Position numbers and translations under genes: made by a program
The notes under the pieces: model-generated
Database searches by the model: none
What the model saw: only the letters and a program-made list of their open reading frames with translations
What the model was told of the DNA's origin: nothing
Shown: in pieces, positions 1-64,000 of the stretch
Position numbering within the stretch: the first letter of the stretch is position 1
How the letters are laid out: every line of letters begins with the position of its first letter
Assembly (NCBI GenBank): GCA_008933995.1
Contig: WARS01000029.1
Coordinates: 18,631,511 to 18,695,510 of the forward strand
Reading direction: 5' to 3'
Length of the DNA: 64,000 nucleotides
Source of the DNA: Datnioides undecimradiatus
Lineage: Eukaryota; Chordata; Actinopteri; Lobotiformes; Datnioididae

Positions 1-675
1 CTAAAGCATCTGAAGAAGTCAGAGTCTCACATCAGAGGCAACTCCCAACTCCTCACTGTACTCTGCGATCTGATTATGTCCATCATGTGGAACAGAAAAA
101 ATGAACAGACTCCCAAAAAAAACCCAAAACCCTTGCATCGTAACCTTGGCCGCTTCATTTGCTGTTGCCATGGAGACACAGTGAAAGAATCTGTGCTATT
201 CATCAGTACTTCTGTGTGTTTATTGTGACATCTGAACAAGTTGGCTAAAATAAACTCAGCTGACTTTTCTCTCATAAGCTCTTGAGTGTCATTGTGAAGA
301 TATATTGTACCTTTTAATTGGTGGAAAACGGCAAGAAAACCCAAATCGAGATCAGACGAGGATGCACCACACCCTCAGATTAGTGCCTGTACTTGTGTTT
401 TGGTTTGGATTCAGCCCAGTTTTGCTGTTCTTAGTTATTATTTGGCGAACTACAATAGTTAGATTCTCCAGAATATGTTTAGTAGCATATTTACAGGCTT
501 TACAAGCAGTTTTTTTATGTAAAAGTGTGAATAGTTAGTTATTTTTCTCTATAAGCCCTGACCCAGCAGCACTCAGGTTTCTGCTTTGTCACTTGCCCGA
601 GCTTTACTTAAAAGTCTGAACTTGAAATTCAAACATGTTTATGTTAATGTTGTTCATTACCTTTCCTTCTTTCAG
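1..675. other. Intronic sequence upstream of the first visible ralgps2 exon
   Basis: No exon could be supported here. The stretch ends in a polypyrimidine tract and AG acceptor at 674-675 that opens the first visible ralgps2 coding exon. The exons for the N-terminal RasGEF domain must lie to the left of the window. Confidence 0.7.
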
Positions 676-3078
676 ATATACCAGTGTTGCCTCATGTACA
701 GAAGTATCTCAACTCAGTCAGGTATATCGAGGAGCTGCAGAAGTTTGTGGAGGACGACAATTACAAGTAAGAAACGAAACTCGCACAGTACACTGGAGAT
801 AAAGAACAACAGTTGGCCAAATCAGACAAACACCACGCCTTGACCTCATAATTTGCCTCAGAATTACAGACAGTCATAGGAGTAATTTCCTGCCAGGAAG
901 ATCAAAATACAGTTTTTTTTTTTAATTCCTTTTTAGTGCAGGACATGGTGCTCATCTGTGTTTCCTCACAAAAAATCTTCCACCCACATTCATTTTGTGA
1001 TGGGTAATTCACGGAGGATGAATTCAAGCTGATGGTTTCATCAATGTTCCTTCATTTAGGTTGTCACAGAAAATTGAGCCAGGCACCAGCACGCCACGAG
1101 CAAACGCTTCCAAAGAGGATCTTGCTGGTAAGTGTGGTGTCACATATGAAATCTTTTTTTTTTTTTATTATCTGTTCTCTCTCAATGATAAACCTGTCCT
1201 TTCGTCCCTCTCTTACTTACAGGTCAAGAAGCGTCAGCATCTCCTCTCTGCGGTCGTAAATGTACGATAGCAGCTGAGGGAACCAAAGTCCCGGCCACGC
1301 CGCCCTCCCCTAGGAACCTGCTGCCCTACGGACACAGGAAGTGCCACAGCCTGGGCTACAAGTCAGTACTCATGTTGGATAATGGCCTGAAAAGCAAACA
1401 AATATTTATAACACAATGTCAGAATGCAAAAAATGACTTACCTCTATCGCTACTGCGTCCACACAGTTTCATCCATAAGATGAATACGGTGGAGTTTAAA
1501 AGTGCTACGTTCCCCAATGCTGGCTCTCGCCATCTGTTGGACGACAGCGTGATGGAGAGCCACAGTCCCACCCGGGGACAAGCAGAGAGTTCAACTTTGT
1601 CCAGCGGTATTTCACTCGGTAAGAAGTGTACATGGTATGCATATTAATACGACGCACAGCTCGACTCTTCATATGACATGCTGTGTCTGCGTACAGGGAG
1701 CAGCGAGGGCTCTGAGCTCAGCGAGGAGGTGTCGTGGCCAGCTTTCGAGAGGTAAGCTTAATATGTGCGTGTCTGCAGTGCTTCTCCATCACATCCACAT
1801 GTAAGATCATAAAAAGTAGCCCCATCCCAGATGTGATTGTATAATTCTCAAAGCTCTGGCCTCAAGACACAGCTATGGGAAATGATCCGCCGTTAAAACT
1901 TGCACACAAGTACCATGCCCAGCCTCGCTTTTAGCCTTGCAGCCGGGGACCCGTCATACCTCATCCCTCCACCGCTGCTTAAGCTTCTCCGGCAGCCTCA
2001 AATGTATTAAGCGCTTAATAACTAAATCCCTTAACCAGTACTCCCACTGTGCCAACAAGTGTCCACAATCACTAGCTCTAAAATGAAGATTCACAGCTCG
2101 AGAATCATCCTAACCTTCTTTCCAAAACACCATTTCTTTAAGCTGTTGATTGATCCTCTGAACACACATTTAATCAATAACTCCTCTAACCACTAAATGC
2201 CTGCGCCTCCATCCAGCCCTAACCCATGCAATTTGAAGGGGAAAAACAACACGCAGTTAAAAAAAACACCCGCACAGCCTTAACAGTGTCCCGTGCCCCC
2301 TATCCTATCCTGTCTTATCCCATTCTGAACAGGACTCGGTTCTATCACTCTCTGGGCCCTGTGACCCGCGTGGCCCGCATCCCCTACCGAGGAGTCCTGA
2401 GGCCAAGCAGGTACCCACGTCCCGACCGGAAAACCAACCTGACCTCAGCCAAACCCTCTTTTATCCTCACTTCACACCCTTCAGTCCCTGCCCGGGGCTG
2501 CTGTCTGCTGGTGCTTAGAGTGCGTGTGTGTGTGCGGGCACGCGCGTGTAATGCTGGGATAATCCTGTGGCGGGAAACAAGTGTGCGTGTGTGTGTTTTG
2601 GTGAAATCGTGAATCAGGTGAAGGGCAAAAAAAATCATCGGTTTGGGGTCATGATTCTTCATCGTCTGCTGCATACCATCAGTCTATAATCTGCCTTTTT
2701 GCTTTCTTAAATTTCTTGCATGTCTGCCTCGCGCACACAGAGCTTCGTAGTCAACCTAGACTACCTCTTGTGAGTTTCCAAGATATTTTACAGCTTGGAG
2801 CAAAAAATGAGTTTCCACAGGCACACTCAGCTCCATGTGTTACTGGAAAGAAACTGTTACATCCTCATTCCTGAGGTAGAAAGAAACAGACTCTTCTGGA
2901 TTATTAAAGCCAATTCTCATGGACGTTGCATATTAAACGTCCCTTGCGGTTAGGGATGGGTTTCTCTCTCTCTCCATGTCTCTCTCTCTCTCTCTTTCCA
3001 CCAGGCTTCACTGGGCTCCTGCACTGGGCTTCCTGCTCTGATCCTCCAGACAGACACAATCTGCACACCACCTTGTCC

Positions 3079-3121
<43 letters not shown>

Positions 3122-5600
3122 GATACCAGTGTTAAGATTTATATCTGTGAAATTCACTTCTGTGAAAACAAGACAGAAATAGATGTCGTTTTTAAAAAAA
3201 GTACTTTCACGGAGCGGAGTAGTTTAAGGTGGTTTTGCAGGTCGTGTCTGCCTTTTTTACAGCTGCTTTATCTCTGATTCAATCTAGTATGTGTGCGTGC
3301 ATGAGATCATGCCTGTCTTATTGCGCATTTGGGGTTTTTGGTTTTTTTTCCTAAATAGCGTGTAATGTTTGTAAATGTTTGCCCTTGTCCTGTTGTAGCT
3401 CAGCAGAGTCAGAGGAGCTTGCAGTTCACCTCTATCCTGGAGCAGTCACAGTACAGGGGGTGTTGAGGCGCAAGACTGTGCTCAAGGAGGGCAAGAAACC
3501 AACAGTGAGAACACACAAACACACACGCCCACACGCACGTACATGTAACCACACACATGAATGTGTCCACGTGCTGTTCGTACACATGTGCCTACCTAAG
3601 ACTACACAGCAGCAGAGGTGCAATAAATGCTGTTTACGGAGCGCAGATAGGACCTGAGAGACTCCTTAACCTGCAGAACAACTCTGCTTCTGCCTGTTTC
3701 TTACACTCATAGTAACTCTCTTCATCTCCAACTGTCTTTTTTTCTCCCATTGCTTTTGTTTTGCTTCTTGCCTCTAAAGCCATTTTTATATTTGGACTGA
3801 CATTATCCCATTCAGTCTTGGCTGGAAACAAACGTGCAGCTCTATATGCAGTTAAAATAACTTAAAACTGTCACAGGTAGTGCGGGTTGATTTACGAGCT
3901 TTTTCTGATAATGTAACCAAGTGTACAAGAAATATTTCCCAATCTGGCGACGTAGTCAGGCCAAATCTCTCCACACCAGGAGAATTAATTAACAGGTTCA
4001 CTTAGTCCCTTTTTCTTTCACATGCCTGTCATCCTTATCATAATTCACTATGAAAATATTTCAGTGTTTATGGAGCAAGATGCTAGTTTTGCACTTATTC
4101 ACCTTCCATCCAAACAAAGCACAGAGGTTTTCTGTTTCTCTCCTGTGAGCCTTTGCCTCTCTAATCATATGTCTTTATCCGTCCAAGTCGGACTGTTCTT
4201 TAATGGAATCTGATAGCACAAATGCCAGACTGCAGCGTTTCATTGACCTAATGACGAATGTATTTTACTGCTGTTCCTCCAGGTGGCGTCGTGGACCAAA
4301 TACTGGGTCGCTCTCTGCGGAGCCCAACTTTACTACTACCCTGCCAAGTCCCTGAAGGCCACTGAACGGAAACATGTAATTAATATAAACACACACATGT
4401 TCACCTGTTTAACAGTCTATGGGCACGTTCCTGCCATACTTATTTGCAGCGGGTGATAGAGTGGTTTTATAATGTTTGTTTGTTCGGGCGGTTGAGGACA
4501 ACAACAGTATAACTGCACTGAAACACCTGAAAGTCTCGGTCCTCTGCTGCGTGAACTGCAGTTGTTGACAGAAGTGGGAGTAAATGTACCAAACGACCCC
4601 AAAATGCACTCGGTTTTATAAGGAGACGACACATGAGAGCCATTACTAACTCACTCTTAGAAAGTTTAATTACACAATGAACTCAGGGCCAAACACTTAA
4701 TGATTCTTCTTCATGTGTTTTTGTTTTTTTTTTTACTTGGTGTGCACGGTAGGAGGAAAATTGTGCAGATGAGAGAAAGTTATACATTTTTTAAATAGTT
4801 TTAACGCAGCAAGTGTAGTGCATTAAGTGTATCTGGTTTTGTGTGTGTAAGTGACAGAGTGAACATTTAATAAACCTATAGGAAATCAGAGAGTGTGATT
4901 TGTGTGTGTGTGAAGGGGACTGGTCAGGGTCTGGCGTAGCGGGGGGACAGACAGATGGTAGCACTCATTGAATAATGAGACGAGTGACATCACTGCAGTC
5001 CCATGTGTCACTCACAGCGTAATGAAAACCTTGTGGCGCGCAGGCTCACAAGCTAGCTCCAGAGGTTACACACACACGCGCAGAGAAACAAAGCTCATGT
5101 TACCATTTCTTCTTCTCAAGTGGCATTCAGACACAACAGAGTCATCACGAGAGAGAGAGAGAGGCTTAACTTGGTTTCCACTCTGTTTCCTCTGTCCAGT
5201 TCAAGTCGACATCCAGTAAGAGCGTGTGCGTGGTGGGTCTGATGGCCATGATGGCTGACGATCCTGAGCATCCTGACGTGTTCTTGCTGACAGACTCTGA
5301 GCACGGTGAGACACACATACACACACAAATCCACCCACATGCACAAACCAAATAGCAAAACGGAAATGACTAACCCGAGCAAGCAGTCAGCTCTCTGAAA
5401 ACGGATGCAGTAAAAATGTGAACTGGGTCATTGGAGTTTGGTCTGAATGGTGACATCACAGTTATACATTAACACACACACACAGACATAGACTCAGATA
5501 GATTTGGTGAGATTCATAACCTGAATTTAACTGTTATCTAGTATGTATGTGACTGCGTGCCAGTCAACATTTTTTTTTTATGTTCATAAAGCAGCTCTTA

Positions 5601-5680
<80 letters not shown>

Positions 5681-6040
5681 CTGTCCTGAACTTTTCCACT
5701 GTGACTTTGTTTTTATTTTACGGGGCGAGCCAAAGTCAAGTGAGGCTTCAGCCATCTTTCCAGAGTGTCGAGAAAAGCAGGTAGGAGCAAGAGACTTGGC
5801 ATCTCACGCTGTTTGTCTCCGTTGCCTAGGTAACACCTACAAGTACCAGGCCGGGAACAGAATGAACGCTTTGCTCTGGTTCAAACATCTGAGTGCTGCC
5901 TGTCAGAGCAATAGGCAACAGGTATGGTGCGCATAAATACTCACACTCTCTCACACACACACACACACACACAGCTTCCTTACATTTAAGCACACACCTT
6001 GTGTTTCCAGGTGCCAGCCAATCTGATGTCATTCGAGTGA
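676..6040 (+). CDS. ralgps2: Ral guanine nucleotide exchange factor RALGPS2, 3' part (5' end outside window)
   Basis: RALGPS proteins activate RalA/B GTPases and are recruited to membranes through a C-terminal PH domain. Coding exons: 676-766, 1060-1127, 1223-1361, 1467-1618, 1697-1751, 3399-3504, 4283-4375, 5200-5305, 5830-5921, 6011-6040. All junctions are GT-AG and phases agree, giving 309 residues plus a TGA stop. The first exon encodes the end of the RasGEF domain ([19 protein letters not shown]). A linker follows with a PxxP stretch (VPATPPSPR) and HRKCHSLGY. The PH domain runs from [16 protein letters not shown] through [17 protein letters not shown] to [11 protein letters not shown]. 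The C-terminus VPANLMSFE is typical of the family. RALGPS1 is the close paralogue; the RALGPS2 call leans on the neighbouring fam20b, its neighbour in human 1q25. An extra in-phase exon at 2333-2410 is listed separately. Confidence 0.9.
2333..2410 (+). other. ralgps2: Candidate alternative (cassette) exon of ralgps2, 78 bp, in frame
   Basis: A CAG acceptor ends at 2332 and a GT donor begins at 2411. Both flanks are phase 2, exactly matching the exon ending at 1751 and the exon starting at 3399, and the length is a multiple of three. Inclusion would add 26 residues containing [19 protein letters not shown] between the Ser-rich linker and the PH domain. The donor (GTACCC) is weak, which fits regulated inclusion. 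Whether the family uses such an exon elsewhere was not checked. Confidence 0.6.
3081..3118 (+). repeat. (CT)19 microsatellite in a ralgps2 intron
   Basis: An uninterrupted CT dinucleotide run. A shorter interrupted CT tract lies just upstream at about 2963-2998. It lies in the intron between the exons ending at 1751 and starting at 3399. Confidence 0.95.
5603..5678 (+). repeat. (AC)38 microsatellite in a ralgps2 intron
   Basis: A perfect 76-bp AC run that ends 151 bp upstream of the exon starting at 5830. Open reading frames of repeated Thr-His or Cys-Val across it are artefacts of the repeat. Confidence 0.97.
5952..5973 (+). repeat. Short (CA)n microsatellite in the last ralgps2 intron
   Basis: A run of about 11 CA units inside the 89-bp final intron, between the exon ending at 5921 and the terminal exon at 6011. 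It occupies a quarter of that intron. Confidence 0.85.
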
Positions 6041-6690
6041 GCAATGATGAGGAGTGTGGGTGAGCAAAGGAGGAGAGGGATGAGGATCCAGACGAGGAGG
6101 ATGAGGAGGAGTGTTGACTCACTAGTGGGAGCTTTCACTGCCATGAGCCCTGACCACCGATTCTCCGATTCTAGCCCCTGCCTCACTGCAGCCTCACCTG
6201 CCACCACTGCCTTAACCAGATTACCCCGTGTGTGTTTGCAAGCGTGCTTGTGTGTGTGTGTGTGTGTGTGTATGGAAGTTTTTGGATATACTGACTACTG
6301 AACAAGGACCTTCACCACTGCTCTTGTCTCCCATTTTCTCTCAGTGTCTTTTGTTTTTAATGTTCAGCACTTCCGCGGAGCCATTCGACTTCTTCTCTCC
6401 TCTCCCACTGGCAGACTGTCCTAAGATGGACGGAAACAATCCTCTCCTCTGTTTGTTTGTTTTTTAAAGGGGCTAACTACTTTTTATTTGTGTCCCTGTC
6501 ATGCTTGAATGCAAGAATCCCGCCTTTTTAATCGGCTGGACAAAGAATCGCAATGTGCACACTCACATCGGACTAACCCGTTGGACTTTGCCGGGTTTGA
6601 AAACACCTTTTTTTTTTTTTTTTTTTTTAACTTACTAAGTTGGCTTGGAGTCACAGGATTATTTACATGAGCCACACACTCACTCTCTCA

Positions 6691-6724
<34 letters not shown>

Positions 6725-9700
6725 CCTATTTAATCGCATAGTCGTAAACATAAGGGCTCTGATTCGCAATCGATTCCAGCAGAAACAATTCCCACACTTC
6801 CTGAATGTGTCCAGTTTTTATTACAGAACTTAGCCCCCCTTCTTTTGTCATATACTCACTAAGTGTTCTGTATGTATGCGTGCGTGTTTGTATAACTGCA
6901 TTGGATGAGGAGGGGGTGGGGGTGGGAGGGCAAATATTTGCTCAAATGAGAGGAATCTGGTCCGTGTCTCCACGTTGGTACGAAAATCCCAGAATCTAAG
7001 CTAAGACTTGTTCACAGTTGGGTAGACGAGAGTTAATCCTTTTGCAAATCTGGATGTTGCCGTGTTCTCCGGTGTTGTCTGCTCTCAGAAAAGCGCCCCT
7101 CGCTTCACCAGACTCGCACACACTCACACACAAACACTAAAGACTTGAAACTGTGAAAGAGAGAGGGCAATGAGAACTCAGATTACATGATTTTATCTCC
7201 TCTTCTTCTTGTTGCTTAATGTGGTTAGAGCCTCTGGTCTGGAGCAGACGTTTAAAGCTACCTGGAGCCATACAGAGTCTATTTTAAATCTTGTTTAAAT
7301 TGTTTTGTGTTGTGTTTTTCCTTTTTTGGGAGGGATGGTGCAGTTCACAGTATTACCATGTAGTAGATGATTGCACGTCAATGTAGTTTTGTCTGTTACA
7401 TTTGAATGTCTGTTACATTTGTGTTTATCTCCTTTTTATGGAGCAGTTATTTTGAATTTTTTTATGTACATGTGAATTTTATTTTCCTTTATTTTCTCTT
7501 TTTTTGCCCCTTATTCCATTAATCAGGACCCAGCTCAATTTTTTTTCAGGGCCCCATTGTATTACATCTGATTAGTAGTAGCACATGCACCTTGGTTATA
7601 ATTCGTGCCAAGTGAAGTAACGTTACGGTTGCACTTCAATGGACAGCGGTGCAGTGGATTCAGATGCAGGTTCTGGCCTGCGTCAGTGGGGAAAAACCTG
7701 GGATTCCCGCTATGCATCACAGATGTTTCGATGTGCCACAAATAGACTCGCTATTTGTTTTTTTATTGGGAGCAAATTGCATCCAAATGAACAAAGATCG
7801 CGATGTTGGAGCCGACAATGATGGGAAACCTTTCGTCCAGTGATTCTCACCAAATTCTAATTAAGACTTTTGTTTACATGGTATGTTCAAACAATCTTTT
7901 GCCCAAAATCACAATCTCTTCAATGCTCCATGCATACTTTATAAACCTTAGGTAATGTATTACATTATGTAGAAACAAACGTCCCACCTATCACTGGGGT
8001 ATATGAAGCTCTGAGTTAGTTTCAGGTTGTTAAGAAGGAGCGATGGGATGAACAGGTGAATCTGTCCATACTCACTGGATCCCCTCTAATGTGCTTCAAT
8101 CAACCTCCTTCTGCAGGCTAATATCTAGTCCATAGAGGCACAGTGATGCATTAGAATGGACCTCAACTTAATATACTAGCTAACAATTCTACTTTCAATC
8201 AGTCAAACAACAAAATGAGATAATTTGGTGCCCATAAAAAGCACAAAGAGTATATTAACTGAAGGCGAGATGGTGGTGGTTGAACCTGTGGAAGAATGAA
8301 TGAGGAAGCCAAAGGCAGGCATACGTAATGCATCAGTTACCCCCAGTGTGTGTGTGCATTTGTGTGCCTGTGCATACGTCTGCTTTTGTAAAACATTGTA
8401 ATTCAAGCGGGATAGGCAGTCCGCAGAGGCAGCCGTCACTGCCGAGGAGTTGAGGGGGGGGGCAGGGCCATCCGGCTATTTATTCCCCCTGTGTTACTGA
8501 CTGCTGGCTTATGCTTGCGTTTTACTGGAAGTGTGAGGCAAGGAGGACTGCCATGATCAGATGAAAAGTGGAAACCGGATCCACTTGTGGCCAATTGCTG
8601 TTTAAATCTGATTGGTTGACTGGGGACAAAGGGTCTGTGAATGAAATAAGCGAGACAGCGTTTAGCAACGGAGAAGTGTTGAAACTGTTTACCTGTGTAT
8701 GTCTTCGGATGGTGGTTGGTATATCTCTTCACTTAAATGTTCGGACAAGCTAAACCTGCCGGTGTTTGCAATGTACCGACAAATTGGTGCAGAGAAATAA
8801 GAACTGATGTAGCTCAGAGGAAAGTGAGATGTAAACAAATCCTTTGTAGAGAGTCGACATCCCCATCGCATTTCTGCTTTCAATCAAATGTTTATGGAGA
8901 ACAATGAAACTAAAACACAAAAGAAACTGATTGGGGGCATGTTGGAAGGTTTATTCAAATCAGTTTGGGTTTAACAATCTTCTCCTCAAGAAAAACCCAG
9001 ATCATGTTGAGCGCTTTTGTGAGGTTCTTCTCACTATAACCTGAGTTTACAAGGATTTTCCTTTTTTTTATTAATATTATCATTTTTGTACAGTGTATGG
9101 TCAAAATAACTGAAGCACATGTTTCATTTGGGGTGTTTTGTGGTTTTTAGTTGACTCATTTCCTGGATTTCATGGCCAATCGCTACTAATGACCCCATGA
9201 TCATTGATTGTGGGATGAGAGTGGAACATTCAAATGTCAGGCGTTCCTCGTTACAGATCATTTCTGGTTGTTACAAAGAAACTTGAGGCCATGCTTGAAA
9301 ATTTCCCTTTCTGTGGTGAATGTTCATGTTTCCTTTTTAAATTGACCATACCATCAACAGATGCACAATTTACACTGTATTATCTGTGTTTGAGTGAATC
9401 TGCTTTCTGAATTCATTCTTTTTAATGGTCATGACAGTTGAGCTGAAGGGTTTAGCCAGAGGAAGTGTTTTCACTGCAATTATACAATTAAGCCTCTGAT
9501 ACGGTGGAGAAGTGGAGTCAATGTGAATCTCTGCCTCCCGCGTGCCGGACAGGCATCATTCACCGTTTACCAAGGACAACAACAACCTTAGGGTGATGTG
9601 CAAAGGACCTTTGACCCTCACCCTTTACCTGGCTCTGTGTGTGTCTGTCTCTGTCTGCCCGTGTCATGACTGAGGCAAGCGCTGTGACCTCGCTGCTGAG

Positions 9701-9772
9701 TGATGCGCTGCCTGGTGTGAAGACTGAGAACCAATAAACACTCTGCCCTTTTTTACTCCACACATCGGCCTC
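6041..9772 (+). other. Probable ralgps2 3' UTR and downstream flank
   Basis: There is no coding evidence after the ralgps2 stop. The stretch holds (TG)n at 6250-6271, a poly-T run near 6609-6628, (CA)15 at 6693-6722 and several AT-rich blocks. The best poly(A) signal is AATAAA at about 9733-9738, followed by a GT-rich stretch, which would imply a 3' UTR of about 3.7 kb. An earlier cleavage site cannot be excluded. Confidence 0.4.
9733..9738 (+). terminator. ralgps2: Candidate poly(A) signal of ralgps2
   Basis: AATAAA in the context gaaccaataaacactctg, with a T-rich run just after it and GT-rich sequence further downstream (about 9790-9815). It is the clearest canonical hexamer I noticed between the ralgps2 stop and the fam20b promoter. 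Confidence 0.4.
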
Positions 9773-10780
9773 ATGCTCATTGTCCTGTTGAAGATTGTAT
9801 GTGTCTGTTTATCTGTTATTACATGGCTCAGTATTATTTAATTACAAAGAAACCATTTCCAGCTTTACTTTAGCTGCTTTTTAAATTGCTGCAGAGCAGC
9901 GGGGATGACTGAGAGCTAGTGTTACTGATGATGAAATTTGCCTAAAGAGATGTCTCCTGTAAAGTCAGCTTAATTTATTTATTAGTAATACTCCATTATT
10001 CCCAAAATGTTATCCTAAAAATTTAGATTCTTGAATCTGCAAACAACATACCAAGCAACAAATTACGCCTACTCCAGTTACTGTAATTGTGTTGGCTCTG
10101 TTTTATTGGCCTGTAATTTAGCTCCATGAAGCATTACTTCACAAGGCTTCAGTTACAGTCACATCCATCATAGTACAGATGCTGGATTTTTAGTACAAAC
10201 AAGATGAACAGCTGCGGGTTAATTTGCCGTGAGCGGCCAGTCAGTAACATGAAAACATTTATTATGTAATTGTTGCTACCTAGACTAGGTACATTCAGCA
10301 CTTAGTTGAAGGGGCTAGTTTTCTTTAAATAATGACAACACCTAAGTAAAATATTGAAACAGGCAGAGTGTGGCACAAATGTAAAAAGTCTACACACCTG
10401 AAATTGACAGTTTTTGAAATGTTACACGGAAATAATTTAGATATAAACCTTATTCGATCTTATTCAATCTTAAAACACACAAAACAAACGGTTGATTATT
10501 AGGAACTTTTTAAATTAAAAAACAAGTGTGTATGTAAGCGACTTTATACCCCGTGTGCATGTTTTATCAGAATACTATTTTTTCTTTATTTCTCTATTTT
10601 CTTTTGAATAACGAGAAAAGAAATATTTCCTTATCAATTGGTAAAAAGGGGGAATAATCAGTCTTGTAACAACCTGTTGACGTGCAGAAGAGGTCTGAAG
10701 TGGACTTTGAAGTGTTTTAAACGCGTCACTCACGGACATACCCATGATGCACCACTGTCACCTGGTGGCCGAGTGGAGCA
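9773..10780. other. Intergenic gap between ralgps2 and fam20b
   Basis: AT-rich sequence with no coding exon I could support. It runs into the GC-rich fam20b promoter region. Confidence 0.5.
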
Positions 10781-10784
10781 CTTA

Positions 10785-11001
10785 CCGGAGGAGGAAGTGT
10801 TTCGGAAGTGGACGCGGCGGGCGAGAAGGAATCGAAGGAAAAGGGCGGAGGAGAGGGAACCACCGGTGGGGATTGAGGAAATGATAAACCATTTGTGACT
10901 CGACAACGGGACAGTTTATTAAACGTGACCTAAATATCGCAAGACTTCACAGGCGCCTGCAGGAGCCGCTTCTTGGACGGTGAAAGGCAAGCGGCCACAC
11001 G
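10785..11001 (+). promoter_or_regulatory. fam20b: fam20b promoter and non-coding exon 1 region
   Basis: An abrupt rise in GC and CpG content from about 10780, with two ETS-type GGAAGT cores at 10793-10798 and 10804-10809 and no TATA box. This is the usual make-up of a housekeeping CpG promoter. A consensus splice donor (g|gtaagt) follows at 11002, so a non-coding first exon probably ends at 11001. The transcription start cannot be fixed from sequence. Confidence 0.55.
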
Positions 11002-12138
11002 GTAAGTCGGGCAGTAAACACAACAGACAGCGTAACGTTAGCGTTACCGTGGCTAGCTGGGTGCGTTAGCTTAACGTACGCACAGCAAGGTGTACGAAGC
11101 AGCTAAGCTAGCCCCTGTCGTGATATGACCACATCACACATCAGACACGGTGACCCGATAAAGCAGACGGCGCAGGAGTAAATCACCATTGAAAGCCTCT
11201 GAGTGGAAGTGTCACTGAGTGAGGGTTTGAGTGTTTTTAAGCGGTCGGCCGGTGCTGGCCAACCGTTTTCACAGCGGTGCGGCAACATCATGAAAAGAGC
11301 GTTTGTGTGTAAGAAACGATTGCCTGCGTGGCCAAACCTGTGTCGGCTGTCTCCAACCCAGTCTTAACTGCTGGTGTGTGCGCGCGAGCCTGCTAACGGC
11401 TAGCTTTGTTGTCGTTACGTCACAGGTTCGATAACGTATATTGGCAGATGGCGGTTGTGGTGATTTAAGTGCCGCGAGCAGCAACCCAACATGCAGTGCC
11501 GAGAGACGCCATGTTTCAGCGCTTTTTTTATTTTATTTTGCAAATGTGTTGGCAGGCAGGTGAATTCATCAGGAGGCTTTGTGATTAGAGTAAGATCAAG
11601 GAGGGGGCGGGGGTCTCTCTTGCAAGCTTAGACTGTCCAGGCAAGGACCTCGTCTGACACCCCTTCTCTGCACCACAGCGGGACTGCATGTCTTGTCCAT
11701 CATCCCATCACTGGAAACAGCCAGGGTCGATAAAAGAGAGACTCAAATCCAGAGTTACAGAGAGGGTGGCTGTTACTCTCTAACCTGATACAGGGAAGTT
11801 TGAATGCTGTAAATGTGGTCCCACACAGCACTTACAGTTGAAGAGCCACAGCAAGCTCTGCTGTAAGGTTGCACACAGTACAAGTTTTGTGCTGTGGCAC
11901 ACTTTTGAATGTACACATCTGCAGTACCCAGCCCGATGTCGTTATATATGCTAGACAAGCTTTAGCTGTGCTGCAGTACTGGGTCATCATCTGTCCTGAG
12001 GGGAAACGAGCGAGAGGGGCAGCAAATCAATCAGTTTTCTCCCCACATATTAACTTTACATTTTCATTTCTCTTTTTTCCCCTCTCTGCTCCTCCTCTTT
12101 CTCTCAGCCTTCTCTCATTTCTGTTTATCCTCCTCCAG

Positions 12139-12322
12139 GCGGCTGGCTGTTTGCACAACCTGTAGTCCCTGTCCTTCAGAAGAGTTTGTCTGACAAGACA
12201 GGAGGAAGAGCAGGCTAACGGGGAGTTGCAGTGGGGCCATGCATCAGGGGTGAAGGGGAATTGGTGCGGGGGACACACACAGCGTCGGGTGAGGTGGGGG
12301 GTCGGGGCCCGTTGATGTGGAG
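12139..12322 (+). promoter_or_regulatory. fam20b: fam20b 5' UTR portion of exon 2 with two upstream ORFs
   Basis: The exon opens after a CAG acceptor at 12136-12138. Two upstream ATGs precede the main start. One runs ATG-CAT-CAG-GGG-TGA at 12239-12253. The other, ATG-TGG-AGA-TGA at 12315-12326, has a stop that overlaps the main ATG (12323-12325) as ATGA. This layout can reduce or couple translation of the main frame. Confidence 0.6.
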
Positions 12323-15300
12323 ATGAAGCTCAAACAGCGCATGGTTGTGCTGTGTGCCGTGCTCCTCCTGCTGGGCCTGGCCAAGATCTTCCTCCTGGAT
12401 GGAGGCGAGGGCTCTGCAGCCAGCCGACGGGACCTCAGAGCGTTTCGTAAGGTCAGGTGCCAGCCAGCTATTTTCATCTGCTCTTTTTCTTTTTAAGGAA
12501 TACAGCGCTGTAATTATGGAAATGAAGAGGGTAGGATGCACAAGAACCTTATTGTGTATAGCCAGTAATACTTGACGGTGCAAGTGAACATATGGAAGAC
12601 GTGCATGTGTCAATATAATACAGTGTTTATTACCCACCTCTAACAGATGGAAGCTGGCCTTGCTCTGTCCCGAGGAGCTCGCCTGACGCACACTCTCCAG
12701 TCTCCGTGGGAAATAGCAAGCCAGTGGGTGGGCCCGAGAGAGGTGTACCCCGAGGACACCCCAGAGCTGGCCGCTGTGCTCACGTCTCTCAGCACTGCTA
12801 GGATAGAGCGGGCAGATGTGGGCTATAAAGGCACACAGCTCAAGGCCCTGTTGGTACTGGATGGGGGACAGAAAGTGGTCTTCAAACCCAAAAGGTTAGA
12901 TTTGTTATAAATAGGGTTACACATGTGTTTTTTGCCTAAAGGGTGGTGTCCACTAAAGCATGTTTTCCCGAGCCCAGCATATTTACTGAGATGCTTGCAA
13001 TGGGTGTGACACAGATTTCTACTATGCTACAAATGCTAAATGAATTTTTTCTAGTTGCCAAGAGTCTAAAGAGATTCCTGTGTGAAAAAATGCTTCCCCT
13101 CTAAAGCACTCTCAAGAGGCCTGGCCTTTTCAGCTGGAAACACTGTGGTGGACCCGTCTTAAGAACGTTTCAGATTTCTTTTTTTTGTTTTTTCCACCAT
13201 ATATCCTCAGATATAACAGAGACTACGTGGTTGAAGGCGAGCCATATGCAGGCTATGACAGACACAACGCAGAGGTGGCTGCGTTTCACCTGGACAGGTG
13301 TGTAAACCTCATTATTAGCAGTGTCTGGCGTGTATCCTCCTTTCTGTTTATGGAGCAATATCGTGTCCTGTTTGCCCGTCCTGTTTGCCCGTCCTCTCTG
13401 CAGGATCCTGGGGTTCAGGAGAGCACCTCTAGTGGTAGGAAGATATGTCAACCTGCGAACAGAGGTTAAACCTGTGGCCACAGACCAGCTGCTGAGCACC
13501 TTCCTCATGCAGGGTCAGTATCTGTCTTCCCGCACACTTCTCTCAAGTAATGTTCGACTAAGAAGTGTGTGTTTTCAGGCACCCCAGAGTCACAGTGTGG
13601 TGTTACTTGCATGAACAATCTCCCTTTCTCTTGACCCACCTGTCCACAGTCTCTCTCATTTTTATCTCAGTTTTTCATTATCTTTGTCACCTCTTTTGTT
13701 TTTTTTCTTGTGTTTTTTTTTCTTCCTTTCTTTTTTTCTCCCCCCTCAGGCTTTCTCAGTCATCACTCTATACTAGTATACACACTGCAAAGTCCTGTTT
13801 GGTGATGGCGTGGCTCCATACGGTTGATACAATATCATCGTGTCAAGCTAGAGTTAGTTTTGCAAAATGTGTGCGCAAACTCAGTATTGATACCACAGAC
13901 GGCGAGATTTTAATGCCAGTTGTGTGTGGGTTTACTTCTGTTATAGATTGAGTTAGATGGATGAAAATGTGCTGCAAATTAATATTAATGTAATATTCAA
14001 GCAAAGCAAACTCTGTTGAAGGGGAAATCCAGCAGTTTAACACATAAAGGTCAGTTTACCAGTCCTAGGGAGCACTGCTAAACCTGTGAAAACAGATGTG
14101 TAATGAGGCTTCGTAATATGTGTTAAATAACCCCTGATGATATCATTTAGGGTTTATTTTTGCAGCTTTGACTTGGAGACACAGGCATTTACTTTGGACA
14201 GAGGTTTTAATTAAAAGATGTTGCTGGTAGTGTTATGGGAAATATATGATTCAGAGTTTTCAGTGCGTGGCCCCTACTAGGACTAAAATTCAGGCTTCTG
14301 CTGGTTTGATTTGGACCATTCTTCTCTTTAGTCTGGCTCTTGTTAGTCCCAATAACTCAGTGCTACTGCATCACTATATCGCTGTAGTGTCTGTTTAAGA
14401 CTGTGTCGGGTTCTCACCAGGGGAGATGATACATTTGTCTACAGTCCAAGATTTTTCTGTGTTATCTGTACCATTCTAACATTTCTGTGACTCTTTGGGT
14501 GTATGACTCGTATAACATTGTCAGACTCATGATGGACAGTTAAAAAAGCATAAAAAGATCATCTTTTTGTATTCAGTGCCGGCTTCTTTCTTTTAAGGTC
14601 TTCAGCCCCTCACCTGATGCTGATTCAAGTGACATCACTTGAGGCTATTCATTGGACTTTATGCAGCTCCCACTGGAGCCACAAAAAGGCAAACCACATA
14701 TGCAGTAGCACTCCCCAAGGCCTGCAAATAGATTTTGATATGTAAAACGGGTGGCTTTGAGCTGGAGTAAGTAAGCAGCAGTGCATGGCTTTCTGGCTGT
14801 TTAGCAACAAAAGTTTAGACACGAATAGCTACTTGGACACATAATAATTCATTTGGGGATTTTTTTCAAATAAATGACAGTTTTCATGGGTCCACCTTTC
14901 AGTGTGAGGATCTGCTGCTTTTCGTGTTGTGCGTTATTCTAAACGTGATATTTTTGTGATTTTGACGGTTGATCGGACAGATTTTTTTTTTTTTGGTTGC
15001 AGTTTTTCATTTATTATTAACTGATGTGGTTAACATGACGACATGTCTAATATTAGCTGCAGTACATACTTCAGTTGGAGTCAGTGGCTTTGCTAGTTGC
15101 ACAGGTTAGACCTGACGAACCAGATCACTGTGTACTCAGTAAGAGTTGAGCGCATCTCTGCTATTCTAAATTCAGTAGATTACATATCTATACCGGTATA
15201 TCATATAGATTAATGTAGTGCTAATGTAGTGCTTCCAGTCACTGTTAGATGTGAAGATCAACAGCAGATCAATGCTCATGTTTGCTGCCTCACATTTTCT

Positions 15301-18300
15301 GTTGTAGGCCCCAGTTTTGTTTTGTGTGTGTTGTGTTTTTTTTGTTTTGTTTTTTTTTTGTTAACTGATTCAATCGCTGTTTTCGCCACTCGTGCTTTAT
15401 GTGCTGTAAGTTACTTTATGTTACTTTTAAGTTGACACTTACCGCCACTCAATGTTCAACATGGCATGACTCATCTCTGTAAGAGCCTCTGCAATTGTGG
15501 TTCACAGTGGGTTGACAGAATAACACCCATAGTCACAGTGGCACAGGCAGTTAGACAGATGTGTCATTAAGTCCTACTCAGAAGTCAAAAGGGTTATCAC
15601 CTAAAACAGACCACCCCTGCTTTTAGAGACATCTAGCAAAGTGTAAAATTTGGGTTTTGTTTTTATGGATTTTTAAATATCTGATGAGGTTTCTAGCATC
15701 AATCCAACCTTTTTAATGCCACAAACAGCTCACTAACACCAACTAGTGGAGTGTTTGGGAGACGTTTACTCAACAACACAATCCACAGCCTCATAAATGA
15801 TCATTTAAAGATTTTTATCATGACTCGACACTTCTCATTAAGGGGTCTCATTAAGATCTGAATAATCAAAATCAAACAAATGTCACGCTAATAGCGGGGG
15901 CTGTTTGCTCAGTTTGTCACACCGCTCTGCTCTCTGTCATCACGCTTGTTGGTCCAAGTCCGATAAGTAATGTGAAATTTCTTTGTGCCGTACATGTTGA
16001 AAATAAGTGTGCAGATAGCACCCTCGCCAGGTATTTTATTTATATGGAGAAAATAAAAAGAGGAGAATTTACTCAAAATGAAAGTTATACTTATCAGCTT
16101 GTTTAAGGAGTTGGAGGCTATTTCATCAGTTGAACAAACCAAGCGAAACAAATAGTGAAAACACAGTTTAAATACCTTCCAGCTGTCCGTCCCTCTTGTG
16201 TTTTAGTAGGCTGATTTCTGTTTCTGTTTCTTTAATTTGCAATCCAGCAGTGCAGATCTGTTGGCTAAAACGCTGAGCAGATACTTTTTGGCATTGTGTT
16301 TTAATTTACAGTACACACGTGCAGCTCATGTCAAAATGCAATCGATTTGACACATACTGTAAATTAACTCTCGTTTACAGTGCAGTAATGCAGAGGGACC
16401 GTCAGGGAAGAACATTGCAGAAAACACTCACTGGGACCAGGCTAGTCTGTAGACATACGTTTCCAAGGTAACTTAGGTCTTATTTAGACTTATTTAAACT
16501 TCCTTTATGACCCAGAATGTCGTGAAAACATGGTCAAAGTCCTATTCGAGCATGCTAGCTCTTTTCCAAAGGTAAGATAAAGTTTTGCACCGCATGTTTG
16601 AACCGAACGCTCTTGACCTAGCAACTTCACTTTTTAACGGCTATATGCACATACTACTCAGGGGCACGCCGCAAACGTTTAACTCTCAATTTGTTAAGTT
16701 CATTTCTCTTTTTGTCTTGCACAGAACTCATGTTGTACCTACTCATAGTGCCACGTTTGCAACATTTGCAACCCCTGCAAAACAACATGGTCAACGTGGG
16801 TGTATTTTTATGGCTGCCGCCTTCTTCTTCTTCTTGTCTGACAGGTAATAATACATGTTTCTACGGCAAGTGTTATTACTGTCGAGAGAGCGAGCCAGCG
16901 TGTGCAGAGGGAGAGATAATGGAGGGCTCGTTAACCCTCTGGCTTCCAGACGTCTGGCCGCTGCAGAAACACAGGCACCCCTGGGGACGGACATACAGAG
17001 AGGGGAAACTGGCCAGGTGGGCGTTTTGAATTTGAATCCAAAAAGGATGGCTATAAATTTGTTTCATTAGTTTTCAAAGTTAGGGAAAATCCCATGACTT
17101 TACTGAATTAATGTTATTGATGTTTATCAAGGAAATGAAAAGGTTGCAGCAGATCGTCAGCTCTTCCATATTGCGGGTATTTGAGGTCAGCACTTGTAAA
17201 GAGACTGGCCTGTACTTTCAGTAATGACACTACACCTACACGTTTATTCTGAGAAATGCTCCCAGGGTTGGGAGGGCACCTGAAGAAGGGCTTTGTGACT
17301 CAGTCTGGTGTGAATATGAACAGTTATCTTAACATTAGATGCCTGGCTGATTAGTTGTGTCCATTCTAACTGTTGTGGTGACGGTGTGGGTAGAGGGGTG
17401 AATATTTCTGTTTGCCCACATAAAAGCTGTAATAGTTTTGATCTCACGAGCCACTGAATACCTTGAAACGTAGTTATCACTGACTCTAAAGTGTTGAGAT
17501 GTTTTAATTCATTTTATTATTGTCTATCATTATTATGTGTTACCCCTCCGGTTCACAAATTTAAGGAAAAATGAAACTGTTCATTACTACAAAAAAACTA
17601 TTCGAGTTGCCAAAGTTCCGTTAGTCAAACCAGGTCAGCTGTTTGGTTTAACATCCGGGCTGCCGACAATCATTTTCTGCCCTTGTCCACTCTTTCATCG
17701 TAGGCAGTTTTGACTGATGTTACTGACAAAATGTAAACTCAAAGGACGGGTGCGTCAGCCCTGTTCAAGCTAAATGAACTCAATCAATTGCTCGGCATCC
17801 CATGATCTTTGAATTTACAATTTGTATCATTAGTTTTTAATAGTTTGAAAACTACTCAATTCATTCGTTGATGGTAAATTTAAAAAAAAAAACTTTTCTT
17901 TTTTAACAGGGTTCAAAGCAGAATATACTTAACTTTGACCATTTCATGCATTAACTCAATAAGGTATAAAGGAATGGACCGTTTCTTTCTGATATACTCC
18001 TCTTTTCCCAATAATTGGTTAATTAATATTAGTAACTCAGTTATATTGCTTTTTACCAGAAACTTATAGACCTATAAAACAAGATATTACCAGTAACGTT
18101 TTACTTCTGCGAAGAACTACATTAAGCTAAACCTCCAGGTTTTTGTGCAACATTTTTTTCAAAACAAAATTGAGCCGGACAAAAACAAATTCTGAGATTG
18201 AAAAAAGGTTGAAAATCACAGTATAACACCTGATATAGTGAAGTTCTGAGCTGGAACACACTTCAAGCTTTTCTACGTGGATTTTCCACTGCTCTAGTAC

Positions 18301-20761
18301 CAATATGACTTGGTGTAGGTATCGGAGTCAGCGCTGCGACCATGCGTAATGTTCGACACAAACGTTACAATTTGAGGAACTATATTTCCATCCGCTGTTC
18401 CTCTGGCATGTCGTTCCTAAAATGTGTACTGACACAGTAACGTACAAAAACCACGCTGGACATGTAATCCAAATTTGCGCACAGTGGCACATCACGCACA
18501 CCCACAATGTCAGTAAGAAATGTCGAGTGTCTGCTAGTCAAATGAAGAACAAGCTTGTATGAAAGGACCCTGAAGCAAACTATAAAGTCAGCTATGTGCA
18601 GTGAATCAGAGTAGCATATTTCAGTGTTCAGAGGTTATTGAGCAATCAAAAACAAACAGAGTCACATTATGAAGCAGCAGAATAAACTTTTTAAAACAAG
18701 GAAATCATTTGATAGAAATCTAAAAACTATATGTATATGGATCTATGTGTTTGTTTCTCTCATGCAAATGTAATACGACCCTGCTACAATCAAGTAGACA
18801 GTCTTCCTGTTATCATTCTCATTCATGGTCTCATGTTATAAAGACACAGGAGGATCATCGACAAAACATGCAGAAATCAAAGATCGTTTAAGGTCGCCGG
18901 ATAGGATCTTTTTTTGGTTTGAATTCTTGAGGTCTCACACACCCACAAACATACTGATGAGCAGACTGAAATAAAACACACAGACGCCGCCACAAGCGTT
19001 AGTGAGTTGTACACTCGTAATAAAACAAAGTATTTGTATGAGTTGCGGTGGTTTACAGCTGTGTCTGTTTGCATTTGCATGGCCACTTATCGTAAACACG
19101 GGTTTGATGAGGATTCCAATTTGTATGCGTGTGGACGTGTATGTGTGCGCGCGTTCTTGGTGGTTTTATTTATTTATTTATTCATTCATTGATTCATTCC
19201 ATTGTGCAGGTGGGAGTATGATGAGAGTTACTGCGAGGCGGTGAAGAAAATGCCACCATATGATGCGGGGCCAAGGCTGCTAGATGTCATTGATACGGCC
19301 GTATTTGATTATCTGATTGGGAACGCGGATCGGCATCACTACGAGAGTTTCCAGGACGACGGTGGTGCCAGCATGCTCATCCTGCTCGACAACGCAAAGA
19401 GGTGAGTTGTAACGTGAAGGATTAAGATCAAGATCACTTCTTTTGAGCTTTTATATATATCTGTGTATTTATAGGTATTTTTTTCTTTTTAGTCAATAAC
19501 CTTGTTTATATAGAAGAAGAATAAAGAAGCACAGGCTGAGTGGACTGGTTATAGTGGGACAGAGAGGCTGAGTGGACTGGTTATAGTGGGACAGAGAGGC
19601 TGAGTGGACTGGTTAGAGGGGGACAGAGAGGCTGGGTGGACTGGTTAGAGGGGGACAGAGTCAAGCTGAGTGGACTGGTTATAGTGGGACAGAGCGGCTG
19701 GGTGGACTGGTTAGAGGGGGACAGAGCGGCTGGGTGGACTGGTTAGAGGGGGACAGAGTCAAGCTGGGTGGACTGGTTAGAGGGGGACAGAGAGGCTGGG
19801 TGGACTGGTTAGAGCGGGACAGAGAGGTTGGGTGGACTGGTTAGAGCGGGACAGAGAGGTTGGGTGGACTGGGTGGGAGCGAGAGCCAGCTCCATACAGT
19901 ATTTTCTGAGTCGCTCAGCCACTTTGTCTGCTGCTCTCCCCTTTTTAACCGAGGGGCTTTCCTGCTGCTTCATCTGTAGTGCCCCAGCAGGTTTTACACA
20001 TCCACAGCACCCTTGTTAAACCAATATCATATGGTTATGAAAACGCTAACATGAAAACTTTGTGTATGTAGTCTAACTGCTCATCTTAGTTTGCTCTGAA
20101 TCTTTAAATTCTACAAATTCGTGTTAACTTAATGGCCGGCAGATACAAATGAGCCCGTCCTCTCTGTCAGCGGTACCTGCAGGCAGCAGAGGGAGTAGGT
20201 CCGAGGACATGTGTCACTCCTATTGTGGGGACATAAATCAAGCAGCTGATTTGTAGGGATTCACCTTTATGTTTTAGGCATAATTTAACAGTAGTAACTT
20301 ATAACACGCTTCACTTCACTTACTAGAGGGTAATATTTCAGTGCTCTTTATATCTCTGAACAGAACAGCCTGATAATTTCAAAGAAGTTCCCTTTTTCAT
20401 TTTCATTTCCATTTGTTAGATTTTTTTTTTTCCAGCATGCCCATCTTTTTTCAAGAACTCACTTATCGCCACTGAAACTACCTAATAACTGACTTATGGT
20501 GAACAGCCTCTTCCATGAATCGAGGCCATTAAGCTGTTAATCCCTCTTTGATGTTATTTTGTTTTTAACGATCAAAACCGACGGTGCAGACTTTTCCATC
20601 TCACTTGTTGACATGTTTCAAGAATTAATAAGAGATAAGATTATGTGAGGGAATGGAAGAAACCTTCAGTGGACACAAATGAGGTACTGGTTATTTCATT
20701 TTCATGTAATGAATGAGGAGAATATATCAGATAGGTAACATTAAGTTTTACAGGTCATGTG

Positions 20762-20811
<50 letters not shown>

Positions 20812-21837
20812 CCCCCCCCCAACGAGTTAATCTAAACCGTAAGTGTTCACAAAGTTGTGTCCTTTGTGGTTGTTTATTCCAAAAGAGAGGAGAGGATATG
20901 AAGAGGACGTTGATCAGTGTTGTTACTACTCACAGCTAAAGCAAAGCAATCCATGCAGTAAACCACAAGCGCCTACTTTAACTCAGAGATATTAAAACCA
21001 TTATGCTTTTTAAAGGAATTGCAGCTTGTGGCTGTGGTTGCAAATGAAGAACAGCTGATACAGAAGAAACCATGCAGTGCCGCGTGGGCACGCTTTGACG
21101 TCGTTAAAGACAATAAAAAACAGAACAGGTCTAAATATAAATTATGTTTGAAAAAATTCCTGCGGTTGAGAGGAAATGACGACATATTGTTCCATCACGT
21201 CTAACACTACCATATGTCATGAGATTAATGTTGATTTAACATTTCAACAGACACTGTTTCAGAGCTGCTCAGCCAAATACAACTATTCCTAATTAATGAT
21301 CAGTCATCAGTCAAGATTTCTGACTGAGTTTGATTAGAAATTATTTATAATTATGAACAGTTTGTTTCTCTTAATCTTGGTTTTGGTTTTGAGTCTGTCC
21401 CCAAAACTTAAACTTGTAATTTTATTTTATGTTTTTTTGCTTTTGTGTGCAGCTTTGGGAACGCAGCTGTGGATGAGCGAAGTATCCTCGCACCTCTCTA
21501 TCAGTGCTGCATGTGAGTAATGAGGAAATGAACAAATCTCAGATCTTGATTTCCAAATTTTCATCATCATTTTTCACGCTCACATGCCTTTCCTTCTTCT
21601 GTCAGGATCCGCGTGTCCACATGGAACAGGTTGAACCTGCTGAGAAGTGGAGCTTTGAGTTCAGCTATGCGTCAGGCACTGGGATTTGACCCAATCCACC
21701 CGGTCCTGGCTGAGCCACACCTCGCAGCCCTGGACAGGCGTCTGTCTGGGGTCATAGCAACTGTCAAGCAGTGTATGGAGGCGCAGGGCCCTGACAACAC
21801 TTTAATAGAGGATCGAATGAACCTCCCACATCCCTAG
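12323..21837 (+). CDS. fam20b: Glycosaminoglycan xylosylkinase FAM20B, complete, 409 aa
   Basis: FAM20B is a Golgi type II membrane kinase that 2-O-phosphorylates xylose in the proteoglycan linker, so that chondroitin and heparan sulfate chains can be extended. Coding exons: 12323-12451, 12647-12894, 13211-13297, 13404-13513, 16845-17016, 19210-19401, 21453-21512, 21606-21837. They sum to 1230 nt (409 codons plus stop), the same length as I recall for the human protein. Visible features: an N-terminal signal anchor at about residues 7-25 ([19 protein letters not shown]); ATP-lysine region VVFKPKRYNRD; Cys-rich [12 protein letters not shown]; catalytic GNADRHHYE with Asp289; metal-binding LLDNAKSFG with Asp309; C-terminal EDRMNLPHP. 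The start is fixed by the signal anchor and exon phase. The large intron 13514-16844 holds no other coding evidence. Confidence 0.97.
19533..19871 (+). repeat. 32-bp minisatellite, about 10.5 copies, in a fam20b intron
   Basis: Tandem units of about 32 bp built on ctgagtggactggtta followed by gagggggacagag. Two copies are 34 bp because they begin tcaagct. Variants (atagtg, gagggg, gagcgg) occur in blocks, so the array has a higher-order pattern. It starts 131 bp after the end of the exon that carries both catalytic aspartates. Confidence 0.95.
20766..20807 (+). repeat. (TA)21 microsatellite followed by poly-C
   Basis: A perfect TA run, then catac and a C homopolymer from about 20812 to 20820. 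It lies in the fam20b intron between 19402 and 21452. Confidence 0.95.
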
Positions 21838-22616
21838 AAAGAAAGGAGAGGGGAAAACAGGAACAGCCAGGACTTAACTTCCCTGGGATAGAGTAGAGGA
21901 AGTGGATCAGCCCTGGTGTTACAGAAAGAGACACAGAGTGAGTAAATGGATCGACAAGGTGGAACAAAGACTGTGCATTCCTCCTCCCCTCCTTGTCCTT
22001 TCTTTGCTTGTCACTCTAATACGAACGGAGTGGTCCTCTAAAAGGAATCGCTGGATTTAAAGCAGCGTCACCTTTAACTATATAAACTTTTGTCTCAGGA
22101 CCGTTGCACACTATAGGACAGGATCTGCTGTAAGAACCCCTCCATCTCGTGCTTCTACTGGTTGTGACCACACTTCCTGCCTTGTGCCAAATTCTCCCTC
22201 CCGGTCCAGCTTCTCCTTAGGCGTCACCGTAGGAGGAAGGCTAGCGCACGGACAGATGTAGACACTCACAGGAGCAGGAAGAGAAGGTGAAAATGAGCCA
22301 CAGACGTCTCAGTGACAGACGCCGCGTTTCAGACTGTTTGAAGTTCACAGTCCAGGAAACTTAGAAGTTGATTCTTCTTGATTCTGAATTAACAGAATTT
22401 TCGAACTGAAAATGTTTTTCTGCTTGAATTGAAACTTAACTTTGATTGGAAGGAGCAGAGGGTGAACTCAGCCCTACCCCAACAACGTGTACATATTTAA
22501 CTAAGTAGTGACATAGATAATTATGAGATGAAAGATGATACATTTGTGGATTATAGTATTAAATAAATGGGTGTGTGCGTGTGGGTGTGTGTGGAAGAGT
22601 GCCATATTGTGCCGTA

Positions 22617-22622
22617 AATAAA
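22617..22622 (+). terminator. fam20b: Poly(A) signal of fam20b
   Basis: AATAAA about 780 nt after the stop, followed by GT-rich sequence. A second AATAAA at 22562-22567 lies upstream. The 21838-22640 stretch is therefore read as 3' UTR. Confidence 0.65.
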
Positions 22623-22644
22623 GACAGCTGCTCACCATGACAGA

Positions 22645-25190
22645 CTTGAAGTGAGGGGACACAGAGGCGATGTGTGTGGGTTCATCTTCAGCATTAAACT
22701 ATGTTCTATTTAATTGTGGTTCTCTGTCCTCTGTTCACCTCTTTTTAAAAAAAAAAAAAAAAAAGCCAAAAGTCTGTTTTGAATTGTGTGTGTCTACAGT
22801 ATAAAAATCTATTTTGTTTGATGTGGTGCAACGTTCATGTTGGAAGGGGCTTTCACTTTAGTCTTACTTTAAGTTGCTCAGATTTTAGTTTTAGTCAGGC
22901 TGGATATGAGATGCGTTTACAGGTCATATCTGGAACACACCAGGTTTAGTTAAGGTTTAGTTTATAATAAGTGGTTATAGTTTTCATCTTTTCAGTCGTC
23001 TCGCTTTCTGTAAAATTTTGTTTTCATTTTTCCAAAACCCATGTGCTAAATTTAGCTCAAATTTAAGGCAACAGCGACTCATTTAGTCAGAGGTGTGATC
23101 ACGAATGCCCATTCCCATGCCTGTGCGGTTTTACTTGTTTCCATTACCACAGACAGTTACTGAGCATCTCACAGTGTTTGTCTCACTATCTGAGTTCCGC
23201 TCTCAGCTTCGATAAGAGGCAGGTTTCATATTTGTCAACTGGAGATTTAAAGAGCCAGCGACAATGCAGTTTTTAGATCACAGCAAAATAAAAGCCATAT
23301 TTCATTTGTTTGGTTTCTTTTCTTCTTTTTTCTTTTTTCTTTTTTTTTTTAATGCAGACTTTGAAGATTGTTTTTCAGTAGAGGTTTGCACACCTGTGAG
23401 TAAGTCAGCAACATCCAGCCATCCCCCAGACTGGTGCATGCCCTTAACAGCAGCTGTCTGTACCCGAACTGTACGCAGGCACATGTCTGAACATCATCCT
23501 GATTCTTCACTTTTTATCTTGAGCTATACTTAAGACGCCAGTTGTGTAATGAGTTTTCACAGCATTCTCACACTCCAAAGGTGTAGGGGTTTGTAAAAGG
23601 ATGTGTGTGGGCTGCTCATGATTAACCAGATAACACTTTTCTTCCACAAACTCAGACTTTCCTAATCATTTTGCCCTTGATGTGTGTGTGTCTGAAATTA
23701 AATATCCAGCTTGGTTGACCGACTCTTGTCCTCTTCGACTGAATATTTATCAAGCCAAAGTTTTCTCTCAATGCTTCTAGCATTGGATTGCCCCATTTGA
23801 GCATGTGTTCTTCTTACATATCTTGCTCCATAACCCTGGCAGTGGTAGAATTGTGGCACAAAAGTGTAGTATTCTCTTAATCTCTGGTTTGGGTGTGTTT
23901 TGTTGTTTTTACTGCGCCCACAGAAGGGAAACTTAACTGTGAAACCATCTGGCATGTCACCCCTGTTTCCCACATGCAGATGTCTTCTCTCAGCTGCATT
24001 CTTGCTGTTGCATCCAGCCTCTCTTTTGTTTATGTGTGTTCAACAAGCTAGATGATGTAGGGCACCTGTTTCGTTTGGGCTAAGCAGGTGTTTTACTTGG
24101 GACATGTACCAAAACATTGAAACCTTTGTGAAAACCACAGGTTGTGGTCACGTCAGGGCATGTCTGGACTCATCACAATACACAGAGGAAATGCTAAATG
24201 TGCTTTTATACAGAATTTTGATTTTCTTGATTCTTTTGAGTTTAGATTTTCTTCATATTGTGTTAAACCTCAGAACTAATTATTGTCATTTAGTACATTT
24301 TTCCCTGTAGCTGTCATTGCACCATACAACAACTCAGTATTATTCATGACTTTTCATGTAACCTTTATTAACAGAGTACAAAGAGTACTAATAACTCCAC
24401 AGACGCTAGATGTCCCCCTTGAATAATTTATAAGTTATAGATACTCTGGTGTGCAAAAAGTATCACTAAGCATCATAAAGTCACACTGAATTAAACTGTA
24501 CCAAACCAAGAATGTGTGTGTGTGTGGGTAGGTAGGTAAGAAAAGTGTGAGTGACATGGTGACTGTTGACCCACAGACACACCCTTCATTACTCACACAC
24601 TTAAAAATGAGGCAGTGAGACAAAAGTCTGCAAACAAGACAACCACTGTACTGTTTTGTTTTGTTTTGTTTTTTTAAAAAAAAAAGGTACAAATGGTTTG
24701 TGTCAGCTTTGCACCTGTGGGTGACATGCAGCACTGATGCAAGACTAATAGATAAATATAGACGTAAAGATATGGTAATTTGTTTGCTAGTATATAGAAG
24801 CACTGTTTCAAATGTAGTTTCGAGATCTTTTACATTTCTTCAGTGTGAAAAGATTGATGTGGCTCTACTGTTGGCTGTTGGTTAGCTTAGCATAAAGAAT
24901 GGTAGCAGGGAAAAACAGCCAGCCTTGCTCCTCCTGCATGCACCGTTGTGTACCTCATGCACTGATTTCTTGATGAAATGAACAAGATACATTTTAATCA
25001 GCTGCATTTAGAAGTGCCGCACGGTGGATGTAGAGATTAGACTTCCTCTTGCTTTCAGTCTTTATGCTAAGCTATTTGTTAAATAATAACATATCGTGCC
25101 TGCGAGCAGTTCAGGTACAGGCAGGTAACTGTGGTAACGGAAACTATACCAGATATTCATCTTAGAAAATGGCAAATCTCACCCCGGCAG
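22645..25190. other. Intergenic gap between fam20b and the tnfsf4-like gene
   Basis: No coding exon or RNA gene could be supported. It contains homopolymer A at about 22747-22764, T-rich runs, a short TG tract near 24511 and many stop codons in all frames. Confidence 0.55.
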
Positions 25191-25194
25191 CATG

Positions 25195-25668
25195 ACGACA
25201 GAGGGTGACACACGACCACCTTAGTCGTGGGTTTCCTATAAGCAAGTTGTCCCGACGGGCCGCCCCCCCCCCCCGATCTTATGGGAATAAGACCGTGATT
25301 GAAACGTTCATGATGTGGGAGGTTTCACTCGGCTTGTGTATCAGCATCGCAGTGAGTCGCGCTGCAGCAATGCACGCAGCAGAGTCAGCCAATCAGCTCC
25401 CCGTGCGCTGGTTTCGCTCCTGTTTCTGCCGAGTAGGGATGTGTAAGCTTGTGCGCGCGCGCCCGTGCATGTTCGTAACCTTACGTGTATGTCGCACGAT
25501 CGCGCCGCATTCCCCCCCCACCACCACCACCCACCCACACATGCACACTCACAAACGCGCAGGCAAAATAAAGAGTAGATCACGAGCGAGTTTGTTTCCA
25601 GTCACTCCCCTCCTTTCACCTTTATCTTTAAAGTCTTGTCGAGCTCCTGCAGTGTGCTCAGAGCACTG
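25195..25668 (+). promoter_or_regulatory. CpG-rich promoter / 5' UTR region of the tnfsf4-like gene
   Basis: GC- and CpG-rich stretch just upstream of the ligand ATG, with a 12-nt C run at 25263-25274, alternating CG/GC tracts near 25455-25466 and a CCACC repeat near 25519. An open frame crosses it but lacks any recognisable protein feature, so I read it as promoter and 5' UTR. No TATA box was seen. Confidence 0.45.
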
Positions 25669-27920
25669 ATGGACCGGAGGAGGATGGATGCCAACAGAGA
25701 CCGCGTGGTCCATCGGGACACGCGCGCGAGAAAACTCACGGTGGTTGTCGCCTTGCAGAACCTGCTGGTGGCTACATGCCTTTTGGTCACATTTTACGTT
25801 TACTGGGACGCTTGCCCGGACAAACCGGTGAGTGAGCTGCGATTTGCAGACCTTTTTTGCTTTACTGTTGCATCATTTTATTGCAGCTCGTGTTCTGATA
25901 ATTTCATAGTCTTTGTCCAGCGGCAGGGAAGTTGCCAGGCTATCGCACATGCACAGCTGCTGTTGCTCTTGTTTTTTTTGTTTTTTTTTTTAATTCCAAG
26001 TAATTGAGCTTCAATTAAATTTCACAAATTTAGGGGTTTTTCTTACTTAAGACATGGTAGGATTGCTCTTTGAGCTTCTGTAAAGCTACATCTCAGTGTT
26101 GTGGCAATAATTAATCTGCTGGTGCCTTGAATTTGAAGGAAAGCATGCCAGAAGATCATGTGGGAGCACTTAAGCAAATCCACCCACATCACTTCCTCTG
26201 CTTGCGCACAATTTTGCTAAAGGTTTGCTTGAACCTAGCTTAGTTAACAGTTATCAATGTGCTATTGCTTCAGTGAGTATGAAAATCACCTGAAGGGATG
26301 CAAAAGATCATGTTTTTGGTTCGTCATACAAACTCAGATTTTGCCTATTTTTTACATATGGTATTGAAACTCCCCCTATTCAGTTCAGCTTTGTTTCATT
26401 CATACCGTCTGTGAAGAAATGTCTGAATCATGCTTGTCACAGGAGCCAAGAGACTGCAGGCTGCCTGGAAAAACAAATTGCAGCAATTTCAAATTAAAAA
26501 CACATTTTTGGTAAAATGAATAAACTGAAAACATAGATGGAAAGCTATTTTAAGTGCTCTTGTTAGTGTTACAACAGCTGTTACTCCCGACTGTTCTGAC
26601 TGTAAGTTTGACTGTAGTATTCAGCTCATATTTCGTGTTACAGAACAGCAGTCTGCTTTACCATTGTGACACAATCACATAGATATTACATGTTAACTTT
26701 GAACTGAACCTCTTGTCCCTGTGGGGAGGCTTTCTCATACAGACAAATTTGATCTTTGGTTCATCACTGAATTGGAGAGTTCATATTCAAACAGTGACTG
26801 ATGGGGAGTCGCATTAGACCTTTCACTTATGGTCTTCAAAACAGCTACTTTTGTTGTGGTTTTCACTCTTAATATTAAATTCAGAGTCATATTTAAGTAC
26901 ATTCTGGGTTTGTTTGACTATGATAGAGCAGAGCTACAGGTATGAGACTATTTAGAGGTCGATGTGGAGTTTCTCCAGATATCCTCTGACCTGGATGACT
27001 GTTTATCTGCGTGGTTACTGTGTGCTGATCATTTTAATGACTAACATTTGTTCTACATTTAGGCTCTGGTGTTTATCACTGCGAGGCTACTCTCACTACA
27101 GTTATTAATCAAACACGAAAGTGAGAATTTCCCTAGTTTCTGTCAGCCTGCCTATTTTCACACCATGTCACTCAGCCATGGTATCAAACAAACAAGCTCT
27201 GTGCTTCCCAGAGTTGAACATCAAGGAGAGATCTGCGTGACCTTTTAAAAGACACAGAGCGACATTTATAATGTCAGAGTCATAATGGGAGTGAGAACCA
27301 GCTAACATCAGGAAATCTGGAAGGTCATAAACAAAGCTACACTTTTCTAACTCTTGTTTGTGTCTTTGCTTTACAGCCTCTTGAAGATAACGTGCACATA
27401 CAGTTTGTGGCGATTGCAGGTGAGTAACCGCATACCTGAACACATACCTTTTACAGTTTCTCTTACCTTTTCTCATCAAGCCACACAAAAGTCTGTTGTT
27501 TTTCTCACTATCACTTTCCCCTCCAACTTTCACTCCCCAGACATCTCAGGCAACGAAACGCTGCAGTTTGACGACATTCACAGTAGCAATATGATGAGTC
27601 TGGTTGACAAGAGGAAAGACAAGATCTACGTGAACTGCACTGGACCCTATGTTTTGTACATGGATGTTTGTTACAAGAACCTCCTCGGAGAGACCTCGGA
27701 GACCACAGGGATGCTGCTGCTGCAGGTTGAGGGGAGTGAAACTCCAGTCAGCACTGTCAACCTGAATGCTTCACGAGAGGTCTGCAGGGGGCTCTACCGT
27801 ATAGCCTATCTCAGAGCAAAGGACCAGGCCAGTCTGCACTTGATATCCATGGCCGGGTTTAAAATTAAGAATGTGACTGTGGGTCTGAGCTATCTGCTGG
27901 GGAGACGGTGTGAGTACTGA
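25669..27920 (+). CDS. tnfsf4: TNF superfamily ligand, best match TNFSF4 (OX40L)-like, 193 aa
   Basis: Type II membrane cytokine of the TNF family; OX40L costimulates T cells through TNFRSF4. Exons 25669-25827, 27377-27419 and 27541-27920 total 582 nt. The basic N-terminus (about 22 aa) precedes a transmembrane segment at about 23-45 (LTVVVALQNLLVATCLLVTF). The ectodomain carries sequons NET (72) and NCT (99), and others at NAS and NVT. VNCTGPYVLYMDVCY resembles OX40L's INCDGFYLISLKGYF, and a cysteine three residues from the end (GRRCEY) parallels the terminal GEFCVL of human OX40L, suggesting the same disulfide. The ATG chosen is the first in frame after the CpG region. The ectodomain is short and diverged, so the exact orthology rests on these motifs and on position next to tnfsf18 and faslg; another TNF ligand is possible. 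Confidence 0.78.
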
Positions 27921-28456
27921 TCAGGGACGATCAACGCTCTCTGAAGACAAAGACCAGAACTGACATGGAGGAGAGAGGGAGCTCAGTGCTTACATTCATC
28001 TGCCGCTGTGAGAACAAACACACTAAGCAGGACTCACAACGATGGCACAACCTGTGCTGACAGACCCTTTCCTGTTGTGTTTATTACCTCGACAAAGGGA
28101 ACTAAGCTTCTGGTAGTTTGACTGATCTGATCAGATGATTGTGCACGGTCCTGGGCGAGAGAAAATCATGTGATTTTGGTGGCAGCAAGTCACAATTCTC
28201 ATTTTGTAGATATGAAATAGCTAAAATAAGCCAACCAAGAAGAACACCTACCCGTTAATGAGCAACAACCCGCTTGTTACAACTGATGATTATTTTCCTC
28301 ATCAGCTGATTAATCAGCTAATCCTTTGTAAAACATCAGATAACAGTGAAAATGCTCATCATCATTCCCTCAAACTTAAGGCGATTATCAGATTATTTTT
28401 TTATTTCCCATCACGATTAGTTTGACTGATACCCAAAACAATTTATAGAGGTGCCT

Positions 28457-28469
28457 TTTATTTATTTTT
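28457..28469 (+). promoter_or_regulatory. AU-rich element-like motif in the tnfsf4-like 3' UTR
   Basis: The sequence tttatttattttt contains overlapping ATTTA motifs. It lies in the probable 1.4-kb 3' UTR. Such motifs destabilise many cytokine mRNAs, but a single short one is weak evidence. Confidence 0.3.
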
Positions 28470-29324
28470 CCTCATGATCATCATTTTATAAGCACTCCCG
28501 CCGCAACGTGAGCTACTGTTTAGCAGTGACATTGGAGCCTAAAAATGGTTTACACATGAAATTATGAAGCTTTTGTGCTTTTGAGGGTTTTGCACTCCTC
28601 AGGTGCCTTTTAGTTTTTATATATTAATATATATAGCTAATATACCATTTCTAGTACATTATTTCACTATAACAATACCAAGTTCAGTACCAAATGAATG
28701 TAGTATTTTTATTGGTGCATTTATTCTCCTATGAAGCTCTCAGGAACCTTTTTGTGTGCTGTGAAGCTCAAACAGTGTGTGTCTTATGCGGATTACCAGT
28801 GTGGTGGTTTACCACAACAATTACATGTTCACCGTCACAGCCTCGAGATGATCTTTCTTTGGCGACGTGTTGAGGTACATGTCACTCATCTTACTAGAGA
28901 GCGACTGGTGTTCATGGAGCTAACCACACATCAGCAGGGTTTGATGGTGCAATCACACTGACACACAGATAGCTCAGAGACCAGAGAGGAAGCGAATGAA
29001 CGGGACATTTCCTCGATTTTGATTGTAGTTGCACTCATGGTGCACTTTGTAATGTTTATGTTTGTTTTTAATTGTGCCTATAGTAGTAGTAAGAATTAAG
29101 GGTCGATCGCTCCCCTTTAAAGTTCTATGCAGAAACTGTGTTAGTGAAGCTACGACATTTTACAATGAAAAAGCTGTATTTTAATAATAATTTAATAAGT
29201 CTACAGTTGGAGCACATTTTACTGTTGAGCTGTACCATCTGGTCCAAGCTTTAAACAATGTCATCTCCAGTGTAATTAAGGTTTAACTTGTTGATTTGAT
29301 GCTTTTGATCTGTACTATATCATA

Positions 29325-29330
29325 AATAAA
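29325..29330 (+). terminator. Candidate poly(A) signal of the tnfsf4-like gene
   Basis: AATAAA in the context tcataaataaaatatttaat, about 1.4 kb after the stop. It would make 27921-29345 the 3' UTR. Confidence 0.5.
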
Positions 29331-32069
29331 ATATTTAATATATCCTGTACACAGAGACTGTGTTTATAAAGCGGTATCCCAGGGGACGAAACATCAGTGA
29401 TTATTTAAAGCTACAGTTTGGGGGCTTTTGTCTCCCCCATCAGGGTGTGAGGGTAATTACATAAACACTGTCAACGTGCTTATGCCGGAGACTCCACTGT
29501 GACCGTAGTTGCTGTAGCCTATTCTCTGTAGCTTCAGTTGCTCTTTCAGCAAACTAATCATCATCATCGTTGATAAAACACACGACTTCCACATTTAAAG
29601 CCCAGGAGCAGCTTCTAGAAAGCATGTAGCTTTCTTATTGTAACGTATTCCAAGTGAAACCAGATAAGCAGGCGAAACTTTGATTTGAATGTTGAAAAGT
29701 GGGAGAGTCCTAACAAACATGTACAGTTACAGTGATTTGGAGTTGTATTATAACTCTGAGGCTGAAGACACGTCTTATTTTGTTTTACTGGACGAAAAAC
29801 ATGATTCGAATGAATGATATATGCACAGTATAACCACGGTTGTCTTAAAGGGGTTTTCATTTCATCTTAACTTTAAAAACTCTCTATTCTTTAAAGAAAC
29901 ATCCATTTACTTGTAAAAGTCCTGCACTGTAGCTTTAGATGTCTGCCAAATGAGCTGTCTCCCAAAAGAGCAAGCCCAGCTTCACATAAGCCTTAAATAA
30001 TAATGTGTTATGTGAATGGCACCGTATTAATCCATCTGAGTGATACACCATGGGGCTGCCATGTGTAAGCTTTGGCACCGATGACCTGTTGGAATGAAAC
30101 TTTAATTAAAAAAAAGTTTCTATTTGGCAATAAGCCTCGCCTCTTTGTTTCCTCTGTTCTCTCTCTCTATCTGTCTGTTTGTCTACTGTGGGAGTTAGCA
30201 GTTTCATCATCAGCATGAGCATCATTACCACCTGGCATGTTAAATATTGCTTAATCAAAAGTGAAAGTGAATTGCAGAATGCGGCCTGGCGCGTCCAACA
30301 TGACCTGACATGAGGAATCAGTCTGTTCACCACCGTCGCTGACCCCCGCTGAAGACACACTTCCACATTTTATAGTCTTGATAAATGGAGCATATCATCT
30401 CTGTTTGAAGATAAGAATCTGCAGTTTGGCTTTATTTCAGTTGGATCTTGTCATGTCTAATAATAGAAAAATAGGTTTTTAATGGCATATTTCCAGGGTT
30501 TCCAAAACCTACTGAAACTCCTTTTATGATCACAGGAAGTTTGGCACATTTAGTCTCGCAAATTAGTATCAGGAACAATGACTGAACGTTGGAGCATGTT
30601 TAAACTGGAACAGCAACATCCAGGGGTTTAGTTTTAGGCAAGAGTGAAAATGTGTGAAATGCAAGCAAGTCACGAAACATCTATTTATAACACAGACGGG
30701 TATGTACAGGTGTGGACAGATACGGCAGAGTAGTGCCGGTTAATATTGCATCAAATGCCTGGGCTCATGCTCATGCAACCAATTTTAACGTTGTACATGC
30801 TCACAAGTAAATCTGTCAACCAGAGCTCAAAGCAAAATGTGAAGTTTTAGTTAGTTCATGTAAAGTTTGCAGAAAGTCACAGCACAGACCTGTGTGATGT
30901 ACTGAAACTTCAGTGATATGCCAAGTTAATGTTATATCAAGACTCCAAGATAAGCAAACTCATAGCCAAGGACAAGGAAACACAACGTGGGCTCAAACTG
31001 CATGACTTTGCTCGTGGGCAAAATATATTATGAATATTGTTGACCAAGCAGATATGTCTGTGATCAAATATGTTGCACTGCAAGTTGATGTGACAAGCTT
31101 GCGCTTGAAATGTGAAATGTGATGGGACAGGATAACTGCTTCACACCGAACAAAGAGCAGCAATGTCTTCATTATAACTGGCAGGTCTATCAGTAAAAAG
31201 CAGAGCTGTTAGTATAAAGATTCACTTTAAGCACCAAGATGCTTCTAGCAGAAAATAATAAAAACGAAGACTTGAAATATCCTTCAAATATACAGGATCC
31301 ATAATTATCTTCTTCTTTTTTTAATAATCTGACTGTTTGCACAGCAAGTCACTCATTTTTCATCTTATAAAACAATATCCATTAATTTAAACTGAGAAAA
31401 CTTGGACAGCAAGCCAATCAGCACAAGGTATTTCTGTTATTTTGTCCATCCCTTTAAAGCAGTTAACGATGGCTCTGCACATGCTTGACCTTTGTCATTT
31501 AACGAGATTAGACACGTGCTTTCAGCCATGACACCCCAGCATCATAAAGTCTCACTCAGATAAATTATTACAGTGAGCTCAAAGTTTCAGCGGATCCCTC
31601 GGTTGTGGGAAACACATGCGGGTCTGAGACACAGGCTGTGGAAATACGCTGAAAAGAAATTGCGTGTGACGGTGTCTCCTGAACTGAATCAACGTTATCA
31701 ATAGCTTTATTTGTTTAAGTCCTCTATAATGTGGACAGTTTGAAAATAAATAAAATAAAAACCAGTGTTACCTAAGCTAACCTTAACTCCATGATGTTGT
31801 TACTGAGTTTTTAATGTTTGCAGCTAACCCGTCAAAGCAGCCCTATACAGTCGCTCGATAGCTACGTGCATTAATATCGTGCCAAAAAGCTGCATCTGAC
31901 ACACCTCAGCATCAATCCAGCATCATCAGTATAAAGCTAATCAGAGCTAGCGTTACAGTTAGGGATTGGAAAAATTTAGGAGAAACAAAAACTGTTCACA
32001 CCGAAGGGAAATACCCACAGTTCTGCAGAGTTTCACAGTTTATCTGCCACTGTGGTATCCGGAAAAGGG

Positions 32070-32111
32070 ACTGAACGCAGGAGCAAGTTTAAACTTGCTC
32101 CTGCGTTCAGT
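32070..32111. repeat. Perfect 42-bp palindrome with no spacer
   Basis: Two 21-bp arms are exact reverse complements and meet at the centre of aagtttaaactt (32085-32096). The left arm begins actgaacgcaggagc and the right arm ends gctcctgcgttcagt. The identity stops at 32069 and 32112. Confidence 0.97.
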
Positions 32112-32789
32112 GGAACGCGCCGCCGTGAAACACACCGCCGTCCAAGGATTTATTTGTGGCAGACGTGTGAAGTTGCAGCACAGCTGTCTTTTTACCGTCA
32201 TACTATAAAATAAAACCAGTTACTGAATGGTTTACATGCTTTTTCAAAACCATTTCAAATAAAGCCCTTGTTAACCAGCTTTAATGTTATTTGGTCAGTC
32301 AGAGTTGAAATCAGACAGTAAATTGGAGTCACTTATGTTACAGGTGTTTGTATGGACCTGTGTCATGTACGTCATGCACACGGTAGACCTATGTGTGGTC
32401 TTTCCTGATACCCACACTGAAGTTGTTTTGTGAGTACAGGCAGAAGAAAAGAGATTTTTCCCTTAAACCACATCCTCAAAGCAGTGGGTGAGTCATGAGT
32501 AGCTGCTCTGAGACATTAGAAAGTGTTGTTTGTCTGCTTAAGCCTTACTTATTCACTTTTTTCAAACATCACTTTTAACTTCATAAGAGAAAACATATTC
32601 AGGATGAGAACTAACATGTATGTTTGAGAAATATAATTTTATCCACGGTAGATAGGGAACAAAACATTAAGGTTAAGCATTCAATGCTATTGACTGACAG
32701 CTTAATGTTAGCTTCTGTGAGAGCACACTGTTCCCCAGAACTGCCAACCACAGCTCTGCTGGGTTCAAACTGGGACAGTGAGGGTTCAT

Positions 32790-32892
32790 GGTAAATCCCT
32801 GTGGGTTTGAGTAATAACTCAACTGTGGTTTCAGGTAAGCACCATTTTCAGCTAGGCTGGTTTCCCTACAGGTAGCCTGCAACATAAAAGAC
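32790..32892 (+). repeat. Diverged dispersed repeat, copy A
   Basis: Shares ccctgtgggtttgagt and, about 55 bp later, ggtttccctacaggtagcct with copy B at 34606-34692, in the same orientation. Copy A has a longer middle. The family is unknown. Confidence 0.5.
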
Positions 32893-34605
32893 AGTTAACC
32901 ACTGGTAGGACATCCATGTTCTGAGATCTGCTTTGTGGATGCTCACTGTTCATTGTGGTTGGCCATTTCAGCCCCTGCACCACTTTAGCACTTCCCGGAT
33001 CAAACCTTGCACTGACATCTGAGCAACACAGCCAACAGGCCATCAAAGCAACTGACTGTAACTGCCCAACACTGGCGATGCGCTTCTTGGCCTTTAAAGG
33101 AACACATGGTTACTGCAGATGGTAAGCCACGGTCACATTTGCAGCTTACTTTCAAGCAGATAAACACACAATTTACTTCACAGTTTTGTTTGTTTGAGAA
33201 AAGCTAAACAAAGACCCTGTGACGTTTTGGGGAGAAGATGATGGTGGGTGCTGGGTTGCACAACAAAAAGCAGATTTGCAGAAACTTGCAAATCCTGGAG
33301 GAAACAAAGAGAACTTGCTGGTCAGGCATAAGGCATATAGTACAGCGCTGTTGTCACAAGAGGATACATTTATTGAGCATGTTGTATGGAAGGAAAACAT
33401 CCAAAGCAGAGAGTACAACCTGCTAAATTTGGGCTCCATGAAAAATGGTGGAGAAGTAGTAAGCATCTTAACCAAACCTATTACCGCTGTGTTTCTTTTT
33501 ATCTGACGAGAATCTTTTAGGCCACATGACCACAGTAATTGCTTTAATATTATAGTACTTTCATTTGGTGAACTTGTGTCCGTTCATGGCAGCTGTGCCA
33601 GAACAGCAGACGACACCTTTATGATACTAGATTTACAGCCCACTCTCGGGTACTGAACATTGAACCTTATAGTGATACTGCTCTTGCGACCTGCAGCCTA
33701 CAAAGAGGAAGTGCAGAGGATTGCACATGAAAGCTAAAAGGTGCTCAGGGCGTGTAATGAAAGTGTAATTCATAATCACTCAGACATCTTAGACAGCAAT
33801 CCTCGTTTTTCATCATACAGTCTTGTTGTACTCAGTAAAATGATGTTGCTGGATCACATTTACAAATCTAAAACAAAATAAACTAATATTTCACGTCATG
33901 ATTTTATAACTTTCATGTCAAATTACTTAGTTGGACATGGTTTAAGCTCCATCTCCAACTAACTGCCTGAATCCTGACTAAGAATATCTTGTTTTGTATA
34001 TTTTACCCTCATAGCATTAACTCATGATGACATGTCAGCAGCCATGTCAAACGTTTGATCACGTTTTATGTTTGAAACTGGAGAACGTGTGCAAAATGCT
34101 TTGGGGCTGTAGGGACAATGATGTTTTGGGTTGACTGCTTGGCCCATGTGTTTTGTGTCCATAGTTTAATGTCTCCAGCTGGATTTAAAAGAGATTTTGA
34201 ACAGATATTCATGGTCCCCAGAGGGTGCATCTTACTGACTTTGTTGATTCCTTGGGTTTACTTCATCACTCACCGTACATCCTTCGACCTGTCACCCCAG
34301 CCCCTTCCGCCCGACCCTCATCTCACCCATCCTGCATCATCCCACTTCTCCTTCTTTTATATTACGCATTGAACTGATTCTAGTCCACAATTCTGATGCC
34401 ATGGTCTTTGTTTGTGAAACACAGGATGAAGAACCGTCAGAGGGTTCTGTGAAGAAATTAAAATCTTAGTAGAGTTGTATGTGGAACAGTGAACAGTGCA
34501 GCCACATGCAGAGATGTCTCATATACACGTGAAGGATCCATGCAGATGATTGAAGTGATGAAGCTTGTTTACTGTGTGATCAAAATGTGACCTTCAGCAA
34601 CGGTT

Positions 34606-34692
34606 CAGGGCAAACCCCTGTAAGTTTGAGTTTGAGTTAAGTGAAAGTTTTAGTAAGAACAGGTTTCCCTACAGGTAACCTCCAAACTAAAA
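34606..34692 (+). repeat. Diverged dispersed repeat, copy B
   Basis: Matches copy A at both ends: ccctgtaagtttgagt, then ggtttccctacaggtaacct followed by caaactaaaag. Confidence 0.5.
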
Positions 34693-35936
34693 GTAGACAC
34701 TGTACTGTTTTTTCATTTTTTTATCATTCTTTGTAACCCACCTTAGCTGAGTACTGTATATTTGACTCATTTTGAGAAAACGTATTTACATTATCTCAGA
34801 ATGAATCAGCAATGCAAAGATATTCTTCGTGAAATTTGAAAATAACTTTCACTGTGCAGGTGGTGCAATTTCTTAGCCACCTTCCTCCTTATAATTAACC
34901 CAAGGAAGACCCTTTTATTGATTATTAGGAATTATCCCTTGTGAACTGTATTTTCACAAGTCCTCCCTGTATTTTTGTCGAATGAGTTACACTATTTCCA
35001 AAGAGTTAAGTGCAGTTAGTTAGATAAAGCACATAAACATTAGATCTGCATTTGCCGACAGCAAAAATGTAATTCTATGGCTTTCCACAATGTGTTTTCC
35101 AAGGAAAATGACATCAGTGCCTTCAAAAGCAAGTTGTTTCATTTGCCTGATCATTATTTCCAATTAAAAATGATCTTCCGTCAATATTAAGGTACATGTA
35201 AACATAAATTCAGCATGTCAGCATATCCACAACTTGTTCAGAATCCAGTTTGGTGAAAGAAATTCTTAAAAATGCCACACCTCTGTGTTTTCATGCACTG
35301 TAACCACAGGCAAACCGTAACAGTACACCTCTCGCCTGGAGCAAGTTTCCTGCAACAGTATTGTAATTGACATGGAAGCCAAGCCCTGCATTTTTTTCCT
35401 TAGCGTAAAATTTCCTTAGCTTTTGCAACGTCAAAACAAAATATTAGTTGTTCAGTCAGTTTAGAGTAGGTTTTAATATTCAGTGCTGCAGCTGTGCTAC
35501 CCATTAAACTTGTTTTTGTTTTTCATTTAATGTTCCCCACCTCATTAATCTACAGCAAAAAATTAGTTGACAGCTACAGTTGCAACTCCCATGGAAATAT
35601 ATAAATAGACTGTGAAACTAGCAATGGATGACAGACAAAGACAAATGAAACGATAAAAGATAAGAAGTGTACAAGACTAGACTGTGTAAACAGATAAGAG
35701 TGTGTATGTTAGTGTGTGTGTGTGTGTTTCTCAGGTTAAAACGTGTCATCGGACTTGCAGACTTGCAAGCAGATAGGACCAAAGCCAAGACGGATGTAAA
35801 ACAACAACAGTGATGCAAGGGCTCTGTGAGCGTGGGCAGGACAGTAACAATGATGCAACAGCTGGCAGTTTCTCTCATGGAGGATTTTCCTGCTAAATGG
35901 GTCAAGGTAAACTGGTAGAGTGAAACACGGAGACTC

Positions 35937-35946
<10 letters not shown>

Positions 35947-35970
<24 letters not shown>
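35947..35970 (+). repeat. (GA)12 microsatellite
   Basis: A run of GA/AG dinucleotides flanked by imperfect gagaca units. The Ser-Leu open frame on the minus strand across it is a repeat artefact. Confidence 0.9.
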
Positions 35971-36684
35971 GCAGAGACAGAGGGAAGCTGTTTAAAACAT
36001 CACTTTCATTTTTCTTTGAATATGGTGTTTCAGTGTCGTGCCGCCCCTGCATTTGAGCGAAACAGGTTGCGAGAAAAAGAGGTGGGGGCATGTGAAGGCA
36101 CCATGTAGTTCAAATGCTGGCCAAATCATCATGAAGAGACTGAGCAGCCTCAGTTTTGCTGCAATGTGGATATTATTGCTTTATGTCTTGCACTTGTGGG
36201 AAGAGTGAAAAAGCTGCAAATCATAACACGCACCAGAGATGACAATGCGGTGGCCTCAGGTGTTCATTCATGCTCGCCTGTGTGATTACTGCTCTGATTC
36301 AACAGACATGGAAATATGAAGGAAAAATTAATAAATCTGCGCTTCTCTGAGCGCGTGCAGCACGTACGCAGACACTGAGTGACAGCATCAATCCATCGTA
36401 CCAGTAGACGAAAGACAGCTCAGCAGTTTTAAAGCAATGTTTACAGATTTCTCATTAAATGGCCACTCAACAATGTCAGTGTTTATTATTCACGGTAATG
36501 TTGACGCTCACGAACAACAGCTACTGCATGAGCACAACTACGTGTCCAAAAATTCCAGTTCCAGCAAGAGACAGTGTTTTTCTGATCCTCATCTCAGCTC
36601 TGGCACAGAACCAAATAAAGCGCAGCATGATCAAATAATAAAGGCACTCTAAGTAATCAAGCAGTTTTGTTGCGTGGGTGTAGA

Positions 36685-36693
36685 GGGATTCCC
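36685..36693 (+). promoter_or_regulatory. NF-kB-like site 1 upstream of the tnfsf18-like gene
   Basis: GGGATTCCC, 160 bp upstream of the ATG. It matches a kB half-site pair, and the same nonamer occurs again at 36747. Confidence 0.4.
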
Positions 36694-36746
36694 TCAGTCC
36701 TTTCTGTTTGCCTTTTATTGTACATGGGCGGTAGTTAACTGAGCGT

Positions 36747-36755
36747 GGGATTCCC
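36747..36755 (+). promoter_or_regulatory. NF-kB-like site 2 upstream of the tnfsf18-like gene
   Basis: A second exact GGGATTCCC, 62 bp after site 1 and about 45 bp upstream of the TATA-like box. This is a favourable position for a proximal element. Confidence 0.45.
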
Positions 36756-36791
36756 ACTTTTTTCATTTTGAGTGGGTGGGATGGAATAGGC

Positions 36792-36799
36792 TATATTAA
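36792..36799 (+). promoter_or_regulatory. TATA-like box of the tnfsf18-like gene
   Basis: TATATTAA ends 46 bp before the ATG. A start about 25-30 bp downstream (near 36821, cttcagtac) would leave a 5' UTR of only about 25 nt. Confidence 0.5.
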
Positions 36800-36844
36800 G
36801 GCTTGAAGGAATCAGTCTTCAGTACAAGTATCACACTCTGCATT

Positions 36845-37560
36845 ATGGAGAGACAACAGGCACGACAGGAAGATACACTGATTGAGGTTAAGATGGACAG
36901 ACTGGAAGTCAATCACCGACCCAGAGGTTCACCTGCCAACCGCTGTGGCTGCTCCAAGTGTGCGGGCACTGTGGCAGCAATGATGGGATTGGTGATTGCG
37001 GCTCTGCTGGCGGGCTTCATAGTGTATTTTTTCACGTTCCTGCCGTCACACAACCAGGTGAGAAACACCTCAGAGCGTTAACAGAAAGTTACCTGAGCAA
37101 AAACAAGCTCTGATGTCTTTTCATGACTGTTATCAATCTGTCTGTTTACAGGATGTCTCCGCTGTTAAAGCACAAGTCAACATAACCCACAAAATAAAAA
37201 GTAAGTATTACTTATATTTCAGTTGCTTCCAACAATCCAATCCGATATCTTGATGTGCTTATGGAATAGCAATGATTTTTCTTCACAGAGACTGATGGAC
37301 AGGAACGATATGACCTCTTTACTGTGGATAAAGCTGCAAGCTACTTAATCTATGGTTGGGTGAAATTCACACGTGTCACCGGTGAAGAGGTCGTTCTGAT
37401 GCAAACTCTGAACGGAAGGAACGTAACCATCCAAAAGAAGATCATCAACCACACAGAGATCTTCTTTTCTGGTAAGGTCAAACTGGCCAACGGCATCACA
37501 TTAAGCATGTACTTCATCTCCTCCTGTACGGACGGTTCGTTCCATCTCTATGAACTCTGA
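36845..37560 (+). CDS. tnfsf18: TNF superfamily ligand, best match TNFSF18 (GITRL)-like, 177 aa
   Basis: Type II membrane cytokine; GITRL costimulates T cells through TNFRSF18. Exons 36845-37057, 37152-37200 and 37289-37560 total 534 nt with consistent GT-AG junctions (phase 0, then phase 1). A 40-residue cytoplasmic part ends in a Cys-rich juxtamembrane motif RCGCSKC, a possible palmitoylation site. The transmembrane segment is at about 41-66 (GTVAAMMGLVIAALLAGFIV). The ectodomain is short: YDLFTVDKAASYLIYGWVKF lines up with the human GITRL stretch ending NGLYLIYGQV. Later features are LMQTLNGRNVT, IFFSGKVKLANGITLSMYF and a C-terminal SFHLYEL. Sequons: NIT, NVT, NHT. Position between the tnfsf4-like gene and faslg matches human gene order. 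TNF ligands diverge fast, so the paralogue name is likely but not certain. Confidence 0.8.
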
Positions 37561-38397
37561 GCTTTGGCTTGAATCAGACACGTAAGAAACTCCAACTGCT
37601 GTGATGCATGTTACTGAAGTGAGCGGTCAAAACCTGCTGCTATTGATGTTATCCATGTTCCACGTGCATGCACTTATCACAAGGTTGTTTCATGAAAAGC
37701 GAGTCTGTGTTGTGTCTCTAGTAACACTGGGCGTGGTCGCTCCAAAGTCTTAGATCTGACAAGAAAGTGATGTGACCTAACATGACAGCCAAAACCTCAG
37801 TACTGGAGGAAATGCCCACGTTCATGATTGCTACACCAAATTAAAGCTGAAAGTCTCATAAGCTGTGTGTGTAATTTGAAATATCTGTTTTGACAAGAAG
37901 TCGCGTAGTCACATAGATAGCTCATAACTAAATCACACTTACGCTTTGCTTTCTTGTCACTCACCACGCCACACAAGTAGTGTTATTCACACTTTGGCAG
38001 AAACGGTTTTCTGTCTGTCATTTCCATCTCTCTGATTGACTACTCTTACCTGCGTAGATGACCAGCACGATGGGAATGTTTCATTTCCATTTTCACGAGC
38101 CGGCCATGTCACGTTTTTTAGGTTGGTTAAAGAGAGCTGGAAGGTTTTCTCACTGTAAAATAATCCTGAAGAAAGTCAAATGAAAACTGTTAATGTGTCA
38201 CAAGATTGTGTGAATGAAAGATTTGCTTTTAATTTCATTTAGTTGTGTCGTGACTTTACTGGCAGCTGACTAATGTAGCCATGTTAGTGTTCAGTGGAGG
38301 TCCAGTATTGTGTTATTGTCAAATCAGTAGTCTATATGTTGTACACATCCTAACATCCTTGTAAACATATTTGTATTTTTATTTGCCAAATACTGTA

Positions 38398-38403
38398 AAT
38401 AAA
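38398..38403 (+). terminator. Candidate poly(A) signal of the tnfsf18-like gene
   Basis: AATAAA in actgtaaataaaatgaaatt, about 840 nt after the stop. An ATTAAA variant near 37841 is an alternative, nearer signal. Confidence 0.5.
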
Positions 38404-39616
38404 ATGAAATTAAAGCCTAATAACTGTAATTTTATAATCTATCTCTCACATGTTGTATTGTTTATTTTGAAATGTTAAAATGTTAAATAGACAAATTTTT
38501 CAAAGCTCATCCTTTTGTCTTATTACAGAACCCCACAATCCCAGATGGAGATATAGGGAGGGGATGGTTTTATTAGTTTTATTGTCCTATATTCTTTTAT
38601 ATAGGACAGTGTTTGCTTGAGGTGGCAGGACAGTGACCTGAGGTGGAAAAGACTGTGACTTTGGAAATTACGCAGCAGCGTATTAGCTCCAGACCAACTT
38701 AAAAATGTATTTTTACAGAAATCGATGTGTATGAATTTCAGTCTTCATCTCTTCATCATCATCTGAAAAAATACGAGCATCTCCTTGAAACTAAGGGTAT
38801 TTAAATTAAATTCAAAAGAGAAAATCTCCACAAGCAAAGGTTTCAGATTATCAAAATCTCTAACTTGTCTTGTAAGGGTATAAAAAGTCTGTATGTAGTC
38901 AACAACTTGCTGTCAGATCAATTAAAAACAGTACAATCCAACAGTGTTTCAACAATATTATCAGATTTCACATTAAATCAGAGGGATTATAAATAACAAA
39001 CGCTCAGTAATTAATACATTGTCTAATTTAAGTCCTAGCAGGACATGTGAGATACACTGGCTGTGAACTGCCGGTCAGAAGTATGTAACTGATTAAAATC
39101 TCCATTAACCTCCATTGACAGACTGCCATGTGGAATTACTTTCCTCTGACTCACCTCTCCAACTGTCTGTTTCTAGTCTGTTTCCCGTGTGTCTCTGTGT
39201 GTGTGACTTACTGACTTGACTTGCGGTGCTTACTGGAATGCTTATTGGAAATTACATATTTGTCTGGGTCCACATAGGACTGTGTGGAGCCACAATCTGC
39301 CTACAAGTGACCTCCTAAAGTAAAGTTCCACTGTTGGTTGGGTCGAATAATATTAAGGCCATTTACACCATTTAAACTTGGACCATAGACACATAAAGAT
39401 GTAAAACATTGCCCTCTTTACTGTTTATTAGAGCAGAACAACACCTGGTGTTTTATCCTAAAACATCTACCTGGAGTCACCACAAGTCATACCACTTTTA
39501 TCATCCATCACAATCTCAGAGCGTCAGACAGATTATCTTTCATGCCATGTAGACTGAGTGGGGTTTCTGTGGCTTTAAAAAAATGTGATCAGGTAAGTTG
39601 GCTGATCAAGCGTTGA

Positions 39617-39991
39617 TGTTACGTTTGGGGTGTGTGAGTTGGGCCCAAATGCAGACAAGCGGAGACAGCTAGCAGTTCAAATACAAGGTTCATTATGCAA
39701 AAGGAAAAACGAGGCTTATGGGGTGGTGAGGCAGAAAAGATAGAAAGGAAAGAGAAACATAAATACCCAATAGCATGGGGAAACACAAAAAACGGCCCGC
39801 ACACCCTAACACTCAGACGCAGACGCAAGGAGTGACTAACAACATGTAGACAAGGGAGAGGAAGAAAACAAGACGCGGGTGAAAATGATACACGAGGGAA
39901 CAGGAAACACACAGAGACACAGCAGGAGAAAAAACCTATAAAATAAGACAGGAAATGCTCAAAACAGAACTCAAAATCCCAAACCATAACA
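39617..39991 (-). mobile_element. TIR-like non-autonomous repeat, copy 1
   Basis: The ends are near-inverted: TGTTACGTTTGGGG on the left and, read from the right on the minus strand, TGTTATGGTTTGGG. Internal blocks read on the minus strand (gcatttcctgtcttatttta, tttctcctgctgtgtctctg, tcctgttccctcgtgtatc) recur in copies at 41803 and 45087. No clear target duplication was seen. It lacks coding capacity. Confidence 0.55.
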
Positions 39992-41311
39992 TTCGAAATA
40001 TTACAGAATCAACGGTAACACATCGGAGTACATTTTTGATCTTAGAAATATCTTTAAATGGGCTTTCTATAGCTTTTTCACCTATGAATCAAAGGGCATC
40101 CAACTTTGCTGCCTGTGTTTGTCGTCTTTATTAATGAATCTGTTGACTAAAATACCACTGTTACATTGATTTTAAGTCAGAATTGGCATCAGCTGCCCTC
40201 CTCGTATTTGGGTGTAACAGGAGATTAGACATGGATGACTATAATGCAGAGAAATATGTGTCTTTGTGGCCATTTTAACATTGAAGCCTTATATACAAAC
40301 CTATTGTGTTAATGACATTTAGAACGCTGATCTATTTTGATACTGACGTGCTCAAAAAGCCAATAAAGCAATTAACCGCACACCAGTAGCACAAGTCTTT
40401 GTCATACGCCCACATGCTTCTGACATGCTGCTATTTCTCTCTGCAGTAAATCACTTGTCTAAAGAGGAAGTGAAAGTTTGCTGCAGGGCTGTGTGTCATC
40501 ATCATGATGCAACGTCTAAGGGAACACCCCCGATTTTCCTGCCCAAAGAATCCACCCATATACATGTAAGTAGGGTTGTTTCATCCAGACAAAACCAACA
40601 CAAAACAAAATCATAATCACCCTCCAGGGACTTTTAAGCAATGCAAATAGTGTTATGCCTTTAGTCAAAATGATGATTGAGGGAGGGGAAGTCTCTAGTA
40701 CAATATGAAAGATTACACTAACAGGCACTTTATCATGAGATGTAGTGTGTCAGATTACTAGATACAGGTGATAGTCATATATGTCACACAAGATGGGAAA
40801 TAGAAGTGACCTAAGGGAGATTAGACATTAGACAAAGACAGAAAGCTTAAAAAAAGAGTATATAAATAAATGGAAAATCACATGTGCTCGAAGGTGTTTC
40901 TTAAATACTCACATTGATCTAGCTGAAAACATTAACAGCGCCTGATGTACCAGTCACAAGTTTCTTGCTCCAAAAGCTCTTCTAGCAATGACTTCTTTTC
41001 TGAGCTTAGATTTGTTATTTCTATCTATCTATAAGGTTTGTGAAAATGAGTAGAAAAAGGAAATTTGAAAAGTGTTAATTATAATGCAGCATCATGCCAA
41101 AACTACAGATGAATACAGAAATGGATGACTCTGAGAAATACCACAAGGAAAAGAGAGCAGAGGCCAAATGCTAGCCCCACCGGAAATCAAGGAACCAAGG
41201 CAATTTAGTTTAATTTATCTTATTTTATTTGTCATTTTAAAACGCCTGCTGCACATGAAATGTAAGTTATAGCTCCTTCATGCTACACACACAACATAAA
41301 CAATCTGAACA

Positions 41312-41321
<10 letters not shown>

Positions 41322-41372
<51 letters not shown>

Positions 41373-41373
41373 A
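41322..41373 (+). repeat. Compound (CT)n(TA)n microsatellite
   Basis: About 18 CT units pass directly into about 8 TA units. Confidence 0.95.
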
Positions 41374-41523
41374 TGAAGATTAGAGCAAGTACTGCCAGTC
41401 AATAAGCATTAAAACAGTAAAAACAATATCTGCAATGCAAATGGGGGAAATGATAAAGGACCAAAGATGAGAAAGTAAAACAAGTAAGGGGAGAGGACAC
41501 AGCCTTTGGGAGAGGATCCAGCG

Positions 41524-41735
41524 CTAATGGCCTGGAAGTCTGAAACAGGGTTCACTTCTGTCAGACAGGAAATCCCAGTCACACTCAGTTGGCCAGAAAC
41601 CAGATCCTAACGTCAGGCGCTGAAATATGTCTACAATCCTCCTGGCTCTGTAGGCAAACTGCAGTGTACTCCGGAGTGGATTGATGATGGCTTTAAGGAT
41701 TTTGGTTTTTTTTTTTTTTAATCTCAGGCTGTTGT
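41524..41735 (-). mobile_element. Possible LINE-derived fragment
   Basis: A minus-strand frame reads STLQFAYRARRIVD, reminiscent of the [14 protein letters not shown] motif of the L2-like element at 52.9 kb. The similarity is short, and no further reverse transcriptase motif follows. Confidence 0.3.
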
Positions 41736-41802
41736 TGTTGTGAATTCGTCTGAATTTCAGCATTAAGCTAACAAACTGGATAACATGGCCATAAATGGTA
41801 TG

Positions 41803-42241
41803 TGTAATGGTTGGAGTTATGTTGTTGACATTTCCTGTTTTATCTTGTAGAGTGTTTCTCCTGCTGGCTCTCTGCGTTGGTTTCCTGTTCCCTCCTGTGT
41901 CCTTTCCACTTGTCTCGTTTCTTGATTCACCACCATCACCTTGAGTCTTGTTTGCCTGCACTCCCTAGCCTATATATGCTGCGTCATTTCCTTTGATGTC
42001 TGTCACTTCGTTGAGTCTTTGTATCCATGTGCTTTCTGTTACTCGTATGTTTTTTTTTCTGTCTGCCATTTTGGATTTGTTTGCTAAGTTATGGACCGAT
42101 TACCCGGTTTAGACCCTGTCTGTCTCGACCATCCATAAGCATAACCCTTGAAACAAACACCTGCTGAACACCTCTGCTCTTTGTGTGCGTCTGCAATTGG
42201 CTTCCCCTGTTCCTCTGTTCCCCTGTGGAGCACACATGACA
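41803..42241 (+). mobile_element. TIR-like non-autonomous repeat, copy 2
   Basis: Starts TGTAATGGTTGG and continues with gacatttcctgttttatctt, gtttctcctgctggctctct and ttcctgttccctcctgtgtc, matching copies 1 and 3 block for block. The right end near cacacatgaca is approximate. Confidence 0.5.
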
Positions 42242-43821
42242 GGCATGTAGCCGTCCTCGGTGGCATCGGCTGCACCTGTGTTTGACAGGTTGTGTGAGAA
42301 AACCGTGTATGTCAACTTCATCCATCACACTTTCCTTTTTTAGAGCATTCATTTGAAACACAACAGCCTCCCAGTAAACAGCAGAGCTATTAAAAGCACA
42401 CTCCACCTCATTTACCTTACCACAGTGAATAACCTGAAACTATAAATAGAAACATTACCTTCCTGATTTCAAAGTTACAGTAAATGGTATGTAGTGAACG
42501 CCCTGCCCCTTCCACCCACACACACAGTGGCTGTTTACATACTTGAACAGATGATACTGCTCATGCTGTGAGCTCATGAGACAGAGCGAGACATCTATGC
42601 ATTTCTTTTCTGTTTGCGTTATACTTTGAGCGTCTGATTATACACGCTGTCTTTCCATAAAAGTTTCGGTCTCACTTCGGCATGTTACTTTCCACACCTT
42701 TAGAGGTGTCTGTAGTACTGTCAGTGTGGCTAATGAGTAATAGGAAGCAGCTAGGGCGACCGGTAATGAGATCGGGCAGGAAAACCAAGACTCCAGCTGG
42801 AGCTTACCCAAGTAAAACAGTCCCCATTCATGAAGGAGACAGAAAGCAATGAAAACCCAATGTTAAATGTGCACTGTTTGGGTTTTTTTGAGATGACATC
42901 TACCTCTTCTGGTAATGGTGGCTGTTTTTGGTCTCTACAAGCTCCTAAAGAAAACTTTTTGGAAAAGCTTTTTAGCTTGTGAATGCTCCACTGTGGTACA
43001 TTAGCTGCATTGGCTCTTTGTCTCTAAATACACCTTTCACTCATTTGATCCATTGTTAATTAAAAAGCATTGATTAGGGCGGCTTTAGGACAGGTGCACG
43101 GACTTAATTTGTTAACATGGGTTAGGAGGGGAGAGGTGACGCCCTCGCTAGGTAGCATAAATGGGCAGCATTGCCATCAGTTTCACAAATACTCAGAAAG
43201 TTGCTCAGCATTGTGGATCAGTGTCACCATCTCTTGTTTCTGAGGATGTGAGATTAGGTAGGCTCAGAAAATGTCTACTAAAAGGTATTTCAACCAATCA
43301 TTTACAGCAGATTACACAGAAAGGAAATTTGCAAGACTAAAATCAAGAGTGAACATGAAATGACATCACTGGTGGATGGTTTCATATTGGTACAGTATGC
43401 AGCTTGAATCTAGCTAGCTAACATGACAATGGTTTACTTCTGGCTGCAGTGAATTTTGCAACATTGCCCTGAGTTTCATTGTCACAGGATGTCGGTCAGA
43501 CTTTAAGTAGTTTCACGATGCTCCCCCACCAGAGAACTTATAACACATTAATAGTGCCTGTCAATTGTATTATTTTCAGTGTTCCAGTGAAAGAGAGCTG
43601 AAATGTGATTTTTATTAATACCAGAAATAGTATAAGCAGTTAAACTGAATAAATCAGACAGTTCTTACTAAGAGTGCTTGGTGCGTGCAGGAAGTAATAG
43701 GCAGAAACCTATTAAATAAACTGCAGCAGTGGGAGTTGAGCAAAATCAAGTGGGCAGTTTGTGGTCTGCAATCCAGCATCCTGACGTAGCAGCTCCTCTC
43801 TTCTCCACATAGATGCAGAGG

Positions 43822-44010
43822 CTATTTGCTCTGCACCAGTTTTTCCACATCCTGCCTATACACATACGTCGCGTTGTGGAGGACTATTCCCACCAAAGCC
43901 GTACTGTCTGCAAAAACAATATGATTTCTCACATGCCTTGATGAGTCACATGTGAGGAGTGTGTATAGGAGGGGGCTCAGGACATCTCTGGGGTGAAACC
44001 ATGTTGAAGG
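43822..44010 (-). mobile_element. Fragment of an L2-like LINE reverse transcriptase
   Basis: The minus-strand frame reads DVLSPLLYTLLTCDSS, then HIVFADSTALVGIV and DVEKLVQ. This matches the YVLSPLLYTLYTYDCS, KYVDDTAVVGLI and AEVEKLSLW stretch of the element at 52.7-54.2 kb. The catalytic DD pair reads DS here, so the copy is dead. Confidence 0.7.
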
Positions 44011-44433
44011 TGGAAGGAGGAGGATGAGACCCTGCAATTTTTCAAAAATTTCAGTCTTGTTTTCTCAGTTGCAGTTTTTTCTAAGTTTTGATTCTCAGGA
44101 AAAAAAAAACCCCACTGACATTTGTTTGACAAAACATCCTCATACATACCAAAAAAAAAGGTTTTCCAAGAAGATCTGCCACAGGTTTAAAAAAAAAAAA
44201 AAAAAAAGGAAGTAAAGTTGAAGCAGCAAGTTGTGGTTAGACTTGAACCACGCTGTCTGGTGTCACTCGTTTTGCATAACCATTCACCTCAACCTCCTCT
44301 CAGGGACATTTCATGGCATTAAAACATGCTACACAGATGCCATTTACCAACACGTCTATCTACACACTAATTATTGCCTTGTCAGAGAAATACAAACAAG
44401 GGTGGTGAGGACAGCTTCTTTTGATAAATCTTG

Positions 44434-44478
44434 ACTCAAAGTCAAGATAAAGTCAAAGTCAAGATAAAGTCAAGATAG
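44434..44478 (+). repeat. Short tandem repeat of aaagtcaagat
   Basis: About four imperfect copies of an 11-12-bp unit (aaagtcaagata), one carrying an internal duplication (aaagtcaaagtcaag). Confidence 0.75.
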
Positions 44479-45086
44479 ATGCCTTTTTAACATTAATTTA
44501 AGTTAAAAATCTCTGTAAACTTTTGAAGACACTGTTGTACTTTCAGAATCATCCACCTGAACTTCAGAGCGCAGCTTTAAAAGGCTGTGTTTCAGACAGT
44601 ATCTGATTTTAAAGAATCACTTAGCAGAACCCCGTTTGAAGTGATGTTAGACTGATCCCTGAGCTTCCTCTGTAAAAGGCAATTGCCTCTATGCAGCTGA
44701 TGTCTTTTATGAATAATAATTATTAATTATTAATAGAAAACGTTGGCTTGTGCTACCAAACAAAGCACTGAGACTGGTCATTAATGACCATCTGCTTGCT
44801 GCCCTGTATTGCAATTTAATTCTCTTTGACCACAGCCAAGCAGTGGATCATAATGTTTTAATCATGTGGCCTAATCTGCTAATCATGCATAGTTTTAAAA
44901 TAGTTCTCAAATTGAGTGGGAAGGGTTGGCTAACAACATAAAATGCTATTATTATTAGACAATACCTCACCCCCAGAGGTCCTGTTGTTGCAACAAACAC
45001 CACACACTGAGTCTTAATAGTGTGATAAAAGAAGAACATGACACAGAGAATAAATAAATAAGATTGCTCCTTTTCCACAGAGAAAG

Positions 45087-45502
45087 TGTATTGGTTTGAG
45101 TTTGACATTTCCTGTTATTTGGTAAAGTGTTTCTCCTCCCGTGTCTCTGTGCTGGTTTTACTGTTCCCTCCTGTGCCCTTTTCACCTGTGTCTCGTTGGT
45201 TGATTGGTGTCACCCGAGTCTCGTTCTCACCCCCTCCCTGGTCTATATATTGTTTGTCAGTCCCCTTGTCTGTGTCAGAGTGTTAATGTGCGTGTGCCTT
45301 GTTGTTGTGTGTCTCCTGTGCAAATTTTGATTTAATTTTTTTTTTTTTTAAATTTGGACTTTCTACTAGCCTCAATCTGAGTAAGCTCTGTTTTTCTTTT
45401 TGTAAAATAAACCTTTTAGAACTGTCTGCCCTTTGTCTGTTGTCTGCAGAACTCCTACTGTTTCCTATTATCTGTTCCTCTTGGGTAGCACCAAATGTAA
45501 CA
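45087..45502 (+). mobile_element. TIR-like non-autonomous repeat, copy 3
   Basis: Starts TGTATTGGTTTGAG and ends accaaaTGTAACA. In between are gacatttcctgtt, gtttctcctcccgtgtctct and ctgttccctcctgtgccctt, then tcacctgtgtctcgttgg, in the same order as copies 1 and 2. Confidence 0.55.
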
Positions 45503-47689
45503 CAAAGAAGAGAAATGCTTTGCAGAGGAGGTGATATGATCTAGTAAGAGATCAAGTTATTGATGATGCACTGCACTAGGTGTATGCTTCAATCAGATGA
45601 GCTGATAAAGGAGTTCTTAAGCATTTCAGTTCTGTCCTCACTAAGGTACACAAAGCTGTGAAGCTGTTCTGTATAATTTGCATACACTGCAGCAAAACAG
45701 CTCCCTAAATGAGCAACCGGTTTGTTGTTGTGAATTGGTCAGTAACGTTTTTGGAGTTTCCCCGCTGGCCATTGCTCTTTCAAAATGAACACATGCAAAC
45801 AGTCCTGAACCATGTCTCCAGGAGCACATTGACCATAATCTATCCAGCCGTAAACTATGTTTCAGCTTGGTCTTGTATTATTATAGACAAGGCATCAACA
45901 AAAAGGTCAAGCGTGCATGGAATCCGAATTATGCTTCTCAGTGTTTATTTTTGACTGTGAGAACTCTGGAGATGCAGAACTATTCCAGGCATCCAGCATA
46001 AAGATCACTCTGCAAGTGCATCATGGCATGTTTCTTCAAGAGGAGGTAAGGGTGGACTGTAATGGAAAGCAGGTGACTTTAATCCCAGACAGTATGGCTC
46101 AAGTCTAACCACAACCTGCAGCTTAAACTGAACTGAACCCATTTTTGTTAGGCATGAGGATGTTTTGATAAAGGATGTTTTCGTGAGAATTAAATAAATA
46201 AAAAACTGCGGAAGAGAACTAGACAAAAGTAGTACTGATGCCACAAATATGTGGACGAGGAGGCCAATTGAATCTAAAATGCCACACCTCTAACATCATT
46301 GGCTTTTTTTGGTAAATTCCCTCTCCTACCACTGAGGCTGCTGCACTACTGAACTAATTTTAGTAAATGACTTACATCCATACAGATGCCATGAGTTACG
46401 ATCTTAATAAGTCGTGAGGGTGTGTGAGTGCTTCTGAGTGGAAACTGTAGCATCTTTAATTCAAAATAAACTTTAATTTTGGAATGTGACTGTCTTCACT
46501 GTTTTAAGATTTACCATCTTATGGATGCTGAAGGTCATTTAGATTATAACTCATTATAACAACACTGAAATGTTGCAGCTTTCACACTTATCAGCCATTT
46601 CTTGTGCAGAAGACCAGTCAAAGAACGAAATCTGACCGAACAGCGAAGACGTCGGAGCCGTCACATTTACACCTTTTTTTCCATTAATACCACAGTCGAT
46701 TAGACTGCCCATCTGATCTGATCTTATAAATCCCCCAGCTTGCGTGTGTGGCGTATGTCGCGTTCACCTACAGTCTTTCCATCATCATCCATTTCTTGAA
46801 CTTGCGGGTGAGGTGAAGTTAGTCTGTCGGCCACAGTCTGGGGTCTGTTTTCCACTGTGACACATAAACATCATACTGACAGCAGAGCTCACACCACAAA
46901 GGACACCTGACTTCCTGTACCCACCCACATGTACAAATAATGGAACACATATTGATGTGTCTCTCCCTCACAACAATATTTTCCCATACTATTCAGTCAT
47001 TTTAGGAATCTGACATCTGGGATTCTGTGTCACTGTGGTGAGAACGCACAATTTTTTTTCTTCATCTCGTCTCAGCCATTCCTCCCATCATCCAGCCCTC
47101 TTTTTAAATATGTAACTTATTTGTTTATTATTTATTTTTTTTCTGTTTGCAAAAACAACATTTGATTGTTTTAAGATGCTCAGACACAGAGCCAGGGGAC
47201 TCCTACATCAACTGAAAGGGTCTTACAAAGTTGACTGGACCTTTAAATTCCTGACAGATGTTTTTGACTGTGAGTCATGTGCCTGTGGACTACGGCCACA
47301 ACACAGCTGACTATCGCAGCAAAACAAAATCAGAGCAAAGCGTGTTCCCATCTATGTAGCCAAAGACTGACCATACATGGCGTTATTTTGGGGGTTGTAA
47401 CCAGTAGCCAAAACAAATAAAGCAATATTATGACATTATTTAACTGTGCAATCTCAATTAAATGATGAAAAGATATCAATCAGTTGTGGGTTTTTTTTTT
47501 GTCCATCAAAGTATGTTTGTTGTTGTTATTTATGCTTCCTGATGACACACCCAGGACAACTTTATGTTCATTCAAGGAAAGCACTGAACACACGGCTGCG
47601 GACCATTTGTCTGTGACAGACGTGGATCTGAATTTTACTTTTAAACCAGAGGTGTCCAAATCAGCTCCTCCCATTGACACAACTCTACA

Positions 47690-48110
47690 GAACACTGTGC
47701 AAAAGGTAAAACAAGGAGCCAAAATTCAAACAAGGGCAGAGGTGATATTGTTAAATAATGATTTAATTGTGCAAAAAGGCAAAACAGTAATTTACTGCAT
47801 GGAGGACGGAGGCAAAGCAAAATCCAGTCAACAAAAGTAAAAAATGGGAAACAAATCCCGAGGGGCAGGCAGGAAAGAGTCAGAAGAACAAAGTAAAAAA
47901 TCCCAAAAAACCAGAGGAGACACATGGATCAAATCAGAAACACAAAACAAAATGCTCAATGACAAACTGACAGGGCTAAATACACAAGGCAGGTAATGAA
48001 AACAAGTCACAGGTGAACTCAATCAGGGTGGAGCAGACATTCACAAACAAAAAAGTTCCATCAACACAAAACAGGATATTACGGAATTGAAACTCAAAAC
48101 ACCCTTTATG
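47690..48110 (-). mobile_element. Possible fourth, diverged member of the TIR-like repeat family
   Basis: Purine-rich + strand with ggcaggtaatgaaaacaagt, cacaggtgaactcaatcag and aactcaaaacacc, similar in layout to the minus-oriented copy 1. The ends are not clear, and it could be a different family. Confidence 0.3.
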
Positions 48111-50489
48111 GCTCGCGTAAATGCAACTCGTGCACCCCTGAGATTCAGCAAACGCGGTGAATGCGTCTTTAGCGTAAAACATTTTCAAAGCAGGTTTCTT
48201 TAGTCTACATAGTTTATCTTCGCGCGTCCTCACCAAAAGGCAAAACAAGGACCCGAAAGCCAAAATGAAACGCTGTAGCACTACTGGAGGCCAAAATCTA
48301 TAATTACACTAAAGATTTACTGGTTTGGGTACATGTTCTTGTTAATTGATCTTATAAGTCTCGAGTTTAGGGAGTCTGGGACTGTTTTCAAAAACAAGTT
48401 GATCCTTATTTCATAGAAAAGAGAATGCTTTAGATCGGGGGAGCCCCACGGCTTCTGCTATACAGGGGCTTCTTCATACCACCTCCCACCTGTCTGTTAA
48501 CCAAAACTGGTAGGTTTCAATAAAATATAGAAGATTTGGTCTATGAAAGCTTTTTGATGTCGACAGAAGAAAAAGTACCTTAGTTTGCTTCAGTTTTAGA
48601 TCACAAGTGATTTAGTCAAACTCTAAATTAAGAGGAAGGACTTTGTAACAACTGATTCTCATACAGAGTTGGTTTTAACACACACTTTAAAGTAGGATCA
48701 GCAATTTATGATTTAGTTAAGCTTTAATGTCAAAGATTACAAAAAATGCTTCATGTGACATTTGAAAAATGAAAGGGTGCTTCCTGCCAGATTAATTATA
48801 TGGGTCAGAGAAACTGTCTATAAAACAGTTTTCACATCATAATGTAGGTGACGGCTGGTGGCATCGCAAAATGTTCCTTTGAGGTGATAAAAGAAAAACC
48901 CAGTGACCTGTATTGTAGTTTTAAGTAAACAGCTAGTTTTGCTATAATATGAAATATTCTTGCTTATAAACAACAAAAAAACTCATCATCCCCCATCATC
49001 AAATGTCAAATCAAATGTTGCTGAACTCAGATGGGCAAAAAAACACAAACACAGAGATGTCTCATTTAAAATAAGAACAACTATTTAACTGTTAAATGTG
49101 GCAGAAAATTGAGAGAGATGAGATTGAAAAAACATGTTTACTGGGCCATTAACGTTAGCAAATGTTGACTAATGCCAGTCTGACAGTCAGCACAATTAAA
49201 CATGTGGATCCCATTATTATTTCACAGCTACACAACCAGCAGAAAGTGGCTACACTCCGCAAAACGCTGCATAGTTGGGTCATGATGAGTGACAGTGTGG
49301 CCCATTCAAAATAAGGAGAGTCACTGAAATCCTTGACTGATTATTAGATGTGTTATTTAGGCTAAAAGGCCCAAAATGGACTTTTTTCACATTGGACTGT
49401 GTGACCATGTCAGCCAAGACAGTGTGACTTTCAGGCAGCATGAGCAAAGCAAGACTCTGAAACTGAAGCAGATGAATGAAATACAGCCATCATTAGTTAT
49501 ATCATTATATATAAATATCCACACATCATTATCCCAAAAAATATTATTTCACTGTGGAAGCAGCTGTCATCTCATTGTTGAGCTGCCCAGCTTTAAAATT
49601 TACAGATTTGATATAAACAAGCACTTAAAACCCCCCTGATGCAGTTAGCAGTTAGCCAGTTTAGCATTTAGAAGATGAAAAAGCCAGATATCGTCATTAG
49701 GCGTTGGTGGAAACTACTAAATATTAGACTTTTGCTATGTGGCCAGACATACAACTCTGAATGATGTGTAAGCGCGTGTTAGCTAACAGCAATATCATCT
49801 TGAAAGGAGATATTTCCCTGCTGTATTCACATCCTTTTTTGTGACCTTAAAGTCACTTTGAAACACTTGGGAGCTGTGGTCTCTAATCTTAAGTAAAAGT
49901 GCCAGACCACATTCATTATAAACCCCGTGGTGTCTTGTTGCACTCCCAGATACTTAATTTACACTTGAGTAGCAGCCTCCTCTTCCTGTTGTGTGTCAAA
50001 TGGCAGCACATTTTGTATATTTACGTGATCAGGAATGCAAGCGTGTGTGGCGTGGTCTGGTTGTCGGTAGTAATTACCCACAGTGTGAAGTGATGACATG
50101 CTAATAGAAATTATATGAGTTTAAAAAAAAAAAAAAACTATGACATGAAATCCTGTTGGAGGTTTGCATCTTGCTGTGCAAAGAGCTTGACCAAAAAGAA
50201 AAAAACTGCTTAGTTATTTGCAGAAATGATTGTTTATATAACCAAATGATCTGCAACCCACATTTCTGGTAAATTCATACTTTCCATTTCATTCACACAG
50301 GGACAAGATGGGCACATTTCTTGGACAATACACCCACACTTTTTGGTACTGTGCTCCCAAAACAGCAAGTGTGATGGCTGTGGGGAGTGGAGAGCAATGT
50401 GGAACATGTTTCTGCTGCTGGTTGAGTCATTATGAACCCGTTTATGCATCAGAGAGGACAGTGTCAGAGGGACACTGAAGGAGGGAGAG

Positions 50490-50720
50490 AGTGAGAGAGA
50501 GAGAGAGAGAGAGACCTAGATAAACATCTCGCACCTTTCTATGGAAAATCAAAAAGTGTCGTGTGTGCAAGTGGCAGTAGTGAGATGAAAGTGCTGAGAG
50601 GATGCTACCATAAGCATCGAAATTGAGAGAGAAAGAAATAAAGAAAGGGAGAGAGGGGGGAGAGAGACACAGACAGAGAGAGAAACAAACAGACACAGAG
50701 AGAGAGAGAGAGATAAGATT
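50490..50720 (+). repeat. GA-rich low-complexity region
   Basis: Clusters of gagaga (about 50490-50512 and 50697-50713), with gggagagaggg and acagacagag units between. Minus-strand Ser/Leu-rich frames across it are artefacts. Confidence 0.8.
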
Positions 50721-52684
50721 TCCCAATATATGGACAGGGGAGTCCCCCCAGGGTATATCCGTCCCACCTCCACACTGGGCGATAGGCTTTATCTCTCGTC
50801 ATGAGTGGGCTTTTGTCAGAGCTGTTTGTCTACCGCTGGCCGTGTTTATCGTCGCTTTCCTTAAACAGACTCGCACAGCTTCAAGATGGCACGGGGATTC
50901 CCCCTGCAGTTCTCTGCCAGTATCTGTGAACTGCTCCCGCTGCATTAAGGCTCACAGACATCCTATAAGCATTTGTGAGCAATTTATAGAGATTTAATAC
51001 ATACTGTACAATTCCAGGAAGCACTCTGCTGACTAAAATATTGAATAGTGCTGGACCCCCCCCCCCTTTTAGTGTTGTTAGTGGTACGCTGTGATAAAAC
51101 AAGGGACATTCCCTGCAACAATTGGATGCGGCTCTGTGCCTTTTATTTGGGAAACGGTTGTGGTCTCATTTTCACCCAAGCTTAACTCGGTCTATGAGTG
51201 TTGCCTTGATAATAAATGAGGTAGACTTTGAAGGAATCACACGAGATCGCACGACACTGAAACAATAGGGGTGCGGTGACCCCTGTGTGCAAGATCTGCA
51301 ACTGCACAAGATCAAAATACCATTAAATCCTTCTCACACCTCACCACATACGTCACCATGAGCAACGTGGCTGACTTTCTGCACAGTGGTATTCACACTT
51401 CGTGACAGTACATACAACTCTGTAGTCTTTTCAGTCACACTGACGGCCTTTTTTATCCGCTGTTAGCTTGATTGGCATCTTCCCTTCCAGGTACACATCC
51501 AGTTCCTCTTTAAACTCAACATAAAATCAACTGCTGAGGTTTTTCCTCATCAATTTTCCACATTTGTGTCCATACCAATGAGGCAGCAGTGGCAGCCAGA
51601 TCTCTACACATGAAGTATGCATGCTCCTAAACGAGACGTACAGCATTGCAGATGTTTAGCTCAATCATCTAGTCAAGTTGCCATTCAAAATATATGTAAT
51701 GAGAACTTTGAATGAATTTAATTAAAGACACTAATTATTAACTACATTTTTGAGAAATGTAATTTCTGTGATTCCGGTGATTAATAGAAACTTTGTCATG
51801 TGGTGCAATAACAACCAGACCCGTCTTTCCAGCACCAGCCAGAAATAAAAGATTTTCTAAAAACTTTGAATTTAAAAACTTTTTTCTTTAAAAGGGAATT
51901 TGCTGGTAGTCTTGGGGAAAGTGGAGAGCCCACTGAAGCCTCTGGAAGCTTAGTGACTTGAACCAATCAGCTCCTGGGGACAATCTACACAGTCAGTGCG
52001 CTATCATTAGCCAAACTCACCTGAAGCCATCATACACTCACAGACCACAACAGAGAGAGAAACAAACATGCACATGAAATTTATTTGTATACAGTGACAC
52101 TTAAATAACAAAAAAGTTACTGAGTTATGGTCAAAAGTATGTTTAGTGAGGTCACGGTGACCTTTGACCTTTGACTACCAAAGTCAAATCACTTCATCGT
52201 TGAGTCCAAGTCGCAAATTTGAAGAAATACCTTTAAGAAATCTTTATTTTGAGGGGCAGAGGCAAAAATATACATCAAGAAACGACCAAAACCAGTTTAC
52301 ATTCAGATCAGATCCGCTGTCACACTGAACTATACAGAGCCTCAGTTGCACATTCTGTGTTTTACTGTTTGACCAGTAGTAACACTATCAATCAAGTGTT
52401 TGGTCTCTGAACAACAGGCGTTCACTTTTTCTTAAAATGTTTCATCTGGGATTTCTCCTGTGTTTTCAGATGTGCTTTGACCGAAACTTTTGTTTTGATT
52501 ATTAGTATTACGTCTACCACTTTCAAGTTCACTAAATAGCAATCTGAAACCCTAGCCCTCACCCTTCGCACATGCTCTCACACCCAACTTGTGTGGCCGG
52601 GCTTTTTCTTGGGAACACTGAGTGAACAGTTCTATATTTGTGGTTTGCGAGCTATTCTTCTGTCTTTTGTGTCTTTGCGGGGGG

Positions 52685-54251
52685 TGATTAAAGCATGTGC
52701 AGGCCAACTAGCAGGGATCCTCACCGAACTCTTCAACCCCTCCGTGACACATGCCACCGTCCCCGCATGTCTGAAGGCCTCCGCCATCGTCCCCATCCCC
52801 AAAAAACCTGTCATAAACAGCCTGAATGATTACAGACCCATCGCCCTGACGTCTGTAATCATGAAGTGCTTGGAGTGATCAGTGTCCCAGCACATCAGAG
52901 ACTGCCTCCCTCCCTCCCTTGACCCCCACCAGTTTGCTTACAGGGCAAACCGGTCTACTGAGGATGCCATCGCCCTCACACTCCAGACAGCGCTGAGCCA
53001 CCTGGAGAACAAGAAGAGCTATGTGAGGATGCTCTTCGTGGACTACAGCTCAGCGTTTAACACAATCATCCCGGATATTCTCTTCAACAAACTGCTTGAA
53101 CTAAAGATCCTTCTCCCCAACCTGCAACTGGATTAAAAACTTTCTGTCGAGTCGCCCACAGTCTGTGAGACTCGGCCCCCACCACTCCTCCACACTCAGC
53201 ACTGGTTCCGCTCAAGGCTACGTTCTGAGCCCCCTACTGTACACCCTGTACACTTACGACTGCTCTCCAACCCACCCAACCAACCGCATTATAAAATATG
53301 TGGATGACACCGCGGTGGTTGGACTCATCTGTGACGGGGACGAGGCAGCGTACAGGGCCGAGGTGGAGAAACTGTCGCTCTGGTGCTGAGACAACAACCT
53401 GACCCTGAATGTCCACAAAACAAAAGAACTCATCATGGACTTCAGGAAGAACAGACAGGACCACACCCCCCTCCTCATAAATGGAGAACAGGTGGAAACT
53501 CACCACCTTCAGGTTTCTGGGCACGAACATCTCTGCAGACCACTCCTGCACCTACAACATCAAGGCCCTGGTTAAGAAGGCTCAGCAGCGGCTACACTTC
53601 CTGCGTGTCCTCAGGAAGAACAACCTGGACACGAAGCTGCTGCTGCTGGCCTTCTATCACTCCTCTGTGGAGAGCGTACTGACGTACTGTCTGGGTGTGT
53701 GGTACGCAGGCTCCACAGCGAGGACATGAAGGCGGTGCAGGGGGTCATAAACACTGCCCAAAAAATCATCGGCTACCCTCTGCCCAGCCTGGAAAACATC
53801 TCCACATCCTGCTGCCTAAGGAAAACCAAGGCCATCACAGGCAACCCCTCACACCCTGCCCACCCCCTGTTTGATCGGTTGCCCTCTGGGAGACGCTACA
53901 GATCAAGAAAGTCCCACACCAGCAGACTGACAGACAGCTTCTTCCCCTGGGCCATACGCTCATATTTATTTATATATATATATTTACCTTCATTGCACTA
54001 CTTCACTTCACAGTTTACACTATATATGTATACAGTTACATATCTCAGTTGTGCACTTTTTTCTTTTTTCCAATGTATATTATACCCTCACCTTTCATGT
54101 CTCTGTTTTAAGAGAACACCATTTATCCCTTGTTGTTTTTGCTTCTGCTATTGCTCGTTTCTGTCCTTTCTTTTAAATAATGTCAATTTCGTTGTACCCC
54201 CCCATGTGCAATGACAATAAAGACTATTCTATTCTATTCTGTTCTATTCTA
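52685..54251 (+). mobile_element. 5'-truncated, degenerate L2-like LINE retrotransposon
   Basis: Encodes a non-LTR reverse transcriptase broken into several frames by frameshifts, with a TGA at 52876-52878. Visible blocks in order: [34 protein letters not shown]; motif [14 protein letters not shown]; motif B VLSPLLYTLYT; motif C KYVDDTAVVG; then the C-terminal NTAQKIIGYPLPSLENI and HPLFDRLPSGRRYRSRK. An AATAAAG at 54215 and an ATTCT pentamer tail (about 54222-54251) form the 3' end, typical of L2/CR1-type fish elements. The N-terminal endonuclease is absent, as expected for 5' truncation. Confidence 0.85.
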
Positions 54252-54826
54252 TTGGACGTCTTCACCTGACTCTGAACATGCGCACAGACTGACTCACAGA
54301 TTCACTCTAAGATTAGACATAACTATTATGTATATGATGATTATTGCTATCATTAAATTGAGATCTGAAGCAGAGCTACAACTGAACACTGAAAGGAGTT
54401 CATGTACAGATCACGTTATGAACTTCCTTTTGTAGGGATACTGTTTGTTAAATTAACAGTTTCACATTCAGTTATTTAAAATTTACCCTGAGTTAAAAAT
54501 GATGTTCTGTTTGTTCCACATATGTGATAAAAACTATAAATCAACGATAAAAACTGTTCACGTAAATGGATAATTTCTTATTTTGTTTGGTGTTTGTGTC
54601 ATATACGGACATGCAGCGTTGATTGTTGGGTTTAAATGTTGTGACGAGACGATACAGTTACAGTAATACAGTTCAGGCACAAAGTTCGTCATGACTGAGA
54701 ATCTAAAATATAAATGTCACACTAGTTGGTGGTGTGCTATGTAAATGCACATTTGGTGTAATCCTGCCTCTGTGATTTGTCCGAGCGATGCGCGAGGAGG
54801 TCTGATCAGCATAGATCATACTTTGA

Positions 54827-54840
54827 CGCCCTCTGGCGGC
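54827..54840 (-). promoter_or_regulatory. CTCF-like motif
   Basis: The + strand reads CGCCCTCTGGCGGC; the minus strand GCCGCCAGAGGGCG closely fits the CTCF core CCASYAGRGGGC. It lies between the tnfsf18-like gene and faslg, about 0.6 kb beyond the LINE end. Confidence 0.45.
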
Positions 54841-57800
54841 TTTAAGATGAACTGCACGTGGCACGTTTGAGAGAGTTCAGACTACATTCAGGTAGAGTTA
54901 CCATTTGTAAACCATTTTAAAAAGCTAAGTGTAACATTGTTTTAAATGTTTATTAACATTAGAACTGATGGTTTTCTTGCAGTGTCAGTAGACCTACATT
55001 AAGTCTGGTGACCTTCTGTGGTTTCCATTGTAGCGTCTCAGCTCCTTGTTTAGGAGAAGTGAAAAACATTATTAAACCTCAACATGATATGAATGACGGG
55101 TGAATAATGGCACATGAGTTAAGTTCAAAGAGTTTGTGCACATAAATATATATAACAAGAACTTTTTGGATTGTTTTACTTTTCCCCACACCCACAGGTT
55201 TGGAATCGGCACAGGTGGCTGACATACTGACATTTCAGCTCGTAGAAAGCCCTTATTACCAATAGATGTTTGCAAAACTGAATTTCTTTTACATGACAGA
55301 CAAAATGCTGTAAATGTAAGACATTACCAGTCAGTTTGGTCGATTGCTTTGACTAAGACATGCGCTAAATATGTGTCATCATAGTAAAGAAGCAAATTGC
55401 AGGAGGAATGATTGGTTTGTCAGATAAAATGAATTTTTAGTGGGATCCACCTTTGCTTTCATTCTGTTGTTGCCTTGCAGCTTTATGAAATGCATTTCAT
55501 TAAATATTTGACAGATGGCGCTAAAGACAAGGTAAAAATGTTACTCCGCGCTTTATTTTAAGTTTGATCTCAGCCACTTTAGCTTCACAATGGCAGAAGA
55601 TGAGTCATCTGCAACTCTTCTCACTGGGGGAGTCTTCCACACATTTGTCTGCGGATACTTGCACGTTACACCCATAAGTGATTGCTGAACATCTCATCTC
55701 AAGGCACTTTCAGATGTGCACCGATCTGCTGCTATGACAGCACCCACATTAATGGTTTCAGTCTTTCCACCAGATGTTTGAACCTGGAAACAAAAGTCTT
55801 TAAGGACCTTCATCATTAATTCATGCACAGTGGCGTTGTCATTATCGTGGGGCAATGCAAAGTACCTTCCCTGAACTGTTGCTGCAACTTTGGTAGAAAA
55901 TCAGTGTCTAAACTGTCAACTTATGATGCACATCCCCCTTAAAGACCAAGAAGATCTATTTTCTCAATCACCTTCTTACTATGATTGATTGGATACTGTA
56001 GGAATAAGCTATTACATTTAAGTTTAATATAAATTTTGTATCACAGGTTTTTTCCAAATTTTTTTTATCTGAGCTTTTCTCACTGGTTTTGTGTGGGCAG
56101 AGCTCAGTTGGAAAAACGTTGTCATGTACTTCAGTGCACAAAGCAGAGTTTGAGTGATGTTTGAATCAGAAACTGATAACCGTTGGTGGTCTGCTCGGTC
56201 CCTGTCAATTAAGTTTGATAAAACTATGCGTGTGTTGTCTCCATGAATCAAAAAAAACAACAACAACTATAGCTTCTGATTGTTGAGATAAAGAATTTAT
56301 TGAATGCGCACATGCTCATGGATACGTTGAAATACTTGAATACTTTGTTTGTTGTAAAGTACAAATTCCCTCTTTATTCCATCACAGTTTTGTTTGAACA
56401 CTGGCACAGAGAAGGGTCCAGGATCTCTTGTACTTGGAGGGAATATCATTTTTTGTTTTAAACACGTGATTTTGGAAATGTAGCATGATTGTGAAAGTGT
56501 TTCAATGTAAGCTCTGTCGTCTTGATCAATAACGTCTCCTTCTGTTCTAAATTTGATGTTGTTGTTGATTTATAAGTACATCCTTTTTGGCTTGATTTTA
56601 AGTGAGGTGTGTGTTTGGACTCCTTAACATGTACACTGTGTGCTGTGCTGTCGGCCTGCAAAGCATGTAGCCTATGGAACGACACAGACCTAAGCTGGCA
56701 GCAAGTTAACATGTCAAAATGTTAAAATGTTAACATGTTATTGTTTGAAGACAGAATGTAAACGCTCCCTTTGAATTTGTGTTTATGCATGTAACAAAAT
56801 TGAACATTTCTTATATGAAGTGTAGCGCAGGGTTTCTCTGGGAGCCCCATTGCATCATTACATTGCATGAGCTCTGGCATGACAGAGGTGAGCGCAATCA
56901 TGATGTTCAGATGCCAATTGATTCGCACAGTGTTAGATTTTCCATTCAGTGGTTAACAAAATAGCACGTATCTTGCAAGACTGATCAGTCAATGAGTCGA
57001 ACAACCAGATAAGGCTAACCACCTCTATGTACCATCTGGTATTATCTCATTTTAAAATCAAGCAGGAAATAGTCAGTCTTACGACATTTGTTTACTCTGG
57101 CTTTCAAATATAACGATGCCTGTCTGTCTGACAGGGTCATATGGGCCTTTCATCTCATCATAATCGCACAAATAGGTCACTATAGATCCATGTTTGGCTG
57201 GGAGGGCCTTCACACACTAAAATGTAACCCCCCCGTCATTTCTTCTTTCTCTTTATTTCATCTGTATTTTTCTACATTACACTGTCTTTCTCCACCTGAG
57301 ACTGTCACTTAAAATAGTTGTTTCTGTGGAAAGTTTCTGCCTTTCACATTATTGTTTTCACCGTGTAGGAGCTGGAGCAGGAAGTACATTTAATACGGAG
57401 GATGTCGGATTAAACGGAGGTCAGCAGGTGAAAGATGTGTCTTCCCTCGTCTAACCAACACAACGTAGGAGCCCAACCGCTTACACCTGCCTATAAGTGA
57501 GGTGAATTTATTTATCGAGTGGCTATTTGTGTCTTCTCAAAGGTCCCCTCTTTGTGAAACATCAGTTAGACTTTCAGTGTGTGTAAACAGGATCATAAAA
57601 TCGTACAAAAAGTCCTTCCTGATACAAAACCCAAATAACATTTATTGACTTTGTGCAATTTGATGTAAATATCAGAGAATATGATCTCAAATCTTTGTCT
57701 GTGATATCACATCCTTACAAATCATCTCTGCTGGATTTCAACAAACAGCGTGACAAGTCATTCTCTTTTTAGTCAGAAAGAGAGATTTCAGGCAGGGTAT

Positions 57801-58957
57801 CACTTTGAAGCATTGGTTTTGTGATGAGTAAAAAGTGATTATTGGAACAAGTCAAAACCACAAGTCTGTTAAAGACAGACTGAGCTTTTGTATTCATGGT
57901 ACAACAACCTCAAATATGTGGTTCTTCTGAGCCACGGACACCTCAGACGATCTGCTCCTTTCAGTGGGCTATGTTAAACTGACATAGCTAACAACTAATA
58001 ACTAACAAACCATTGAACTGAATGGCTCATTTGCTATCTGAAATGCGGTGCCCTGCACTGGTTTTCCCCGCTAACAGAAAAGTAAATGACATCAACTATT
58101 TGAACAAACGTGCTACCGGGAAACAGTGTGCAGCTTGTGATTTAACTGAAAAAAAGCTGAAACAAGCTGGTTCACGTTTAATAGTTATAGTAGTAGTTTA
58201 TTCACCTCTGGTCGTGAGGCATAGACAGCATAAATTAAAAGTATACCACGTGGATAAAAAGAAACGTAAGCTCTTCATGAAAAAAAAAAACCCCAAAACC
58301 AACCTGCACACAAATGAGACCCTCATGATTCTCACACAGGAAGGAAGCGCACGTCAAAACTGCTACCGTTTTGTCCCCTCTTCTCATCTATGCCCAGCCT
58401 GCACGTCTTCTTGAACTCGGCTAACATAGATGTTTGTGGTGTGCTGAACGAGAACAGCGCAATGAGGGTGTTAAATTGCAAAAATTGCACAGCAAAAAGC
58501 ACAACCGCACTGCATTGTGGTCTAGAAGTTCAATTCTAAACTTTCAATGTATCACCCCCCCCCTTAACACTATTGAGGATTTAATGGCATCTTTCACGGT
58601 ACAAACTCTTTGTTTTATTTTCCAGGACCAGACCAAGTTTGAGTCGGTGTCTTTATCTAAATACTTTCCAGTGGTCACGGGCAAAACTCATGTGGGTGAC
58701 TCACTTCATCATTGCCTCCACTTTTAGAATTCATTTACAAAAACACTTCCCTGCTTCACCAAATTGAAAATCAACTTAAATTATTTCTTTATTTACTTCA
58801 AAACAACCATCATATAGCACTTTACCAGTTTCATGAGCACACATTTAGACATCATCGGTGTCAGATTCACATTAAAATAAATATTTTAAACATGCTACTA
58901 TATAACTATATCGGCACATTAGTGTTAACTGAGGCAACTTTCATAAAAGGCACAATA

Positions 58958-58963
58958 TTTATT
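58958..58963 (-). terminator. faslg: Candidate poly(A) signal of faslg
   Basis: The + strand TTTATT reads AATAAA on the minus strand, about 145 nt after the faslg stop. Confidence 0.4.
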
Positions 58964-59106
58964 AATTGCTTCAATTCATTAAGCCACCAATTTTGAAACT
59001 GGTAATGAAGAGAATAGATGATTTTCTCTAGCCTGTAACATTGGAGACCATTTCATATTATGTGATTCATATGTCGCAGGAAAAATCACCATGCACAAAA
59101 TAAACT

Positions 59107-60729
59107 TCAGATCTTATAGAGACCAAAGAAGTTGGCATAATGTGCATGACTGAGATAACTGGGGTGCGATACATTCACATAAACTCTGTCGGATTTCTGC
59201 AGCTGCAGGGCGGAGCCGAGGTAACTCTCCGTGGTCCACGAGTGTCCCGGTGGCTGAGCGCAGAAACCTGCTCTGTGGGCCTCCATCAATTTCACAGGTA
59301 AGGATTTGCCTGCTCTTCTCAAAAACATAGAGTGAACAAATGCAGATGCAGGGGAGCAGTCCCTAAAGATCAACTCCACTCGGGAGTAAACGTGGTAGAG
59401 CCCGGTGTCGTTGACTTGCAGAGCACCATCCTCAGACAGGTAAGCCACACCACCAGATGTGAAAGCTCGGCCCACCAGTGGCTCCCATCGCAAGGTTTTG
59501 GTAAATCTTTCCGTTTCAATTCGCCCTGCAAGACAAAAAACTATGTCACTTCTTTCAGTCTGATGTGGTATAAAGAAACACACAATGCAGGATTTTGATG
59601 ATGATGTTACCCATCACGTGAGCTGCAGGTCTGTCTTTGTCTTCCTTTATCTCAGGTTCATAGAAACCTAAAACACAATCAGACTAAAAGTCACATCAAC
59701 TCCTTTTCTCCTTTATTGGGAATATCTTTTTTTTATTGGGAGTAATTCATGCGTTGTGCGATTGACACGTACCAATTTGCTTCTCCGCAGCGCTAAACTC
59801 CGTGACAGGTTGCACCTTTAGAGAGACAAAAGAGAAACAGAGGAATCTCAACACCACATCACACAGATGCTTGCACCTCAGTGCATGTGAGAGGCCTCTC
59901 AAAGCACAAGTCTGAGAGAGGAAATCCTGTCTCACTGGACCGGTGACCACAGATGGAACAATGAAGTACTTGGTTTGCATTTTTAAATGTCAGAGCAGAG
60001 CTGAGGTATGTGAACTCTCCCAATGGTGGCAGTTATTTTGTGTTTTGTTTTTAAAAGTGAATTAATTATTAATCTTTGCAGTGCTGTTAACTTTCCAGCT
60101 CCCACTTTACACCTTGCCACCAACCTCCAGCAAAGGTGAGAGAAGTCACACCTTTTAATTTGCAGCTTTGCCCCCATTCAAACCATAAAATAAGTAATAT
60201 TCTCCATCAAGAGTAATTGTGAATATTGTCCATCCATCACCATTACCCCATTATTTCTTCATGACTTAGTTTTCAGTCTTCATTGAGTAACTGTCTCTAT
60301 TAATCTGCACACTGTTGTCACATTATTTCAGCCTCAAAACTACTTATTTCCTCACACTGCTGCAGTCATCATCAGCTTATTAATTCAGTAAAAGTTCAAT
60401 CAGTTTCTGCTCTCTCACATCCATCACATCCATCACATCCAGAGGTTCCTTACCTGTCTCAAATCTCTCAGTTCTTTCTGCATGTTGTAAATCTGGTAGG
60501 CTTCAAACCCCAGGGCTGCAAACACAAGCATGAACAGCATCAGCACGACAAGAGCCGTGCCGCTGCTCACTCCCATACAGCCCTGGCTCTTCTCCCGTCT
60601 CCTCGTGCTGACCTGGGCAGGTGGGAAGGACCAGCATGGAATAAGACTTGGTTGGTGGTCAGGTTGCTGTCGACCTCCTCCATCCACGAGGAACATCTGT
60701 GGGAACGGGTAGCTCTGGTCACAGCTCAT
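59107..60729 (-). CDS. faslg: Fas ligand (TNFSF6), complete, 264 aa
   Basis: FasL is a type II membrane TNF ligand that trimerises and triggers apoptosis through Fas on target cells. Minus-strand exons: 60729-60454, 59815-59773, 59667-59611, 59525-59107, totalling 795 nt with consistent phases. The N-terminus begins MSCDQSYPFPQMFLVD, with a short Pro-containing cytoplasmic part (PSLIPCWSFPPAQ) and basic STRRREK before a transmembrane segment at about 57-78. The TNF homology domain starts near residue 121 (AAHVMGRIETERF). It includes the conserved aromatic LRWEP, NDTGLYHVYSRVEL, paired cysteines Cys182 and Cys214, SYLGSALQL, RVYVNVSHP and the terminal FFGLYKI. ATG choice: the first Met matching the family; an upstream in-frame Met at 60831 would add residues with no family resemblance. 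Human FasL has a longer proline-rich tail, shortened here. Confidence 0.95.
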
Positions 60730-62728
60730 GGTGCAGGTCCTGCCTTGAGACAAACTGTGTGTGCATCTGTCACCTCTGCACAAAGGTGTGTACTTTTTGT
60801 CTTCAGCTGTCAAGAGAATCACCGCCCACAAAAACCTCCCACACTATGTACCATGAACTAAAGTCAAGTGAGCATTGCCTAAATACTTTCATGAAACTAT
60901 TGAATCATCAATCTATTTATCTATCCATCACCCGCCTCTGGCTTCCAAAGCCTATAATAACAGAACTTTCTCAGGGTTTAACACACAGTTTTATGTACTT
61001 CCTAGTTCAACTTTGTCTTTGCACTGTGCATGCAGAAAACAGTATGGAAAGGAAACTAGAGGTTTCAGCTGACCCACACCTCCCTCACCACTGTAATGTC
61101 ATCATCAGACAGAAAGTATTTCACGTATTGCATTAAAACAAGAGCAGCCACTTACAATTACCTGCCCACCAAACCAGACTTGTCATCTGGCCCAGGTAAC
61201 ATGCTTTTTGACAGTGCAGACAATTTGATTTTCATTCACGTGTGTCTCTGTGCTTCTTCAGATCTGAACTGCGCCCAGGATCCGAATACATATCTGTCAT
61301 TTTCAGTAACACCAGCTCTAAAATGCTTTATTATTAAATTACATTATTATAATTGCGCACTCGTTTTTATAGAGCACATCATGTTAGTAAACAGTGATAT
61401 GGCAGTTTCAGTTGCACATAGCGTATTCTTGGTGGGAAGACGTTGCTGCCACATGAAAAGGATGCATGTCTCTGCTTTCCTGCTGGTTGCCTGTGAACCA
61501 GCTTATAGCGATAGACACTGATACTTCACAGAGGTGAGAATTAACCCCAACCAATACCTCAGAGATGAGCTTACAGGAAAGCTGAACATGCACACCGCTT
61601 TCCTCCCCTCTCAGTGGAGAGTTGATATCATTGTGGTCTGTTATATAATTTTGGGTTGGTTTCCTAGGATGCAAAGCATTACACTGCTTCTTCACTGTGG
61701 TTTTAACAGTTTCTACATACACCAGTAGTGCTTATTTGTTGTTTAATGAAGAAAATCCTTGACAATTATCATTTACTGCCATTTGGCGATTTTTGATAAA
61801 GGGCACATTTTACCTCATAGCTGGTACTAAGCTGGTAATAAGTGGAGTGGGCTGAGGTGTCCCACGCACTCACTCTCACGGCTATGAAGCAGAGCCGTGT
61901 TTGAAGCATTAAATTTTATCTTTTTGTGTTTTGAGTTTTGATAACCGAAAAGGAAGCTAGCCAAGGCTACGGCTCTGTCCACTGTTGAAAAAGTTTCTTA
62001 TTCCCAGGCCCCTGGGGAGACGCAGGGGAACCCAAATTGCAGCATGCAACAGAGTTCTAACTAAGAGGGTAACTACGTCAAGCTTAACCATATGCTGCAC
62101 AGGGCGTCTGTGCCCTACAAGCTGATGAATCTGTTTCCCAGAAGTGTCATGCTGAAAGCAGTCCTCGCACCATGAGCAGCTTGCAGCACAGAACGAGTTA
62201 GGTGGGTGGGTAGGTTTTTGGGGTCTAACCAGGTCGTGTTCTGCGCTAGTGCTCCAGTTGATATAACCAAAGAAGGCAACTAAAATGAATCACTTAGTCA
62301 GCAAGTATCTCGATCATTTACACTCTATTACTGTATCTGACAGTCTACTTTTCTTTCTGTTGCATAATGGAGGTAGTTGTGGTGAGGATGACTGACAGAA
62401 ACCTGAAACGAATAACCTTACTCATGTCTCTCTTGCAAACAAAGCTTTTTCCTTACGCAGTGGGTGCAGCTTTAATTTAATAATTATTATAATATTTCCA
62501 TATAATGTTTTCATATTTTGATTCAGAGTTCCCATGTCTAACAAAACAAATGACATTCTACTAAAACGTGTCAAATGAAAAAAAGATTTTTTTTTTATGT
62601 TAATCTCAAAGATGGTGTGGTATTGATCACAATATTAATTCATTTGATCCACCTATGAAGTGTTTCAATGACCTGGTAGCCAGAAAACACACTGTATTAC
62701 AAAATGCAGAAAGATGGATCAAAACACA
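60730..62728. other. faslg upstream region
   Basis: No coding evidence. Within about 130 bp upstream of the faslg ATG on the minus strand lies ggaggtttttgtgggcggtg, a GC-box-like core next to an NFAT-like T-run. No TATA box was seen. The rest is AT-rich with no recognisable repeat. Confidence 0.4.
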
Positions 62729-63300
62729 TCAGGCGTCACACTCCTCATCAGAAGAAGAGTAACAGTCTAGTCCCAGGACATGCCCTGTCTTTTCCTCTGT
62801 TGTCTCAGTATTGGATGATTCCCCAGGTATTTTTTCAGCTGCTTCACAGTCTGACTTACAGTCTCTGATGGCACCTGTTTGTCCAGTGATAGATCCCAGT
62901 GTGGCCACATCCTCATTCTCTGCGTCTCTGCTTCGAGTTGGCAATGTTTTCCTCAAAGAGGCATTTATAAGATTTGGCAGGCTAGACTGCAGCACACTGG
63001 CTAGACTCTGTGTTTGAGAGGAACCCCGCTGAAATGATGGTCCTCTGAACGCAGCAGCAGCCACGGCCAGCCTTGTGTTGTCAAAGGAGAGGGGCTGATC
63101 CTGGTCTGCAAAGGATGCCTCCGAGGTTTCTGACATTTGGTTGGTGTGGACAAAGGTTTGAAACCTGGCTGCTGATTGGCTGCGTGTTCCCTGCCTCTCT
63201 GAGTTGTCGTGACATCCTGCCCAACTGCGGGCCAAGTCGGTCTCACCTCCACTCCACTGACTGCTGCCATCATGTGACTCACAGGGCCGAGGGTTTTTTG
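62729..63300 (-). CDS. Last coding exon of an unrecognised Ser/acidic-rich protein (5' part outside window)
   Basis: An open frame of 190 codons on the minus strand, preceded by an AG acceptor (tttatag) at 63302-63301 and ended by TGA at 62731-62729. It reads in phase 2 from an upstream exon not in the window. The sequence is hydrophilic and low in hydrophobic segments, with an Ala run RLAVAAAAFRGPSFQRG, then SLASVLQSSLPNLINASLRK and an acidic C-terminus GLDCYSSSDEECDA that looks like a casein kinase 2 substrate tail. No transmembrane segment is present. Composition suggests a nuclear or cytosolic regulatory protein, but I do not recognise the family. In human the gene in this position and orientation relative to FASLG is SUCO, yet I see no SUCO feature. 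An alternative acceptor at 63354 would add 18 residues in frame. Confidence 0.6.
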
Positions 63301-63353
63301 CTATAAATGTGAATGAAGACAAATAGTAGGATGCAATGTCAGCTAAGGGTGAC

Positions 63354-64000
63354 CTACAGGAATAGTTAACAAAAACTGAAATGTAGTCAGAAACAAAGTA
63401 CAAAGTATGTTAGAAGTAACAGCAAATTACGATTTCTAGTTATGTGTTTTCAAATGGACATTCCCATACATAACTGGCAGCAGTGATCTAGAGAGTCACC
63501 AAGGAACACAAACAACTTTGGGCAGGGACAGCGGGGTAAAAGACAAACATACAGTAAGACAGGTAATGTATATAATGCCCCAAATATACCATCATGTAGT
63601 ACGTTGTAAAAAGAAGACAACAAAGCAGGAAGCCTGGTTTGTGAAAGAGGGAATCAGCATTATCAGCAGATAAAATGATTCGCAGTTTGTATATATGCGC
63701 TTGTAGACAGAAGCCTCTTATTTGCCAGATTACTGACAGGTTATTCAGAGCAAAATGTTCTGAAAACTATCACAAAGCAACACCAAACTCTAGCATCAGT
63801 TGGAACAGAGCTGCTATTTGCTGCAATGGCAGAATGAACAAGACAACATCCTCACTGGAATTGAGGATGCTGCAAATTCTTAATTTAATTTAAAGACAAA
63901 ATCCAAAACAAAAAATGTATTGACTCAAAGGTGTTATCTAGTTATTTGTGCATGCTAAAATGGCTTTACCACTTCCCATTTGTACCTAATTCTTTTGTTG
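63354..64000. other. Probable intron of the minus-strand gene
   Basis: No further exon of the minus-strand gene could be supported before the window edge. A polypyrimidine stretch ending cctgtag (minus strand) marks a possible alternative acceptor at 63354. Confidence 0.45.

What the first reader, a model, noticed from the sequence alone, without database searches (positions are those of the whole stretch)
25669..60729. Conserved tnfsf4-tnfsf18-faslg cluster with human-like order and orientation
The three TNF ligands lie in the same order and relative strands as recalled for human 1q24-q25: FASLG on one strand, TNFSF18 and TNFSF4 on the other. Clear OX40L- and GITRL-like genes in fish are poorly described because their ectodomains diverge fast, so synteny gives orthology evidence that sequence identity alone could not.
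Basis: partly seen in the sequence, partly recalled or inferred. Interest (0 to 1): 0.7.

Follow-up and report, generated by a model that had tools for sequence, protein, structure and literature searches.

The report
Fish OX40L-like ligand beside Fas ligand
In this fish-like DNA the gene for Fas ligand sits next to two fast-changing TNF-type immune signal genes laid out as in humans; one looks like OX40 ligand, while the other holds the place of GITR ligand but cannot be named from its sequence.

Summary
The three genes exist at the stated coordinates with intact reading frames and GT-AG introns: A (+, 25669-27920), B (+, 36845-37560) and FASLG (-, 60729-59107). FASLG is certain (Pfam TNF 2e-19; best solved match human FasL). 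A and B match no Pfam TNF model or solved ligand, but human OX40L scores only E 0.16 with Pfam TNF, so that negative is weak. With an HMM of 11 other ligand sequences, A scores 10.5 bits (0 of 2000 shuffles) and B 6.5 bits (6 of 2000), both on the strand-C motif. A groups with OX40L in 3 of 3 trees (79-89%, never significant) and has cysteines where human OX40L has its two. B is not placed: nearest CD40L without support, GITRL not rejected, GITRL's cysteines absent. Order and strands match the human cluster as recalled, so A as tnfsf4 is likely and B as tnfsf18 rests on position. One published survey lists no TNFSF4 in zebrafish, fugu or gar, and its sequel calls TNFSF18 tetrapod-only, so the locus bears on an open dispute. 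Conservation in other fish could not be tested.

The parts
25669..25827 (+). Gene A (tnfsf4/OX40L-like) exon 1: cytoplasmic tail, transmembrane helix
   Evidence: ATG, hydropathy peak 2.1 at residue 23, donor gtgagt
27377..27419 (+). Gene A exon 2 (43 nt), probably the first beta strand of the TNF domain
   Evidence: acceptor tttacag, donor gtgagt; strand inferred
27541..27920 (+). Gene A exon 3: rest of the TNF domain, Cys100 and Cys191 at the OX40L cysteine places, stop
36845..37057 (+). Gene B (ligand in the TNFSF18 slot) exon 1: cytoplasmic tail, transmembrane helix; TATA-like tatattaa at 36792-36799 upstream
37152..37200 (+). Gene B exon 2 (49 nt)
   Evidence: acceptor tttacag, donor gtaagt
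37289..37560 (+). Gene B exon 3: short TNF domain with YLIYGWVKF strand-C motif, stop; ATTAAA at 37840
60454..60729 (-). FASLG exon 1: cytoplasmic tail, transmembrane helix
59773..59815 (-). FASLG exon 2 (43 nt)
59611..59667 (-). FASLG exon 3 (57 nt)
59107..59525 (-). FASLG exon 4: TNF domain and stop
   Evidence: Pfam TNF 2.1e-19; best PDB match human FasL 4e-20

Best explanation
This is the FASLG ligand cluster of a fish, probably ray-finned. C encodes Fas ligand. A is most likely the fish orthologue of TNFSF4 (OX40 ligand). B is a real but very divergent small TNF-family ligand in the TNFSF18 (GITRL) position; whether it is TNFSF18 itself or a separate tandem duplicate is open. Inferred working: A and B are type II membrane ligands that form oligomers through their TNF domains and engage TNF receptors on T cells as costimulators, while FasL triggers apoptosis through Fas. 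Shown here: gene structure, membrane topology and TNF-family sequence (C firmly, A well, B moderately). Inferred: oligomerisation, receptor identity and function.
For: Complete gene models with shared architecture: intron 1 phase 0 in all three, exon 2 of 43, 49 and 43 nt, intron 2 phase 1. C: Pfam TNF 2.1e-19; human FasL 4e-20 against 6.6e-11 for the next family, CD40L. HMM of 11 sequences without OX40L and GITRL: A 10.5 bits, B 6.5, human OX40L 14.6, human GITRL 17.7; on it A and B both stand above all 133 decoys, aligned on the strand-C motif. OX40L HMM: A 7.6 bits, reached by 1 of 2000 shuffles, against 0.2 for the GITRL HMM. A joins OX40L in 3 of 3 trees that held it, support 79/85, 89/92, 82/81. 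A has Cys100 in VNCTGPY and Cys191 three from the end; human OX40L has Cys97 in INCDGFY and Cys181 three from the end. Random placing of A's four ectodomain cysteines hits both exactly in 0.06% and within one residue in 0.56% of draws.
Confidence: 0.7

Rival explanations
1. B is the true orthologue of TNFSF18 (GITRL), so TNFSF18 arose before ray-finned and lobe-finned fishes parted and is not a tetrapod invention.
For: Position and strand between A and FASLG; small ectodomain (106 aa in exons 2-3), while GITRL has the smallest of the family at about 120 aa (PMC7925557 passage); GITRL HMM 4.2 bits for B, reached by 43 of 2000 shuffles, against -0.8 for OX40L; B with GITRL not rejected in 3 of 3 trees, p-AU 0.172, 0.247, 0.328; zebrafish tnfrsf18 is named among genes of a T/NK cluster (PMC10948150 passage).
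Against: B lacks the two ectodomain cysteines seen in human GITRL; pairwise Z -1.0, lowest of 15 rows; BAFF/APRIL and FASL-group profiles score higher, 7.2 and 5.3 bits; B pairs with CD40L in two trees, 80/77 and 78/73, and is nearest it in the third. Marin 2025 calls bona fide TNFSF18 tetrapod-only (passage).
Confidence: 0.35
2. B is a fish-lineage tandem duplicate of the TNFSF4-type gene, convergent in place with TNFSF18, as proposed for TNFSF-F7 and TNFSF-F8.
Against: A and B share little sequence; B scores -0.8 bits on the OX40L profile.
Confidence: 0.45
3. A or B is not a TNF ligand: a chance open frame or an unrelated membrane protein, and the names come from pattern recognition.
For: No database match to the family; B scores only 6.5 bits and one decoy beats it on the profile of all 15 rows.
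Against: Spliced frames with canonical sites and TM helix, TATA-like and polyA-like signals for B; A 0 of 2000 and B 6 of 2000 shuffles on the family profile; both beside FASLG.
Confidence: 0.1

Closest known systems
TNFSF4 (OX40L, CD252) of mammals
   Same: Place and strand relative to FASLG (recalled), two cysteines at matching places, tree neighbour of A
   Different: 19% identity to mouse OX40L over 102 columns; A has two further ectodomain cysteines
TNFSF18 (GITRL) of tetrapods
   Same: B has its place between TNFSF4 and FASLG and a similarly small ectodomain
   Different: No significant sequence affinity; cysteines of GITRL absent in B
TNFSF-F7 (lungfish, coelacanth) and TNFSF-F8 (cartilaginous fish) of Marin 2025
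   Same: Extra ligand genes adjacent to TNFSF4 and TNFSF6 (passage)
   Different: Described as slow evolving; B has the longest branch in the trees here. No sequence of either was at hand
FASLG (TNFSF6)
   Same: C is this gene
   Different: Nothing notable

Membership tests
TNF ligand superfamily (gene C, FASLG) | TNF homology domain with best affinity to FasL | tested here: met
   Pfam TNF 2.1e-19; human FasL 4e-20 then CD40L 6.6e-11
TNF ligand superfamily (gene A) | Type II membrane protein with TNF homology domain | tested here: met
   TM helix; 10.5 bits, 0 of 2000 shuffles, rank 1 with 133 decoys. Against: no Pfam TNF match for A, while human OX40L gives a sub-threshold E 0.16
TNF ligand superfamily (gene B) | Type II membrane protein with TNF homology domain | tested here: inconclusive
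   TM helix; 6.5 bits, 6 of 2000 shuffles; rank 1 or 2; no Pfam TNF match while human GITRL gives 1.2e-4
TNFSF4 (gene A) | Groups with OX40L in a ligand tree | tested here: inconclusive
   3 of 3 trees, 79-89% bootstrap, not significant; grouping with GITRL, RANKL or FasL not rejected
TNFSF4 (gene A) | Cysteines at the places of human Cys97 and Cys181 | tested here: met
   Cys100 and Cys191; that the human pair forms a disulfide is recalled, and one search did not confirm it
TNFSF4 (gene A) | Binds OX40 | not testable with these tools
   needs protein
TNFSF18 (gene B) | Groups with GITRL in a ligand tree | tested here: inconclusive
   B nearest CD40L in 3 of 3 trees, without significance; GITRL clade not rejected
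TNFSF18 (gene B) | Ectodomain cysteine pair of human GITRL (EPCMAKF, PPCVNK) | tested here: not met
   B has one cysteine in exons 2-3, Cys167; human letters. That the pair defines the family is my assumption
TNFSF18 (gene B) | Lies between TNFSF4 and FASLG, opposite strand to FASLG | tested here: met
   human order and strands recalled, the tandem with TNFSF6 told in PMC7674686 (passage)
TNFSF4-TNFSF18-FASLG cluster | Conserved in related fish | not tested
   No fish genomes at hand; the genome search did not complete

The most novel reading that the evidence does not exclude
B is a ray-finned fish GITRL and A a ray-finned fish OX40L: the three-gene cluster then predates the split of ray-finned and lobe-finned fishes, TNFSF18 is not a tetrapod invention, and the absences reported for zebrafish, fugu and gar are lineage losses or failures of detection.
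Probability: 0.33. Interest if true: 0.6.

Novelty: new member of a known kind. Interest (0 to 1): 0.42.

Why it matters
OX40L and GITRL drive T-cell costimulation in mammals. [quoted passage not shown] A clean fish locus with both slots filled gives defined genes with which to settle it.

Tried and rejected

Literature: ten searches. Among the titles listed none was a paper dedicated to fish OX40L or GITRL, but (30 of 10,569; 20 of 236; 10 of 334) showed only part of their hits, one search was too broad to be useful, and the library lacks most subscription journals. One search listed no paper confirming the Cys97-Cys181 bond. Glenney and Wiens 2007 and Redmond 2022 were seen only as cited by Marin. 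A teleost paper listed for tnfsf4 (PMC6628085) held the word only in a reference title.

Full report
What is there. The window carries three complete type II membrane protein genes in the stated interval. Gene A (+) has exons 25669-25827, 27377-27419 and 27541-27920 and encodes 193 aa. Gene B (+) has exons 36845-37057, 37152-37200 and 37289-37560 and encodes 177 aa. Gene C (-) has exons 60729-60454, 59815-59773, 59667-59611 and 59525-59107 and encodes 264 aa. The introns are GT-AG; in all three genes intron 1 is phase 0, exon 2 is 43-49 nt and intron 2 is phase 1. B is compact (716 bp), with a TATA-like element 53 bases before its ATG and an ATTAAA at 37840. To the left, exons of a FAM20 gene (Pfam Fam20C; FAM20B by recall) run up to 21.8 kb on the + strand.

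C is Fas ligand. Pfam TNF E 2.1e-19; among solved structures human FasL leads with 4e-20, followed by CD40L at 6.6e-11.

A and B as TNF ligands. Neither matches Pfam TNF or any solved ligand. As controls, human OX40L gives E 0.16 and mouse OX40L 0.05 with Pfam TNF, human GITRL 1.2e-4; in the PDB, human OX40L finds no TNF ligand but OX40L, and human GITRL none but GITRL and, weakly, EDA. So the negative says little for A and somewhat more for B. A profile of 11 sequences without OX40L and GITRL gives A 10.5 bits with 0 of 2000 shuffles as high and B 6.5 bits with 6 of 2000; the real OX40L and GITRL rows score 14.0-26.9. Against 133 decoys A ranks first on this profile and on the profile of all 15 rows; B ranks first on this one and second on the other. 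The match falls on strand C, KIYVNCTGPYVLYMDVCY in A and TVDKAASYLIYGWVKF in B.

Which ligand is B. GITRL gives 4.2 bits (43 of 2000), OX40L -0.8, BAFF/APRIL 7.2, the FASL group 5.3; pairwise Z with GITRL is -1.0, the lowest of 15 rows, and the highest is A at 2.4. B pairs with CD40L in the two trees without A (80/77, 78/73); in the tree with A it lies in an unsupported group with CD40L, RANKL and GITRL, nearest CD40L by path. A clade with GITRL is not rejected (p-AU 0.172, 0.247, 0.328), nor one with OX40L (0.219, 0.133, 0.323), A (0.265), BAFF/APRIL (0.275) or FasL (0.0735). B lacks the cysteines of human GITRL. B is thus named only by its place.

Position. Read in reverse the order is FASLG, B, A with B and A opposed to FASLG. 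That is the human order as recalled; that TNFSF4 and TNFSF18 stand in tandem on human chromosome 1 with TNFSF6/FASL is told in PMC7674686 (passage). By chance the arrangement would fit in about 1 of 6 cases, 1 of 12 with the names, so it is supporting rather than decisive.

Setting in the literature. PMC7674686 (passages and table 1) lists TNFSF4 in lampreys and cartilaginous fish but none in Danio, Takifugu, Lepisosteus or Latimeria, and TNFSF18 only in human. PMC11762692 (passages; figure legends) holds that bona fide TNFSF18 occurs only in some tetrapods, treats TNFSF-F7 and TNFSF-F8 beside TNFSF4 and TNFSF6 as independent duplicates, and disputes the shark GITRL of Redmond 2022. Its figure 6, which draws this cluster, could not be seen, so I cannot say whether it shows TNFSF4 in teleosts. 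A salmon study names a regulated gene tnfsf18 (PMC9921345 passages), so the label is used in at least one teleost; its identity with B is unknown. PMC6001812 (passages) says true OX40L homologues cannot be stated to exist in fish.

How it works, by inference. FasL kills Fas-bearing cells. A and B would be membrane costimulators, on antigen-presenting cells by analogy with mammals, for TNF receptors on T cells; zebrafish tnfrsf18 is listed in a T/NK cluster (PMC10948150 passage). No expression or binding was tested.

Limits. The species is unknown; fish is inferred from gene content and compact introns, not tested.

Noticed in passing
16622-21834 (+), perhaps from 12644: Exons of a FAM20-family kinase gene (Pfam Fam20C at 16622-17026, 19193-19405 and 21550-21834), FAM20B by recall; the open frame ends about 3.8 kb upstream of gene A, whereas in human FAM20B lies several megabases from TNFSF4 (recalled).
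   Followed up: partly
52879-53386 (+): Remains of a reverse transcriptase (Pfam RVT_1, E 2.2e-8 at 52879-53133 and, below the curated cut-off, 6.1e-6 at 53105-53386) broken across frames, between gene B and FASLG.
   Followed up: partly
19533-19872: Minisatellite of 32-base units, about 10.5 copies, inside the FAM20 gene region.
   Followed up: no
62729-63409 (-): Open frame of 226 aa ending in SSSDEECDA upstream of FASLG on the same strand; no Pfam match; possibly the last exon of a neighbouring gene.
   Followed up: partly
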